Source of the DNA: Pseudomonadaceae bacterium SI-3
GTDB lineage: Bacteria > Pseudomonadota > Gammaproteobacteria > Pseudomonadales > Pseudomonadaceae
Length of the DNA: 64,000 nt
Reading direction: 5' to 3'
Assembly (NCBI GenBank): GCA_004010935.1
Contig: CP026511.1
Location: 1,736,001-1,800,000, forward strand
In this document: one piece after another, positions 1-64,000 of the stretch
Layout of the letters: each line of letters begins with the position of its first letter
Numbering within the stretch: position 1 is the stretch's first letter
The notes under the pieces: generated by a model
Seen by the model: the letters and a program-made list of their open reading frames with translations, nothing else
Told to the model about the DNA's origin: nothing
Databases searched by the model: none
Made by a program: the position numbers and the translations under genes

Positions 1-2
1 TC

Positions 3-119
<117 letters not shown>

Positions 120-188
120 GGCATAGGCTTTGAAACCGGCAGGGCAGAGATTTGTCCTGCCTTTTTTTCCTTATCGAGAGTGTTGAGT

Positions 189-476
189 ATGAGCGACAGC
201 CTGCAATTGATCCTTGAAGACGTAGACGGCACCCAGCTTGAGACGTCGTGCACCCGTTTTGCCGTGATGTGGCAGGGTCGGGAGGTCTGGATTCAGCAAG
301 TCGGCAACAACCAGCTGATGATCGGTGTCGACGTGGAGGACGGCGACACTGAGTACGCCAATCTGCTGCTGCGTCCGCTGGCGACCAACTTGGTCAGCCT
401 TGAGCTTGAGATGGAGCCGGTTGAGTCCGGCGAGGATGAGCACGTTCATGGTCCAGACTGTAACCACGACCACTGA
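189..476 (+). CDS. Small conserved protein with His/Cys-rich C-terminal tail
   Basis: A 95-residue soluble acidic protein of unknown function; I recall a similar small gene beside aruE in P. aeruginosa. The ATG at 189 is preferred over the GTG at 180 because a purine-rich stretch (CGAGAG, 175-180) lies at a good distance. The body looks like a compact beta-rich domain. The tail ends [11 protein letters not shown], with four His and one Cys, which could bind a metal such as zinc, nickel or copper. The same string occurs in the SEC-C protein at 18289. It lies 10 bases before aruE and is likely cotranscribed. I cannot assign a function. Confidence 0.8.
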   Translation: MSDSLQLILEDVDGTQLETSCTRFAVMWQGREVWIQQVGNNQLMIGVDVEDGDTEYANLLLRPLATNLVSLELEMEPVESGEDEHVHGPDCNHDH

Positions 477-486
477 CGGCTCCGAA

Positions 487-1479
487 ATGCCGACGCTGGG
501 TCGGCTATTGGCGCTGACGGTTTCGGGTGAGGTGCCGGCGGAGAGCGTCCAGTTCACTGATGGCGGGGCCCGGCTGCAATGGCTGGGAGAGGGTGCCTTA
601 GAGGTCACTCCGGCGCGCGGTCAGGATCTGGGGCTTGATCTGGTGCTATCGGCGGGCGTGCATGGCTGTGAAGTGATTCCGATTGAGCTACTGGATCTCT
701 TGATACGGGCGATCGCGCGCAACGAGATTCGCCCCCGCGCGCGGCTGTTGTTGCTGTTCTGCAACCCGCCCGCGATGCGGCAGGGCGTGCGTCGTTTAGG
801 TCAGGATCTGAATCGGCTTTTTTGTGGCAAGCACGCGGCGAGCGAACCTGGCGACGAGACGCGCCGCGCGGCGCAGCTGGAGGAGTGGGTTGCAGCGTTT
901 TTCCAAGAGCCTGGCCGTCGGCGCTGGCATTACGACCTGCACTCGGCCATGCGTGCATCGGTGCTGCCGCAGTTCGCCGTCTGCCCTTGGGTAGACGGTC
1001 GCGAAGTCGCCCCGCAAAGCCTGACACGTCTTCAGCACGCTGCGGTCGATGCAGTGCTATTTCAGGAAAAGCCTTCCGGAACCTTCAGTGCTTACACGGC
1101 GACGCGACATGGAGCTGAGGCTTTTACGCTGGAAATGGCCGAAGCCCCAGAGGGCGTATGGCCTCAGTGTCTAGACGAATTCCTGCAGACCGCTCGGGGC
1201 TGGATCGAAGCGGTTGAACCGGTACGGGACGAGTCGCACCATCGGCCCTTGCTGAAGTTTCGGCTGGCGCGTGAAATCATCAAGCAGAGTGATCAGTTCG
1301 TTCTGCGGCTCCCTGCTGATATCCAGAACTTTGCCCCGCTGTCGCCCGGCACTCTGCTGGCGGAGGACGAGAAAGGTGTGCGCTGGCTGGCAGAGGAGCA
1401 GGATGCGAGGATCCTGTTTCCGTTATCGGATGTTGCGATCGGCGAACGTGCCGGGCTGATCGTCGTTCCACGTGACTGA
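487..1479 (+). CDS. aruE: Succinylglutamate desuccinylase (AstE/AruE)
   Basis: Zinc-dependent hydrolase that splits N-succinylglutamate into succinate and glutamate, the last step of the arginine succinyltransferase pathway. From the ATG at 487 the protein has 330 residues, the usual family length. Likely zinc ligands are H59 and E62 (in GVHGCEV, where most relatives have HGNE) and H152 (in DLHSAMR); E216 (FTLEMAEAP) fits the catalytic glutamate. Upstream in-frame ATGs at 436 and 448 would overlap the preceding gene; 436 has a better ribosome site (GGCGAGG), but the family N-terminus fits 487. The Cys in the HGCE motif is a small oddity. Confidence 0.88.
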   Translation: MPTLGRLLALTVSGEVPAESVQFTDGGARLQWLGEGALEVTPARGQDLGLDLVLSAGVHGCEVIPIELLDLLIRAIARNEIRPRARLLLLFCNPPAMRQGVRRLGQDLNRLFCGKHAASEPGDETRRAAQLEEWVAAFFQEPGRRRWHYDLHSAMRASVLPQFAVCPWVDGREVAPQSLTRLQHAAVDAVLFQEKPSGTFSAYTATRHGAEAFTLEMAEAPEGVWPQCLDEFLQTARGWIEAVEPVRDESHHRPLLKFRLAREIIKQSDQFVLRLPADIQNFAPLSPGTLLAEDEKGVRWLAEEQDARILFPLSDVAIGERAGLIVVPRD

Positions 1480-1715
1480 GCTGCGATCTATTTGATCGCT
1501 TTACGGCACACCTGTCTCAACGCGAAGAAGATTTGGCTTTCGCTTCGATTCGGCGGGAGCCGCTCTGAAAGACCTACCGCCCCAAGGCGCGCCTTTTACA
1601 CAGGGCTCGGGAGCGGTTCTGCTTTTTGATTAGTGTGGGGATGCTGGCTCGGGGCGCCGCTTTCGTTTTTGGCCAGCAAGACGGCCCGCTTTCGCTGGCG
1701 GGGCGAGCTTTCCAT

Positions 1716-1745
1716 GCGAGCGGGTTTGGAGCAATTACCGCTCGC
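1716..1745. other. Inverted repeat downstream of the DUF2892 gene
   Basis: GCGAGCGG (1716-1723) and CCGCTCGC (1738-1745) form an 8-bp perfect inverted repeat with a 14-base spacer, 16 bases past the stop of the minus-strand gene at 1761. There is no T-run, so it may be a weak or Rho-assisted end signal. The surrounding interval 1480-1760 shows no convincing gene. Confidence 0.25.
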
Positions 1746-1760
1746 GTAGCAGAAGCCCGA

Positions 1761-2120
1761 TCAGACGCCCGCTCGCGGATTGTCGAGCGAGTCGTTGCCG
1801 GTCACCGTCGCAGTGCCGGTGGCCGCCTGGGCATTGGTTTTCAGGCGCACGTCATCTGCCTCACTGCGCTCGAGCGGCATGCTTCGTGAATTGCCCTCGG
1901 CCATTCTGGCTTGTTCGTTCACCTCACTGAGCATGCGCTTGGCTTCGCACTGGCCGGAAACGCCTCGCGCCAATGCCATCCCGCCTACCGCCAGCTGCAG
2001 GACGCCACCCAAGCCGCCGCGCCCAAGGCCTTTACCAAGGAAGTACAGGCCGCCGATAATCGATGCTGCGCGCTCCCAGCCGTGCACGTTCTGTGAAGCC
2101 TGGTCAGATGTCCTGCTCAT
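1761..2120 (-). CDS. DUF2892-type small inner-membrane protein
   Basis: 119 residues. Two hydrophobic, glycine-rich segments (about residues 18-35 and 36-55) form the hairpin typical of DUF2892 (YgaP_TM) proteins, followed by a polar tail of about 60 residues. The start at 2120 has a ribosome site, GGAGTG, nine bases upstream. The function of the family as a whole is unknown; some members are fused to rhodanese domains, but none is present here. It is a single-gene unit, downstream of ptrB on the same strand with a gap of about 120 bases. Confidence 0.7.
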   Translation of the reverse strand: MSRTSDQASQNVHGWERAASIIGGLYFLGKGLGRGGLGGVLQLAVGGMALARGVSGQCEAKRMLSEVNEQARMAEGNSRSMPLERSEADDVRLKTNAQAATGTATVTGNDSLDNPRAGV

Positions 2121-2241
2121 GGGTAATCACTCCGAAACGATGGTGTGATAGATGACCCCCGCGAGCGGGTCTCGTTCCGACCGCAAGTCGGCAAGGCCGC
2201 GCCGCCAGCAAGGAGCGGGCGGCAACTGTGCAGCACCGCTG

Positions 2242-4275
2242 CTAGCGGGTTGTCCTGTCAAAGACCTTGAGCACAAAGGCATATTCCAGCGCCACGTCCT
2301 TCAACGCCTGATAACGACCGCTCATGCCGCCGTGTCCGGCACCGAACTCGGTTTTCAGTAGCAGTAGGTTGTCGTCTGTCTTTTGGGCGCGCAGCTTGGC
2401 GACCCATTTGGCGGCTTCCCAGTACTGCACTCGGCTGTCGTTGTAGCCAGCGACCGCAAGGATTGCCGGGTAAGGCTGGCTGCGTACGTTCTCATAAGGC
2501 GCATAGGCCTTGATGCGCGCATGCACCTCGGGCTGATTCGGGTCGCCCCACTCGTCGTACTCGGTCACTGTCAAAGGCAAGTCGGCGTTGAGCATGGTGT
2601 TCAGGACGTCGACGAATGGCACTTCGGCGATCGCCGCACCGAAGAGGTCCGGCCTCAGATTGAGCACGGCGCCGATCAGCAGACCGCCGGCGCTCCCGCC
2701 GCTGACGGCGAGTCGAGCCGGTTCTGTGTAGCCGTCGGTTATCAGTCTCTCGGCACAGGCAATGAAATCGCTGAAGGTGTTCGGCTTGTGCTCCAGCTTG
2801 CCAGCCCGGTACCAGGCCTCGCCAAGGTCACCACCACCTCGGACATGGGCAATGGCGAAGATAAAGCCGCGATCTAGCAGTGACAGTCGGGCGTGGGAAA
2901 ACCAGGGGTCCAGGCTGTGGCCGTAGGCGCCGTAGCCATAAAGATACAGGGGCGCGGGTTTGCCAAATTGCTCTCGACGACCGACCAGGCTGATCGGCAC
3001 CTGAGTGCCATCGTCGGCTGTTGCCCAGATACGTCGGCTCTCATAGGCATCGGCATCGAAGGGGCCTTCGACCGGAGTCTCCTTGAGTACCTCCTGCTTA
3101 CCGTCGGAGAGGTTCAGCTGGCGAATCTGAGCCGGGCGGTTCAGTGCTTCGTAGCGCAGCCGGATCACCGGACTATCGAATTCAAGCGTGTTGTGTACAT
3201 GGAGGCTGTAGGCTGCATCCGGCAGTTGCAACCGGTAGGGCGCGCCGGTTGATGGGCGAACCTCGATGATAGGCAGTCCGGCCTCGCGCAGGCTCAGCGT
3301 GACCGCGCCGGCGTTCAGGCTGATATCTTCCAACATTACCGAGTCACTGTGGCCGATCAGCTCGTTCCAGTGCTCGCGCTGCGGCGTGCACTCCGGAGCC
3401 TGATACAGCGCGAAATTGATGCCTGCCTGGTTGCTGCGAATCAACCAGCTCCACTCGTCATCGAGAAGGCCATGGTCGGGGTAGTACTCGTGGTCGTCTT
3501 GGCGTGGTGCCAAGCAAACCCAGTTTCCTTCGGGTTCATTCGCTGACAGCACCCAGGCTTCGCTGGTGGTCTTGCTGTTGGAGAGGATAACCAGCTGGCG
3601 CTCTGAGCTGGCTCGGTAGCAATGCACGAAATAACGCCCGTCCGGATCGTGATAGACCTCGGTGCGATCGTTGTCGCCGAGCCGGTGACGGTAGATCTTG
3701 TGGGGGCGGTGGGTGTCGTCGAGTTCGCCGAAGAACAGGGTTTGGTTATCGTTGGCCCAGGTCATGCTGCCGTCGCAATCCTCGAAGGGCAGGGCGGTCA
3801 CCTCGCCTGTGTGCAGGTCCTTGATGAACAGCTGATAGATCTCGTCGCCTTGCGTGTCGAGGCTGTAAGCCAGCTTGCTGTGGTCCTGGCTGACACTGAA
3901 CGCGCCCAGCGACAGGAATCCTCCCGCCGCCAGCTCGTTGGGATCGAGCAAAAGCTGCTCGCTCGCTTCATCCACGGCGAATGAGCCATCCATTGGGCGC
4001 GCGCAGCGGTAGTGGCGCGGATATTCATCGCCAGCCGTGGTGCGCTGATAATAGAGCCAGGGTCCCCAAGGGGAGGGCAGCGAAAGGTCAGTCTCACGGA
4101 TACGGCCTTTGATCTCGAGAAACAACGATTCACGCAGTTGGGCCTGGTCAGCCAGCTGTTCTTCCAGATAGGCGTTTTCCGCTTTCAGGTAATCGAGCAC
4201 CTCGGGTGCGTCGCGGTTCTCCAGCCACTTGTATGGATCCTGGCCTGTTTCGACGCGGGCAATGGGGGCAGACAT
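2242..4275 (-). CDS. ptrB: Oligopeptidase B (S9A prolyl oligopeptidase family)
   Basis: A serine peptidase that cuts short peptides after Arg or Lys. The 677-residue protein has the two expected parts: an N-terminal beta-propeller (about 65-400) that limits substrate size and a C-terminal alpha/beta-hydrolase domain (about 430-677). The catalytic triad is visible: S528 in SGGSAGG, D613 in YNDSRV and H648 in GAGHGG. The ATG at 4275 is chosen because AGGAG lies just upstream and the protein then begins MSAPIARVE; an upstream in-frame start at 4392 lacks a ribosome site. There is no signal peptide, so it is cytoplasmic. It is divergent from fadB. Confidence 0.93.
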   Translation of the reverse strand: MSAPIARVETGQDPYKWLENRDAPEVLDYLKAENAYLEEQLADQAQLRESLFLEIKGRIRETDLSLPSPWGPWLYYQRTTAGDEYPRHYRCARPMDGSFAVDEASEQLLLDPNELAAGGFLSLGAFSVSQDHSKLAYSLDTQGDEIYQLFIKDLHTGEVTALPFEDCDGSMTWANDNQTLFFGELDDTHRPHKIYRHRLGDNDRTEVYHDPDGRYFVHCYRASSERQLVILSNSKTTSEAWVLSANEPEGNWVCLAPRQDDHEYYPDHGLLDDEWSWLIRSNQAGINFALYQAPECTPQREHWNELIGHSDSVMLEDISLNAGAVTLSLREAGLPIIEVRPSTGAPYRLQLPDAAYSLHVHNTLEFDSPVIRLRYEALNRPAQIRQLNLSDGKQEVLKETPVEGPFDADAYESRRIWATADDGTQVPISLVGRREQFGKPAPLYLYGYGAYGHSLDPWFSHARLSLLDRGFIFAIAHVRGGGDLGEAWYRAGKLEHKPNTFSDFIACAERLITDGYTEPARLAVSGGSAGGLLIGAVLNLRPDLFGAAIAEVPFVDVLNTMLNADLPLTVTEYDEWGDPNQPEVHARIKAYAPYENVRSQPYPAILAVAGYNDSRVQYWEAAKWVAKLRAQKTDDNLLLLKTEFGAGHGGMSGRYQALKDVALEYAFVLKVFDRTTR

Positions 4276-6877
<2,602 letters not shown>

Positions 6878-6888
6878 TTGAGGAATAA

Positions 6889-8070
<1,182 letters not shown>

Positions 8071-8086
8071 GCTAGTTGGCGACACG

Positions 8087-8118
8087 AAAACCGGGGCCTC
8101 GTGCCCCGGTTTTCATTT
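8087..8118 (+). terminator. Rho-independent terminator after fadA
   Basis: Perfect 11-bp stem AAAACCGGGGC (8087-8097) and GCCCCGGTTTT (8103-8113) with loop CTCGT, then CATTTTG. The A and T arms make it able to act in both directions, but on this side only fadBA reads into it. Confidence 0.9.
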
Positions 8119-8149
8119 TGATGAGCGATTTTTTTCAGAGGCAGCCGCG

Positions 8150-8377
8150 ATGCACGTCACGCCAGGCCGTTACCGCCATTACAAAGGCCCCGAGTACCGC
8201 GTATATGCAGTGGCTCGGCACTCCGAAACGGAAGAGTCGCTAGTCTTCTACCAGGCGCTATACGGGGATTACGGCTTATGGGTGCGCCCGCTTTCGATGT
8301 TCACCGAGACGGTGGAGGTCGACGGTGAAACGCTTCCCCGTTTCGCCCTGATCGAAGCCGAGTCCAGCCGTTTTTAG
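8150..8377 (+). CDS. DUF1653 family protein
   Basis: A 75-residue protein beginning MHVTPGRYRHYKG, matching the DUF1653 pattern: an N-terminal H/Y-rich strand, then SLVFYQALYG and LWVRPLSMFTE. The family is small, soluble and uncharacterised; the fold is probably a small beta barrel. The start at 8150 has GAGG about ten bases upstream. The position between fadA and topA matches the layout I recall from P. aeruginosa. It probably has its own promoter after the fadA terminator. Confidence 0.85.
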   Translation: MHVTPGRYRHYKGPEYRVYAVARHSETEESLVFYQALYGDYGLWVRPLSMFTETVEVDGETLPRFALIEAESSRF

Positions 8378-8411
8378 GCGTCGCCCGGACGAGCTGGCTT
8401 AAGCCCTGCGC

Positions 8412-8439
8412 TTGACCTCGGCTCTATCGCCACTATATA
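8412..8439 (+). promoter_or_regulatory. Candidate sigma-70 promoter of topA
   Basis: TTGACC at 8412-8417 and TATATA at 8434-8439, spaced 16 bases, about 240 bases before topA in an interval of about 300 bases (8378-8680) that otherwise has no gene. The long leader would leave room for supercoiling-dependent control, as known for topA in other bacteria; that part is inference. Confidence 0.45.
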
Positions 8440-8680
8440 TAGCGGTGCTTTCGAACCGAGTGAAGACGACTCCCCTCGGTTTCGGACGATAAAACCCCTG
8501 CCAGGCAGTTAGGCTGCCAATGGATTTGGGTACGGATGATTTCTGGAGCAATTGATTGCTCTTCGCAGGCTGGCTAGGCTGCTTCGCTTCTTAACCGGCA
8601 GGCCGGGTGACGTTTCGACGTCGGGCTGCGGCCGGTTCAACACTCTCAGTTCACCTCTCGATTCAGGAACTCTCCTCTCC

Positions 8681-11293
8681 ATGGGTAAATCGCTGGTCAT
8701 CGTGGAATCACCGGCCAAGGCCAAGACAATCAACAAGTATTTGGGCAACCAATACGTGGTGAAGTCGAGTATCGGCCACATCCGCGACCTTCCCACCAGC
8801 GGCTCTGCCAACAAGGAGCCGGTCAAGCGCGGCAAGGCTGCAGCGGCCGAAGCCCCGGCGCTTTCGCCGAAGGAGAAAGCCAAGCGTCAGCTTTTTACCC
8901 GCATGGGCATCGATCCCGAGCACGGCTGGAAGGCGAAGTACGAAATCCTGCCTGGCAAAGAAAAGGTTATCGATGAGCTTCGTCGCCTGGCCAAGGAAGC
9001 CGACACCATCTATCTCGCGACCGACTTGGATAGAGAAGGGGAGGCCATCGCTTGGCACCTGCGCGAATCCATTGGCGGCGACGACAGCCGTTACAAGCGC
9101 GTGGTATTCAACGAGATCACCAAAAAGGCGATCCAGGAGGCCTTCTCCAAGCCGGGCGATCTGGACATTAACAGGGTCAATGCGCAACAGGCGCGGCGCT
9201 TTCTCGACCGGGTGGTGGGCTACATGGTTTCCCCGCTGCTCTGGGCAAAGATCGCTCGCGGACTCTCTGCTGGACGCGTGCAATCTGTTGCGGTGAAGCT
9301 GGTAGTCGAGCGGGAACGCGAGATCCGTGCGTTCGTGCCTGAAGAATATTGGGAAGTACACGCCGACCTCAACACGAGCGGCAATGCCAAGGTCCGCTTC
9401 GAGGTTGCTCGCGAAAATGGCGAAGCCTTCAAGCCGCTCAACGAAGCGCATGCAATGGCGGCGCTCGAGCAGCTCAAGGATTCCACTTACAGTGTCACCA
9501 AGCGTGAAGACAAACCGACCAGCAGCAAGCCGTCCGCGCCGTTTATCACATCGACCCTGCAGCAGGCCGCAAGTAACCGCCTAGGCTTCGGCGTGAAGAA
9601 AACCATGATGATGGCGCAGCGGCTCTACGAAGCCGGCTACATCACTTACATGCGTACCGACTCGACCAACCTGTCGGCTGATGCTCTGAGCATGGTTCGT
9701 GGCTTTATTGAAGACGAATTTGGCGACAAGTATCTCCCTGAGAAACCGAACTTCTATTCCAGCAAGGAAGGCGCTCAGGAAGCGCACGAGGCGATTCGTC
9801 CTTCGGACGTCAATTTGCGCCCGGCACAGCTGACCGGCATGGAACGGGACGCCGAGCGCCTCTATGACCTGATCTGGCGCCAGTTTGTCGCCTGCCAAAT
9901 GCCGCCGGCTCAGTATCTTTCAACCAGCGTCACAGTGACCGCCGGAAATTACGAGTTGCGCGCGAAGGGTCGGATCCTCAAGTTCGACGGTTACACCAAG
10001 GTCATGCCGCAGCAGAGCAAGAGCGGTGAAGACGACGTCCTGCCGGACATGAATAAGGGCGACGGGATGAAGCTGATCAAGCTCGACCCGAGCCAGCACT
10101 TCACCAAGCCACCTGCGCGCTTCTCCGAAGCGAGCCTGGTCAAGGAGATGGAAAAGCGCGGAATTGGTCGGCCGTCGACCTATGCGGCGATCATCTCGAC
10201 GATCCAGGATCGCGGCTATGTCTCTTTGCATAACCGCCGTTTCTATTCCGAGAAGATGGGCGACATCGTTACCGAGCGCCTCTCGGAAAGCTTCAACAAC
10301 CTGATGGACTATGGTTTCACTGCCGGCATGGAAGAGAATCTCGACGATGTCGCACAGGGTGAGCGCGAGTGGAAACATGTACTCGACGAGTTCTACGGTG
10401 ACTTCAAAAAGAAGCTGGAGGTCGCTGAGGCAAGCGAGAACGGGATGCGTGCCAACCAGCCCACGCTGACCGACATTCCGTGCAAGGTCTGCGGACGTCC
10501 GATGATGATTCGCACAGCCTCCACTGGGGTCTTTCTCGGTTGCTCCGGCTACAGCCTGCCGCCTAAAGAGCGCTGCAAGTCCACCGTCAACCTCATTCCG
10601 GGCGATGAGATTGCCGCTGATGACGAAGGGGAGTCCGAATCTCGCGTGCTGTTGGGCAAACATCGTTGCCCGATCTGCAGCACGGCGATGGATGCTTACC
10701 TGCTCGACGAAACCCATAAGCTGCATATCTGTGGCAACAACCCCGATTGCACGGGTTACGAGATCGAAGAGGGCCAGTACCGCATCAAGGGCTACGAGGG
10801 GCCGAGTCTGGAGTGCGACAAGTGCGGCAGTGAAATGCAGCTCAAGACGGGCCGTTTCGGCAAGTTCTTCGGTTGCACCAACGGCGAATGCAAGAACACG
10901 CGTAAGTTGCTCAGAAGCGGTGAGGCGGCTCCGCCGAAGATGGATGCGGTGAAGATGCCTGAGCTTAAATGTGAAAAGGTCGACGACACCTATGTACTGC
11001 GCGATGGCGCTTCCGGTTTGTTCCTGGCCGCCAGCCAGTTTCCGAAGAATCGCGAGACCCGGGCACCGTTAGTACTGGAGTTGATTCCTCACAAGGATGA
11101 GATCGACCCGAAGTATCACTTTCTGCTGAGTGCGCCTCAGAAGGATCCGGAAGGCCGCCCGGCTGTGATCCGCTTCAGCCGCAAGACCAAGGAGCAGTAC
11201 GTGCAAACTGAGGTCAACGGCAAGCCGACTGGCTGGAAAGCCTTCTTCGATGGCAGCAAGTGGAAAGTAGAGGACAAAAGCACCGGTAAGTAA
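8681..11293 (+). CDS. topA: DNA topoisomerase I (type IA)
   Basis: Relaxes negatively supercoiled DNA by passing one strand through a transient break. 870 residues, starting [15 protein letters not shown] at 8681. The Toprim domain is first, with the metal-binding acidic motif TDLDREGEA near residue 110. The active-site tyrosine is in [12 protein letters not shown] near 325. Toward the C-terminus are three four-cysteine zinc ribbons, opening at [16 protein letters not shown] and CDKCGSEM. An in-frame start at 8552 exists but lacks the family N-terminus. The ribosome site AGGA is weak and 12 bases away. Confidence 0.97.
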
Positions 11294-11369
11294 CTGGCAG
11301 CCTCGGGTCGGAGCCAGGTTTGTCGCGGGCTTCGACCTGTAGCGTTTCAAGTCTTGGGAGAGCGTCGCC

Positions 11370-11888
11370 ATGGCTCATGAGCTGTACACCCGTACCAACC
11401 AGAAAATTTACTTCGCCGGACTCGCACTCGAGAATTGGCGGCGGGCCGAGGAGAAAGGCGCGCTGAATGCGCCAGGCCTGATCCAGGCCGAGCGCGAGGC
11501 TAGTCTTTTTCATCTATATGGCGCGCTGCTGGGGCTATGTCACGAGATTGCTGGCTACTACCGCCTGCCTGGCGCTAGCGCACCGCGTCCAGAGCTATTG
11601 CTGATGCCATCAGTGCAGGGCTCGTCATCGAGCCCGGAGCTCGCCGAGCTGATTGAGTTGGCCGAGCATCCTGAAACCTGGCTGGCACAACTGCTGAAAG
11701 CGTACTCAGCACTCTTCGAGCCACCTCGTGCGCCTGCTAAGACCAAAACCGATCCAACCATGCCGTTGATCGAGGCGGTCAGTGTAGATGCGCAGGTCCC
11801 GGCGCTGGCGCGTGAAGAGCTGGAGGCTTGGCGGCGCAGGCTGAAGGAGCTGGCCTTACGCTTTCGCGAGTCGCTTACCGAGTGGTAA
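11370..11888 (+). CDS. Uncharacterised conserved protein (DUF6586-like)
   Basis: 172 residues, mostly helical and soluble, in the place where P. aeruginosa has a conserved hypothetical gene just after topA. It begins MAHELYTRTNQKIYFA with GGGAG upstream. A central Pro/Ser-rich linker (about 65-90) and a basic linker (about 115-125) separate helical segments. I see no catalytic motif. The spacing of 76 bases from topA would allow readthrough. The function is not known to me. Confidence 0.75.
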   Translation: MAHELYTRTNQKIYFAGLALENWRRAEEKGALNAPGLIQAEREASLFHLYGALLGLCHEIAGYYRLPGASAPRPELLLMPSVQGSSSSPELAELIELAEHPETWLAQLLKAYSALFEPPRAPAKTKTDPTMPLIEAVSVDAQVPALAREELEAWRRRLKELALRFRESLTEW

Positions 11889-11926
11889 GCGAATAGACGT
11901 GCAACGTTGCTGTGTCTGGTAGTGGA

Positions 11927-12766
11927 TCAAGTGCTTGGTTTAAGACGCATGACTAGCGCAATGCCTCCAAGAATCGCAAGGCCGGCGGCCAGCAGCTTCC
12001 CGGTCAAGGGCTCCCCTAGCAGCAGGCTCCCCGCCAAGGCGGTAAGAAGTGGCACGCTCAGTTGCACGCTGGCCGCCTGGATGGCCCCCAAGCCGGGGAG
12101 CGCTGCGTACCAGATGGCGTAACCGATGCCAGAGGCCAAACCGCCAGACAGCAGCGCATAGATCAATCCGGCGCTGTCCCACTCCAGCGTGTTCAACGCA
12201 AGCAGGCATAACAGGACGGCGATTGGCAGGGTGCGAATGAAATTGCCCGCAGTAGCGGCAAGTGAGTCCGGCGTTCCTTTACCCAGTAGCGAATAGGCCC
12301 CCCACGCCGCTCCTGCCAGCACCATCAGAAGTGATGCCGATAGCGGCGGTGTGTTTGTTCCTGGCAGCAGAAGCACAAGTAGCCCTGCTCCTGCCAGGAG
12401 CATCCCGGCTGTCTGCCCGCGATGCAAGCGTTCACCGTGCAGCATCCCCCAGGTGATCATGCTTAGCTGCACGGCTCCGAACAGCAGCAGCGCGCCGGCG
12501 CCAGCGTCAAGGTCGAGGTAGGCATAAGAGAACGAAGTCGCATAGGCGAAGAGCGCGAGGGCGCCCCGCCAGCTGCCTGAGCTTGAAGAAGACCTCCCTC
12601 GCAGACACAACAAAAGCCACAACACCAGTGCACCGGCAAATAGGCGTAGCGCAGTGAAGCTGGCCGGATCGATCTGGCTGTCCCGCAGAGCTGCGCGACA
12701 AAGCAGCGAATTGCCGGCGAAGGCGAGCATGGCCAGCGCGGTCAGTAGCAAGGTTCTTATGGTCAT
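11927..12766 (-). CDS. DMT-family (EamA) membrane transporter
   Basis: 279 residues forming about ten hydrophobic segments in two EamA repeats, the layout of the drug/metabolite transporter superfamily. The N-terminal repeat has LAMLAFAGNSLLCR and FTALRLFAGALVLW, as in many EamA exporters. The substrate cannot be read from the sequence. The ATG at 12766 is chosen; a TTG at 12784 is possible. It is convergent with the DUF6586-like gene and interrupts the otherwise conserved core order, so it may be a lineage-specific insertion. Confidence 0.82.
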   Translation of the reverse strand: MTIRTLLLTALAMLAFAGNSLLCRAALRDSQIDPASFTALRLFAGALVLWLLLCLRGRSSSSSGSWRGALALFAYATSFSYAYLDLDAGAGALLLFGAVQLSMITWGMLHGERLHRGQTAGMLLAGAGLLVLLLPGTNTPPLSASLLMVLAGAAWGAYSLLGKGTPDSLAATAGNFIRTLPIAVLLCLLALNTLEWDSAGLIYALLSGGLASGIGYAIWYAALPGLGAIQAASVQLSVPLLTALAGSLLLGEPLTGKLLAAGLAILGGIALVMRLKPST

Positions 12767-12937
12767 CCTGCGGTCCGGTCTCAATAGGCAGCCATCCTAC
12801 TGTGCCGTCGCGTTAACGCGCATCTGCTTCCTGCCTGCGCGAGACTATGTAGCAGTTCAGCATCGTGTTTTGGCAGCTAAACCCAAAGGCTGCCGCCTGG
12901 GCGGTCGGCTGTTACAATGCGCGGTTTCAAGGGGAGC

Positions 12938-13180
12938 ATGCCAATGCCAACGTCTTTTCTGGAAATCGTCGAGCTACCCGACGGCAGCATTGTGCTGCGT
13001 CGTGCCGAGGACGAAGGCGTGTTGGTCACGCTGGATTTTTCTGATGATGCCAAGGCGTTCCTGCAAGGTCAGCATGTTGAGGTCGCTAAGGCCATGTTCA
13101 ACATTGGCGTGCAGATGGCGGGGCGCGTATCGGAGGGTGATTTCGAGCGGGAGGAAGAAGGGCCGCGCGTGTTGCATTGA
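12938..13180 (+). CDS. Small conserved hypothetical protein
   Basis: 80 residues, acidic, with no membrane segment; it begins MPMPTSFLEIVEL at 12938 behind a good GGGGAG ribosome site. The pattern ELPDGSIVLRRAED followed by VTLDFSDDAKAFL looks like a small beta-sheet domain. The position upstream of sulA matches P. aeruginosa. A possible -10 hexamer, TACAAT, is at 12913-12918, but I see no -35. The function is unknown. Confidence 0.75.
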   Translation: MPMPTSFLEIVELPDGSIVLRRAEDEGVLVTLDFSDDAKAFLQGQHVEVAKAMFNIGVQMAGRVSEGDFEREEEGPRVLH

Positions 13181-13256
13181 GGGGTAAAGACGCCTGGTCG
13201 CCTTTGCGGCTCCTGGCGGGTTTCGGCACATCCTTATGCCAACCGGTTGGGGCGTA

Positions 13257-13736
13257 TTAGCTACCCAGACGTATGTTCAAGCTCTGTGCATTGCCCTGGG
13301 CTGCCGCCACGCGCAGCTTCAGGCGGCCCGCCTTGTCGATGCGTGGGAACCAGGTAATGACCGTGTGGCTGCAGCCTGATACCAACGCCTTGCATGCCAG
13401 CTCAAGCGCAGTCTGGCTATCGCGGGCCTGGAGCAACAGAATGCGGTCACGATTCAGTCCGGTTTCTCGCAGCCAACTCTGTGAAAGCGATACAGGCGGT
13501 GCGATCAACGTGAGCCAGCGAGTATCCGCTGCCTCACTGAGCTCGCGCAGCATGGGAGCCAGCAACTGGCGGCAGTGATCCCCGCTACCGGTCAGGGTCA
13601 TTTCACTCAGGCAGTCGTCGGCGGGCTGTGGGGCGTGCGTTATCTCTGCGAACGGTGTCAGGCGATGCGCGATCAGCCCTTCGAACAAGGAAAGCTGCGG
13701 TGGTTTGCTTGCGGTGGGTTGGGGATGGTACTGCAT
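13257..13736 (-). CDS. sulA: SOS cell division inhibitor SulA
   Basis: Blocks FtsZ polymerisation during the SOS response, halting division until DNA is repaired. 159 residues, with the core of the RecA-like SulA fold: a segment around RWLTLIAPPV, then the RILLLQARDSQTALELACKALVSG region in two parts, and the strand HTVITWFPR. It begins 10 bases after the lexA stop, so lexA and sulA form one operon under the two LexA boxes. A perfect 12-base palindrome, CCAACCGGTTGG, lies just past its stop (13239-13250). Confidence 0.92.
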   Translation of the reverse strand: MQYHPQPTASKPPQLSLFEGLIAHRLTPFAEITHAPQPADDCLSEMTLTGSGDHCRQLLAPMLRELSEAADTRWLTLIAPPVSLSQSWLRETGLNRDRILLLQARDSQTALELACKALVSGCSHTVITWFPRIDKAGRLKLRVAAAQGNAQSLNIRLGS

Positions 13737-13746
13737 GAACCTCTCC

Positions 13747-14355
13747 TTAGCGGCGTATTACGCCGACGCTCAAACCTTCGATAACCAACTCTTGCTGTTC
13801 AAGATCAACTTCAATAGGCGCAAACTCGGCGTTTTCGGCAAGCAGCCAGACCTTGCTGCCTTCACGTTTAAAACGTTTAACAGTTACTTCGTCATCGATT
13901 CGGGCCACGACTATCTGTCCATTCCGTGCTTCACGCGTGGTATGGACCGCTAGCAGATCCCCATCAAATATGCCGATATCCTTCATGCTCATACCGTTGA
14001 CGCGCAGTAGGTAATCAGCCTTCGGCTGGAAAAATGAAGGATTGATCTGGCAAGATTCTTCAACATGTTGCTGCGCCAGAATTGGCGCACCGGCAGCAAC
14101 CCGGCCGATTACCGGAAGGCCGTTGTCCTCGGTAGCCGGTTCGAAGCCTGGAATACGTATCCCGCGAGAGGCGCCGGGCGTCATTTCGATGGCGCCTTTG
14201 CGAGCCAAAGCCTTGAGGTGCTCCTCTGCGGCGTTGGGAGATTTGAAACCCAGCTCCTGAGCGATCTCGGCACGTGTCGGCGGGTAGCCGTTGTCTTCAA
14301 GGCAGCGCTTGATGAAGGCGAGAATTTCCGACTGGCGAGGGGTCAGCTTGATCAT
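13747..14355 (-). CDS. lexA: LexA repressor
   Basis: Master repressor of the SOS regulon; it cleaves itself when RecA filaments form. 202 residues: a winged-helix DNA-binding domain (1-70, starting [12 protein letters not shown]), then the S24 peptidase domain. The cleavage bond is A88-G89 in RVAAGAP, and the catalytic pair is S123 (NGMSMKD) and K160 (VTVKRFKR). The ATG at 14355 is chosen over the TTG at 14358. Two SOS boxes directly upstream show autoregulation, and sulA follows in the same unit. Confidence 0.97.
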
Positions 14356-14366
14356 CAAAAGGGTCT

Positions 14367-14382
14367 CTGTTCTTTTATACAG
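14367..14382 (-). promoter_or_regulatory. LexA-binding SOS box 1
   Basis: CTGTTCTTTTATACAG fits CTG-N10-CAG with an AT-rich centre. It lies 11 bases upstream of the lexA start codon, so LexA bound here would block transcription of lexA-sulA. Confidence 0.9.
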
Positions 14383-14385
14383 TGA

Positions 14386-14401
14386 CTGGGATTATATACA
14401 G
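14386..14401 (-). promoter_or_regulatory. LexA-binding SOS box 2
   Basis: CTGGGATTATATACAG also fits CTG-N10-CAG, four bases from box 1. A tandem pair in front of lexA is the arrangement known from E. coli and allows cooperative binding. Confidence 0.88.
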
Positions 14402-14464
14402 TACCGAATGCTTGGCAATCGTTGTTTGATTGGGCGACAGGTAGGCTGTACGCGCAGTAAAGGG

Positions 14465-14484
14465 GCGCCGAAGCATTTCGGCGC
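14465..14484. other. Inverted repeat between lexA and psrA
   Basis: GCGCCGAA (14465-14472) and TTCGGCGC (14477-14484), an 8-bp perfect stem with a GCAT loop, sits between the divergent lexA and psrA promoters. It may insulate them or bind a regulator. There is no T-run. Confidence 0.35.
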
Positions 14485-14492
14485 TATGTCGG

Positions 14493-14521
14493 TTGACTTG
14501 GTGTAGGTTGAAACGTAAGTT
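14493..14521 (+). promoter_or_regulatory. Candidate psrA promoter
   Basis: TTGACT (14493-14498) and TAAGTT (14516-14521) at 17-base spacing. The -10 lies inside the first PsrA box, so PsrA binding would exclude RNA polymerase. Confidence 0.5.
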
Positions 14522-14536
14522 TCAAACAGATGTTTG
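14510..14536. promoter_or_regulatory. Two overlapping PsrA operator boxes
   Basis: GAAACGTAAGTTTC (14510-14523) and CAAACAGATGTTTG (14523-14536) share one base. Both fit the known PsrA motif (G/C)AAAC-N2-4-GTTT(G/C). They lie just upstream of psrA, as expected for autorepression. Confidence 0.85.
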
Positions 14537-14550
14537 TCGGGGGAGAGGGC

Positions 14551-15258
14551 ATGGCGCAGTCCGAAACAGTCGAGCGTATCCTGGATGCGGCGGAGCAGCT
14601 ATTCGCTGAGAAGGGGTTCGCCGAGACGTCGCTGCGTCTGATCACCAGCAAAGCCGGCGTCAACCTGGCCGCAGTGAACTATCACTTCGGTTCGAAAAAG
14701 GCACTTATTCAGGCAGTTTTCTCGCGTTTTCTAGGGCCCTTCTGCATCAGCCTCGAGCGGGAGCTGGATAGGCGCGAAGCGCAGTCTGACAGGAAGGAAA
14801 GCCTCGAAGAGTTACTGGAGATCCTGGTCGAGCAAGCGCTGGCAGTGACGCCGCGTAGCGGCGATGACCTGTCCATCTTCATGCGTCTGCTGGGGCTTTC
14901 CTTCAGTCAGAGCCAGGGGCATCTACGTCGCTATCTCGAGGACATGTACGGCAAGGTGTTTCGCCGTTACATGCATCGAGTACACGAGGCCGCGCCGTCG
15001 ATCCCGCCGATCGAATTGTTCTGGCGTGTGCATTTCATGCTGGGCGCTGCGGCTTTCAGTATGTCGGGTATCAAAGCGTTAAGGGCTATCGCCGAGAACG
15101 ATTTCGGCGCAAGAACCTCGATTGAGCAGGTCATGCGCATGATGGTCCCGTTTCTTGCGGCGGGTATGCGGGCCGACTCGGGTGTCGCAGATCCAGGCCT
15201 GGCGCAGGCCCATCCAATTGCCCGACGCAACGCCTTGGCAATGCCAGCCAAGGGCTAG
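14551..15258 (+). CDS. psrA: TetR-family fatty-acid regulator PsrA
   Basis: Repressor that senses long-chain acyl molecules. In Pseudomonas it represses itself and fadBA and activates rpoS. 235 residues; the N-terminal helix-turn-helix includes SLRLITSKAGVNLAAVNYHF and the next residues GSKKALIQ. The start is the ATG at 14551 behind GGGGGAGAGG, not the ATG at 14530, which lies inside the operator. The C-terminal ligand domain (about 80-220) is typical in length. Its location next to lexA is conserved in Pseudomonas. Confidence 0.95.
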   Translation: MAQSETVERILDAAEQLFAEKGFAETSLRLITSKAGVNLAAVNYHFGSKKALIQAVFSRFLGPFCISLERELDRREAQSDRKESLEELLEILVEQALAVTPRSGDDLSIFMRLLGLSFSQSQGHLRRYLEDMYGKVFRRYMHRVHEAAPSIPPIELFWRVHFMLGAAAFSMSGIKALRAIAENDFGARTSIEQVMRMMVPFLAAGMRADSGVADPGLAQAHPIARRNALAMPAKG

Positions 15259-15297
15259 GGTGCATCCTCACGGGGCGATCGGCTAAGCTAGCCGCCC

Positions 15298-15822
15298 ATG
15301 AATGACCTCGATTTCCTCCATATCTCGATCGCTGACCAGACGCTCTACGGGTTTGCCGATTCCTGCCTGTGCCTCCGTTTCCCGGTTTCAACCGCGCGTA
15401 ATGGTGCTGGTGAACGCAATGGCTCCGGTTGTACGCCGCGAGGCCTCCATCAGGTGCGCGTGCGCATTGGTGAGGGCTTGCCTCCGGGAGCCGTTTTGCG
15501 CGGACGGCGTTGGACCGGGGAGGTATGGGATGCCGATCTGCATGAACGGTTTCCTGGCCGTGACTGGATCCTGACCCGGATCCTCTGGCTCAGCGGTTGC
15601 GAGCCGGGGTACAACCGGATGGGTCCAGTCGATACTTTTCGCCGCTACATCTATCTGCATGGCACGCCGGATTCGGAGCCTATGGGAATACCGCTCTCCC
15701 ACGGCTGCATCAGGTTACGCAATGCCGACCTGCTCGAACTTTTTCCCCGTGTGCCCGCTGGCTGTGCCGTGTATATCGGCGAAGCTGCATGCCCGGATTG
15801 GTCAAGCGCAACGCTGATATAA
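15298..15822 (+). CDS. L,D-transpeptidase family (YkuD) protein
   Basis: 174 residues with the YkuD catalytic signature near the C-terminus: HGTPDS, then SHGCIRLRNADLLEL. The Cys in SHGC is the nucleophile, with the HGT histidine and the following Arg. Relatives make or edit 3-3 cross-links in peptidoglycan or attach lipoproteins to it. No clear signal peptide is visible, which is odd for a wall enzyme; a cytoplasmic or recycling role is possible. The short repeat GGCTA-AGC-TAGCC lies just before the start. nagZ follows after 16 bases. Confidence 0.85.
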   Translation: MNDLDFLHISIADQTLYGFADSCLCLRFPVSTARNGAGERNGSGCTPRGLHQVRVRIGEGLPPGAVLRGRRWTGEVWDADLHERFPGRDWILTRILWLSGCEPGYNRMGPVDTFRRYIYLHGTPDSEPMGIPLSHGCIRLRNADLLELFPRVPAGCAVYIGEAACPDWSSATLI

Positions 15823-15838
15823 GGATTCGCTCACTAAC

Positions 15839-17589
<1,751 letters not shown>

Positions 17590-17731
17590 TTGCAGTCCCG
17601 CCAGCTGGTGCCGTGGCTAGCCAGTGGCATGCTGGCAGTAACGGCGGTAACGGCGTTGACGGCTTCGCCAGGCGTCGTCAGTGTGGTCGCAAAGACGTAG
17701 CACGTCGCTGCTAGTTTCGCCAAACAACCCG

Positions 17732-17759
17732 TTGCGGGCGATCCGCTGCTTGCTACACT
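17732..17759 (+). promoter_or_regulatory. Candidate promoter of the LEA-type lipoprotein gene
   Basis: TTGCGG (17732-17737) and an extended -10, TGCTACACT (TACACT at 17754-17759), 16-base spacing, 24 bases before the start codon. The -35 is weak; the extended -10 compensates. Confidence 0.45.
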
Positions 17760-17782
17760 TGGCCGTCCTTTGGAGTACCGGA

Positions 17783-18280
17783 ATGCTTTGCCACGCACCC
17801 ATAAGAAGAATATCCAGAACGGTGATGTTGTTGAGTCTGCTGGCCGGCCTTGCAGGCTGTTCCACCTGGTTCAGCAGTGATTTCCGGGATCCCCGCGTCC
17901 AACTTAAAAACGTCGAAATCATCAAAGCCAGGCTGCTCGAACAGGAGTTCATGCTGCGCTTTCGCATCGACAATCCCAACGAGCAGAGCCTGCCGGTTCG
18001 CGGTTTGGTGTATACCGTCCACCTCAACGACATCGAGCTGGCAAGCGGAGAGTCCAGCGGCTGGACAACCGTTCCAGGAAACGGCTTCGAGTATTACGAG
18101 GTGCCGATACATACCAATCTCTGGCGGCACATGAAGTACATTGTGCGTCTGTTGGAAAAGCCGGATCGCCCGATTGCCTATCGTCTGGATGGTGAGTTGA
18201 AAACCGGTCTAATGCTCGGACGGCGCGTGCACATCTCAACCAATGGCGAGATAATCCCCGGCAACTTTATCCCGGAGTAG
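17783..18280 (+). CDS. LEA type 2 family lipoprotein
   Basis: 165 residues with a signal peptide and lipobox LAGC near residue 25, so it should be lipid-anchored. The mature part is a WHy/LEA14-like beta-sandwich ([35 protein letters not shown], then [13 protein letters not shown]). Such domains occur in desiccation- and stress-related proteins, though in bacteria their role is poorly known. The ATG at 17783 follows GGAG; another ATG at 17825 would still leave the lipobox. It is followed by the SEC-C gene after 8 bases. Confidence 0.85.
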
Positions 18281-18288
18281 CAGTACCG

Positions 18289-18486
18289 ATGAACCACGAA
18301 ACACACGTGCACGGTCCCGATTGCAATCATGATCATGATCACGCACACCAGGACCACGGGCATGTACACGGCCCGCATTGCAACCACAGCCACGATCCGG
18401 TGCGTAATCCGCTGAAGGATGTCGGTCGGAACGATCCCTGCCCATGCGGCAGCCAGAAAAAATTCAAGAAGTGCCACGGAGCCTGA
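18289..18486 (+). CDS. Small SEC-C motif protein with His-rich N-terminus
   Basis: 65 residues. The C-terminal half is a SEC-C zinc motif, [20 protein letters not shown], as found at the end of SecA. The N-terminal half has 13 His within 35 residues, with two repeats of the type [11 protein letters not shown] and [11 protein letters not shown]. It is probably a metal-binding protein; the partner is unknown. The first repeat is identical to the tail of the protein at 189. It lies between the lipoprotein and DUF2489 genes with tiny gaps, so it is likely part of one operon. Confidence 0.85.
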
Positions 18487-18493
18487 TCCGCGC

Positions 18494-18958
18494 ATGACAC
18501 CCTTCGCCATAGTGTTGCTCATAGCTGCCCTGCTGCTGATCGCGGCCCTGGCGGGATACGCCCTGCATCTATGGCGCAGGGTATGGCGAAGAGAGCAACA
18601 GCTAGCGGAGATGCAGGCGCAGCAGCACGCAGCGCTTGCCGCAGACCTACGCGTGCTCGCGAGCAGCCTGCTCGAAGAACAGGTCCCTCTGATCGAAGGT
18701 GCTATCCGGATCAAGGTGCTGCTGGATAACTTCGATTCCGCGCTGGGTCAGGACCCGCGCTGTCAGGTTTTTCAGGTGCTCTTCGAGGAGACCTCGCAAG
18801 TCCCTACTCATGACGCCTGGAAAGCGCTGGATCGTTCTGAGCGTCGCCATCATGAGGCACGCTTCAGTGCGCTCGAACTGCAGCACAAGGCCGAGGCGCG
18901 CCGCTCCGCCCGCTGGCTGCTTGATGAAGCACTGCCAAAGAATCACCAAGCCGCCTGA
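18494..18958 (+). CDS. DUF2489 family membrane-anchored protein
   Basis: 154 residues. A single N-terminal transmembrane helix (about 3-25: [20 protein letters not shown]) is followed by a basic stretch and a helical, glutamine-rich cytoplasmic domain. The block [22 protein letters not shown] fits DUF2489. The function is unknown. The start at 18494 lies 7 bases after the SEC-C gene stop, which suggests coupling. Confidence 0.75.
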
Positions 18959-19019
18959 GCGCGACGGCAGACCACATCCTTTTTCATATCTCTACTGCCC
19001 TGCCCGCAAGGAGCCGTTG

Positions 19020-21557
19020 ATGCCACTGCGCCTGCCGTTTTTTCTGGTTCGCCTGACGTTGGGCGCCGTATTTGTGGGCGGAGCCCTTAGCGGCTGCCAG
19101 GCCTATCTGGACAGTCGCTACAGCGACAGTCTGCCGCCTGCCCAGGGCGTCCAGGCGATTACGGGGCTGGACAAGAGCGTAAGCATCCGTCGCAACACGC
19201 TGGGTATGCCGCTGATTGAAACGGCGAACTTTCATGATGCGCTGTTCGGGTTGGGTTACGTACATGCCACTGACCGGCTGAGTCAGATGGTCAGCATGCG
19301 GCTCATGGCCCAAGGGCGCTTGGCTGAAATGGCCGGGCCTGGAGTGCTTGAGGTCGACCGCTTCATGCGTGCGGTAAACCTTCGGCAAAGCGCTGCGGTG
19401 CTGTATCGGGAAAGCTCGCCGCGGATGAAGCGCTTCTTCGAGGTGTATGCCAGAGGCGTTAACGCCTACCTGTTCCGTCATCGCGACAAGTTGCCGATGG
19501 ACCTTGCCGTCACAGGCTATACGCCTGAGTACTGGAAGGCTGAAGATTCGGCACTGGTGTTCTGTCTGTTGAACTTCGGCCTGGCGGTCAATCTTCAGGA
19601 AGAAATCGCATCGCTGGTCATGGCGCAGAAAGTCGGTGCGGACAACGTCGCCTGGCTGCTGCCCACCTACCCAGACGAGGCGTTGCCATTTGAGGAGGCC
19701 GACAAGCTCAAAGGCTTGAAGCTTACCGGCGATATTGCTGGGCTTGCTGAGCTTGAGAGCGCTGCCGCTCAAGTTGCCTCGCTCAACATGCTGGGGGTCG
19801 CCGCTTCGAACAATTGGGCCATTTCCGGCAGCAATACGCGCAGTGGCAAGCCGATCCTGGCCAATGACACGCACTTGCCGCTGTCCATGCCGTCGTACTG
19901 GAACTTCGTGCAGATTCGCTCGCCGAAGTTTCAGGCTGCAGGCGTGACGATTGCTGGCGTGCCTGCTGTGGTCGCCGGGTTCAACGGCAAGCTGGGCTGG
20001 GGCATGACCATGGTCATGGGCGATACCCAGGACCTCTTTCTCGAGCAGGTACGGCGCGAGGGCACCCGCTTGCTGTATCTGGCCGATGGCAAGTGGGTGC
20101 CGGCTCGCGAGCGAAATGAGACCTTCTTTATCAAGGGCGCGCGCCCTGTCCGAGAAACGATCTACGAGACACGCAACGGGCCGTTGCTCAATAGCGTTCT
20201 AGGGGAGCGCAAACACCCCTTGCAGCCGCTGCAGTTGAGCAGTGGTTACGGGCTGGCTCTGAAGACCAACCAGTTCGAGGCTGATCAGACGCTGGATGCA
20301 TTTTTCGACCTGACCCGTGCGAAATCCGTCGACCAGGCGTTCGAGGCGACCCGCGACATCCGTGCTGTGGCACTGAACATCGTGTTTGCCGACCAGCAAA
20401 GTACCGGCTGGCAGGTCACCGGACGCTATCCGAACCGGCGCGAGGGGTTGGGCCTGCTTCCGTCGCCCGGTTGGGAAGGGCGTTATGACTGGGACGGTTA
20501 CGCCGATCCCATGCTTCACCCCTATGATCAGGATCCGATACAAGGCTGGCTAGGGACCGCCAATCATCGCACCGTGCCTAAGGGCTATGGCATGCAGCTG
20601 TCCAATTCCTGGTACTACCCGGAGCGTGCCGAGCGTATTGCCGAGCTGCTTGGTCGGGGCAAGCAGGACACCCGCAGTGTGATCGCAATGCAGTATGACC
20701 AGACGACAACCTTTGCGGCGAAGCTGCAGACCATGCTGCAGGCGCCGGGAATGGCGGAGCCGCTGAAAGCCGCCATCGATACGCTTGCCGAGCCTGAGCG
20801 GCGCCGGGCACGTGAAGCGCTTTCGACCCTTCTGCGCTTCGATGGCAAGCTCGCTGCTGGCTCTGCGGACGCAGCGCTGTATGAAACCTTCCTGATGGAG
20901 GCGGCACGCCAGACCTTTCTCGACGAGCTGGGGCCGGAGGGTAGCGCCGCCTGGAAGGCGCTGGTCGAGACCGCAAACGCCTCCTATTCGGCACAGGCCG
21001 ATCATCTGCTCGGCCGCGACGACAGCCCGTTCTGGGACGATATCGGTACGTCCCAACAGGAAGACAAGCCGGCCATTCTGGCGCGCTCACTTGCCGCTTC
21101 GGTCAGTCGTATGGAAACTGCCCTGGGTGCTGATCGAAGTGCCTGGCAGTGGGGGCAGCTGCATACCTACACCTGGAAGAGCGGCACTACTCAACTGGCG
21201 CCTTACATGTCGCCCAGCCAGCGTGCCGGCATCAATGCGATCAACGGCTATCTGGATCGGGGGCCGGTAGCGGCTGGTGGCGATCACAGCACGCTGAACG
21301 TGTCGGCCTACCGCTGGGGCGACAATTTCGATACCTGGCTGATTCCGGCAATGCGGATCATTGTCGACTTCGGTCGTGATGAGCCGATGATCGGGCTAAA
21401 TAGCACCGGTCAGTCGGGCAACCCGGCCAGCCCCCACTACGCAGACGGCATCGAGGCCTGGTTGAAAGGCGGCTACATGAGCTTCCCATTTAAATCGGAG
21501 AATCTCGACAAGGTCTACGGCACCCAGCGATTGCTGCTCACGCCGGCGCCTAAATAG
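19020..21557 (+). CDS. quiP: Penicillin-amidase family N-acyl-homoserine lactone acylase (QuiP-like)
   Basis: Ntn-hydrolase that deacylates acyl amides. The close family member QuiP of P. aeruginosa degrades long-chain acyl-homoserine lactones, so a quorum-quenching or signal-turnover role is likely. 845 residues with the expected layout: signal peptide, alpha chain, and autocleavage before S263 in [10 protein letters not shown], which becomes the N-terminal nucleophile of the beta chain. The ribosome site AAGGAG precedes the ATG at 19020. LSGC at 23-26 looks like a lipobox, so it may be membrane-tethered. Other acyl amides could be the true substrate. Confidence 0.88.
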
Positions 21558-21599
21558 CCCACTGATCGATGGACGAAGCAGTACTGGTGCTGTTTCGGG

Positions 21600-22199
21600 T
21601 CAGCTGTTCTTGCGCCAGTCGAAATCCATCTGTCGGGCGGTGGCTTCGGCCAGTTCGCGGCCAGCGATACGCTCGACCAAGTGCAGGCTCATGTCGATAC
21701 CGGCCGAAATACCTGCCGAGGTTACGTAGCGGCCGGTATCAACCCAGCGGCAGCCTTCGACCACTTTGAGCAGCGGGAACATCGCTTTCAGTTCGCTGAT
21801 GTCTTCCCAGTGCGTGGTCACCTTATGCGCGTAAAGCACGTTGGCTTTCGCCAGCAGGAAGGCGCCGGTGCACACCGAGGCGGTGAGTCCGGCCTGCGCG
21901 GCGGTTTTCTCGATCCACCGAACCACCTCTGGGTTCTCCAGTTCGTTAGTGACCACTCCGCCCGGGACGATCAGCAAGTCGATGGTGGGGTGGTTGGCAA
22001 AGTTGTAGTTGGGTTGGACGACCAGGCCCGCCCTGGCGCGCACGAGCCCCTTGCGCGCAGCGATGGTTGACGTCGAGAAGGGCGGTGGCTGACCGTCGCG
22101 CAGCGCCAGCCGCGTCGCGGTGGTGAATACCTCGTAAGGTCCCGTAAAATCGAGCACCTCGACGTCGGGGTAAACGTAGATACCGACGAATGTGGGCAT
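21600..22199 (-). CDS. DJ-1/PfpI family protein (isonitrile-hydratase-like)
   Basis: 199 residues with the DJ-1/PfpI fold: nucleophile C110 in SVCTGAFLLA and an N-terminal VLDFTGPYEVF motif containing D17. The Asp/Cys pair is the mark of bacterial isocyanide hydratases, which turn isonitriles into formamides, so that subfamily is a fair guess. Other DJ-1 relatives are regulators or glyoxalases; no AraC helix-turn-helix is attached here. The ATG at 22199 is preferred (AGGTG upstream) to the GTG at 22208. It is convergent with quiP. Confidence 0.82.
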   Translation of the reverse strand: MPTFVGIYVYPDVEVLDFTGPYEVFTTATRLALRDGQPPPFSTSTIAARKGLVRARAGLVVQPNYNFANHPTIDLLIVPGGVVTNELENPEVVRWIEKTAAQAGLTASVCTGAFLLAKANVLYAHKVTTHWEDISELKAMFPLLKVVEGCRWVDTGRYVTSAGISAGIDMSLHLVERIAGRELAEATARQMDFDWRKNS

Positions 22200-22294
22200 G
22201 ACGGGCACCTGTCGTATGCGCTGAGCTTAAGAGGCGATTATTCGAGCCGGTATGCAGGATATTCCTGAATGGTCTTGCGAAGGTCTAGGTCAGC

Positions 22295-22993
22295 CTAGCT
22301 GGCTGCTCGTGTCACTTCCAATACCGTGATGGTTGATGGCTCTGGGTAGTGCCATCGGACCTCGACATCCCAGAGCCGGGTGCCGTAGCGGCGTTCCGGT
22401 GCTGGCGTCTGATAGGCCGGTCGTGGGTCCTGTGCCAGGCACTGTTCGATCAAGGCTTGCAGCGGCTCGCCCAGCCGCGCCGCTTCGCAGTGCGCCTGTT
22501 GCAGGCTGGCCTCGGTCCAGCGCACTGCAATGAGGTTGGGTGCGTCCTCGGCCAAGCCGTTATGGGCATCCGTCACCACGTCGGCATAGGGGACATAAGG
22601 CTTGATGTCCAGCACCGGTGTCCCATCGAGCAGATCGATTCCCGACAGATGAAGACGGCCTGGCTCGATCCGGTCCAGTTTCACCACCGACTGCCCGATG
22701 CCGTTCGGCCGGTGCGTCGCCCGTGTCGCGAATACGCCAACCATTCGGTTGCCACCTAGACGTGGTGGCCGTACTCGCAGACGGGGTTCGGCCTCCAAAG
22801 CTTGATGAAAAAGAAACAGCAGCCAGACATGGCTCACCTGTTCCAGTCCCTCCAGAGCATGAACCTGATCGAACGGTGCGACCAGTTCCAGTACGCCTCG
22901 AGCGGCGGGTGCCAGTTGCGGCTGGCGTGGAATGGCGAACTTTTCCTTGAAACAGGAGCGGACGAAGCCGATGGGAGAAACGGAGTAGGACAT
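22295..22993 (-). CDS. trmO: tRNA (N6-threonylcarbamoyladenosine-37) N6-methyltransferase TrmO
   Basis: Methylates the t6A base at position 37 of tRNA-Thr using SAM. 232 residues: the beta-barrel TsaA/UPF0066 domain at 1-145, with RPNGIGQSVVKLD and DGTPVLDIKPYVPYAD as hallmarks, and a smaller C-terminal domain with the ERRYGTRLWDVEVRW tail common to gamma-proteobacterial forms. The start MSYSVSPIGFVRS at 22993 matches the family; an upstream in-frame extension does not. It is a single gene, divergent from betT. Confidence 0.92.
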   Translation of the reverse strand: MSYSVSPIGFVRSCFKEKFAIPRQPQLAPAARGVLELVAPFDQVHALEGLEQVSHVWLLFLFHQALEAEPRLRVRPPRLGGNRMVGVFATRATHRPNGIGQSVVKLDRIEPGRLHLSGIDLLDGTPVLDIKPYVPYADVVTDAHNGLAEDAPNLIAVRWTEASLQQAHCEAARLGEPLQALIEQCLAQDPRPAYQTPAPERRYGTRLWDVEVRWHYPEPSTITVLEVTRAAS

Positions 22994-23408
22994 GGTGATT
23001 AGCCAGGCGCGGAGGGGCGCCATCTTACCCGTTGCGGTGGCGGATCGCGCCTACGCGCAAGGCTGGCGCAGCACTCTGCAATAGCTTCAGAGCCCGACCG
23101 GTGCGTACGCATGAGCCCCTTTGCGTCAGCTCGCTATCTGCGGCCCCATGCAGAGTTTCGATAATTCGTGTAGGGTAACCGCCCTTTTTTCGAACATAGG
23201 CTACGTTTGTTTTACGGCTGTACGCTTCACTCTTTTCCAGTGCCGCGCTCGCCAGCGCTTTACGGCAGTTTTTGGCGCGTCGCCCCTGACGCAGCCCCGC
23301 ATACAGGCAGCAGCAGTGCAGCCGCTTTGGCAGTCGCAAAACGTGGCAGCCGCATTTCGTCGCGTCGCGATGTCCTAAAAGCCAGAACAAGTTCAGGAGA
23401 TAGAACTG
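22994..23408. other. trmO-betT intergenic region
   Basis: About 415 bases without a credible gene. A GATAAT hexamer at 23160-23165 has no good -35. I saw no BetI-type palindrome. The stretch presumably carries the betT promoter and any osmotic control elements, but I cannot place them. Confidence 0.4.
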
Positions 23409-25475
23409 ATGAACGAGGCTGAGCTCTCACCCAGTCACACTGACCCAACCCGAGATCGCATCAATCCGGTCGTTTTCTACAGTTCGGCGGTTGCCATCGT
23501 ACTGTTTGCGATCTGGACGATGTTTTTCACGGAGCCATCCCTGACGGTCATCAATACCGTCCTAGGCTGGATTTCAAACACCTTTGGCTGGTTCTACTTT
23601 CTAGCCGTACTGGTGTACCTACTGTTCGTGATTGTCATTGCAACCACGCGCTACGGCAAAATCAGGCTAGGCCCTGATCATTCGAAACCGGAATTCAATG
23701 TCGTTACCTGGGCGGCGATGCTGTTCTCCGCCGGTATCGGCATCGACTTGCTGTTTTTCTGTATCGCTGAGCCAATCACGCAGTATCTGGAACCGCCGGT
23801 AGGCGTAGGCGGCACCGCGCAGGCGGCGCGGCATGCCATGGAGCTGACGTTCCTGCACTGGGGGCTGTCTGGCTGGGGTGTCTACACCCTGGTGGGCATG
23901 TCGCTGGCTTACTTCAGCTTTCGCCAAGGGCTTCCTCTTTCGATCCGCTCGTCGCTGTACCCGATTTTCGGCAAGGCCATCTACGGCCCCATCGGGCATA
24001 CCGTGGACACGGCCGCGGTGCTAGGCACCGTGTTCGGAATCGCCACAAGCCTCGGCATTGGCATCATTCAGCTCAATTTCGGCCTCAACTACATTTTCGG
24101 CGTACCTGAAAGCACGCTGACCCAGTCGGTGTTGGTCGTGTTGATCGTCGTGTTCTCCGCGATATCGGCGGCGACCGGGGTGGAGCGGGGCATCCGTCGG
24201 CTCTCCGAGTTCAACATGCTTCTCGCAGTGTTGCTGCTGCTATTCGTGTTGTTCGCCGGCAAGACCACCTTTTTGCTGAACGCGTTGGTGATGAACATTG
24301 GCGACTACCTCTCCAATTTCATCAGCCTGTCGTTCGATACCTACGCTTATGGCCAGCCCACCGATTGGCTGAATGCCTGGACGGTATTTTTCTGGGCCTG
24401 GTGGATTGCATGGGGGCCTTTCGTCGGGCTGTTCCTGGCGCGTATCTCGCGGGGGCGCACCATCCGTGAGTTCGTGATTGGTACGTTGCTGTTGCCGCTG
24501 GCTTTCATGATGGCGTGGATGTCGATCATGGGTAACAGCGCCATCGACATGGTCATGAACGGTGCCGTTGAGTTCGGCGCGCAGGCGGTGAGTAATCCGG
24601 GATCTTCGATCTACCTGTTCCTGCAGAGCCTGCCCTGGGCCGGCCTGACGACTGCCGTGGCGACCATCCTTGCCATTGTGTTCTTCGTGACATCTGGTGA
24701 TTCGGGCTCGCTGGTGCTGTCCAATTTCACCTCGATTCTCAAGGACGCCAATAGCGATGCGCCGGTCTGGATGCGCATACTCTGGGCCGCGATCATCGGC
24801 GTGCTGACCCTGGCCTTGCTGATTGCCGGCGGGCTGAGTGCGCTGCAGGGCACCGTGGTCATCATGGGGCTGCCGTTCTCCATTGTGCTTCTGTTCATGA
24901 TGGTGGGTCTGTTCAAGGCGCTGCACGTCGAAGGCGTGATGGCAGACAGTTATCAGAAGAGCCTCTCGGGACAGCTGTCAGGCCGTGCGACGCTTGAGCA
25001 TGCCCACATGAACTGGAGTCAGCGGCTGTCCCGGGCGATGAGTTTCCCGAGCCTGTCGCAGATTCGCCGCTACCTGAAAGAGACATGCCGGCCAGCGATG
25101 GAGGAGATCCAGAAAGCGCTCGGCGAGAAAGGCGTGCCGGTGGAAATTATCGAAGGCGAGGCTGGCAACGAGCACCTGATTCTCAACGTGAATCTTGGCA
25201 GCGAAATGGACTTCACCTACCAGATCTGGCCTGTTCGCAGCTCGATGCCGTCTTTCGCGGTGCGCACATCCAGCAGCAGTGCGCACTATTACCGGCTTGA
25301 AGTGCACCTGCGACAGGGGAGCCTTGGTTACGACCTGATGGGCTACTCGAAGCGCCAGCTGATCGAAGACATCCTCGATCACTACGAGCACCACATGCAG
25401 TTCCTGCACCTGCAGCGCGAGAAAGGCAGCCTGGCGGACGGCTCGTCCGAACCCGGTACCGCAAGCGCCACCTGA
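23409..25475 (+). CDS. betT: Choline transporter BetT (BCCT family)
   Basis: Proton-driven high-affinity choline importer in the inner membrane. 688 residues: twelve transmembrane segments within about 20-510, with the family WTVFFWAWWIAWGPFVGLF signature near 325 (aromatic substrate box). A long cytoplasmic C-terminal domain (about 510-688) is of the kind that senses osmotic strength in Pseudomonas BetT. The ribosome site is AGGAG. It lies just upstream of betB and betA, so imported choline goes directly to glycine betaine. Confidence 0.93.
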   Translation: MNEAELSPSHTDPTRDRINPVVFYSSAVAIVLFAIWTMFFTEPSLTVINTVLGWISNTFGWFYFLAVLVYLLFVIVIATTRYGKIRLGPDHSKPEFNVVTWAAMLFSAGIGIDLLFFCIAEPITQYLEPPVGVGGTAQAARHAMELTFLHWGLSGWGVYTLVGMSLAYFSFRQGLPLSIRSSLYPIFGKAIYGPIGHTVDTAAVLGTVFGIATSLGIGIIQLNFGLNYIFGVPESTLTQSVLVVLIVVFSAISAATGVERGIRRLSEFNMLLAVLLLLFVLFAGKTTFLLNALVMNIGDYLSNFISLSFDTYAYGQPTDWLNAWTVFFWAWWIAWGPFVGLFLARISRGRTIREFVIGTLLLPLAFMMAWMSIMGNSAIDMVMNGAVEFGAQAVSNPGSSIYLFLQSLPWAGLTTAVATILAIVFFVTSGDSGSLVLSNFTSILKDANSDAPVWMRILWAAIIGVLTLALLIAGGLSALQGTVVIMGLPFSIVLLFMMVGLFKALHVEGVMADSYQKSLSGQLSGRATLEHAHMNWSQRLSRAMSFPSLSQIRRYLKETCRPAMEEIQKALGEKGVPVEIIEGEAGNEHLILNVNLGSEMDFTYQIWPVRSSMPSFAVRTSSSSAHYYRLEVHLRQGSLGYDLMGYSKRQLIEDILDHYEHHMQFLHLQREKGSLADGSSEPGTASAT

Positions 25476-25481
25476 CTGCGA

Positions 25482-25509
25482 CCACGACGGACCTACAGGT
25501 TCGTCGTGG
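25482..25509 (+). other. Long hairpin between betT and betB
   Basis: CCACGACG at 25482-25489 pairs with CGTCGTGG at 25502-25509; inside, ACCT (25491-25494) pairs with AGGT (25497-25500), and G25490 with T25501 gives a G-U pair in RNA. This is nearly a 13-bp stem. No T-run follows. It could be a pause, RNA-processing or stability element that sets betBA expression apart from betT. Confidence 0.55.
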
Positions 25510-25571
25510 CACCTGAAACGTGGCAGTGACCTATCCGGTCGTTGCCACCTGGACATTCGAAGAGGTAAATC

Positions 25572-27044
25572 ATGGCCCGTTATCCACGGCAACAACTCTA
25601 TATCGATGGCGCTTACGTCGAGGCCAGCGGTGGAGACGTCTTCGAGAGCGTCAACCCGGCCAACGGCGAGGTTCTCGCCGAAGTGGCGCAGGCCTCGCGG
25701 ACCGATCTTGAGCGTGCGGTGGTCAGCGCTGAGACAGGTCAGAAGATCTGGGCAGCACTGACCGGCATGGAGCGCTCGCGTGTGCTGCGCAAAGCGGTCG
25801 ACATCCTGCGTGAGCGCAACGATGAGTTGGCGCTGCTGGAAACCCTCGATACCGGCAAACCGCTGATGGAGACCCGTAGCGTCGATATTGTCACCGGTGC
25901 TGATGTGCTCGAGTACTACGCAGGCCTGGCGCCGGCCATCGAAGGCGAGCAGATTCCACTGCGCGACACCAGCTTCGTCTATACCCGCCGTGAGCCGTTG
26001 GGTGTAGTGGCCGGAATCGGCGCCTGGAACTATCCGATCCAGATCGCATTGTGGAAAGCCGCACCCGCTCTGGCTGCCGGCAACGCGATGATCTTCAAAC
26101 CGAGCGAAGTGACCTCGCTGAGCGCGCTCAAGCTGGCAGAGATCTTCACCGAAGCCGGCTTGCCGGCGGGCGTGTTCAACGTGCTGACCGGCACCGGGGC
26201 GGAGATCGGTGCGTTGCTCACTGAGCATCCGCGCATCGCCAAGGTGTCCTTTACCGGCGGCGTGGCGACGGGCAAGAAAGTCATGGCCAGTGCGGCCAGC
26301 TCATCGCTCAAGGACGTCACCATGGAACTGGGCGGCAAGTCGCCGTTAATCGTCTGTGACGATGCCGACCTGGACCGCGCCGCCGACATCGCTGTCATGG
26401 CCAACTTCTTTAGCTCCGGTCAGGTCTGCACTAACGGCACCCGCGTATTCGCGCCGCGCGCCTTGTTGAGCGAGTTCGAAGCGAAGCTGCTCGAGCGGGT
26501 CAAACGCATCCGCATGGGCGATCCGCAAGACGAGCAGACCACCTTCGGCCCCATGGTCAGCTTCGCCCACATGCAGAACGTGCTCGGTTATATCGCCAAA
26601 GGCAAGGCGCAGGGCGCGCGCCTGCTCTGCGGCGGTGAGCGCGCCACTAATGGCGAGTTCGGCCGTGGCGCCTACATCGAGCCGACCATCTTCAGCGACT
26701 GCACCGACGACATGATCATCGCCCGTGAAGAGATCTTCGGCCCGGTGCTCAGTCTGCTGGCCTACGACGATGAAGACGAGGCAGTGCGTCGCGCCAACGA
26801 CAGTGACTACGGTCTGGCTGCTGGTGTTGTCACCCGTGATCTGGCGCGCGCCCACCGCATCATTCATCAGATGGAAGCCGGAATTTGCTGGATCAACACC
26901 TGGGGTGAATCCGCCGCGCAGATGCCCGTCGGCGGCTACAAGCAGTCCGGGATTGGCCGCGAAAATGGTATCTCGTCGCTGGCGCATTACACGCGGTTGA
27001 AGTCCGTACAGGTAGAGCTGGGCGAGTTCGCGTCGGTTTTCTAA
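25572..27044 (+). CDS. betB: Betaine aldehyde dehydrogenase BetB
   Basis: Oxidises betaine aldehyde to glycine betaine with NAD(P)+. 490 residues, the normal length. Catalytic residues are E252 ([10 protein letters not shown]) and C286 ([10 protein letters not shown]), the positions expected from P. aeruginosa BetB. The coenzyme motif GAWNYP is near 150 and FTGG near 227. The start has GAGG upstream. It lies 96 bases after betT and 55 bases before betA. In most relatives betI precedes it directly; here it does not. Confidence 0.96.
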
Positions 27045-27099
27045 GCGAGCAGGCTGAGACGAGCGCAGGACAGCGCTCGCCAACGCGACAGGAGGATTC

Positions 27100-28776
27100 A
27101 TGGAATACGACTACATCATCATCGGTGCCGGCTCTGCGGGTAATACCCTGGCTGCACGCCTGACCGAGGACGCGGATGTCAGTGTCCTGCTGCTGGAAGC
27201 CGGCGGTCCTGACTATCGCCTCGATTTCCGCACCCAGATGCCGGCAGCACTGGCCTACCCGCTGCAAGGCACGCGCTATAACTGGGCTTACAAGACCGAC
27301 CCAGAACCCCACATGAACAACCGCCGCATGGACTGTGGCCGCGGCAAAGGTCTGGGCGGCTCGTCGCTGATCAACGGCATGTGCTACATCCGAGGCAACG
27401 CGTTGGACTACGACAACTGGGCGACCATGCCCGGTCTCGAGGGCTGGTCCTACCTGGATTGCCTGCCATATTTCCGCAAGGCCGAAACCCGCGACATCGG
27501 CCCCAACGACTATCACGGCGGCGATGGGCCGGTCAGCGTGACCACGCCAAAGCCCGGCAACAATATCCTGTTCCACGCCATGGTGGAGGCGGGCGTACAA
27601 GCCGGCTATCCCAAGACCGAGGATCTGAACGGCTACCAGCAGGAAGGCTTCGGCCCGATGGACCGCACCGTCACGCCCAATGGCCGTCGTGCCAGCACGG
27701 CACGTGGCTACCTCGACCAGGCCAAGGACCGCCCGAACCTGACCATCGTCACTCACGCCGTAACGGACCGCGTGCTGTTCGAAAGCAGGCGCGCTGTCGG
27801 CGTGAAATATCTGCGCGGCCGTGAGCAGGCGACCACTGCACGAGCGCGCCGCGAGGTGCTGCTCTGCGGCGGTGCCATTGCCTCGCCTCAGGTGCTGCAA
27901 CGCTCCGGCGTCGGTCCCGCAGCATTGCTCAAGGGGCTTGGTATCGAGGTGGTTCACGACTTGCCTGGCGTCGGCCAAAACCTGCAAGACCATCTCGAGA
28001 TGTACCTGCAGTACGAATGCAAGCAACCGGTTTCGCTGTATCCCGCTTTGAAATGGTGGAACCAGCCGGCAATCGGCGCTCAGTGGCTGTTCGGTGGCAC
28101 GGGTATTGGCGCCAGCAATCAGTTCGAGGCGGGCGGCTTTATTCGCAGTCGCGATGAGTTCGAGTGGCCGAATATCCAGTTCCACTTCCTGCCCGTTGCG
28201 GTCAGTTACAACGGCAGCAACGCCCACGATGGCCACAGCTTCCAGGCGCATGTCGGTTCGATGCGCTCGCCCAGTCGCGGACGGATCCAGATTCGTTCGA
28301 CCGACCCGAACGTCGATCCGAGTATCCTCTTCAACTACATGGCCCATGAGCAGGACTGGCAGGAGTTTCGTGATGGCATTCGCCTGACCCGCGAGATCAT
28401 CAATCAGCCGGCGCTCGATCCCTTCCGTGGCAAGGAGCTGAGCCCTGGCATTGATGCTCAGAGCGATGCGGATCTGGATACTTTCGTCCGTGAGCATGCG
28501 GAGACGGCTTATCACCCGTCCTGTTCCTGCAAGATGGGCACGGACGACATGGCCGTCGTCGATGGGCAGGGCCGCGTGCACGGCGTGGAAGGCTTGCGTG
28601 TTGTGGATGCGTCGATCATGCCGCAGATCATTACCGGCAACCTCAATGCCACCACCATCATGATCGCCGAGAAGATCGCTGACCGGATTCGTGGCCGGCA
28701 GCCATTGCCGCGCAGCACAGCGGCTTACTACGTCGCCAAGGATGCACCGGTGCGCAAGGCACCTGTGCGGGGCTAA
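27100..28776 (+). CDS. betA: Choline dehydrogenase BetA
   Basis: FAD-dependent GMC oxidoreductase at the inner membrane; it oxidises choline to betaine aldehyde and can go on to betaine. 558 residues: N-terminal FAD-binding [16 protein letters not shown] signature 1 ([15 protein letters not shown]) and the C-terminal active-site block HPSCSCKMG with the catalytic His. The end [11 protein letters not shown] is typical of BetA. A strong ribosome site, AGGAGG, precedes it. A terminator closes the unit. Confidence 0.96.
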
Positions 28777-28798
28777 GTATCGCCGGGGTTGGTACAGG

Positions 28799-28831
28799 CT
28801 GGCGGGCACGTGATGTGCCCGCCAGTTCTTT
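28799..28831 (+). terminator. Rho-independent terminator after betA
   Basis: Perfect 11-bp stem CTGGCGGGCAC (28799-28809) and GTGCCCGCCAG (28815-28825), loop GTGAT, followed by TTCTTT. It separates the bet genes from the convergent oxygenase gene. Confidence 0.9.
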
Positions 28832-28895
28832 GCTGGACGCTTGAACGGCGTTCCTGCCAAGGATGCTTGCGGCTCATCTCCTTGGTGCAGGGCGG

Positions 28896-29870
28896 TCAAT
28901 TCACTGCAGCTGAAGCTTCCCGGCGATAGGCGTAGGTCTCGGCGAAACGCGAAATCATATAGGCACTACAGGTTGTGTCCGGATACTTGGGCGGATTGTC
29001 CCGGCTCTGGCAACCGGGCAGGCAGCTAATGATCGTGTCCGGGTTGGGCTCGGCAAAGAAGGGCATCGAGTAGCGATCGACGCCCAGCGGGCTGATCACT
29101 CGATGCGGCGTTGACTTGTACCGGTCGTTACTCCAGCGCGCCATCATGTCGCCGATGTTGACCACGAAGCTGCCCTCGATTGGCGGCGCATCGATCCACT
29201 CTCCGCGCACATTCTGCACCTGCAAGCCGCCAGCCTGATCCTGGTAGAGCAGCGTGATACAGCCGTAATCGGTATGAGCGCCGGCACCTTGTTGCTCGGG
29301 CGCCGTTGCAGTCTGGCGTGGCGGGTAGTGGATCATGCGGAACACGCTGATCGGCTCGATGAAGCGCTCATCGAAAAAGCCCGACTCGACACCTAGTGCG
29401 TTGGCTACCGCGCGAAGAAGGGTGCAGGCCAGCGCATGCATGTCTTGATAGTGCTGTTCGAACAGCGCCGGCCATCCTTCGAGCTCGGGATGGCGATTCG
29501 GCCCCCGCAACGGCTTGCCCGCCAGCACCTCCGGATGATCGGGAGGCATATGGAAACCCATATCGAAGGTTTCCTTGAGGTCACTTGGCTTGGCGGGGTC
29601 GAGTTGTTCGGTCGCAATCGCTCCGTAACCGCGGTGATGGGTGCTCTTGGTGATATCGATTTGTAGTTTCTGCTCGACGGGCAGTCCGAAGAACTGTTCG
29701 GCAGCACCCTTCAGCTGGGCGATACGCTCGGCGCTGATCGGATGGTTGCGGATATAGAAAAAACCCCAGTCACGGCAAGCCGTGTCGATCTGACGGGCCA
29801 CTTCGTGCCAGCCCTTAACATCCGAGGCGTAGAGCGGCGCGATGTCGATAATGGGGAGTGGTGTGTGCAT
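28896..29870 (-). CDS. Non-haem iron oxygenase, isopenicillin-N-synthase family (paralogue 1)
   Basis: 324 residues of the 2-oxoglutarate/Fe(II) oxygenase superfamily. The iron ligands are H199 and D201 (GAHTDYG) and H256 (KSTPHRV), and R266/S268 (RYS) should hold the co-substrate carboxylate. A family N-terminal domain is present (LPIIDIAPL, DWGFFYIRNH). Known members include ACC oxidase, flavonoid enzymes and fungal thymine 7-hydroxylase, so 2-oxoglutarate-driven hydroxylation is likely. The substrate is unknown; the nearby nucleoside importer suggests a nucleobase. It lies 152 bases after the binding-protein gene on the same strand. The start has GGAG. Confidence 0.85.
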   Translation of the reverse strand: MHTPLPIIDIAPLYASDVKGWHEVARQIDTACRDWGFFYIRNHPISAERIAQLKGAAEQFFGLPVEQKLQIDITKSTHHRGYGAIATEQLDPAKPSDLKETFDMGFHMPPDHPEVLAGKPLRGPNRHPELEGWPALFEQHYQDMHALACTLLRAVANALGVESGFFDERFIEPISVFRMIHYPPRQTATAPEQQGAGAHTDYGCITLLYQDQAGGLQVQNVRGEWIDAPPIEGSFVVNIGDMMARWSNDRYKSTPHRVISPLGVDRYSMPFFAEPNPDTIISCLPGCQSRDNPPKYPDTTCSAYMISRFAETYAYRREASAAVN

Positions 29871-29981
29871 GGATAGCTCCGAGGAATGCTCGCTGCGGTC
29901 TTCTCGTACCGTCAGCCATATAGGGGTTCACCCCTTGCCAGCGGTTCTCCGGAAGGAGGGACGGCACGGCAAATTCCAGGT

Positions 29982-30003
29982 GCCGCGCCTGTGCTGGCGC
30001 GGC
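29982..30003 (-). terminator. Hairpin downstream of the BMP binding-protein gene
   Basis: GCCGCGCC (29982-29989) and GGCGCGGC (29996-30003), a perfect 8-bp GC-only stem, 20 bases past the stop at 30023. No T-run follows on the minus strand, so it may be a partial terminator or a 3' stabilising structure. The same stem occurs at 38921-38940. Confidence 0.5.
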
Positions 30004-30022
30004 TTGCGCAGCGGCCGCTGGG

Positions 30023-31114
30023 TTACTTCGGCAGATCGGCAGTGATGCCGTTGACGTAGTAGTTCATCGAGGCCAACTCGCCGTTGCTGGCGGTGGCACC
30101 CTCGGCAATACGCACGGTGCCGGTCTGATCCTTGATCGGGCCGGTGAATGGGTGAAACGCCCCGCTGCGGATGCTGGCGATGATGTCTTCTGCCTCGGTT
30201 TTCACCTCAGCGGGTACCAGATCGCTGATCGGCAAGCTGATGGTTTCCTCTGCCAGACCACCCCAGAAGTCCTGCGGCTTCCAGCTGCCGTCGACGACTG
30301 CCTTTGCCGATTTGCTGTAGTGCGGCCCCCAGTCGTTGACGATGGACGTCAGCACGGCCTTCGGGCCGAAGTGGGACATGTCCGATGCATAGCCGACCGA
30401 ATAGACGCCGCGGCGCTCGGCAGCCTGAATCGGCGCCGGGCTGTCGGTGTGCTGGAAGACCACATCGACGCCCTGGTCGATCAGTGCGTTGGCAGCATCC
30501 GCCTCCTTGCCCGGATCGAACCAGGAGTTCACCCACACCACCTTGATTTCGGTGCCGGGGTTGTACTTGTCGAGCGCTAACTGGATGGCGTTGATGTCGC
30601 GGATCACTTCAGGAATCGGGAAGGAGGCGATGTAGCCGATCTTCTTGCTCTTGGTCATCTTTGCCGCGAGGAAGCCGCCGACGTAACGGCCTTCATAGGA
30701 GCGCGACAGGTAGGTGCCGAGGTTCTTGTCCTGCTTGTAGCCGGTGGCGTGCTCGAAGGTCACCTTGGGGAATTGCTTGGCGACTTTGAGCGTCGGGTTC
30801 ATGTAGCCAAAGGACGTGGTGAAGATCAGGTCATAGCCACCCTTGGCCATGTTGCGGATCACTCGCTCGGCATCGGCGCCTTCGGCAACGTTCTCGACGA
30901 AGGTGGTCTCGACCTGCTCGCCGAGCTCTTTTTCCAGATACTGGCGGCCCATCTCATGCTGGTAAGTCCAGCCGTGGTCGCCGATCGGGCCTACGTAGAC
31001 AAAGCCGACCTTCAGCGGATCAGCGGCGAAGGCTGCGCCAGTGGAAAGGGCACTGGTAAAGCCGATGGCAACGGCAAGGCTGCGCAGCAAGGCGCTCCGT
31101 GGTTTCTTCTGCAT
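30023..31114 (-). CDS. BMP-family nucleoside ABC transporter, periplasmic binding protein
   Basis: 363 residues with a signal peptide ending AAFA-ADPL near residue 30. The mature part matches the Bmp/PnrA family (KVGFVYVGPIGDHGWTYQHE, GYDLIFTTSFGYMNPT, GKEADAANALIDQGVDVVFQHTD), which binds purine and pyrimidine nucleosides. The start at 31114 has AGGAG; an upstream in-frame start at 31249 is unlikely. Its partner ATPase and permeases are at 35063-38730, separated by an SDR gene and a P-type ATPase gene. A palindrome at 31181-31194 lies 67 bases upstream. Confidence 0.92.
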   Translation of the reverse strand: MQKKPRSALLRSLAVAIGFTSALSTGAAFAADPLKVGFVYVGPIGDHGWTYQHEMGRQYLEKELGEQVETTFVENVAEGADAERVIRNMAKGGYDLIFTTSFGYMNPTLKVAKQFPKVTFEHATGYKQDKNLGTYLSRSYEGRYVGGFLAAKMTKSKKIGYIASFPIPEVIRDINAIQLALDKYNPGTEIKVVWVNSWFDPGKEADAANALIDQGVDVVFQHTDSPAPIQAAERRGVYSVGYASDMSHFGPKAVLTSIVNDWGPHYSKSAKAVVDGSWKPQDFWGGLAEETISLPISDLVPAEVKTEAEDIIASIRSGAFHPFTGPIKDQTGTVRIAEGATASNGELASMNYYVNGITADLPK

Positions 31115-31180
31115 GTGAATGACGCTCCTGTGTGTCATGACGCGAGGGCCGTAGCGGCTGCCTGTCCGATTGCAAAAAGC

Positions 31181-31194
31181 TGACCAGATGGACA
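31181..31194 (-). promoter_or_regulatory. Candidate RutR-like operator upstream of the binding-protein gene
   Basis: TGACCAGATGGACA is one base from the perfect palindrome TGACCA-NN-TGGTCA, close to the E. coli RutR site (TTGACCA-NN-TGGTCAA). The flank GCAAAAAGC on its left recurs at the site at 38752. Confidence 0.6.
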
Positions 31195-31381
31195 GATCGC
31201 CGTGTTGCCGGCTCGCGGATGTCAGGAAGTGCCCACAAGCGCTGTGCACTGGAGCGCTAGTGGTGCGTCATTCGTTCGGGCTGCCCCAGGGCTGTGCACT
31301 GCTTGCTCGGCAGGGGCTACCAGCTCTCAAGCGTCAGCGCCGGCTCTGATGCAAGTCGAGCAGCCGGGGCACCTTGTTGCA

Positions 31382-32062
31382 TTACCAGGGCAGTTGATCG
31401 CCTTTGTAGTCGAGGTAGTGATGCCCGCCACGGCCCAGCGCCAGGGTGACCTGCTCGACCATTCCGCGTGTACTGGTCTGAACATCCAACGGCGCTTGGT
31501 CACCACCCATGTCGGTCTTCACCCAACCGGGGTGCATGGACAATACGGTCAACCCGGTCTCGCCCAGCTCGGATACGAAAGTGCGGGTCATATGGTTGAG
31601 CGCGGCCTTGCTCGCGCCGTAGAGCGACATGCCCATGCCGGGACCGGTCTCGACGCTGCCGAGGATGGAGCTCATGAACACAATGACGCCTCGCTCGGGA
31701 TTGACCGCTGGTCGCAATTTTTCGGCCAGGAGCAGCGGCGCGACAGCATTGGTGAAGAACAGCTGACCCACTTCCGCCTCGGTGGCCTGGGTGGCCGGCT
31801 TGTCTTGCGGCCCGGCAATGCCAGCGTTGACGAACAGCACATCCAGCTGTGTGCCCTCTAACCGCTTGGCCAGCGCATCTACGCTTGCCGCATCGTTCAT
31901 GTCGAGTGTTTCCACGCTCACTCGTGGAATCTGGCTGAGCGCGTCGGCCTGCTGCGAGTTGCGAACCGTGGCAATGACCTGCCAGCCTTCGCTGGAAAAT
32001 TGGTTGGCGAGGCCTAGGCCCAGACCGCGGGAAGCGCCAATCACGAGTACGGTTTTTTGCAT
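31382..32062 (-). CDS. Short-chain dehydrogenase/reductase
   Basis: 226 residues, classical SDR fold: NAD(P)-binding VIGASRGLGLGLA (about 7-19), NAG motif in FVNAGIAG, catalytic Ser in VFMSSILGSVE and Tyr/Lys in YGASKAALNH. C-factor-like and carbonyl-reductase-like SDRs have this shape. The Arg at VRNS after the second strand suggests NADP(H). The substrate is not predictable. The start has AAGGA. It lies between the BMP binding-protein gene and the divergent P-type ATPase gene. Confidence 0.85.
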   Translation of the reverse strand: MQKTVLVIGASRGLGLGLANQFSSEGWQVIATVRNSQQADALSQIPRVSVETLDMNDAASVDALAKRLEGTQLDVLFVNAGIAGPQDKPATQATEAEVGQLFFTNAVAPLLLAEKLRPAVNPERGVIVFMSSILGSVETGPGMGMSLYGASKAALNHMTRTFVSELGETGLTVLSMHPGWVKTDMGGDQAPLDVQTSTRGMVEQVTLALGRGGHHYLDYKGDQLPW

Positions 32063-32204
32063 GAGAGATCCTTGTGGTGGAAGGGGGTTTCGAGCATAGC
32101 GCGGCGCAACGACATCAGCGCGTGCGGGGCGGCTGCGACATTCGACCGCTGCCTCTGTGTTGCAACGCGTGTCCCTGCGATAGCTATGTTGATCTTTATT
32201 GGGC

Positions 32205-32214
32205 TCTCATGAGA
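32205..32214. other. Palindrome upstream of the P-type ATPase gene
   Basis: TCTCATGAGA, a perfect 10-base palindrome 50 bases before the ATPase start, in the divergent interval between the SDR and ATPase genes. It may be an operator; no family match is claimed. Confidence 0.25.
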
Positions 32215-32263
32215 CCACTGTGTTGCCGGATTCGGCACCGCGAATCAACACCAGGGGGATCCA

Positions 32264-34978
32264 ATGCCCGAACCGCAAATCCAATCGCGCCGCTGGCATG
32301 CCTGCGAGGCTGACGAGACGTTGTGTGAGCTTGAATCGTCGGCTACCGGACTGACCCGCCAAAGCGTAGAGGAACGGCTCTCTCGATACGGAGCGAACCG
32401 TCTCGACGAAGCCAAACCTGCAAGCGTGCTGCAACGGCTGATGCGTCATCTCAACAACGTGCTGCTGTACGTGCTGATTGCTGCCGCGGTGGTGACCGGT
32501 TTGATGGGGCACTGGGTCGATACCTTCGTGATCCTGGTCGTGGTGGTGCTTAACGTCGCCATCGGGTTCGTGCAGGAAGGCAAGGCGGAGAAAGCATTAC
32601 AGGCGATCCGCCACCTCCTGGCGCCCCATGCGGTGGTGCTCCGCGACGGACATCAGCAGGATATCGATGCGGCTGAACTGGTCCCCGGTGACGTGGTGCT
32701 GCTGGCGTCCGGCGACAGCCTGCCGGCAGACGTGCGGCTGCTGCAGGCGCGCAACCTGCGTATCGACGAGTCGGCGCTCACCGGTGAATCCGTCCCGGTG
32801 GACAAGCAAGTCGACACCGTGGCCGATGACGCGCCCATCGGCGATCGGCTCTGCATGGGCTACGCCGGTACGCTGGTAACCCAAGGTCAAGCGCGCGCCG
32901 TGGTCGTTGCCACCGGGGCGGCTACCGAGATCGGCCGCATTGGTCGCATGCTGGAGTCGGTCGAGCAGGGCACGACGCCGCTGCTGCGCAAGATGGAGCA
33001 ATTCGGCCGCATCCTGACGATGGTGATCCTCGCGACCAGCGCCGTGCTCTTCCTGTTCGGCACGCTGGTACGCGGCATGGGCGCCGGCGAAATGTTCATT
33101 GCGGCGGTGGGGCTTGCGGTAGCGGCAATCCCGGAAGGGCTGCCGGCGATCATGACCATCACCCTGGCCATTGGCGTACAGCGGATGGCGACGCGAAACG
33201 CGGTGATTCGGCGACTGCCTGCGGTCGAAACGCTGGGTTCGGTGACGGTGATCTGCTCCGACAAGACCGGCACCCTCACACGCAACGAAATGACCGTGCA
33301 GGAGGTGATCTGCGCCGGCCAATCGCTGGAGGTCGAAGGTGCCGGCTATGCACCGCATGGCGCGCTGCTGGTCGATGCTGTGCCCATCGAGCCGGCTGCG
33401 TTGCTGGCCCGATCGCCAGCGGTCAATGCACTGATGCATGCGGCAGCGTTGTGCAACGACGCCAGCCTGCACGAGAAGGATCAGGTGTGGACGCTGGCCG
33501 GCGATCCCACCGAGGGCGCACTGCTGACCCTTGCAATGAAAGCGGGGTTGTCACCGACCAATCTCCATGTCGATCATCCTCGGCTGGATGTGATTCCCTT
33601 CGAGTCCGAGCACCGCTTCATGGCGACGCTGCACGCTACCGATAGCGGCAGCGAGGTGCTGGTCAAGGGCGCGCCGGAGCGCATTCTGGCCATGTGCTCA
33701 CATCAGCTTATGGCCGATGGCGAGGAGCTGTCGCTTGAACAGGCTCAGTGGCATCAGCAGGTCGAGGCGCAGGCGCAAGCCGGTCGCCGCGTTCTGGCGC
33801 TCGCTCGGCGCCAATTGCCCGCCGACAAGGACATGCTCGAGCACGCCGACGTCGCCAACGGACTCACTTTGCTCGGGCTGGTCGCCATTATCGACCCGCC
33901 GCGCGAGGAGGCGATACGCGCAGTTGCGGAGTGTCGCGCTGCCGGAATTCGGGTGGTGATGATTACCGGCGACCACGGCGTCACCGCGAGTGCCATTGCC
34001 AGACAGCTCGGGATGGGGGATGACATCAAGGCCATCACCGGACCTGAGCTGGAACGGATGGGCGAAACGGCGATGCGTCAGGCAGTGGCCGAAGCCCGGG
34101 TGTTCGCGCGCGCCAGCCCGGAGCACAAGCTGCGCCTGGTGCGGGCGCTACAGGCCAATGGCGAAGTGGTCGCCATGACCGGCGATGGCGTCAACGACGC
34201 GCCGGCGTTGAAGCAGGCCGATGTGGGCGTCGCCATGGGCATGAAGGGGACGGAGGCGGCCAAGCAGGCCGGTGCGATCGTGCTGGCGGACGATAACTTC
34301 GCCTCGATCGCGCATGCCGTGGAAGAAGGCCGCACCGTTTACGACAACCTGCGCAAGACGGTGACTTTCCTTCTGCCCATCAATGGCGGCGAGTCGTTGT
34401 CGTTGCTGCTGGCCGTGCTGCTCGGCATCGCCTTGCCGATCACGCCGGTGCAGGTGCTGTGGGTGAACATGGTCAGCTCGGTGGCGCTGGCGATGGTCTT
34501 GGCGTTCGAACCCACCGAGGCGGATGTCATGCAGCGTCCGCCGCGCCGGCCGGACGAGCCGATGCTGTCGCGATTCGTTATCTGGCGGATCTTCTTAGTC
34601 TCCGCGCTGTTCCTGGCGGGCATTTTCGGCATGTTCGAGTGGATGCGCGCTCAAGGCGCTACGGTTGAGGCAGCGCGTACCGTGGCGGTCAATACGCTGG
34701 TCTGCATGGAAGTGTTCTACCTGTTCAGCGTGCGCTACCTGAAGGCGCCCTCGTTCACTGCGGAAGGCGTGAAGGGCACGCCGCGGGTGCTGATGGCAGT
34801 ATTCGGCGTTTTCCTCCTGCAACTGATGTTTACCTATGCGCCGTTCATGCAGTCACTGTTCGCCTCCGAGGCGTTGTCGCTGACCACTGGCATGTTCGTG
34901 GTACTTGCCGGGGTGGCGGTGCTGGTCATTCTGGAGATCGAAAAGGCGCTGCTACGGCGTTTGGGCCTCGGCCTGTAG
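32264..34978 (+). CDS. P-type cation-transporting ATPase (type II, Ca2+/monovalent cation-like)
   Basis: 904 residues with all P2-type parts: N-terminal cation_ATPase_N domain (about 10-75), actuator TGES at 173-176, PEGL in the fourth membrane helix (290-293), phosphorylated D333 in SDKTGTLT, nucleotide region KGAPERIL, hinge TGDGVNDAPALK, and a six-helix C-terminal part. PEGL is shared by Ca2+, Na+/K+ and H+/K+ pumps; the ion cannot be fixed from sequence. AGGGGGA is the ribosome site. It stands alone and opposite in strand to its neighbours, splitting the BMP importer genes. Confidence 0.92.
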   Translation: MPEPQIQSRRWHACEADETLCELESSATGLTRQSVEERLSRYGANRLDEAKPASVLQRLMRHLNNVLLYVLIAAAVVTGLMGHWVDTFVILVVVVLNVAIGFVQEGKAEKALQAIRHLLAPHAVVLRDGHQQDIDAAELVPGDVVLLASGDSLPADVRLLQARNLRIDESALTGESVPVDKQVDTVADDAPIGDRLCMGYAGTLVTQGQARAVVVATGAATEIGRIGRMLESVEQGTTPLLRKMEQFGRILTMVILATSAVLFLFGTLVRGMGAGEMFIAAVGLAVAAIPEGLPAIMTITLAIGVQRMATRNAVIRRLPAVETLGSVTVICSDKTGTLTRNEMTVQEVICAGQSLEVEGAGYAPHGALLVDAVPIEPAALLARSPAVNALMHAAALCNDASLHEKDQVWTLAGDPTEGALLTLAMKAGLSPTNLHVDHPRLDVIPFESEHRFMATLHATDSGSEVLVKGAPERILAMCSHQLMADGEELSLEQAQWHQQVEAQAQAGRRVLALARRQLPADKDMLEHADVANGLTLLGLVAIIDPPREEAIRAVAECRAAGIRVVMITGDHGVTASAIARQLGMGDDIKAITGPELERMGETAMRQAVAEARVFARASPEHKLRLVRALQANGEVVAMTGDGVNDAPALKQADVGVAMGMKGTEAAKQAGAIVLADDNFASIAHAVEEGRTVYDNLRKTVTFLLPINGGESLSLLLAVLLGIALPITPVQVLWVNMVSSVALAMVLAFEPTEADVMQRPPRRPDEPMLSRFVIWRIFLVSALFLAGIFGMFEWMRAQGATVEAARTVAVNTLVCMEVFYLFSVRYLKAPSFTAEGVKGTPRVLMAVFGVFLLQLMFTYAPFMQSLFASEALSLTTGMFVVLAGVAVLVILEIEKALLRRLGLGL

Positions 34979-35025
34979 GGACGACGTATTGCGCAGGGAG
35001 CGCATGGAAACGAATGGCCGCAGAT

Positions 35026-35055
35026 GGAAAGCGAGGCCTGGAAGGCCCGCTTTCC
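35026..35055. terminator. Bidirectional hairpin between convergent ATPase and permease genes
   Basis: GGAAAGCG (35026-35033) pairs with CGCTTTCC (35048-35055) and GGCCT (35035-35039) with AGGCC (35043-35047), a 13-bp stem with one bulged A and a GGA loop. It sits between the P-type ATPase stop (34978) and the convergent permease stop (35063), where a shared terminator is expected. No T-run follows. Confidence 0.6.
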
Positions 35056-35062
35056 TGGCCGA

Positions 35063-35989
35063 TCAATGACCGGCTTTCCAAGGTTGCCCCAGCGACACCG
35101 GTGCATACAGGCGGGTGCGAATCGCGTCGCGTGAGAGCAGCACCAGCACGACGATGGTTGCCACATACGGCAGCATCGCCAGCAGGTTGCCGGGGATCGA
35201 CAAGCCGATCCCTTGAGCCACCAGATGCAGGATGCTGGCAAGGCCGAACAGATAGGCGCCAAGCAGCACACGCCCTACACGCCAGCTGGCGAATACCACT
35301 AGCGCCAGGGCGATCCAGCCGCGCCCGGCAGTCATATTTTCGGCCCACATCGGGGTATAGGCCAGCGACAGATAACCACCCGCCAACCCGGCCATGGCGC
35401 CTCCGAACAGCACCGCCAACGCCCGAACCCGCAGGACCGGCAGGCCCATGGCGCTTGCCGCGTTGGGGTTCTCACCGACTGCTTGAATGATCAGGCCGAC
35501 GCGGCTTTTCAACAGCACCCAGGCAACCAAGGCGAAAAGCGCGAAGGACAGGTAGACCAGCAGGTCCTGGGCGAACAGCATGCGACCGATCAACGGAATG
35601 TCGCTCAGGAAAGGAATGGCGATCGGTTCGAAACCGGCCAGCGGCTTGCCGACCCAGCCGGCACCGATGAATGAGGACAGGCCGACGCCAAAGATGGTCA
35701 GCGCCAGGCCGGTAGCCACCTGGTTGGCATTGAAGCCCAGCGCCACCAGCGCGAACAGCTGCGACAGCAGCATGCCGCCCAGGCAGGCAAACACCACGCC
35801 CAACCAGAGGTTGCCAGTGGCAAAGGCGGCGATGAATCCGGCCACTGCGCCGAACAGCATCATGCCTTCCTGACCGAGATTGAGGACGCCGGACTTTTCG
35901 CAGACCAGTTCGCCGAGTGCGACCAGCAGCAGCGGCGTTCCGGTCCGGATCATGGCGTAGAAGATGTTGGTGAGTAGGTCGATATCCAT
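35063..35989 (-). CDS. BMP-family nucleoside ABC transporter, permease 2
   Basis: 308 residues with eight to ten membrane helices. The start MDIDLLTNIFYAMIRTGTPLLLVALGELVCEKSGVLNLG (split across the first helix) is typical of the second permease in BMP nucleoside importers, with the family block LNLGQEGMMLFGAVAG. The ATG at 35989 is preferred to the TTG at 35992. It is the last gene of the ATPase-permease-permease operon, 55 bases after permease 1. Confidence 0.92.
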   Translation of the reverse strand: MDIDLLTNIFYAMIRTGTPLLLVALGELVCEKSGVLNLGQEGMMLFGAVAGFIAAFATGNLWLGVVFACLGGMLLSQLFALVALGFNANQVATGLALTIFGVGLSSFIGAGWVGKPLAGFEPIAIPFLSDIPLIGRMLFAQDLLVYLSFALFALVAWVLLKSRVGLIIQAVGENPNAASAMGLPVLRVRALAVLFGGAMAGLAGGYLSLAYTPMWAENMTAGRGWIALALVVFASWRVGRVLLGAYLFGLASILHLVAQGIGLSIPGNLLAMLPYVATIVVLVLLSRDAIRTRLYAPVSLGQPWKAGH

Positions 35990-36044
35990 CAAATCAGCCC
36001 TCGAGCTGTAAGCGGCAAAGCAAAAGAGAAGTGGGGCATGAGGC

Positions 36045-37151
36045 TCATGCGGCTGGCTCCGGCTCGAGCGCCGAAGTGTGCGGCTTGCGGCTCCAGCCCT
36101 TCAGGCGCGGCCGATAGAGAATCAACACGTCGCAGGCCAGCAGGAAGAACAGCACCATGCCCTGGAACAGCTGAGTGATCGACTGCGGCAGGTTGGCCGC
36201 CATCTGGGCGTTTTCGCCACCCAGATAGAGCAATGCCATCAGCAGGCTCGCAAACAGAATCCCGATGGGATTGAGCCGGCCGAGGAAGGCGACGGTGATG
36301 GCGGCATACCCGTAGCCAGGCGATACCTGGGGCACCAATTGACCGATCGGGCCGGTGACTTCGGCAACTCCGGCCAGTCCAGCCAATGCGCCGCTGATCA
36401 ACAGGGCAATCCACACCAGGCGCTTCTCACGAAAGCCGACGAAGCCGGCGGCACGCTTGTCGAGGCCAAGTACCTTGATCTGAAAGCCGAGAAAGCTCCT
36501 GTGCAGCAGCACCCATATCACCACCAATGCCAGCAGGGCGAAGTAGAAACCGCCATGCACGCGCAGATCTTCGAACAGCTGGGGCAGACGGGTGGCGTCG
36601 CCGAACATCGCCGACTCGGGGAAGTTGAAGCCTTCAGGATCTTTCAACGGCCCATGCACCGCGAACAGCAACAGGTTCAGCGCGATGTAGTTGAGCATGA
36701 TGCTGGTGAGGATTTCGTTTGCATTGAACTGAGTGCGCAGCCAGGCGCAGAGACCAGCCCAGGCGGAGCCGCCGAGGGTCCCCGCCGCGAGCGTAAGGGG
36801 CAGCGCCCAGCGCGAGTCCCAATCGATGATGTTCACCGCCAGCGCACTGCCGGCCAACGCCCCGATAAGCAACTGACCCTCGGCACCGATATTCCAGATA
36901 CGCGCGTTGTACACCACGGCCAGGCCCAGGGCGCAGAGCAGAATCGGTAACGCCTTGACCAAGAGTTCGGAGACGCCGTAGAGGTCACTGACCGGATCGA
37001 TCAGCAGCACTCGCAGCGTCTCCAGCGGCGGGTGACCCAGTGCGACGAACAACAGCGCGCCGCTGATCAGCGTCAGCAACGCAGCAAGCAGTGGCGACAG
37101 CCAGAGCATTGGTCGCGATTCATAGCCGCGTGGTTCTAGGGATAACAACAT
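36045..37151 (-). CDS. BMP-family nucleoside ABC transporter, permease 1
   Basis: 368 residues, about nine helices. The blocks NIGAEGQLLIGALAG and FNANEILTSIMLNYIAL are family hallmarks of the first permease. The stop-to-start gap from the ATPase gene is only 10 bases, so the genes are cotranscribed. The start at 37151 lies after a TGAGAG ribosome site; the longer frame from 37244 would overlap the ATPase gene and lacks membrane character. The C-terminus carries a short charged tail. Confidence 0.92.
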   Translation of the reverse strand: MLLSLEPRGYESRPMLWLSPLLAALLTLISGALLFVALGHPPLETLRVLLIDPVSDLYGVSELLVKALPILLCALGLAVVYNARIWNIGAEGQLLIGALAGSALAVNIIDWDSRWALPLTLAAGTLGGSAWAGLCAWLRTQFNANEILTSIMLNYIALNLLLFAVHGPLKDPEGFNFPESAMFGDATRLPQLFEDLRVHGGFYFALLALVVIWVLLHRSFLGFQIKVLGLDKRAAGFVGFREKRLVWIALLISGALAGLAGVAEVTGPIGQLVPQVSPGYGYAAITVAFLGRLNPIGILFASLLMALLYLGGENAQMAANLPQSITQLFQGMVLFFLLACDVLILYRPRLKGWSRKPHTSALEPEPAA

Positions 37152-37161
37152 ACGAAGGCTC

Positions 37162-38730
37162 TCAGGCAGCGGTGGGCGTGGGTTGATCGAACTGACCGGC
37201 CATCCAGCGACCCACGTCCGTGGGGCTGGTCTCGCGTGTGGCACGCAAGGCCGACAACCGGCCGTGGCTCAGGGCGGCGATGCGATCACTGATCTGGAAC
37301 AGCTCTTCAAGGTCTTCGGATATCACCAGGATGGCGGCGCCGGCGTCGCGCAGCTCGATCAGTGCGCGGTGGATCGCGGCCGCGGCTCCGACATCGACGC
37401 CCCAAGTCGGATGCGCGGCGATCAGCAGCTTCGGTTGCTGGAGAATTTCGCGGCCGAGAATGAATTTCTGCAGATTGCCGCCGGACAGGCTGCGTGCCGG
37501 GGTGTGGCTGCTTGGCGTCTTCACTGCGAATGTCTCGATGATGCGTCGCGCGAACGCCTCGACGCGGCTGTGCCGGATCAAGCCACCTCGCACCATTCCG
37601 TCCTGCTGGAAACCGGTGAGCAATGCGTTGTCGGCCAGGCTCAGTTCAGGCACCGCACCATGGCCGAGCCGCTCGGCTGGAACGAAGGTCATGCCATGAC
37701 GGCGTCGCGCATCGGGGCGCAAATGCGCCACCGGAGCGTCGAGAAAACGGATGTGCTGACCCTGCTGTCGGCTTAGCCGTTGCTCGCCGCTCAGCAGGGC
37801 CAGCAGCTCGTCCTGACCGTTACCGGCGACACCGGCGATGCCCACGATCTCCCCGGCACAGACGTCCAACATCAAGTCCCGCAGCGAGACCCCGAACGGA
37901 TCGGCGTTGTGCCAGGACAGCGATTCGACGCGCAGGAACGGCGTGCCACCGCGGGCTTTCGAGTATTCGGCTTCAAGCCCCTCGGCATCACCGACCATCA
38001 GCCGCGCCAGATCCATATCGGTGCACTGCGCCGGTACGCAATCGCCGGAGACACGGCCGCCACGCAGCACCGTCGCGCTCTCACAGAGCGCGCGCACCTC
38101 GTTGAGCTTGTGGCTGATGAACAGGATGCTGCAGCCTTCGGCAGCAAGCCGGCGCAGCACGACGAACAGATCGTCGGCCTCTTGCGGCGTGAGGACTGAC
38201 GTCGGCTCATCGAGAATCAACAGTTTGATGTCCTGCATCAGGCAACGAACGATCTCCACCCGTTGGCGTTCGCCGATCGACAGGCTGTGCACCAGCCGCT
38301 GCGGCTCCAGCGGCATGCCGTAGCGCTGCGACACCTCGCGGATCTTCGGCTCCAGCTGTCTTGGTGTCCCCGCGCCGGTGCCCAGCGCCAGGGCAATGTT
38401 CTCGGCCACGCTCAGGGTTTCGAACAGCGAAAAGTGCTGGAACACCATGCCGATCCCCCGGTCGCGCGCCTGCGCCGGGTCGCGCATGATCACCGGCTGG
38501 CCTTCCCAGCAGATCCTGCCGGCGTCGGGTTGCGTCACGCCGTAGATGATCTTCATCAGCGTGCTTTTGCCTGCGCCGTTCTCGCCGAGCAGGGCGTGGA
38601 TCTCGCCGGCCTGGATCGAAAGATCGATGCGGTCGTTGGCCAGGCAACCTGGGTACGCTTTGGTGATACCGGTCAGTTGCAGGCGTGCGGTCTGTGGTTC
38701 GGGCATGTCGGCGTCCGCTGAAATTCTCAT
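37162..38730 (-). CDS. BMP-family nucleoside ABC transporter, ATP-binding protein
   Basis: 522 residues with two ABC domains. The first is complete: Walker A GENGAGKST (49-57), signature LSIGERQR, Walker B LLILDEPTS. The second has a degenerate Walker A (GVAGNGQDE) with signature LSGGNLQK and AAHPTWGVDVG, the normal asymmetry of this family. It powers the permeases downstream and presumably works with the binding protein at 30023. The start could also be M9 (38706). A palindrome at 38752-38765 lies 22 bases upstream. Confidence 0.94.
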   Translation of the reverse strand: MRISADADMPEPQTARLQLTGITKAYPGCLANDRIDLSIQAGEIHALLGENGAGKSTLMKIIYGVTQPDAGRICWEGQPVIMRDPAQARDRGIGMVFQHFSLFETLSVAENIALALGTGAGTPRQLEPKIREVSQRYGMPLEPQRLVHSLSIGERQRVEIVRCLMQDIKLLILDEPTSVLTPQEADDLFVVLRRLAAEGCSILFISHKLNEVRALCESATVLRGGRVSGDCVPAQCTDMDLARLMVGDAEGLEAEYSKARGGTPFLRVESLSWHNADPFGVSLRDLMLDVCAGEIVGIAGVAGNGQDELLALLSGEQRLSRQQGQHIRFLDAPVAHLRPDARRRHGMTFVPAERLGHGAVPELSLADNALLTGFQQDGMVRGGLIRHSRVEAFARRIIETFAVKTPSSHTPARSLSGGNLQKFILGREILQQPKLLIAAHPTWGVDVGAAAAIHRALIELRDAGAAILVISEDLEELFQISDRIAALSHGRLSALRATRETSPTDVGRWMAGQFDQPTPTAA

Positions 38731-38751
38731 GGCATGCCAGTAGCAAAAAGC

Positions 38752-38765
38752 TGGCCAGCTAGTCA
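38752..38765 (-). promoter_or_regulatory. Candidate RutR-like operator upstream of the nucleoside ABC operon
   Basis: TGGCCAGCTAGTCA, two bases from TGACCA-NN-TGGTCA. It and the flank GCAAAAAGC (38743-38751) align with 31172-31195: 20 of 24 bases are identical by eye, although the coding regions that follow are unrelated. Confidence 0.6.
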
Positions 38766-38920
38766 GGAAATGCCGAGAAGAACGGGGTAGCGCAGATACG
38801 CCGCTGGACGTTGGTCAACCGAGCGCTGTGGGTGCTTCGCTTTGGTGCTTGCTTGTCGGATGGGTCTGTCATGTGCACCGTTGCAGGGCGTGGCAACTGA
38901 ATGCACGGATCGTGAAGCAT

Positions 38921-38940
38921 GCCGCGCCGGCAGGCGCGGC
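38921..38940 (-). terminator. Hairpin after the CMD-like gene
   Basis: GCCGCGCC (38921-38928) and GGCGCGGC (38933-38940) with a GGCA loop, 9 bases past the stop at 38950. It has the same arms as the hairpin at 29982-30003. No T-run follows. It is a likely transcript end for the long operon upstream. Confidence 0.5.
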
Positions 38941-38949
38941 GTTTGCGTG

Positions 38950-39405
38950 CTACGGCGCGACTGGGTCGGGCACCTCGCGCAACGCCTGCGCCGCATCGAT
39001 GGCTCGAGGAAAACCCGCGGTGACGGTGGTCAGGTACACCACTTCTTTCAGTTCATCCCGTGTAACGCCAAGACGCAGCGCGTAACCGGCGTACACCTTC
39101 ATGTAGGGCAGGTTGCCCTGCGCGGCGAAAGCGGCGACTACGGCCAGCTGGCGGGTTCGATCATCCAGGCCGCTGCGCCCCCAGACATCGCCCAGCGCAT
39201 AACGGGTGATGCCGTCCGCTAGAAACGGATAGTCCTCCCGCAGCGCTTCGAGTACGGGCTGACCAGCACCGCCAGACAGATGATCCATGACCTCGACGCC
39301 GCGGGTGTGGCGCTCGTTGCCGACCGCATCCAGCGAGGCAAATGTCAGCGAGCCGAGCAACCCCAGGCAGACCGCGCTCAATGCGTTACCAGTGAGTAGA
39401 TTCAT
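38950..39405 (-). CDS. Exported carboxymuconolactone-decarboxylase-like protein
   Basis: 151 residues. A signal peptide (about 1-24, LSAVCLGLLGSLTFAS) precedes a carboxymuconolactone decarboxylase (CMD/AhpD-like) domain: GDVWGRSGLDDRTRQLAVVAA and LPYMKVYAGYALRLGVTRDELKE (read as two blocks). The CxxC of AhpD peroxidases is absent, so a disulphide peroxidase role is unlikely. Such exported CMD proteins are of unknown function. The start at 39405 has GAGGA. It follows the SDR gene by 10 bases and ends the operon. Confidence 0.8.
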   Translation of the reverse strand: MNLLTGNALSAVCLGLLGSLTFASLDAVGNERHTRGVEVMDHLSGGAGQPVLEALREDYPFLADGITRYALGDVWGRSGLDDRTRQLAVVAAFAAQGNLPYMKVYAGYALRLGVTRDELKEVVYLTTVTAGFPRAIDAAQALREVPDPVAP

Positions 39406-39415
39406 CGCGGCGTCC

Positions 39416-40153
39416 TCAGTAGGGGCTGGCGGTCGGACGAACCACCAGTTCGCTGACATCGACATCAGCCGGTTGCTCGACGGCGTAGGCGATGGCCCGA
39501 GCGATGGCCTCGGCGGGAATGGCAATCCGGCGGAAGTCATCCATGGCTGCCCGCGCGCCCTCATCGGAGATGCTTTCGGCCAGTTCCGATTCGGTGACGC
39601 CGGGTGACACCAGCGTGACGCGAATATCCCCGCCGACCTCCTGACGCAGCCCTTCGGAAATGGCGCGTACCGCGTACTTGGTGGCGCAGTAGACGGCGGC
39701 GGTAGGGCTGACCGCGTAAGCACCGATGGAGGCGATGTTGATGAACTGACCTGAACGCTGGCGCTGCATCAGCGGAAGGCCGGCCGCGATGCCATGCAGC
39801 ACGCCACGGATGTTCACGTCGATCATCCGGTCCCATTCGTCGACCTTCAGGGCATCGAGGCGCGACAAGGGCATTACCCCGGCGTTGTTGATGATCACAT
39901 CGACCCGACCAAAGCGCTGCTCGGCGAAATCGACGAAGGCCTGGGTATCCTCGCGGCGGGTCACATCCAATGCACGACAGGCCGCGATACCGCCTGTTTC
40001 GGTGATGCTGGCGACAAGTTTCTCTAGTCGTTCGACGCGTCGTGCGCCCAGTACGACCGTGGCGCCTTCGGCGGCCAGCAGCCGCGCCGTCGCTTCGCCG
40101 ATACCACTGCTGGCGCCGGTGATGAGTACGATTTTTCCGTTGCTGTTTGACAT
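39416..40153 (-). CDS. Short-chain dehydrogenase/reductase
   Basis: 245 residues, classical SDR: ITGASSGIGEA (about 11-21), NNAGVM, catalytic Ser in NIASIGAYAVS, and YCATKYAVRAIS carrying Tyr and Lys. An ARR motif after strand two favours NADP(H). The start at 40153 follows GGAGG. It is coupled to the exported CMD-like gene downstream (10 bases) and lies 127 bases after the deaminase gene, so it may be the end of the same operon or a small unit of its own. The substrate is unknown. Confidence 0.85.
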   Translation of the reverse strand: MSNSNGKIVLITGASSGIGEATARLLAAEGATVVLGARRVERLEKLVASITETGGIAACRALDVTRREDTQAFVDFAEQRFGRVDVIINNAGVMPLSRLDALKVDEWDRMIDVNIRGVLHGIAAGLPLMQRQRSGQFINIASIGAYAVSPTAAVYCATKYAVRAISEGLRQEVGGDIRVTLVSPGVTESELAESISDEGARAAMDDFRRIAIPAEAIARAIAYAVEQPADVDVSELVVRPTASPY

Positions 40154-40280
40154 GTGCAGCACCTCCGCTAGGTCATTCGAATCGACGCCCATGCGCCGTG
40201 ATTTGAATGCTAGGCAGAGGGTCGCACCTGGCGTTATGTCGATCCTGCCGAGGGCTTGCCTGATTCTGGCCCTGTGCAGC

Positions 40281-40751
40281 TCACCAGATACCGTCGTGCA
40301 ATGCAGCCGCTTCCTCTTCAAGCAGAGGACCGATCACTTCGACCTTGCGTTGGCCGGCTTCGAAGACCACGCGGCAGGGCAGATCCAGCGTCGGGTTTTC
40401 CGGATGGTTACCGGTAATGGCTTTCAGGCTGCGTTCGGAGAGGCCGTACACCACCCGCCCAAGGCCCACCCAGTACGCGGCGCCGGCGCACATAGCGCAG
40501 GGCTCGGCGGAGGTGTACATGGTGCAGCGGGAGAGAAATTCCGGTGTGTAGCGGGTCGAGGCGCGCGTCATCAGCACGCGTTCGGCGTGGCCGGTCATGT
40601 CGTGATCGGGCATGTAGGCGTTGCCTTGTTCGAGCAGAGTTTCACCGTCGGGGCCCACCAAGATGGCGCCGAAGGGGTGCGTGCCCTCGGCCAGGGCGCG
40701 ACGGGCGACATCGAAACTTTTGCGTAGCAGGGCAGCGTCGTCTAAGGGCAT
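40281..40751 (-). CDS. Nucleobase/nucleoside deaminase (CDA fold)
   Basis: 156 residues of the cytidine deaminase-like superfamily. Zinc ligands H55 (GHAERVLM, with E57 as proton shuttle), C85 and C88 (EPCAMCAG) are intact. The layout is closest to small guanine/cytosine deaminases rather than tRNA-editing TadA, which keeps a different C-terminus. It would release ammonia from an imported base or nucleoside. It is the sixth gene of the operon that begins with oxygenase paralogue 2, 37 bases after the permease. The exact substrate cannot be read. Confidence 0.85.
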   Translation of the reverse strand: MPLDDAALLRKSFDVARRALAEGTHPFGAILVGPDGETLLEQGNAYMPDHDMTGHAERVLMTRASTRYTPEFLSRCTMYTSAEPCAMCAGAAYWVGLGRVVYGLSERSLKAITGNHPENPTLDLPCRVVFEAGQRKVEVIGPLLEEEAAALHDGIW

Positions 40752-40788
40752 GTCGAAATGTCCATGGAATAGTAAAGAGGCGGCGGGG

Positions 40789-41562
40789 TTAGCCTTCGTT
40801 CTTCGGCACGCTCCAGGTGAACAGCAGGCGCTGCACCAGGCCGACCAGTTGAAACAGGCCCAGGCTGATGATCACCAGCATCATCAGAGCGGCGAACGCC
40901 TGCGGAACCTGAAACATCGACGTCGAGAAGTTGATGAAGTAACCCAACCCTTTGTCCGCCGCGACGAACTCGGCGACCACTGCACCGATCACGGCCAAGG
41001 TGATGGAGATGCGCAGTGCCGAGAACAGGTGAGGGATCGCATAGGGCAGGCGGATGTTGCGGAACTCGCGTGCCCGGGATGCGCCCAGCGAGCGCGACAG
41101 TTCGATCAGCTCCGGCGGCGTCGCCAGCAGGCCGGTCACTGTCGACACCACGATCGGGAAAAAGGCGATCAGAAAGGTGATGAACACCCGTGGCAAGTCA
41201 CCAGCGCCCATCACCACGACAATGATCGGCGCGACGGCGACAATCGGCGTGGACTGGACGATCACCAGCAGCGGGTAGAGGGTGCGAGACAACAGCCTGG
41301 ACGAGGCGAGGGCGATGGCCAGCGGAATGCCGATCAGAATCGACAGGCCATAGCCGAGCAGGGTGACGCGCAGGGTCGCGAAAATGTGCTCGGCCCAGAT
41401 CGTTGGGTCAAGTTTCCAGGTAGCGGTGAGGATGGCGCTGGGGGAGGGCAGCACGAAAGCGGGCAGGCTGAACGCCCAGCAGGCCGCTTCCCAGAGTAGT
41501 AACAGGCCGAGCAGCGCCAGCCCTGGGGCGAAGCGTTCGCCCATTGCTCGATTAAAGGCCAT
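40789..41562 (-). CDS. ABC transporter permease (NMT1-type importer)
   Basis: 257 residues, about six helices, with the BPD permease loop ELIELSRSLGASRAREFRNIRLPYAIPHL (seen in two blocks: EAA-type motif then LP). Related permeases serve taurine, sulfonate and thiamine-pyrimidine importers. The start at 41562 overlaps the ATPase gene stop by 11 bases, so translation is likely coupled. It pairs with the ATPase and binding protein directly upstream. Confidence 0.9.
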   Translation of the reverse strand: MAFNRAMGERFAPGLALLGLLLLWEAACWAFSLPAFVLPSPSAILTATWKLDPTIWAEHIFATLRVTLLGYGLSILIGIPLAIALASSRLLSRTLYPLLVIVQSTPIVAVAPIIVVVMGAGDLPRVFITFLIAFFPIVVSTVTGLLATPPELIELSRSLGASRAREFRNIRLPYAIPHLFSALRISITLAVIGAVVAEFVAADKGLGYFINFSTSMFQVPQAFAALMMLVIISLGLFQLVGLVQRLLFTWSVPKNEG

Positions 41563-42352
41563 GGCGGCTGAACACCTTGCGACGGATATGGTTGGCGAGC
41601 TCGTTGAAGCGGGGCTCGGTAAGGGTGTCAAGGGACCGTGGCCGTGGCAGTTCGACATCTATGATCTCGGTTATCCGCCCTGGGCGCGCCGACATCACCA
41701 GAATGCGGTCAGCCAGCAGCAGCGCTTCGGGGATCGAATGGGTGATGAACAAGACCGTCTTCGGACGCTGGGTCCATATGTTCAGCAGTTCCAGACTGAG
41801 CTCGTCGCGCGTCAGAGCATCAAGCGCCGAGAAAGGCTCGTCCATCAGCAGGATTTCGGGGTCGTGTAGCAGCGCGCGGGCGATTCCGGCGCGCTGCTGC
41901 ATTCCGCCGGACAGCTCGTCCGGGCGCTTCCCTCCGAATTCCTTTAGGCCGACCAGCTCGAGCAATTCTTCGCCGCGCTCACGCTCTTGCGCGGTGACCC
42001 TGCCGTATTTGTGCTTCATCGGAAAGGTCAGGTTGTCGCGGATCGTCAACCAGGGCAGCAGGGTGGGCTTCTGGAACACGATGCCGACTTCGTCCCGCGG
42101 GCCATCGAGTTTCTTGCCGTAAATGCTCACCTGGCCGCTAGTGGGACGAATGAGGCCAGCGAGGATTCGCAGCAACGTCGACTTGCCGCAGCCCGAAGGG
42201 CCGATCACCGCGATGAACTCGTGGCGATCGATGGCGAAGCTGGTGTCGTCGAGGGCGACTACTTCGCTGCCGTCCGAGGCGGTGAACACCTGCCGAACCT
42301 GCTCGAAGGTGATGCTCGGCCGGGCAGCCGAGCGGGTTTCGGTCTGATTCAT
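41552..42352 (-). CDS. ABC transporter ATP-binding protein (NMT1-type importer)
   Basis: 266 residues with Walker A GPSGCGKST, Q-loop VFQKPTLLPWLT, signature LSGGMQQR, Walker B ILLMDEPFSALD and the H-loop FITHSIPEAL, the SsuB/TauB/ThiZ subgroup. It starts at 42352, 4 bases after the binding-protein stop. The longer frame to 42490 lies inside that gene and is not used. It energises uptake through the permease at 40789. Confidence 0.93.
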   Translation of the reverse strand: MNQTETRSAARPSITFEQVRQVFTASDGSEVVALDDTSFAIDRHEFIAVIGPSGCGKSTLLRILAGLIRPTSGQVSIYGKKLDGPRDEVGIVFQKPTLLPWLTIRDNLTFPMKHKYGRVTAQERERGEELLELVGLKEFGGKRPDELSGGMQQRAGIARALLHDPEILLMDEPFSALDALTRDELSLELLNIWTQRPKTVLFITHSIPEALLLADRILVMSARPGRITEIIDVELPRPRSLDTLTEPRFNELANHIRRKVFSRHGL

Positions 42353-42356
42353 GCGA

Positions 42357-43337
42357 TTACTCGACGAAGCCGTTGGCAATGACCTGAGCCGGGTCGAGGC
42401 TGTCGCTCGGCAGGTTCTGTGCGCGGGCGACCCATTGCCAAGTGGTCTCCAGGCGCTTGGCATCGAACTTGGCAGTGCCCTCGGCTTCACTGATCTCGTT
42501 CTGCATCAGCGGAACTGACGCCTCGAACTGCTCCACGGCCTGCTGCTCGTCGATCTCCGGGACCATTTTCTTGAGCGCAGCCGCGGCTGCAGCCGGGTCC
42601 GCAATAGCCATTTCTTGGGCCTGGCGGTAGGCCTTGATGAATTTCTTGGCGACCTCGGGTTTGTCCTTCAGGAAGCGCTCGGAGGCGATCAACGACAGGC
42701 CATAGCCGTCGAAGCCATAGTCCGACCACGGGATGACTTTGAGCTGTTTCCCAGCTTCCTGCATCGAACGGGCAAAACCGGGCGCGACGGTGACCCAGTT
42801 GATGGTCGCGTCAACCTTGCCGGTGGCCAGCATGGGCGCTAGCGCGCCGGGGTCCAGCTTGAGCAGCTTTACCCCATCGCGAGGGATGCCGTTGGCTTCC
42901 AGGACCAGCGGAAACACCACATTCGAAGCAGAAAAGGTTGGGGTGGCGACAGTCTTGCCGGCGATGTCCTTGAACTGTTCGATGCCCGAGCCTTCGGCGG
43001 TGAAGAAGGCGTCTGGTTGTTTGTTGTAGATCGGTGCCACGGCGACCACCGGCACCGGCCCCTGCGCCCGTGCCTGAAGCACCGAGGCCAGCCCAGCGCT
43101 GCCAAAGTCAGCGCTGGCGGTTGCCAGCTTGGTGACCACGTCGCTGCCGCCGCGTGCACTGGCGATTTCCACTTCAATGTCTTGCTCGGCGAACAGGCCC
43201 TTGTCGACACCAAGATAGATCACCGCCTTGTCGCCAGCAGGTAGCCAGTCGTTCAACCAGCGCACGTTATCGGCCGCCAGCGCCGCTTGGGAGAACAGGG
43301 CCAGCAGTGAACTGGCGATCAGGGTTTTCTTGAACAT
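42357..43337 (-). CDS. ABC transporter binding protein, NMT1/THI5-like
   Basis: 326 residues; a signal peptide ends near residue 22 (FSQAALA-ADN). The mature N-terminus (LNDWLPAGDKAVIYLGVDKG, then LFAEQDIEVEI) is the NMT1/THI5-like pattern used by binding proteins for pyrimidine precursors such as formyl-aminopyrimidine, and by aliphatic sulfonate or riboflavin binders. The clustering with a deaminase and a RutR-like regulator favours a pyrimidine-type ligand. The start at 43337 has AAGGAG. Confidence 0.88.
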   Translation of the reverse strand: MFKKTLIASSLLALFSQAALAADNVRWLNDWLPAGDKAVIYLGVDKGLFAEQDIEVEIASARGGSDVVTKLATASADFGSAGLASVLQARAQGPVPVVAVAPIYNKQPDAFFTAEGSGIEQFKDIAGKTVATPTFSASNVVFPLVLEANGIPRDGVKLLKLDPGALAPMLATGKVDATINWVTVAPGFARSMQEAGKQLKVIPWSDYGFDGYGLSLIASERFLKDKPEVAKKFIKAYRQAQEMAIADPAAAAAALKKMVPEIDEQQAVEQFEASVPLMQNEISEAEGTAKFDAKRLETTWQWVARAQNLPSDSLDPAQVIANGFVE

Positions 43338-43377
43338 GGGGCGTCGCTCCTTGATAGGCGTCACGAGAGGGTGTCGA

Positions 43378-44139
43378 TCAGAAAACGGGGTTGGGATGAC
43401 GTGAAAAGAACGGCAGCAAGCTGGCGAGCAATAACTCCGGGGCGGCCAGTTGCGGTGCGTGCCCACAGTCGAGGGTGACCCGCTCTGCGCCCGGCACCAG
43501 CTCTTGCATCCAGCGCTGAACGGCCGGGACTACCGAGCGGTCCGTACCGCATTCGATGTACAGGCGTGGCAGGCGACCAAAGCGCTCGGCTGTCCAGCGC
43601 GCCACGACTGCGCGCCCGCCGTCCGGTTGTGAGCCCAGCCGTTGCGCGGCGGCCAATGCTTGCGGCAGCTGTACGTCATGGAAGAACAGCGCACAGGCAA
43701 TCTCGGCGGGAACGCGAGTGCCGAGTCCGTCAGCGCTGCGTTGCAGGAACGGCCCCACACCGGACACTTCCGGCGCCGTGCTGACCAGCTCTGCGCAGGC
43801 ATCGGCAAAGGACAGGCCGCTGGGCAACATCATGCCGGCTACATAGGTGACGCCTGCGATGCGTTCGGCGCGCTTTTCGGCCACGGCTGTCGCCGTCATC
43901 CCCCCGCCGGAGTGCGCCACCAACTGCACGGGCCCTTCCAGTTGATCGATCAGGGCACATACGTGCGCGGCGTAGATGTCGAGGCTTACCGCCGCTGCTG
44001 GCGTGTCATCGCTACCGTTTCCGGGCAGGTCCACGGCGTGAGGCCTGAATCCGGCAGCCCGCAGCCCGTCGAGCAAGCGGTCCCAGACCCAGCTGCCAGC
44101 CCAAGCGCCGTGAATCAATACGACATGACGGTCAGGCAT
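43378..44139 (-). CDS. Alpha/beta hydrolase
   Basis: 253 residues: oxyanion block VLIHGAWAGSWVWD, nucleophile S77 in VAHSGGG, a charged turn near IECGTDRSV and the catalytic His in CGHAPQ near the end. The size and lack of a signal suggest a cytoplasmic esterase or amidase of the salicylate-esterase (MES-like) type. In this operon it may open a ring or split an amide in the pathway; that is a guess. It overlaps the oxygenase gene by 8 bases and has AGGAGG. Confidence 0.85.
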   Translation of the reverse strand: MPDRHVVLIHGAWAGSWVWDRLLDGLRAAGFRPHAVDLPGNGSDDTPAAAVSLDIYAAHVCALIDQLEGPVQLVAHSGGGMTATAVAEKRAERIAGVTYVAGMMLPSGLSFADACAELVSTAPEVSGVGPFLQRSADGLGTRVPAEIACALFFHDVQLPQALAAAQRLGSQPDGGRAVVARWTAERFGRLPRLYIECGTDRSVVPAVQRWMQELVPGAERVTLDCGHAPQLAAPELLLASLLPFFSRHPNPVF

Positions 44140-45112
44140 ACGTCCTCCTGTACATCTCGCGGTAGTGTTCTTCCACCGTCACGCCAGGGTAGCGCGGCGC
44201 TTCGCCGGCTTCGAGGCAGGTCGGGATGCAGCTCACCTGATGGTCAGGGTTGCCGCCGTAGAAAAAGGGCACGCTGTAGCGCTCGTGCCCGGATAGATTC
44301 ACCACGCGGTGCAGGGTCGAGCGGTAACGGTCGTTGGTCCAGCGAGCGATCATGTCGCCGAGGTTGACGACGTATGTACCGGGCAGCGGCGGGGCGTCCA
44401 TCCAGGCTCGCGCGCTACGGCTCCAGACCTGCAGGCCAGGATTATCGTCCTGCAGCAACAGCGTCAGGCCGCCGAAGTCGGTGTGCGCGCCGCACCCCTT
44501 CTCGCCAAGTGCTGCCATTTCGGGCTGCGGTGGATAGTGCAGCAGGCGCAGGGTGGCCATGGCTTGATCACAAAAGCCGGCGAAGTAGTTCTCCGGCAAC
44601 TCAAGCGATAGCGCCAGGCCTGCCATCAATCGCTCTGAGAGATCGGTCATGGCGGCGTGATAACGCTCCATGGCGGGGCGGAAGCCATGCAACGCCACCG
44701 GCCACTGGTTCGGCCCGTGATTGAAGCGCCCGGCTTGCACGCGCGGGTCGTCTGCCGGCAGGTCGCGGCCCAGGTAGAAGCCTTCCTTCATGTCAGCCGG
44801 CGCGCCGGGCTCCAGGCACTGGCCTCGCAGCGCTTCATAGCCGCGGTTGGCTGGTGACGCGGCCTTGTCGAGTGCTCGCTTGGCCTCGTCAGGCAGGTCG
44901 AATAACTGCCGCGTCTGCTCGAACACGGCCGCTTGTAACCTCGCATCGATGCCATGCTTGTATATGTAGAAGAAGCCCCACTCACGGCAGGCCTGTCCGA
45001 TCTGCCCGGCGACGGCATTGCGTTGCTGTGAATCGCTGCTGACCAATCCGGTCAGGTCGATCAGCGGCAGGTAGCACGCTTGGGCTGGGTCTGAACTGAG
45101 TGGGTAGGCCAT
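44132..45112 (-). CDS. Non-haem iron oxygenase, isopenicillin-N-synthase family (paralogue 2)
   Basis: 326 residues. Iron ligands H210 and D212 (GAHTDFG) and H268 (RSTLHRV), with R278/S280 (RYS) for the carboxylate of the co-substrate. It shares the plan of the enzyme at 28896, including YPP near 195 and the ND-RY-ST run before the distal His, but it differs enough to have another substrate. It is the first gene of an operon with the hydrolase, an ABC importer and a deaminase. The start at 45112 lies after AGGTG. Confidence 0.86.
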   Translation of the reverse strand: MAYPLSSDPAQACYLPLIDLTGLVSSDSQQRNAVAGQIGQACREWGFFYIYKHGIDARLQAAVFEQTRQLFDLPDEAKRALDKAASPANRGYEALRGQCLEPGAPADMKEGFYLGRDLPADDPRVQAGRFNHGPNQWPVALHGFRPAMERYHAAMTDLSERLMAGLALSLELPENYFAGFCDQAMATLRLLHYPPQPEMAALGEKGCGAHTDFGGLTLLLQDDNPGLQVWSRSARAWMDAPPLPGTYVVNLGDMIARWTNDRYRSTLHRVVNLSGHERYSVPFFYGGNPDHQVSCIPTCLEAGEAPRYPGVTVEEHYREMYRRTYA

Positions 45113-45499
45113 GACATGGCACCTGCAACGGAGGGGCGGGGGCCCGTTGTGGCGCAGTATCCGGTGCGTTAGCTGTACGCAAAAGAAGAGAATATCGAGC
45201 ATCCCGATGCCGTTTCGGCATCGGTTGTTACTGCCTCTTTTGAGGGCGGGAATCGCTCTAATACGGGGCTTACGACATCCTGCGCCGGCGTTGGGTTGGG
45301 TTGCTTGGCGTCATTGTTTGGCGAGGCGCTGCGCCCCGGAATGGAGCACTCAGGGTGCCTTCTGATGAGGTTGAAAAATTTCACATGCCAGGGCTGGCGC
45401 GTCGAATACAGAGCGCGCCGGCGATTGAAATCTGAGCGCGCAGAGAGATAAGGCGAGGAGGGGGATCGGACGGTGCGGGTAGAAGGTGAACAGAGGGAA
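45113..45499. other. Leader region between lysR and the oxygenase operon
   Basis: 387 bases with no credible gene. It holds a perfect 9-bp hairpin at 45204-45224 and presumably the operon promoter. I could not place -35/-10 elements with confidence, and I found no TGACC-type palindrome here. Confidence 0.4.
45204..45224 (-). other. Perfect hairpin in the oxygenase operon leader
   Basis: CCGATGCCG (45204-45212) and CGGCATCGG (45216-45224) with a TTT loop, 92 bases upstream of the oxygenase start. It could terminate lysR transcripts, attenuate the operon, or be an operator. Confidence 0.55.
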
Positions 45500-46444
45500 T
45501 CAGGTGCACTCGGTCTCGGCGCGCTCGTATTGTTCGCGGCGGGTGATTTCCTCGCAGAGCGCGCGAACGAACGCGTCCACCGCCACCGGGAGGTAGCGTG
45601 AGCTGCGCACGTACACCCCGAGATCACTGAGCACCTGACCATTGTCGTTGAGTGGCAAGTGCACAAGAGTGCCGGTGGACAGTTCCGCTTCGATGCCGAT
45701 GCGCGTCTGGAACGCGATGCCAGCGCCACGTTTGGCCATTTGCGCTGCAAGCTCCACCGAGCTGGTCTCCAGCGCCGCTTTCTGCGGCGAGCGGGTGCGC
45801 GCCAACACCGGGGCGAGCAAGTGATGAATCGAAAGGTCGCTTTTCGCCAGGATCAGGCGGTGTTCGGCACAGGTTGAGAAACTCACCTCGCGGCGTCCCG
45901 CCAACGGATGATTGGCGGGCACAATGGCACCGAGTCGAAAGTGGCCGACGCCCAGCTGCTGCAAATCAGCGGTTCGCCGCAGCGCAAAGGCGATCCCGAT
46001 ATCAGCCTGACCGCTGGTAACCGCCTCGGGAATGGCTTGCGAGCCCAAGCTGGTCACCCCGACGGTGATATGCGGATAGCGCGCTGTCATGCCTTCGAGC
46101 ACCGAAGGCAGCAGGTCGACCGTGACGCCCGAGACCGTTGCAATCTCCACATGGCCGGTGCGCAGCCCCTGCAATGCGTCCAGCTCGGAGCTGGCCCGCG
46201 CAGCGTCCTGCAAGACCACGAGCACGTGGCGAGCGAATACCTCACCTGCAGCGGTCAGACGCAGCCCGGCCGGCAGGCGCTCGAACAGCGGTGAACCTAT
46301 TTCGGCCTCAAGTTTGAGGATTTGCCGGTTCACGGCGGAGGAGGCCACGTTGAGCCGGCGCGCGGCTTCGCGGATCGACTGACAGCGTCGCACCATGTCG
46401 AAGTAATGAATCGCGGGGGAATGAATGCGCAGACGACGGGACAT
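45500..46444 (-). CDS. LysR-family transcriptional regulator
   Basis: 314 residues. The N-terminal winged helix (about 5-65) has SIREAARRLNVASSAVNRQI and LEAEIGSPLFERL; the rest is a two-lobed PBP2 effector domain. It lies on the same strand directly upstream of the oxygenase-importer operon, separated by a 387-base leader, so it is the natural candidate to control it. It starts 42 bases after the TetR gene and may be cotranscribed with it. The effector is unknown. Confidence 0.9.
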   Translation of the reverse strand: MSRRLRIHSPAIHYFDMVRRCQSIREAARRLNVASSAVNRQILKLEAEIGSPLFERLPAGLRLTAAGEVFARHVLVVLQDAARASSELDALQGLRTGHVEIATVSGVTVDLLPSVLEGMTARYPHITVGVTSLGSQAIPEAVTSGQADIGIAFALRRTADLQQLGVGHFRLGAIVPANHPLAGRREVSFSTCAEHRLILAKSDLSIHHLLAPVLARTRSPQKAALETSSVELAAQMAKRGAGIAFQTRIGIEAELSTGTLVHLPLNDNGQVLSDLGVYVRSSRYLPVAVDAFVRALCEEITRREQYERAETECT

Positions 46445-46486
46445 ACAGATTGATGGCTCGGGGTGGGCGGCAGAATGGCGCAGGGG

Positions 46487-47152
46487 TCAGCGCGGCGGCG
46501 TCAGGCCACAGCCTTTGAGAATCACTCTGATCAGCGTCTCGGTGCCACGTTCGAAATCGTCCTTGGTGATGCGGCGCTGGCCAGTGATGCGCCGAATCTG
46601 GTCGGAGAAATCAGCGTAGTGCTGAGTGCTGCTCCAGATCAGGAAGATCAGATGCATGGGGTCGATCGGGTCCATCTTGCCGGCATCGCTCCAGCCCTGC
46701 AGTACGGCGGCGCGACCGCGAAACCACTCGCGATAATCCTCGTTGAAGTGTGCGGACAGGCATTCGCAACCGCTGATGACTTCCATGGCAAAGATTTTCG
46801 AGGCCTGTGGCTGCTTGCGAGAGAACTCCATCTTGGTGCGGATGTAGTCCGCCAGCGCAATGGCTGGGTCGTCTTCCACGGTCAGATGATCGAACGCGCT
46901 ATCCCAGAGCTCGAGGATATGGCGCATCACTTCGACGTAGAGGCCGAGCTTGTTGGTGAAGTAGTAATGCAGGTTGGCCTTCGGCAGCCCGGCGCGAAGC
47001 GCAATTGCATTCATGCTGGTGCCCTTGTAGCCGTGGCGGGCGAATTCTTCGGCTGCGGCTGAAAGGATCAGCTCCTCGTTCTTCTGACGAATCCGTCCGG
47101 TGCGTTTACCGTCGGTGGGCGTCTGCGGCAGCAAAGCGTCGAAAGTGGTCAT
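46487..47152 (-). CDS. TetR-family regulator, RutR-like
   Basis: 221 residues. The helix-turn-helix is GTSMNAIALRAGLPKANLHYYF; the C-terminal part (QASKIFAMEVISG, IDPMHLIFLIWSSTQHYADF) matches the YcdC/RutR ligand domain, which in E. coli RutR binds uracil or thymine. The start MTTFDALLPQ at 47152 follows AAGGA. It is the likely binder of the TGRCCR-NN-YRGNCA sites at 31181, 38752, 48218 and 48383, all in front of transport genes. That assignment is inferred. Confidence 0.87.
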   Translation of the reverse strand: MTTFDALLPQTPTDGKRTGRIRQKNEELILSAAAEEFARHGYKGTSMNAIALRAGLPKANLHYYFTNKLGLYVEVMRHILELWDSAFDHLTVEDDPAIALADYIRTKMEFSRKQPQASKIFAMEVISGCECLSAHFNEDYREWFRGRAAVLQGWSDAGKMDPIDPMHLIFLIWSSTQHYADFSDQIRRITGQRRITKDDFERGTETLIRVILKGCGLTPPR

Positions 47153-47376
47153 AAGGTCCTTTCCCTGTGTCGGCGGCATCAGGCCCGATGCGCTATCGAA
47201 TGCTAGCCTACGCGGGCTACGGAGAAGGTGGCTACAGACCTTCGGACGGGTCGTGCGCCCACGCCGAACTGAAGCGGGGGTCGAGAAAGCACAACAGCGG
47301 CACCGTTTGGGCGCCGCCGCTGGTGAACAAGACCGTTCAGGCGGCATGCCGCCCGTGGAACGAGCGGCTGTGCATA
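47153..47376. other. Interval between tsx-like gene and TetR gene
   Basis: 224 bases with no gene. The perfect 14-base palindrome GGCGGCATGCCGCC lies at 47340-47353, 24 bases past the tsx-like stop; it could end that transcript or be an operator for the TetR/LysR pair. Confidence 0.35.
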
Positions 47377-48183
47377 TTAGAAATGCACCTTCACGATGGC
47401 GTTCCAGGCGCTCTGGTCGGTCGGGCCGACAAAGTTCTCGCTGACGAAGCCGCCGTCTTTGATGCCGTACTTGTTCGACCAGTAGTCATATTCGATACCG
47501 ACATAGAGCTGACCGGCCTTCTGGTACACGGCCTTGCCGAGGTCATATTTAACCTGCGGGTTGATGTGCAGGTTCTTCGATTGGAAGTCGTCCGAGCCTT
47601 CATTGCCGGCGTCATTGACCACCCAGTCGATATAGCCATCGATGAGAATGTCCGAGCTGCCGACGGGAATGGTGATGGCCCAAGTCGGGGTGATCTGCCA
47701 CTGGCCGGAGGCCTTGTTACGAATGCCGTCAGGCTTGCGGTAATAGGTGTTGATGGCCAGACGGTCGAAGCCCGGGACTGCCAGATCAACGGCGGGGCCG
47801 AGCAGGTAGTTCTGCACTTCGTTCTCGCCGCGCTCGTAGGTGAAGGCCACCAGCACATCCTTGATCGGGCCGTAGGAGAAATCCATTCCGGTGGTCTTTC
47901 CGAGCGACAGACGCGGGCTGAACTCGCCGTAGTAGGTGCGTGCGGCCTCGCTGTCGTCCTGGCTTTCGTTCCACTTGTAGTCGACGAACAGGAACACGTC
48001 GCCATAGGTCCAGCCACTGGCATGTTCGAAGGTCAGGGTGTGCTGGGTATCGGGGTCGACCTTGAAATCGTTCCCGTACAGATAGGTCAGGCTGTTGTTT
48101 TGCCAGAGCATCGGTGCGGCGATTGCCTGGCCAGCGAGCATCATGCTGCTTGCGAGTGCGGCAGTGGTCAGTATGGATTTCAT
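47377..48183 (-). CDS. Tsx-like nucleoside-specific outer membrane channel
   Basis: 268 residues with a signal peptide (cut near AIA-APM, residue 23) and alternating beta strands ending in the outer-membrane signature VKVHF. The blocks LTYLYGNDFKVDP, FLFVDYKW and GEFSPRLSLGK are typical of the Channel_Tsx family, twelve-stranded barrels passing nucleosides. It supplies the outer-membrane step for the two inner-membrane importers of this region. Two candidate operators lie upstream. It is monocistronic. Confidence 0.9.
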   Translation of the reverse strand: MKSILTTAALASSMMLAGQAIAAPMLWQNNSLTYLYGNDFKVDPDTQHTLTFEHASGWTYGDVFLFVDYKWNESQDDSEAARTYYGEFSPRLSLGKTTGMDFSYGPIKDVLVAFTYERGENEVQNYLLGPAVDLAVPGFDRLAINTYYRKPDGIRNKASGQWQITPTWAITIPVGSSDILIDGYIDWVVNDAGNEGSDDFQSKNLHINPQVKYDLGKAVYQKAGQLYVGIEYDYWSNKYGIKDGGFVSENFVGPTDQSAWNAIVKVHF

Positions 48184-48217
48184 GTAGCGCTCCTGTTGCG
48201 TTATGTGTGCTTTTTCT

Positions 48218-48231
48218 TGGCCGAACGGTCA
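48218..48231 (-). promoter_or_regulatory. Candidate operator 1 upstream of the tsx-like gene
   Basis: TGGCCGAACGGTCA, one base from the palindrome TGACCG-NN-CGGTCA, 34 bases before the start codon, where binding would block transcription. Confidence 0.6.
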
Positions 48232-48382
48232 GATGAATCTGTCATAGCAAGTCTTGAGCCAAATGCTATGGGCTCACCGTATGTTCGGTTTAGTTGTTAT
48301 TTTTCAATAGGTTGTAGTTATCGGTTAGCGACGATTCCGGCATCGTCCGCTCTCGGAGTGTCTTCCTGCCCCAGAAAGAACC

Positions 48383-48396
48383 TGACCGAACGGACA
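48383..48396 (-). promoter_or_regulatory. Candidate operator 2 upstream of the tsx-like gene
   Basis: TGACCGAACGGACA, again one base from TGACCG-NN-CGGTCA. It is 199 bases before the start, inside the 390-base interval 48184-48575 that has no other gene. Confidence 0.5.
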
Positions 48397-48527
48397 ATGC
48401 TTCATCTCGATGCAAGCCTTTAGCCATCCGCCCGGCTCGGGCGAGCTGGTATTCATTGACGGGCTGCCATGTTGAACCTGTCGTTAGGAGCACCTAGAAG
48501 TGCCGGGACGGTGGCGAGTTGCTGAAC

Positions 48528-48554
48528 ACAAAAAAGCCCCGCAGGTACGGGGCT
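48528..48554 (-). terminator. Rho-independent terminator after rimO
   Basis: Read on the minus strand: AGCCCCG (48554-48548), loop TACCTG, CGGGGCT (48541-48535), then TTTTTG. A strong stem with a T-run, 20 bases past the rimO stop. Confidence 0.92.
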
Positions 48555-48575
48555 TCACGTTTCGGGCGGTAATGA

Positions 48576-49898
48576 TCAGATCACTTCGGCCCAGAGGTCA
48601 TATTCGTCGGCGTTGGTCACGCGGACGCGGACCTTTTCGCCAGCCTGAAGTGGACGCTCGCTGTCGATGTAGACCATGCCGTCAATTTCAGGGGCGTCGG
48701 CCCATGAGCGACCGATGGCGCCGTCCTCGTCCACCTCGTCGATCAGCACGTCCAGTTCTTGTCCGATCTTGCGTTCTAGGCGCGCCGCGCTGATGGCTTG
48801 CTGATGGGCCATGAAACGGTCCCAGCGGTCCTGCTTGACGTCGTCCGGTACGGGTTCAAGGTCCATCGCTTCAGCGGGCGCGCCCTCGACCGGCGAGTAC
48901 TGGAAGCAGCCAACACGGTCGAGCTGGGCTTCGGTCAGCCAGTCGAGCAAGTACTGGAAGTCCTCTTCGGTCTCGCCGGGAAAGCCCACGATGAAGGTGG
49001 AGCGGATGGTCAGCTCCGGGCAGATTTCACGCCACTTCTTGATGCGTGCCAGTGTCTTGTCTTCGAAGGCTGGGCGCTTCATGGCCTTGAGCACCTTCGG
49101 GCTGGCGTGCTGGAAGGGAATGTCCAGGTACGGCAGGATCTTGCCCGCAGCCATCAGCGGGATCACGTCGTCGACGTTCGGGTAGGGATACACATAGTGC
49201 AGTCGCACCCACACGCCCATGCTCGACAGCGCCTGGCACAGCTCGAGCATGCGCGTCTTGACCGGCTGGCCATTCCAGAAATCGGTCTTGTACTTGACGT
49301 CAACACCATAGGCGCTGGTGTCCTGGGAGATCACCAGGATCTCCTTCACGCCGGCTTTGACCAGGCGCTCGGCCTCGCTGAGCACGTCGCCCACCGGACG
49401 GCTGACCAGCTTGCCGCGCATGGAGGGGATGATGCAGAAGCTGCAGGTGTGGTTGCAGCCTTCAGAAATCTTCAGGTAGGCATAGTGACGCGGGGTCAGC
49501 TTGATGCCCTGCGGCGGCACCAGATCGACGAAGGGATCGTGATCGATGTTCGGCGGCACCACTTGGTGTACGGCGTTAATCACCTGCTCGTACTGCTGTG
49601 GGCCGGTTACCGCCAGCACGCTGGGGTGCACGCTACGGATATTGTCTTCAGCAACGCCCATGCAGCCGGTGACGATCACCTTGCCGTTCTCGGCGATGGC
49701 TTCACCGATGGCATCCAGCGACTCGGCCTTGGCGCTGTCAATGAAGCCGCAGGTGTTGACCACCACCACGTCGGCGTCCTCGTAGGACGGCACGATCTGG
49801 TAACCCTCCATGCGCAGCTGGGTGAGGATGCGTTCAGAGTCGACCGTTGCCTTGGGGCAACCCAGGCTGACGAACCCGACTGTTGGCGTTTTGCTCAT
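48576..49898 (-). CDS. rimO: Ribosomal protein S12 methylthiotransferase RimO
   Basis: Radical-SAM enzyme that adds a methylthio group to an Asp of ribosomal protein S12. 440 residues: UPF0004 domain with cluster cysteines C14, C50 and C79; radical-SAM domain with C148, C152 and C155 ([10 protein letters not shown]); and a C-terminal TRAM domain (about 375-440). The start [13 protein letters not shown] at 49898 has GAGG; an upstream in-frame start at 49958 is not needed. It is a single gene with its own terminator. Confidence 0.96.
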
Positions 49899-50020
49899 CG
49901 ACTTTGAACCTCGAAAACCGCGCATGAAAAAGGCGCGCGAGTATATAGAGCTGGGCATTTTTTAGCCATGTCTGCCGTCGCCCGGCCAAGGCATCAATGC
50001 CATTAGGGGCGAGCCAAGGA

Positions 50021-51625
50021 TCAGGCGTCCGCTTTGGAATCTTCCGGCGAGTACTGATCGGGCTCAGCGATTTCCGAGCGATTCCGGCCGTTTTGCTTGG
50101 CACGGTACAGCGCGGCATCGGCCAGCTTCAGGACGCGTTCGATGTCGCTGGCGTGCATGGGCCAGACTGCGATTCCCAGTGAAACGGTAATGTTGCCGAC
50201 CACGGGGATTTGCTCCAGCTCGACGCTGGTGCGCAGACGCTCGGCTACCAGCAACGCCGAATCGAGGGTGGTATTGGGCAGCAGCATCAAGAACTCCTCG
50301 CCGCCGCTGCGACAGAGAACGTCAGCGTCCCGTGAGCAGGTCGTCATCAGTCCAGCCATCTGGCGGATGACGGTATCGCCCACATCATGACCGTGGGTGT
50401 CGTTGATGCGCTTGAAATGGTCGATATCCAGCGCTATGACCGCAAATGATCGGCCCTCGCTGGCGAGCATCTCGAGGGCCAGTGTGAGGCCGCGACGGTT
50501 GTGCAGCCCGGTCAGCGGATCGGTTTGAGCGTCCAGGTTGAGCTTGCCGATGCGCTGATGCAGCAGGCTGATGCCCAATTGCATGGCGCGCTTGAGTTGC
50601 GCCGCTTCGAAATACCAGGAGCGGATACGCTGAATGCGCTCAGCGCTGTTGGGAGCATCCATTTCGCTGGCGCGCTGGGCCAGCTGAGAAAGCGGTCGCG
50701 TTATCAACGTCGCCAGTCCCCAGATGCAAAGCAGCGTCAGCAGGGCGAGCGGTGCCGTCTCTCGGATGACTTTGAGCATCAGATCATCGAGCGGCTGCAG
50801 CGTGTCGGCGGTTGGTCGCTGGGCCACGATGCCCCAGCCTGCTGCTGGGGAGGCCGCATAGCCAGCCAGCATATCCACGCCTTGACTGTTGATCACTCGA
50901 AGGCTGCCGGACTCCCCTTGCAGCACCCTGTCGATGACTTCGTTCTCGCCCACTACTGTACCCAGGCGTTTCGGCTGCGGGTGATAGAGGAGCCTTCGTG
51001 ACTGGTCGACGGCATAAAGGTAGGAGCCGTCCTGATAGAAGTGCTCGCCCAACATGCTATGGAGGATGTTGCGCTCGCGCAGAGAAATCACCCCGCCTAT
51101 ATAGCCGAGGTAGGTACCGTCACGGGCGACGATAGGATGCGAAATAAGGATTACCAACGTACCTAGTGCCGACGTGTACGGGCTGCTGATCAGCGGCTCG
51201 CGCTTAGCCAAGGCTCGGAGAGCACCCGGTGAGTTCAGCTTTTGCCCGACCAATAGGCCGGTATTCGGAGCGGTCGCCAGCACTTCGCCTTGGGCGCTGG
51301 TAACAACGACGGCATTGAAGCTGTCTGTCTGCTGCCGAAGCCGTCTGGCTTCCTCGTTCAGTACACCGTTGTCAGGAAACTGGGCAGCGATATTCTCAGC
51401 GCTGACGGCCAATTGCTGCTGGGCCGAGTGAAAGAACAATTCTGTCCCGTCTGCCAGTTTTGCCGCATAAGCGCGGTTGGCAGCCAGCGTGCTGCCGATC
51501 AGCGAGTCACGCTGGACCTTATAGCTGGCGTAGAAGCCGATACCGAGCGTGATCAAGCCACTCAGCATTGCCAACAGGATGATCAGTCGGCGCAAGTCCA
51601 AGCGAGGTAGGCGAGCGGTTTGCAT
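50021..51625 (-). CDS. Membrane diguanylate cyclase with periplasmic Cache sensor
   Basis: Makes cyclic di-GMP from two GTP. 534 residues: first transmembrane helix about 13-35, a periplasmic dCache-type sensor (about 40-285), a second helix near 290-308, a HAMP-like/coil linker (310-360), and a GGDEF domain (about 365-515). The active site is GGEEF at 441-445 and the product-inhibition I-site RDAD is at 432-435, five residues before it, so it should be active and feedback-inhibited. It is divergent from the KaiC-like gene. Confidence 0.93.
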   Translation of the reverse strand: MQTARLPRLDLRRLIILLAMLSGLITLGIGFYASYKVQRDSLIGSTLAANRAYAAKLADGTELFFHSAQQQLAVSAENIAAQFPDNGVLNEEARRLRQQTDSFNAVVVTSAQGEVLATAPNTGLLVGQKLNSPGALRALAKREPLISSPYTSALGTLVILISHPIVARDGTYLGYIGGVISLRERNILHSMLGEHFYQDGSYLYAVDQSRRLLYHPQPKRLGTVVGENEVIDRVLQGESGSLRVINSQGVDMLAGYAASPAAGWGIVAQRPTADTLQPLDDLMLKVIRETAPLALLTLLCIWGLATLITRPLSQLAQRASEMDAPNSAERIQRIRSWYFEAAQLKRAMQLGISLLHQRIGKLNLDAQTDPLTGLHNRRGLTLALEMLASEGRSFAVIALDIDHFKRINDTHGHDVGDTVIRQMAGLMTTCSRDADVLCRSGGEEFLMLLPNTTLDSALLVAERLRTSVELEQIPVVGNITVSLGIAVWPMHASDIERVLKLADAALYRAKQNGRNRSEIAEPDQYSPEDSKADA

Positions 51626-51687
51626 AATTCCGGTTGTAATCAGTCTCGGTAACGGTGCGATGTAGAGATTTTGTTTGCCTCCAGCAA

Positions 51688-51703
51688 CGACTGCAATCAG
51701 TCG
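51688..51703. other. Inverted repeat between the cyclase and KaiC-like genes
   Basis: CGACTG-CAAT-CAGTCG, perfect 6-bp arms, in the 290-base divergent interval 51626-51917. The part AATCAGTC also occurs near 51636. It is a candidate operator. Confidence 0.35.
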
Positions 51704-51917
51704 ACATAGGGCTGGCTGCTCCTGGCTCAGGGGGTAACTCGCGAGACCCTAACACGGTCATCGAGCAGGCAAACAAGATTATTGACTGCGTCCCCCTCGC
51801 TATCATGGGTAAAACATGAACAACCGAGCGCGGCAGGTGACCAATGTGCACCGGCGAGTAATTAGGTCCGGGGTCCCTTTGCTACCATGCGCTCATTGAT
51901 CGAAACGGAAAGCTGCT

Positions 51918-53396
51918 GTGACCGACAACTCTACCTATTCGCCAACCGCGCCGACTCATGTTCCGACCGGCGTGCCAGGGTTGGACGCTGTCCTCAAAGG
52001 TGGGCTGCTACCCCGAGCGGTCTATATCGTTCAGGGTGGGCCTGGCGAGGGAAAGACCATTCTTGCCAACCAGATCTGTTACAGCTGGGCGGCTCGTGGC
52101 GAGCGCTCGCTGTATGTCACCTTGCTGGCTGAAACCCACCACCGTCTGCTTCGTCATTTGCAGAACATGCGATTCATGGACAACCAATTCGCCGGAACTT
52201 CGGTGGTCTATGAAAGTGCTTTCGACATTCTGCGTACCGACGGATTGGAAGGCATCCTTCGCTACCTCACGCGCAACGGCAAGCGCCAGCAGGCTTCGCT
52301 GATCGTGATTGACGGCCTGTTCGCGCTGGAAGAAAACGCCGCCTCGGAGCGAGCGTTCCGTGAGTTCATCAACGACTTGTCGATCTACGCTGACGTGGTT
52401 GGGTGCACCATTCTGTTGCTGACCAACAGCAAGCGCGACTCCGGTAGCCCTGAGTTCACTATGGTTGATGGTTGGTTGCACCTGGGGAGCGACGAGGACC
52501 AGTTCCGCACCTACCGCTATCTACAGGTGCGCAAGTTCCGCGGCAGCGACTTCATCTCCGGTCGGCACATGACCTCGATCACCAGCGACGGTTTTCGCGT
52601 GTTTCCGCGGCTCGAGGCGGTCACTGGCGATCTACAGTCGGCAAACATGCGCGACGAGCGCTTGAGCACGGGCGTCGCCGGGCTCGACGACATCATTCAG
52701 GGCGGCATTCCTTTTTCCTCGACGACCTTGCTGGTAGGCCCGACAGGGGTAGGCAAGACCACCTTGGGACTGAGCTTCATCTGCGAGAGCAGCGAAGCCG
52801 AGCCTGGGCTCATTTTCGGCTTCTACGAGGACGCCCACAGACTGCGACGTCGTGCGAAAGCGCTTGGGCTTGAGCTGGGCGCGATGATCGACAGCGGCGT
52901 GGTGGAGGTGGTCCATCACTCCCCGACGGAGCTGTTACAGGATCAGCTCGCTGAAGAAATTATCGAGGAGGTCCGCCGCCGGGGCGTCAAACGGCTGTTC
53001 ATCGACGGCATCGACGCGTTCAAGCAGGCGGCGGTGAACGAGCAGCGGCTGGGCCGTTTTGTCAGCACTCTTACCGCTATCCTGCGTTGCGAGGGCGTGA
53101 CTACGGTATTTAGCGCCGAGCTGGCCGAGATCGTCGGTGGCGAACATGGGCTGCAGTTCGCGGCGGTCTCGGCGATAGCGGAGAACATCATTCTGCTGCG
53201 GTACGCGGAACTCGAGTCGAGGCTCTACCGTACTCTAGCCATTTTGAAGATGCGTGAAAGCGGCTTCGATCCCTATGTATATGAGTTCTATCTGGGCGAG
53301 GGAGGATTCAAGCTCGGAGGGAGGATGGAGCGTACCGAGGGGGTCGTGACGGGGCAGCCCCACCGTCAGACCCTAACGGGAGGGCGGGATGCGTGA
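51918..53396 (+). CDS. Two-domain KaiC-like RecA-family ATPase
   Basis: 492 residues with two KaiC domains. Domain 1: Walker A GGPGEGKT (40-47) and Walker B LIVIDGLFAL near 128. Domain 2: Walker A GPTGVGKTT (274-282) and RLFIDGIDAF near 363. The paired glutamates of clock KaiC appear only partly (AETHH and YEDAH). There are no kaiA or kaiB genes nearby. Such KaiC homologues in non-cyanobacteria are linked to stress or signalling. It starts with GTG at 51918 behind GGAAAG. It overlaps the response-regulator gene by 8 bases. Confidence 0.92.
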   Translation: MTDNSTYSPTAPTHVPTGVPGLDAVLKGGLLPRAVYIVQGGPGEGKTILANQICYSWAARGERSLYVTLLAETHHRLLRHLQNMRFMDNQFAGTSVVYESAFDILRTDGLEGILRYLTRNGKRQQASLIVIDGLFALEENAASERAFREFINDLSIYADVVGCTILLLTNSKRDSGSPEFTMVDGWLHLGSDEDQFRTYRYLQVRKFRGSDFISGRHMTSITSDGFRVFPRLEAVTGDLQSANMRDERLSTGVAGLDDIIQGGIPFSSTTLLVGPTGVGKTTLGLSFICESSEAEPGLIFGFYEDAHRLRRRAKALGLELGAMIDSGVVEVVHHSPTELLQDQLAEEIIEEVRRRGVKRLFIDGIDAFKQAAVNEQRLGRFVSTLTAILRCEGVTTVFSAELAEIVGGEHGLQFAAVSAIAENIILLRYAELESRLYRTLAILKMRESGFDPYVYEFYLGEGGFKLGGRMERTEGVVTGQPHRQTLTGGRDA

Positions 53397-53799
53397 CGAG
53401 CAGCCGCAAGAGCTCGACCCGCTCGTGTTGCTGGTCGAGGATGAGCTCGGCCTCAGCAAGCTGATGGTGATGATTCTCGAGGACGAGGGCTACCGAGTCG
53501 TCGAAGCGGCAAATGGCGCGCAGGGCTTGGCCAAGCTTGAGCAGGAAAAACCGGCGCTGATCATCACTGACTATATGATGCCCGAGCTCAATGGCTACGA
53601 GATGGTTTGCACGATACGCAAGAACCCGGCGTTCGACGACGTGCCGATTCTGATGATGAGTGCTGCCTTGCCTCAGCAGTTGCCGGTCGACGATCTGGTC
53701 GATCATTTTCTGCCCAAGGGCACCGGGCTTGAGAAGCTGGTGACCACCATTCGCCATCTCATCGAGACTGGCGGCAAGCCTTTAGAGCCGGCTCCCTAA
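53389..53799 (+). CDS. Single-domain response regulator (REC)
   Basis: 136 residues, receiver domain only: acidic pocket E17/D18 (LLVEDE), phospho-acceptor D61 (IITDYMMPE), switch S91 and K110 (FLPKG). There is no output domain, so it works through a partner. The overlap with the KaiC-like gene strongly suggests that the two proteins act together, with the REC as input or output of the ATPase. No histidine kinase gene lies in the vicinity. Confidence 0.92.
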   Translation: MRDEQPQELDPLVLLVEDELGLSKLMVMILEDEGYRVVEAANGAQGLAKLEQEKPALIITDYMMPELNGYEMVCTIRKNPAFDDVPILMMSAALPQQLPVDDLVDHFLPKGTGLEKLVTTIRHLIETGGKPLEPAP

Positions 53800-53819
53800 T
53801 GGCCGGCCGGCTGCTGCGC

Positions 53820-54890
53820 TCAGGGCGCCGGGGTTAGGCCCGCACCGCTGACACCTTGCCGGTTGCTTGGCAGGAAGCGCTTGAGGCGCAACGCTGGCGA
53901 CTCGATCAGGTGCCAGGACAATGCAGCGATGGCGATGCTCGCTGCCAGGCTGATCGCCATGAACATTGGCAGCGAAAGCTTCGGGTCCAGCCAATGAACC
54001 AACAGCTGCTGCACTGGGAAACTGAAAATGTAGATGCCATACGAAAAGTCACCGTATCGGCCGAAGCGAGACAGTCGCGGAATTCTCAGGTGCGCCAGGT
54101 AAATGGTCAGGTAGGGCAATGTCAGCACATGAACGAGGAACCACCACTCGGTCCTCGCGCTGATCAGCGAAAGCGTAAGCAGCACGACCGCGATCTTCCA
54201 GTCCCAGGGCAGGATCTTGCGATACAGATAGAGCGCTGATCCGAGAAAGAAAAACATGCCCAGGCGAGTCACCTTGCGCAGCATGTCGCTCTCCAGCCCA
54301 AGGTTAGGCGCCAAGTGGAAATGGATGAACATAAGCGCGATTGGCACTGCCAGTACGGCGATTCGTCCGAACAGTTTGAGCAGCCCCAGCAACAACAACA
54401 TCGTGTACATCAGCACTTCATAAGGCAGCGTCCAGACTGATCCATTGACCGTCTCGGGGAACGGGTTTTCGGTGAATACGCCAGGCAGGTGGAACTGGGT
54501 GAACAGCGCCACATTCGTCAGATAGCGGACGGTCTGGCTATTGAGCAGGTACTCGCTCAGCGACAATTCGGTGGCCAGCGGGCCGACAATGAAAGCCGTG
54601 AACAGCGTCGATACCGCTAGCGCCGGAAATATTCGCAGCGCTCGTTTGCCGGCGAAGTCCAGGCTGCTGCGGCTGTGAATCCACGATGCGGCAATCAGAA
54701 AACCGCTCATGACGAAGAATAGATTCACCGCTATCTCGGCCGTATCCATCGAACCGGTGAACAGCCGCACCGGTTCGACAGCGCCCAGTCCGGACAGCCA
54801 GTAACAATGGCCAAGCACCACTGCGGACGCAGCGAAGAAGCGTAGAAAGTCAAAGTTGTTTTCGTCGCGTTGCACCGATGCGATATCCAT
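53820..54890 (-). CDS. Acyltransferase family 3 membrane protein
   Basis: 356 residues, about ten membrane helices. The N-terminal block FDFLRFFAASAVVLGHCYW carries the conserved Arg and His of OafA/WecH-type O-acyltransferases, and NLFFVMSGFLIA follows. These enzymes add acetyl or other acyl groups to polysaccharides; here it probably decorates the exopolysaccharide of this locus. It is the most downstream gene of the minus-strand cluster and converges with the response-regulator gene. Confidence 0.9.
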   Translation of the reverse strand: MDIASVQRDENNFDFLRFFAASAVVLGHCYWLSGLGAVEPVRLFTGSMDTAEIAVNLFFVMSGFLIAASWIHSRSSLDFAGKRALRIFPALAVSTLFTAFIVGPLATELSLSEYLLNSQTVRYLTNVALFTQFHLPGVFTENPFPETVNGSVWTLPYEVLMYTMLLLLGLLKLFGRIAVLAVPIALMFIHFHLAPNLGLESDMLRKVTRLGMFFFLGSALYLYRKILPWDWKIAVVLLTLSLISARTEWWFLVHVLTLPYLTIYLAHLRIPRLSRFGRYGDFSYGIYIFSFPVQQLLVHWLDPKLSLPMFMAISLAASIAIAALSWHLIESPALRLKRFLPSNRQGVSGAGLTPAP

Positions 54891-54918
54891 GCGCGTCTCC
54901 TAATCAAGTCCAGAACAG

Positions 54919-55917
54919 TCAACGCAGTGGGAAGGTCTTGTTCATGCCCAATGCACCGTTTTCGCCGTCATGGATGGCCTGCTCGAGAAGCGCCAGGCGC
55001 TCCCGGCTGTTACGCAAGCGGGCAAAGAGGCGCAACAGGGTGAGAAAGACCGCTCGGTTGAGCCAGTGAAGCCGGGGCGAAGCGGCCCAGACGTTTTTGT
55101 CGAACCATGCTTGGTTGCGCGCGGTGTAGTAGGCGCGGAAATCGGAATCACCAAGCAGGAAGGTTTCGTAGATGTTGCTGGTGCGCTCCTTGATGTTCCA
55201 GGACTGCTCCAGCTCCTCGATCACGGCTTCGGTAAAGAGATACAGTCGTCCACCGCTGGCGGTAATGCGCCGGGTGTATTCGGTATCGTCAACGTAGAGG
55301 ACCAGTTCCTTGAGCGGCAGACCTATCCGTTCATACAGGCTTCGATGGGCGAGCATGCCGCCGTAGGGGGCGAATGGCAGGCTGATGCTCGTGGGTGGCC
55401 TACTGGGCCGCTTGCCCCAGGGCAGCCGACGCCAGAGTTTGTAAGGCAGCTGGGCGATATGAAAACCGAAGTAGCTGGAGCGCGGCTGGCGGATGTACCG
55501 CGGGGGCACGCCTTGCGCAACGTCGGCTTGTTGCGTTGCCCGATAGCCCAGCACCGCGACCCGATCCTTGCCGAGCAGGCTAGTGAGGCGCGCAAGCTCG
55601 CGGTGCAGAATCGATACCGCGGCAGCCGTGGGCGCGTTGTCGTCGTCCATCATCCAGATGTAATCGGCATCCGTAGCCAAGGCGGCCTGAAGGCCCACCG
55701 CGTAGCCATTGGCCGAACCGGTGTTCTCTGTCAGCTCGATCAGGCGGACCTGGTCCGGCCAGCGTTCCGTCAACTGATCGAGTGGTGCCAGCGCCGCGTT
55801 GCTTACCACCACCACGCCGCTGATGGCGGTAAAGCTCAGGGCCCGTTCGATCAGTTGCTGGAGATAGGGCAGCCGGTCGCCGTAGGTCACGGTAACCACA
55901 GTGGTTTTCGAAGTCAT
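54919..55917 (-). CDS. GT2-family glycosyltransferase
   Basis: 332 residues, GT-A fold: VVTVTYGDRLPYLQQLIE at the start, nucleotide/metal motif WMMDDDNAP near 90, and a downstream DDTEY block that may supply the catalytic base. The overall shape resembles rhamnosyl- and galactofuranosyl-transferases of the GlfT2/WbbL kind. The start at 55917 is supported by family fit; the ribosome site is weak. It would add one sugar to the repeat unit on the cytoplasmic face. It sits 28 bases before the acyltransferase gene. Confidence 0.88.
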   Translation of the reverse strand: MTSKTTVVTVTYGDRLPYLQQLIERALSFTAISGVVVVSNAALAPLDQLTERWPDQVRLIELTENTGSANGYAVGLQAALATDADYIWMMDDDNAPTAAAVSILHRELARLTSLLGKDRVAVLGYRATQQADVAQGVPPRYIRQPRSSYFGFHIAQLPYKLWRRLPWGKRPSRPPTSISLPFAPYGGMLAHRSLYERIGLPLKELVLYVDDTEYTRRITASGGRLYLFTEAVIEELEQSWNIKERTSNIYETFLLGDSDFRAYYTARNQAWFDKNVWAASPRLHWLNRAVFLTLLRLFARLRNSRERLALLEQAIHDGENGALGMNKTFPLR

Positions 55918-56041
55918 GGTTGTCTCGGCGTGAATCCTGAGGATGCCCGCTACCTTGATAGCGTGGCTCATCTGGCAAGGCCCTTGCGGCGATGCGGTTG
56001 GAGCGATAGCGGGAACTCGTTGAGCGTGGTCTACAGCTGAA

Positions 56042-56266
56042 TCAAACGATCTTGTCGGGTGCGTTGCTGATTGCTAGATACGTTCCATTGGCCGATCGAT
56101 CGGCGGAAGAAGGGCTATCGTCCTCTGCGGTAAAGAACGCGTGGAAGACACTGATCAATGGGTTATTACCGGGCATGCCGGCGATTGCCGGAGCCTGGAA
56201 TATTTCCGTATAGGAATACCCGTCTGCATACACCAGCGTTTGCTTGGTTTGGTCTGCACTGTCCAT
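56042..56266 (-). CDS. Small hypothetical protein in the polysaccharide locus
   Basis: 74 residues, acidic, no signal peptide or membrane segment, not recognised. It begins MDSADQTKQTLVYADGYSY behind a TGGAG ribosome site. The middle is rich in small residues and Pro/Gly (FQAPAIAGMPGNNPLI). The coding case rests on the start signal and its position between cluster genes, with a 23-base gap to the next small gene upstream. It could be a small accessory or a chance ORF. Confidence 0.55.
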   Translation of the reverse strand: MDSADQTKQTLVYADGYSYTEIFQAPAIAGMPGNNPLISVFHAFFTAEDDSPSSADRSANGTYLAISNAPDKIV

Positions 56267-56289
56267 GGCGTCTCCAAATAGGTCGCGGG

Positions 56290-56616
56290 TTAAAACGAGT
56301 AACGAGTGCTTTCGCCTGAGCGGATGTACGGGCTGCCGGAAAGCGGCTTCGCCAAGCGAATTGGGGCAGGAGATGGTGTGTCGGCGTGGTTGACCACGAT
56401 GCATGGGCTAACGCTCTGGCGTGACCCGAGGTTGTAGATATTCTTTCCAGCCGCACAGCGGGACGTGCCCTGCGCAGCACTCTCATACTCGTGCAGGTGC
56501 TGCTCATCGTATGCTGAGCCGGTTTTGTGGCTGGCGTTTGTTGTCCCGCTGATCAGCAGCGCGAGGCTTAATGCCGAAAGGGTCTGAATGCGGTGTGTTG
56601 CGGTGGTTGTGTTCAT
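56290..56616 (-). CDS. Small exported hypothetical protein
   Basis: 108 residues with a probable signal peptide (hydrophobic core LSALSLALLISG, cut near TNA-SHK, residue 28). The mature part has two cysteines (in TSRCAAGKN and VSPCIVVNH) that could form a disulphide. I do not recognise the family. The start at 56616 has AAGG close by. It sits 34 bases after a GT4 gene, so it is probably cotranscribed with the polysaccharide genes and acts in the periplasm or outside. Confidence 0.6.
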   Translation of the reverse strand: MNTTTATHRIQTLSALSLALLISGTTNASHKTGSAYDEQHLHEYESAAQGTSRCAAGKNIYNLGSRQSVSPCIVVNHADTPSPAPIRLAKPLSGSPYIRSGESTRYSF

Positions 56617-56650
56617 CCTTGAAGCCTCGCAATGGGGAATGAGGGCTCGG

Positions 56651-57868
56651 TCAGGCGTGCTTCATCGGTACAGCCGTCGGGTAAACCTGAGCCACGCTCA
56701 GAGGGGTTACCGTTGGTCGATGCAACAGCGCGTCCTGCCCTTGAAGCAACGAAACCTCTCGAACCCTAGTATCAACGAACACCTTAATCTCCTGCCTGAA
56801 TCGTTCGGTTGAAAATCGCTCTGCGCTTGTGCGGCAAGTCTCAGGCAGGATCAGATGCGCTTGCGCCTCGAATTGCCCCACAGCGGCTATCAGTGACTCC
56901 GGCGTCTGTTCGGTATAGAACACGCCCGTCGGCTCGGGGTGGTCGATTCCTCGTACGGTTTCCAGTACACCCCCTCTGCCATAGGCGATAACGGGCGTGC
57001 CGCATGCCTGGGCTTCGATGGGTGCTATGCCGAAGTCTTCTTCCGCTGCAAAGACGAAGGCGCGGGCGCGCTGCATGTGGTGCAGCAGCACCGCGAAGCT
57101 CTGATACCCCATCAGCGTTACGTTCGACGTGGCGAGCTCCTTGGCCTTTTCCATCTCAGGTCCGCTGCCGATCACGACCAGCTTCTTGTCCGGCATCCGC
57201 GAAAACGCCTCGACGATCATCGGGATGCGCTTGTAAGGCACCATTCGCGAGGCGGTCAGGTAGTAATCCTCCTTCTCCGCGTGGAGCGTGAACTGGCGCG
57301 TGTCGACCGGCGGGTAGATCACCGTGGATTCGCGTCGGTAGCTCTTGTTGATTCGCCGGCCGATGAAGTGCGAGTTGGCGACGAAGTCATCCACGCCGCT
57401 GGCGGTGCGCTGATCCCACATGCGCATGTAGTGCAGGAGCATGCGTGCCAGCTTGGCCTTGAAACCATGGTCCAGGCTCGCTTCGTGCAGGTACTGATGT
57501 TGCAGATCCCAGGCATAGCGAATCGGCGAGTGCACATAGCTGATATGCAGTTGGTTGGGGCCGGTCAATACGCCCTTGGCGACGGCGTGACTGCTGGAAA
57601 TCACCAGGTCATAACCCGACATGTCCAGCTGCTCGATGGCCAGTGGCATCAACGGCAAATACTTCTGGTAGTGCGTCTTCGCCTTCGGCAGTTGCTGAAT
57701 GAAGGTCGTGGTGGCGCGCTTGCCGCCGAGGTTGGCGCGGTCTTCGTCGGAGAGGAAGTCGATCACGGAATAGAGGTCGGCTTCCGGCCAGACGTCCAGT
57801 AGTCCGGAAAGCACCCTCTCAGCACCGGCGTAGGTCACTAGCCAGTCATGAATTATGGCGATTTTCAT
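56651..57868 (-). CDS. GT4-family glycosyltransferase
   Basis: 405 residues, GT-B fold. The N-terminus MKIAIIHDWLVTYAGAERVL is typical of mannosyl/rhamnosyl-transferases such as WbaZ-like proteins. The donor-site E-x7-E motif is in EEDFGIAPIEAQACG near 290. The preceding domain contains SSSHAVAKGV and YVHSPIRYAWD. It transfers a sugar, perhaps mannose, from a nucleotide sugar. A 141-base gap separates it from the next gene upstream. Confidence 0.92.
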   Translation of the reverse strand: MKIAIIHDWLVTYAGAERVLSGLLDVWPEADLYSVIDFLSDEDRANLGGKRATTTFIQQLPKAKTHYQKYLPLMPLAIEQLDMSGYDLVISSSHAVAKGVLTGPNQLHISYVHSPIRYAWDLQHQYLHEASLDHGFKAKLARMLLHYMRMWDQRTASGVDDFVANSHFIGRRINKSYRRESTVIYPPVDTRQFTLHAEKEDYYLTASRMVPYKRIPMIVEAFSRMPDKKLVVIGSGPEMEKAKELATSNVTLMGYQSFAVLLHHMQRARAFVFAAEEDFGIAPIEAQACGTPVIAYGRGGVLETVRGIDHPEPTGVFYTEQTPESLIAAVGQFEAQAHLILPETCRTSAERFSTERFRQEIKVFVDTRVREVSLLQGQDALLHRPTVTPLSVAQVYPTAVPMKHA

Positions 57869-58009
57869 TGCGATGGCCTTTTTGTAGGTTGGGGAGTGGC
57901 GGCCGTCCCCTCAGTTGCCGTGACGGGAATCGCAGCCGATGCCGTTACTGCTGTACCGGCGGGCGGGGGTGGTGCGTCGGAACAGTCAGGTGGCGGACCG
58001 GGCCTCGGG

Positions 58010-59128
58010 CTAGTGCTTTGGCTGGCTGAATGGCAGCGAATTGATGCCCGCAACATTGGTATTTCGTGCTCCAGTGAACGCTTGGTCGATGAGCCTGGAA
58101 ACCTGACGAGCCGAGGTGTTCCAGCAATACCGCGCGACGTTAGCCTTGCCTCGTCGCCGCAGGTCCTGACGTAACGCGGCGTCGTTGAGGATTCGCTGCA
58201 TGCTCTGTGCGATGTCCTCGACGTTCAGGGGGTCGAAGTACAGTGCGCTGTCGCCCAGAACCTCCGGAATAGATGCGGCGCGCGCAGCGATAACCGGGCA
58301 ACCGCAGGCCTGGGCTTCGAGCGGCGGGATGCCGAACCCTTCATACAGCGAAGGAAACACGAAGGCAGTCGCACCCTGATAGGCTTCGACCAGTTCCTCA
58401 TCGGTTAGCCTGCCCAGCATGCGAATGCGCCGACTGCCTGGCACGTCGTGAAGGCTGCCCGAGAAGATCCGGTTCGAGTCGCCAATGATGCGTAGCTCGA
58501 CTTCACACCGACCTTCCATGCTGAGGAATGCCGCCACCATACGGGCGAAATTCTTGTGTGCACTGGGTGACGACACCGCCAGCAGGTAAGGCGCCGCCTC
58601 GCGCGGGCATTGCTCTGCGCAAAATGGTTGGAAACGCCCATCCACGGCGTTCGGCACGACACATATGCTGCTTGCTGGATAACCGTAATGGCTCGCTATT
58701 TCCTTTCTGGAAAAGTCGCTGACGGTGATCAAGGCTTTGGTTCGTCCAAGCAATAACGGGGTCAGGTTTCGGTACATGGCTCTGAATGTCCTGGAATAGC
58801 TTTCCGGGTGCCTGATGTAAGTGATGTCGTGGTGCGTTGCGATCTGGTTGCCATAGAACAGAGGGGCGGTGTTGCACAGCGAGACCAGGGGGGGGTAGCC
58901 GTTGCGTGCCAGCCACAGTGGGAGGTCCAGCTGCTCCCATGCATGCCCTCGGTGTCGGCCAATACGTCGGACCTGCAATTGCTCTGCGCTTTCGTGCAGG
59001 CGTATGTCTTCGGGTGCGACGAAGACCAAGTCGTCGCGCATGTCCTTCAGCTGCAGGGAAATTTGTTCAGCGAACCGCTGTACGCCCCGCATGTCCTGGG
59101 TCAGGAAGCGAGCATTGATCACGATCAT
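58010..59128 (-). CDS. GT4-family glycosyltransferase
   Basis: 372 residues, GT-B fold. [23 protein letters not shown] at the start is a common mannosyltransferase pattern; the E-x7-E motif is [16 protein letters not shown] near 270; [14 protein letters not shown] and [14 protein letters not shown] are in the acceptor domain. It probably adds a mannose or related sugar to the repeat unit. It follows the PslG-like hydrolase gene by 16 bases. Confidence 0.93.
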
Positions 59129-59144
59129 CTTGAGTTCCTTCTGT

Positions 59145-60482
59145 TCAACGAGTCGAGATGGGTTGCAAGGGCTCGGATCCGACCGAATCAGGTCCGAGGC
59201 TGAGGATTTTCGGAAACGCGCTGAGTTCGACGCGGGCGGCGCAGTGATCCGCGTTGCTCGGGCATTGCCAGGCGATAGCGGTGGTCCACCCCTTGTCGGG
59301 CTGAGCGGTATCCAGCAGTTTCAGGTTGCTGGCTGACCTGCCTGCCGAGGTGATGGTGACCGGGCGGGTCTGGTCTGTAGTACTCCAGGCCACCAGAAGC
59401 TGATCTTCGTCGTTGCCGAAGCGCAGCAGAACGCTGTTTCGGGATTCCTCGACCCGGCCCAGGAACTGGTAATCCTTGATGATCGGACTGATCGCTTCGA
59501 GCACCTGGTATGCAGGTTTTGGCGAGTAGTCCTGCCTGAGCAGGCCGAAGTTGTGTTCCCGTTCGCGCTTGTCGGTGCCGTCGTTGCGGAAGTCGTACCA
59601 CCAGTATCCGCGCACGTTGGGTAGTGTCCTGGCGAGGAAAAAACTCCGTGCCAGATACGCTGCTTGTAGGGTTTCGTCGATGCCGCAGGCACCTTGGTGC
59701 GCAGGCCAGGCCATTTCCGTCAGGTAAAGCGGCACCGGTTTATTGGCGGCACGGGACAGTTCCATGTCGACGCCGGCGAGCCATTCGATCCAGGCTTCCG
59801 GTGTGTTCTCCCCTCGACGCCTGCAATGGACGTAGGGGTGCAACGAGAGGCCATCGACCGATTGCATGATTCCGGCCTCGATCAGGCGCAGCGCGAAGCC
59901 GGATTCGATGCCCTTCGTGGTCACTGCACCGGCCAGCACTTTGGCGTCCGGGTCATGCTGGCGGATGATGCCCGCGGCATCGGTGATTAGCCGGGCGTAG
60001 TCCGCGGTGAACTGCGGATCGACCGGGTCCTCGACATCCCATTCGTTCCAGATCTCGTAATGTTTGATGCGGCCGCGAAACTGCTCGGCGGTGAACGCCA
60101 CGTAGCGGTTGAATGCGGTGCGTACCGGTTCGCTGCGTGGCTTCTCGCCGTCGCCGTGAAAGCGATTGCCGTAGCCAAGAATGAACAGGCTGTCGATCCC
60201 CTGCGCTTCGTTGCCGGCAAGATACTTAGGCCAGTGCGGTTCCACCTTGAGCTGATCGCGCCTGCGCTCGAGGAAGGCCCAGTGCGCATCGGTGCGCACG
60301 GACTCGATGCCAGCTTGTTTCAGCAGCTGCACGCCCTTGCTGGTGCTGTCGCGTAGGTGCAGATCATGCGAGCAGACCCCCAGAATGAACGGGTCCTCAG
60401 CTGGCTGTGCCGGTGCCTGCATGGCAAGGACGGTCACAGCGGCGGCAATCGCCAAACGGTGTAGTGGATGGCGACATTTCAT
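59145..60482 (-). CDS. PslG-like glycoside hydrolase (GH39-type)
   Basis: 445 residues. A signal peptide (about 1-28) leads into a TIM-barrel with acid/base E147 (HYEIWNEWD) and nucleophile E256 (LYLTEMAWP), the arrangement of GH39 PslG, which cuts the Psl exopolysaccharide of P. aeruginosa. A C-terminal beta-sandwich (about 340-430) follows. It probably trims or releases the polysaccharide made by this locus in the periplasm. Its ATG overlaps the polymerase stop (ATGA). Confidence 0.88.
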   Translation of the reverse strand: MKCRHPLHRLAIAAAVTVLAMQAPAQPAEDPFILGVCSHDLHLRDSTSKGVQLLKQAGIESVRTDAHWAFLERRRDQLKVEPHWPKYLAGNEAQGIDSLFILGYGNRFHGDGEKPRSEPVRTAFNRYVAFTAEQFRGRIKHYEIWNEWDVEDPVDPQFTADYARLITDAAGIIRQHDPDAKVLAGAVTTKGIESGFALRLIEAGIMQSVDGLSLHPYVHCRRRGENTPEAWIEWLAGVDMELSRAANKPVPLYLTEMAWPAHQGACGIDETLQAAYLARSFFLARTLPNVRGYWWYDFRNDGTDKREREHNFGLLRQDYSPKPAYQVLEAISPIIKDYQFLGRVEESRNSVLLRFGNDEDQLLVAWSTTDQTRPVTITSAGRSASNLKLLDTAQPDKGWTTAIAWQCPSNADHCAARVELSAFPKILSLGPDSVGSEPLQPISTR

Positions 60483-61798
60483 GGCCGGTCGTCCCTGGTT
60501 TTTCGCTTGTCGAGTTCAAGGCCGTAGCGCGTTGATACCGTAGCAATCGGGTGGTGACGCTCACGCGGCGTCAGGGCATGTGCGATGGCCATGCCGAGGA
60601 ATAGGGTGGCCGTAGTGACTTCCAGTACGTCGGTTGCCCAGCCAATCAGGATGGTGCAGAAAACGATCCCCAGCAGCGCGTCGCGAATGCGCGGGCCACG
60701 GTCATGCAGGCGCAGCAGCAGCGGAAACAGCAACAGATACAGCAGCACGCCGAATACGCCGAGCATTCCCCATAGATACAGCGCGGTGTTATCGGCGATG
60801 CTCAGCAGCTCCAGCCAGGCCAATGGAAAGGCTGCCGCGCTGCTGCCTACTGCACCGAAACCCGCGCCCCACCAGCCCCAACCTTCATTGGTCACGACGT
60901 CGATGAAATTTGGCCAGCTGTGAATCAATCGGTCATTGAAGGACGCCAGCAGGCTGGCGCTATAGGCCTCGCTCTGCGGAATGTTCAATAGCAGGCTGGC
61001 GATCGGCAATGCCATTCCGGTCAGCACGGCAATGAAAAATGCCGTGGCGCTGGGCAGGCGATAGCCGGCCAAAAACAGCATCATCAGGGTCAGCAGGTAC
61101 GCAGCGGCGGTGGATTTATTGGTCGTCAGAAAGATTGCGCCGAAGGCCACCGGGTACAGCACCATCCGTAACAGCCGCGACTGCAGGAACGCCGCCAGGA
61201 ACAGGCTGTACAAGGCGATCATCACGGCCAGGTTGGTCGACATCCTGGCGAACCCGGCGAGACGGTCGGTACTGCCGAAGGCCCATGATTTGTTAGCGGT
61301 CAACTCGACATCGCCCATCATGTAGCTATAGCCCTTCCACGGCACGCTGGTGAACATGTCCAGCGCAATACCGAGCAGGGACGCGACCAGGCACAGGCCG
61401 ATTACCCAGCTGAGCAGGCGGGTTCTCTGTTCCAGGTAGCCGCCGCAGAACAAGCCGAACAGCAGCGGAATGTAAATAAACAGACTGAAGCCGACATTGC
61501 CGAGTGTGGCGCCGTGCAGCAGCGCGAACAGGCTCGAGACCAGCACAGCAAACAGCACCAGCCACACGCCGGGTTTGCTTTGGGCCCTGGGTAATTCCAA
61601 CGCAACCGCGGCGACGCAGGCCAGCTTTGGCAGGTAGAGCAGGGCGGATACGCCGGCAACATCCAGGTAGTAGCGAAGTGCGCCGGCAAAGGTTTCGCTG
61701 ATCAGCAGCGAGGCCGCGATCAGCGTGAGCACGGTGGGTTTGTCAATCGCCAGCGGTCTCGACCTGCGGTGCGAAATGGTCAGCGAACTCGGGTTCAT
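60479..61798 (-). CDS. O-antigen ligase/polymerase-like (Wzy) membrane protein
   Basis: 439 residues, about eleven to twelve membrane helices, with a large periplasmic loop near 280-330 (DRLIHSWPNFIDVV, GWGWWGAGFGA) typical of Wzy/WaaL-like proteins. It should polymerise repeat units in the periplasm. The start at 61798 (GGAGC upstream) overlaps the preceding GT4 gene by 56 bases, an unusually long overlap, and its stop overlaps the PslG-like gene. No flippase gene lies within the window. Confidence 0.85.
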   Translation of the reverse strand: MNPSSLTISHRRSRPLAIDKPTVLTLIAASLLISETFAGALRYYLDVAGVSALLYLPKLACVAAVALELPRAQSKPGVWLVLFAVLVSSLFALLHGATLGNVGFSLFIYIPLLFGLFCGGYLEQRTRLLSWVIGLCLVASLLGIALDMFTSVPWKGYSYMMGDVELTANKSWAFGSTDRLAGFARMSTNLAVMIALYSLFLAAFLQSRLLRMVLYPVAFGAIFLTTNKSTAAAYLLTLMMLFLAGYRLPSATAFFIAVLTGMALPIASLLLNIPQSEAYSASLLASFNDRLIHSWPNFIDVVTNEGWGWWGAGFGAVGSSAAAFPLAWLELLSIADNTALYLWGMLGVFGVLLYLLLFPLLLRLHDRGPRIRDALLGIVFCTILIGWATDVLEVTTATLFLGMAIAHALTPRERHHPIATVSTRYGLELDKRKTRDDRP

Positions 61799-63002
61799 CG
61801 TGGGCGCTCCGGCCGTGCAGCGTGGAACACAGGATCGACTGATACTGATCGAGCATTCGTTCCGTATCTAAGAAAGTGGCGACGCTATCGCGTGCCTGGC
61901 TGGACAATCGATGGCGCAGGCCGCTGTCCAGATAGAGCTTGAGCATGGCCCTGCCGAGGGAGTCGGGATCGGTCGGCGTGCACAACAAGCCATTCAGGTT
62001 GTCCCGGATGATCTCCGGCAGGCCGCCCATGTTCGTGGCGATGACGGGTAGATGCTGCGCGCAGGCCTCGACCGCCACCAGCCCGAAAGGCTCAGCCCAG
62101 ATTGACGGTACGACCAGTACATCGATCCCCTGCATGAAGCGTTCTGAAGGCTGATAGCCGACGAACCTCACTTTGGAAGGGTCGGCCAGCTCGTTGAGCT
62201 TCGCTTCGTAATCCAGCTTGCCGCGACCGGCGATTTCCAGCGTGGCGTTGATGGACAGCGCCTGGAACTGCTCGATCAGCCAGCCCACCCCCTTGTTTTC
62301 AGACAGCGTGCCGATGTAACCGAAGCGCAGCAGGCCGCTGTGATGCAGGCGTGGCTTGGCCGAGTGGCTGTGGCTGGAGTCGACGCAGTTGTGCACTACA
62401 TGCTGGCTGGCCCGGCTGAAGTAGCCCTCGGCCGTTATTCGATCGAGGACGAAACGACTCACTCCGATGACCGCTGCGACCTGAGCCGACGCAGCAGCAT
62501 GCGGCTGGCGAAAGGCCGAACACATGCCGCACTGGCGCTCGCAGCTTCGGCCCTTGCTGAACATGGTGTCCTTGGGGCAAAGCAGGTAAAGGTCGTGCAG
62601 CACCTGAGCGATCGGCAGCCCGGCCGCGCTGATCTCATCCCAGGCCGATATCGACCACCCGGTGAGGTTGTTACACACCACAACGTCAGGCCGTTCATGC
62701 TCGATGACGTGGCGCACATGCCGCCGCATGCTTCGGTTGTAACGGTCTCGATAGTGCCAACCGAGCCGCAACAGTCGGCTGGGACGGGACTGGGTGAAAT
62801 GCCAATAAAAGTTATCCAGCCCGGCTCGGTAGATCCGCACGCCGTCGAGCTCTTCTTCGTGCAGCCCGGCCTCTGGTCCGGTCGCCAGGACGACGGTGTC
62901 GCAGCCGCGACGCTGGAGCCCTTCGGCTATCTGGCGAACAACGATTTCGGCACCACCGCCGATATGGGGCGCATACAAACTGTGTAGAACAAGGACTTTC
63001 AT
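61743..63002 (-). CDS. GT4-family glycosyltransferase
   Basis: 419 residues, GT-B fold: MKVLVLHSLYAPHIGGGAEI at the start, E-x7-E in EPFGLVAVEACAQH near 315, and a CxxC-rich insert (SCERQCGMCSAF, about 150-161) in the N-terminal domain, seen in some GT4 enzymes. It is followed by the overlapping polymerase gene, so the pair is probably translated together. Confidence 0.92.
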   Translation of the reverse strand: MKVLVLHSLYAPHIGGGAEIVVRQIAEGLQRRGCDTVVLATGPEAGLHEEELDGVRIYRAGLDNFYWHFTQSRPSRLLRLGWHYRDRYNRSMRRHVRHVIEHERPDVVVCNNLTGWSISAWDEISAAGLPIAQVLHDLYLLCPKDTMFSKGRSCERQCGMCSAFRQPHAAASAQVAAVIGVSRFVLDRITAEGYFSRASQHVVHNCVDSSHSHSAKPRLHHSGLLRFGYIGTLSENKGVGWLIEQFQALSINATLEIAGRGKLDYEAKLNELADPSKVRFVGYQPSERFMQGIDVLVVPSIWAEPFGLVAVEACAQHLPVIATNMGGLPEIIRDNLNGLLCTPTDPDSLGRAMLKLYLDSGLRHRLSSQARDSVATFLDTERMLDQYQSILCSTLHGRSAHDEPEFADHFAPQVETAGD

Positions 63003-63046
63003 GGTGCGCCCCTCAATGAGCCGTCAATCCGATCGACAGGCCAGCG

Positions 63047-63550
63047 CTAGGCCAGAAGGGCGGCGGTGCTGCAGAGGTAGCGCGTGGGCACACGGACCTT
63101 TTGTTCACGCTGCAGCAGGTTCAGCAAGATCACCGAACGCTTCTCGCCGTCAGCGCTGACAAAGATCGCCTCGAGCTCGTTGAAGCTGCCGCCGTGCAGC
63201 TGCACCTTTTCGCCGGGTTCGAACTGCGGCTTCTGGGACGGGGCCGCCAGGCGTTGGCGCAACTGCTCGATCAGCTCGTCTCTGACCGGCGTCGGCTCGC
63301 TACCGAAGGCCACCACTCGGGCGACGCCGCGAGTGGAGCGGATCGGATACCAGTTATCCAGCTGCCGATCGAGACGGATGAACAGGTAGCCCGGAAAGAG
63401 CGCTTCGTCCGCCTTTCCGTTCCCTGCGGCGTTTGGCTTTACTGGCCGGTAGCACTCGAAGTGCTGACGTCGAAGATTGTCTTCGGCGCGGCTTTCCTGG
63501 CGGGGTTTGGTCTGGATCAGGTACCAGCGAGCGCTGCTGAGCGAGGTCAT
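63047..63550 (-). CDS. RfaH/NusG-like transcription antiterminator
   Basis: 167 residues. The NGN domain is RWYLIQTKPRQESRAEDNL and LFPGYLFIRLDR; the KOW part follows at about 110-150 (FEPGEKVQLHGG, FNELEAIF). RfaH-type proteins load on RNA polymerase at operon-leader ops elements and prevent early termination in long polysaccharide operons. The ATG at 63550 has GGAAGG upstream. An ATG at 63601 would overlap the WbqC stop as ATGA and is a weaker choice. I found no ops element in this window. Confidence 0.9.
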   Translation of the reverse strand: MTSLSSARWYLIQTKPRQESRAEDNLRRQHFECYRPVKPNAAGNGKADEALFPGYLFIRLDRQLDNWYPIRSTRGVARVVAFGSEPTPVRDELIEQLRQRLAAPSQKPQFEPGEKVQLHGGSFNELEAIFVSADGEKRSVILLNLLQREQKVRVPTRYLCSTAALLA

Positions 63551-63597
63551 ATGAACTGCCTTCCGTAGTGAAAATTTCAATGTCCGTTCTGTCGACG

Positions 63598-63999
63598 TCA
63601 TGCGCCTTGCAACGTGGCCGACTGCTCTATTCCCTCGACCAGAGAAAAGCGTTTGAGCAGTGCCTGCGCTTCGCTTCGGCTGTTGAACATCAATACGTCG
63701 ATGATCGACAGCGAGGGCACGAAGGGATGGTTGAACTGCGGATAGCTCAAGTCATCCATGCGCAAAAAGCGCAGCACCAGTCCGTTCGATCTGAAGTAGG
63801 CAGGACAGTAGAGCGCCGTGCCGCCAATGGGGTTGATGTACAGCTCGGCGTTCATCTTGTGGGCGATGGTGACGACGCGTTCCTGCTTGTCCATGCGTGC
63901 CGGCAAGCCCAACTCCGAGCCGATGCGGATAGGCGTTGCGATCTGCAGATAGGCGCAGATCCGCCGAATGGAGTTTTCGATGAAGCGCGCCAGGTTGCG
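63598..63999 (-). CDS. WbqC-like family protein, C-terminal part (runs off the right edge)
   Basis: The reading frame is open from the window edge to its stop at 63598-63600, so about 133 residues of the C-terminal end are seen. The blocks ATPIRIGSELGLP, NAELYINPIGGTALY and FRSNGLVLRFLRM match the WbqC family, associated with polysaccharide synthesis but biochemically uncharacterised. It sits just before the RfaH-like gene. The start lies beyond the window. Confidence 0.8.
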   Translation of the reverse strand, partial: RNLARFIENSIRRICAYLQIATPIRIGSELGLPARMDKQERVVTIAHKMNAELYINPIGGTALYCPAYFRSNGLVLRFLRMDDLSYPQFNHPFVPSLSIIDVLMFNSRSEAQALLKRFSLVEGIEQSATLQGA

Positions 64000-64000
64000 C

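Follow-up and report, generated by a model that had tools for sequence, protein, structure and literature searches.

Within the window, the whole stretch of 64,000 nucleotides from a Stutzerimonas-like bacterium analysed here, positions 28896..48183 hold a 19-kb group of genes for importers, oxygenases, a deaminase, a hydrolase and regulators. The first-pass annotation had named these genes and proposed a nucleobase-catabolic island; reading of the window together with profile searches located all of them, and the comparisons below support such an island. A minus sign after coordinates denotes the minus strand.

Gene content of the island

The two oxygenase genes, OX1 (28896..29870, -; IPNS/T7H-like) and OX2 (44132..45202, -; probable start 45112), encode Fe(II)/2-oxoglutarate oxygenases of the IPNS type that are 42% identical and both carry the DIOX_N and 2OG-FeII_Oxy domains (PF14226 and PF03171) above the Pfam cut-offs. 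The HxD...H and RxS motifs, described at first reading as intact, are kept in 16/16 OX1 rows, with one exception (Ala at the RxS Ser in one row), and in 34/34 OX2 rows; these counts take in the window rows, and a few rows represent one genome fetched twice. In a structure-database comparison, fungal thymine 7-hydroxylase (T7H) scored highest among the solved relatives whose substrate is a named nucleobase. The kinship with T7H suggested earlier holds at the level of the wide oxygenase family and ends at the base-contacting residues: Asn87, Glu122, Tyr217 and Asn294 of T7H correspond to H79, D103, Y202 and E274 in OX1, where only the Tyr is retained, and to N, Y, F/W and S/G/T/A in OX2 (34/34 rows), where only the Asn is retained. 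On this alignment, with one of four contacts kept in each protein, we rejected the assignment of OX1 and OX2 as thymine 7-hydroxylases. The pocket alignment was limited to the 113 oxygenase rows that covered at least 230 profile positions and scored at least 100 bits, and its OX1 and OX2 groups were defined by identity limits, so that G259 and Vibrio maerlii were counted as "other" despite their OX1 pocket signature.

Next to OX1 lies the gene for a BMP (PnrA-like) substrate-binding protein (30023..31249, -; probable start 31138; PF02608, 195 bits), whose closest solved relatives are 3s99, modelled with adenine (414 bits), and the guanine-binding AtzT (6pi5, 378 bits), with matches spanning nearly its full length. 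The AtzT pocket residues Ser97, Phe98, Glu165 and Trp194 are retained, and Tyr45, Asn218 and Asn220 are replaced by Trp, His and Asp, exactly as in 3s99; in the second shell Thr139 becomes Arg, also found in 3s99, and Asn169 becomes Asp, where 3s99 has Gly. The affinity of AtzT is 0.11 uM for guanine, compared with 620 uM or weaker for pyrimidines. By homology and by its base-pocket residues, the island protein is predicted to belong to the AtzT/3s99-type purine-binding subgroup. The importer further comprises permease 1 (35063..35992, -), counterparts of which, 84-99% identical, adjoin OX1/OX2 in relatives, permease 2 (36045..37244, -) and an ATPase with two ABC domains (37162..38730, -). The cut-offs of the NCBIfam models for putative B6 BMP transporters were not reached (68 of 400 bits and, for permease 1, permease 2 and the ATPase, 212 of 465 with NF047928, 183 of 400 with NF047929 and 441 of 670 with NF047930). 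An SDR gene (31382-32062) and a P-type ATPase gene (32264-34978, opposite strand) are placed within the BMP gene set, and two accessory genes, for a carboxymuconolactone-decarboxylase-domain protein (38950..39723, -; PF02627; absent from some relatives) and an SDR oxidoreductase (39416..40321, -; PF00106), lie between the importers; both pairs are variable among relatives.

The second importer, of the NMT1 type, consists of a permease (40789..41658, -), an ATPase (41552..42490, -) and an NMT1/THI5-like binding protein (42357..43466, -; PF09084, 142 bits) with 4nmy as its best PDB match (91 bits; THI5, 59 bits). It is flanked by a CDA-fold deaminase (TadA/GuaD-like; 40281..40751, -; PF00383, 67 bits) and by an alpha/beta hydrolase, ABH (43378..44139, -; PF12697), which overlaps OX2 here and adjoins it in the cassette of relatives. 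The island genes are predicted to form operons. The deaminase matches 8wlw best (87.5 bits), scores 57 bits against the TadA model (cut-off 150) and is a distant match to the guanine deaminase GuaD (1wkq, 48 bits), and ABH matches 8hfw best (72 bits; SABP2, 69 bits); no close characterised relative was found for CDA, ABH or NMT1. A LysR regulator (45500..46444, -) adjoins OX2, as it also does in L103, L116, L128, L048 and L153. Beyond the TetR gene described below lies a Tsx-like outer-membrane nucleoside channel (47377..48183, -), which exceeds the PF03502 gathering score (44.9 against 27.2 bits) and does not reach the NCBIfam Tsx model (20 of 311).

A RutR-like regulator and an operator-like palindrome

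The TetR regulator (46487..47347, -; probable start near 47149) is of the RutR-like family, as first annotated, but it falls below the RutR equivalog cut-off (TIGR03613, 196 of 368 bits; PRK15008, 180 of 230). Its orthologue is present in 47/56 same-genus genomes and is distinct from the RutR-like gene at 3875658. A RutR-type operator-like palindrome, CTGACCAGATGGACAG (31180..31195), lies 41 bp 5' of the BMP ATG; a weak palindrome with 2 mismatches (38751..38766), 20 bp 5' of the BMP ATPase gene, may be due to chance, and no strong box was found for the OX2 cassette within the window. When 40 genomes were scanned (a selection from the 56 genomes of the genus and four others), the palindrome was present 5' of BMP-OX1 in 20/24 genomes carrying OX1 and in 0/16 genomes without OX1. 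In a comparison of 20 upstream regions it was present at -55 to -61 in 17; one operator comparison across loci excluded 8 Stutzerimonas loci. Exact CTGWCCANNTGGWCAG sites number two in this genome, one 5' of BMP (31180) and the other 5' of xdhA. Among scanned genomes with OX1 elsewhere, only this one has the exact box 5' of xdhA, perhaps left over from the site preceding BMP-OX1-xdhA in relatives. The TetR orthologue occurs without the exact box in 11/16 OX1-less genomes, and in G030, which carries the box as well as OX1, there is no TetR orthologue. We infer that part of the island is controlled through a RutR-type operator, the TetR being its putative reader.

Linkage to purine genes in relatives

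OX1 was found in 43 of the 116 relatives searched, a count that includes this genome itself. Of these 43 genomes, 42 have xdhB, and in 29 the gene lies 1675-1715 bp from OX1, with xdhA between them where the gap was read (G012, G042). On the other side of OX1, 1440-1804 bp away, an 8-oxoguanine deaminase gene was present in 16/16 genomes covered, the search taking in 16 of the 29 OX1-xdhB-linked genomes and counting matches above the NF006055 cut-off. Three genomes (G037, G041, G042) hold xdhB, OX1, BMP, NMT1, CDA and OX2 in one stretch, the CDA and NMT1 of G037 being only 48-62% identical. Close orthologues of the oxygenases are rare outside the genus; the examples include G056, of another genus, with 8-oxoguanine deaminase, BMP and OX1 together, and Vibrio maerlii, in which OX1 (52%) has guaD and a PF06181 urate oxidase gene on one side, a PRK12393 amidohydrolase gene on the other, and CDA and an NMT1 importer adjoining. 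The gene that comes after OX1 in G008 belongs to the adenosine-deaminase family.

The OX2-ABH-NMT1 importer-CDA grouping is found again in Alphaproteobacteria and in a different family of the order, which is more than chance would give. In G113, from another family, it adjoins 8-oxoguanine deaminase, PuuE and OHCU decarboxylase. Searching with the CDA profile yielded 80 loci, several Stutzerimonas members of which are assemblies already among the genomes compared (e.g. L068 and G013), and in Rhodobacteraceae a BMP importer, CDA and xdhCBA are grouped. OX2-type genes occur with a split Rieske oxygenase, a Rieske-reductase fusion and a GST in G775 and G019; these Rieske genes match the saxitoxin-pathway SxtT/SxtDIOX better than NdmA/NdmB. 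A third paralogue, OX3, which has its own BMP importer, adjoins rut (pyrimidine) genes in relatives, so that belonging to this oxygenase family is not in itself an argument for purines. Among 37 hand-picked control loci of other paralogues, no purine-enzyme marker was present bar one xdhB-like match of 25% identity. The controls omit the paralogue copies near OX2 in G017, G019, G037, G041, G047 and G113, since their surroundings had already come with OX2, and some of these copies do have amidohydrolase, permease or Rieske genes; L190, fetched alongside the controls, is the OX1 of G056 and was left uncounted.

In this genome, xdhABC, guaD, 8-oxoguanine deaminase, puuE, uraH and a PF06181 urate oxidase gene all lie elsewhere on the chromosome, outside the island, with xdhB 1.79 Mb away. 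The genes examined span about 23-52 kb of the window, and for them the earlier statement that no xanthine dehydrogenase gene is present is correct; rutA-F were likewise not found there.

A putative purine-scavenging route and its alternatives

We consider it probable that the locus is an accessory purine-base scavenging island feeding chromosomal purine degradation, and the imported base, more probably a purine than a pyrimidine, would be the best candidate substrate of the oxygenases. Purine-like bases would enter through the Tsx-like porin, the AtzT-type BMP importer and the NMT1-type importer, and OX1, OX2, the CDA deaminase and ABH would convert modified or otherwise unusable bases into ones fit for the xanthine dehydrogenase-urate-allantoin pathway. 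As an educated guess, we favour N-demethylation of methylated guanine-type bases for the oxygenases, with C8-hydroxylation next: OX1 would most likely carry out oxidative N-demethylation or a similar dealkylation, deamination by the CDA-fold enzyme would yield xanthine or a substituted form of it, and OX2 with ABH would serve a second substrate or a second step, part of the set being under the RutR-type operator. The first-pass annotation expected a route unlike the known ones; this does not apply to the route as a whole, because it very probably leads into the canonical xanthine-urate-allantoin pathway, whose genes lie at other sites in the genome.

An unlikely alternative is that OX1 is a purine C8-hydroxylase (guanine to 8-oxoguanine or xanthine to urate), with 8-oxoguanine deaminase as the enzyme that completes a bypass of XDH without molybdenum; the fungal enzyme XanA, from a different 2OG family, performs such a hydroxylation on xanthine. 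The position of BMP-OX1 between xdhA and 8-oxoguanine deaminase in relatives is consistent with this, as are the oxygenases adjoining an amidohydrolase of the 8-oxoguanine-deaminase group in L120, L123, L129, L131 and L143, the presence in G008 of OX1 and uraH with no xdhB match at E <= 1e-20, and that in G113 of OX2, 8-oxoguanine deaminase and PuuE with distant xdhB-like matches (best 200 bits, cut-off 849.5). However, xdhB accompanies OX1 in 42/43 genomes and exceeded its cut-off in 15/18 chosen genomes, a selection in which the exceptions were G008, G113 and G009, the last having neither OX1 nor OX2; moreover, 8-oxoguanine deaminase adjoins xdhA in G002 too, which is without OX1.

Equally improbable as substrate, in place of a nucleic-acid base, is a xenobiotic or natural product resembling a purine (s-triazine, pterin, cytokinin or methylxanthine alkaloid). 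AtzT also takes 2-hydroxyatrazine and ammeline, amidohydrolases of the AtzB/8-oxoguanine deaminase group accept several guanine analogues and xenobiotics, and the Rieske genes near OX2-type genes have an NdmCDE-like layout, but a common natural substrate agrees with the broad distribution in the genus and with the links to the standard purine pathway. A somewhat weaker case can be made for OX1-BMP and OX2-NMT1-CDA being unrelated modules that merely adjoin here. The predicted linkage in other genomes was borne out for the oxygenases with the BMP importer, the NMT1 importer and the deaminase, but of the 33 genomes having both oxygenases only 10 have them no more than 25 kb apart, and the OX2 cassette is found without OX1 in other taxa. 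Against this, both modules have purine-gene links, and one importer seems to be common to both halves: in G003, G010, G012 and G018, where OX1 and the BMP binding protein are found elsewhere, the genes for the BMP ATPase and permeases remain together with CDA, NMT1 and OX2. Least probable, and by a long way from likely, is that the island handles thymine, 5-methylcytosine or N-methylpyrimidines: T7H as the nearest solved nucleobase enzyme, the RutR-like TetR, OX3 with its importer beside rut, low-scoring cytosine deaminases among the CDA relatives and the thiamin-pyrimidine binding protein 3ix1 (54 bits) among those of NMT1 speak for pyrimidines, the initial lead, but the links go to xdhAB, guaD, 8-oxoguanine deaminase, urate oxidase, PuuE and OHCU decarboxylase, AtzT-type binding proteins discriminate strongly against pyrimidines, and the T7H base contacts are mostly replaced.

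Within the purine-scavenging reading it is possible, although we would not yet call it probable, that OX1 and OX2 are the first bacterial 2-oxoglutarate oxygenases to act on purine bases in catabolism, one of them dealkylating or C8-hydroxylating a guanine-type base for xanthine dehydrogenase, as part of a wider plan in which BMP-importer-plus-oxygenase modules under RutR-family control are attached to purine (xdh) and pyrimidine (rut) pathways. We know of no earlier bacterial 2-oxoglutarate oxygenase for purine-base catabolism, and to our knowledge little has been established about what becomes, in bacteria, of methylated and damaged purines released when RNA and DNA turn over. Hydrolases of N2,N2-dimethylguanine were described in 2026 in a paper that leaves their physiological context open (PMC13054789). 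If the proposal is true, a large, unassigned oxygenase group (3,505 of 7,997 scored proteins match OX2 at E <= 1e-60, paralogues included) gains a class of substrates that can be tested, and the RutR-type box offers a handle on the remaining regulon.

Among known systems, canonical purine catabolism (GuaD, XdhABC, PuuD, UraH, OHCU decarboxylase, PuuE) is physically linked with island genes in relatives and present elsewhere in this genome, whereas the island adds oxygenases, a CDA deaminase, a hydrolase and importers foreign to the textbook pathway. Caffeine N-demethylation by NdmABCDE and the N2,N2-dimethylguanine hydrolases (NdmH) also feed alkylated purines into xanthine, and relatives of their genes adjoin oxygenases of the OX family in other genomes, the Rieske and GST genes of G775 and G019 matching the layout described for NdmCDE; these enzymes are, however, Rieske oxygenases or amidohydrolases, not 2OG oxygenases, and none is in the island. 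The Rut pathway resembles the island in its RutR-family regulator and RutR-like operator and through the OX3-BMP paralogue adjoining rut genes, but the island is without a rut gene and its TetR scores under the RutR cut-off. AtzT and 3s99 have a pocket scaffold in common with the BMP binding protein, although the AtzT residues Tyr45, Asn218, Asn220 and Asn169 are not kept. Finally, Neurospora T7H (PDB 5c3p-5c3s), whose substrate is a free base, shares the fold, the IPNS-type subfamily and the catalytic core (including Arg190, Phe292 and the 2OG anchors) with OX1 and OX2, which differ in being bacterial, importer-linked and set in a purine neighbourhood.

Gene content and order of the island

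On checking, the first-pass annotation's gene list for the island proved correct. All genes from the Tsx-like outer-membrane channel (48183) to OX1, one of two IPNS-type Fe(II)/2-oxoglutarate (2OG) oxygenases (28896–29870), lie on the minus strand, a P-type ATPase excepted. The latter, a cation ATPase at 32264–34978, lies on the opposite strand within the genes of the PnrA-like BMP importer, and is found in the same place in some relatives and is missing from others. Overlaps were seen between OX2, the second oxygenase (44132–45202), and the alpha/beta hydrolase (ABH), among the NMT1/THI5-type (NMT1) ABC genes, between the CDA-fold deaminase (CDA) and an SDR gene, and in the BMP ATPase–permease pair, which suggests that the island genes form few transcripts, a prediction from gene layout. 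The ORFs listed for the SDR and CMD-domain genes (38950–40321) also overlap; the start of the CMD gene is probably near 39405, which gives it an N-terminus that looks signal-peptide-like by eye. Outside the island, a gene at 51918–53396 appears by eye to encode a KaiC/RecA-like tandem ATPase. The closest protein matches (96% to 'Pseudomonas sp.', 93% to Stutzerimonas zhaodongensis) mark the host, whose single 4.84-Mb contig contributes positions 1736001–1800000 as the window, as a Stutzerimonas.

OX1 was found in 43 of 116 genomes, its own included (E ≤ 1e-90), and OX2 in 33 of these 43, with the two less than 25 kb apart in 10; the OX2 list takes in a 59%-identical copy in G047, which has another setting (L060). 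G042 and G041 share the order xdhB (a xanthine dehydrogenase gene), OX1, BMP binding protein, BMP permeases, BMP ATPase, CDA, NMT1 permease/ATPase/binding protein, ABH, OX2, LysR and the RutR-like TetR; in G042 the gap separating xdhB from OX1 was read as xdhA. The set is split in G012, G018, G003 and G010, where OX1 adjoins xdhB 186–216 kb off and the BMP ATPase and permease genes remain with CDA, NMT1, ABH and OX2. Since the BMP binding protein is thereby parted from its permeases, the OX1-side and OX2-side halves presumably function jointly. In G013, OX1 was matched as two adjoining pieces (L035:16949–17907), and the gene is probably broken there.

Association with purine and pyrimidine genes

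xdhB (TIGR02965) was detected in 42 of the 43 OX1 genomes, at 1675–1715 bp from OX1 in 29; these 29 are kin and thus do not represent 29 events. In the remaining 13, including this genome, xdhB is far off or on another contig. For 16 of the 29 linked genomes the 8-oxoguanine deaminase gene was also located, and in all 16 it lies 1440–1804 bp from OX1. In G012 a single strand carries, in this order, genes for 8-oxoguanine deaminase and the BMP binding protein, then OX1, xdhA, xdhB and guaD (guanine deaminase). In another genus (G056), 8-oxoguanine deaminase, BMP binding protein and OX1 stand together; in another family (G113), an OX2 cassette occurs with 8-oxoguanine deaminase, PuuE and OHCU decarboxylase. 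Vibrio maerlii (L123) has a 52% identical OX1 with the pocket signature retained, neighboured by guaD (538 bits, above the TIGR02967 cut-off), PF06181 urate oxidase, a PRK12393 amidohydrolase, an NMT1 importer and CDA. OX1 precedes an adenosine-deaminase-family gene in G008, and in G259, close to the end of a contig, OX1 (55%) adjoins a BMP binding protein (61%), with no other markers at that locus. G008 (L063) and G113 (L048) carry OX1 or OX2 with urate-pathway genes and no xdhB above cut-off, and are candidate genomes in which to look for an XDH bypass.

A search with a profile built from seven CDA rows yielded the best 80 of at least 556 loci, in which marker counts are lower bounds because the fetched stretches vary from 3 to 20 kb. 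Among these 80, an IPNS-type oxygenase lay within the fetched stretch in at least 29 (at least 22 of 72 without Stutzerimonas), and similarity clusters gave NMT1 permease in at least 33, BMP ATPase in at least 30, ABH in at least 15, xdhA and xdhB in at least 12 each and 8-oxoguanine-deaminase-group amidohydrolases in at least nine. The order LysR-OX2-ABH-NMT1-CDA is repeated in L103, L116, L128 (Rhodoplanes, Alphaproteobacteria) and L133; in the fetched stretches of many alphaproteobacterial loci, CDA has different neighbours and no oxygenase.

At 37 hand-picked loci of other paralogues, a full BMP importer adjoins the oxygenase in 17, and purine enzyme markers were absent except for a 25% xdhB-like match in L169. 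OX3, a third paralogue, shares an operon-like gene cluster with a complete BMP importer and a small glyoxalase-like gene. In L160, L178, L179, L180 and L185 it has a RutR-like gene and rut-like (pyrimidine pathway) genes in its vicinity. In L178, the one locus scanned, where 8560–16296 spans the module, RutA, B, C, D and F scored above cut-offs. OX3 is not in this genome, where an OX1 search at E ≤ 1e-3 matched only OX1 and OX2. The OX3 module is the island's counterpart on the pyrimidine side and, with OX1/OX2-BMP near purine genes, indicates that modules of an oxygenase and a BMP importer are joined to both nucleobase pathways.

An operator-like palindrome

Of 20 regions upstream of the BMP binding-protein gene, the window included, 17 carry a CTGTCCANNTGGTCAG-like palindrome at −55 to −61; two of the others have a match elsewhere and one has none. 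Such palindromes occur in 2.7% of random 260-nt stretches. The exact form, CTGWCCANNTGGWCAG, has two copies in this genome, at window position 31180 and at 3553230, the latter 300 bp ahead of the earliest possible start of xdhA. Among 40 chosen relatives it was present in 20, always 1238–1312 bp from OX1 (20 of the 24 with OX1, none of the 16 without), with one extra copy elsewhere in each of G031 and G035. At one mismatch or fewer, 72 non-Stutzerimonas loci held 14 sites, against a mean of 0.37 and a maximum of 3 for 30 shuffled palindromes. Sites lie 28–30 bp before OX2 in Marinobacter and P. abyssi loci (L111, L119, L120, L131). L119 has further sites upstream of two NMT1 binding-protein genes, at 38 and 54 bp, and in L129 and L131 a site separates an OX1-like gene from one of the 8-oxoguanine deaminase group; three sites (L089, L100, L120:1465) were assigned no gene.

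By family, the window TetR would be the natural candidate reader of the palindrome. Its orthologue is present in 47 of 56 same-genus genomes. Of the 16 OX1-less genomes scanned, 11 carry the orthologue but no exact box, and G030 lacks it despite having both OX1 and the box; either TetR has other targets, then, or another protein reads the box.

Putative ligand and chemistry

A purine ligand is indicated most directly by the BMP binding protein, which by homology and pocket residues resembles 3s99 (414 bits) and AtzT (378 bits) along almost its entire mature length. According to PMC6834077, AtzT binds guanine (0.11 uM), ammeline (0.36 uM) and adenine (2.5 uM), with affinities of 620–1600 uM for thymine, cytosine and uracil, and adenine was modelled in 3s99. 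When pocket residues were mapped by counting along alignments (paper number = chain index + 5), AtzT Ser97, Phe98, Glu165 and Trp194 were retained, whereas Tyr45, Asn218 and Asn220 are replaced by Trp, His and Asp, both here and in 3s99.

The chromosomal purine locus (3.544–3.574 Mb) encodes 8-oxoguanine deaminase, xdhA, xdhB, xdhC, guaD, PuuE, OHCU decarboxylase, ureidoglycolate lyase, PF06181 urate oxidase and uraH, and the island's task would be only the delivery of bases to this pathway. An ORF adjoining these genes (L148:137–1105) has by eye the look of an IS110-type transposase. The chromosomal pathway is without alkyl-group removal, and dealkylation is a type of reaction to which 2OG enzymes are well suited. 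Demethylation is tentatively ranked first among the candidate reactions, with a likelihood of roughly a third, and C8-hydroxylation second.

As described in PMC13054789, AtzB-group amidohydrolases release dimethylamine from N2,N2-dimethylguanine, so that alkylguanines can be bacterial substrates. A gene layout like that of NdmCDE (roles of Ndm genes from PMC4408171) adjoins OX2-type genes in G775 and G019. In G775 (L153:1822–12057), the genes for LysR, OX2, ABH and the BMP binding protein precede those for a split Rieske oxygenase, a Rieske-reductase fusion and a GST; an amidohydrolase gene is close by. Although the best solved matches of these genes in G775 and G019 are SxtT and SxtDIOX, the NdmCDE-like layout, by analogy, points to possible alkylpurine dealkylation.
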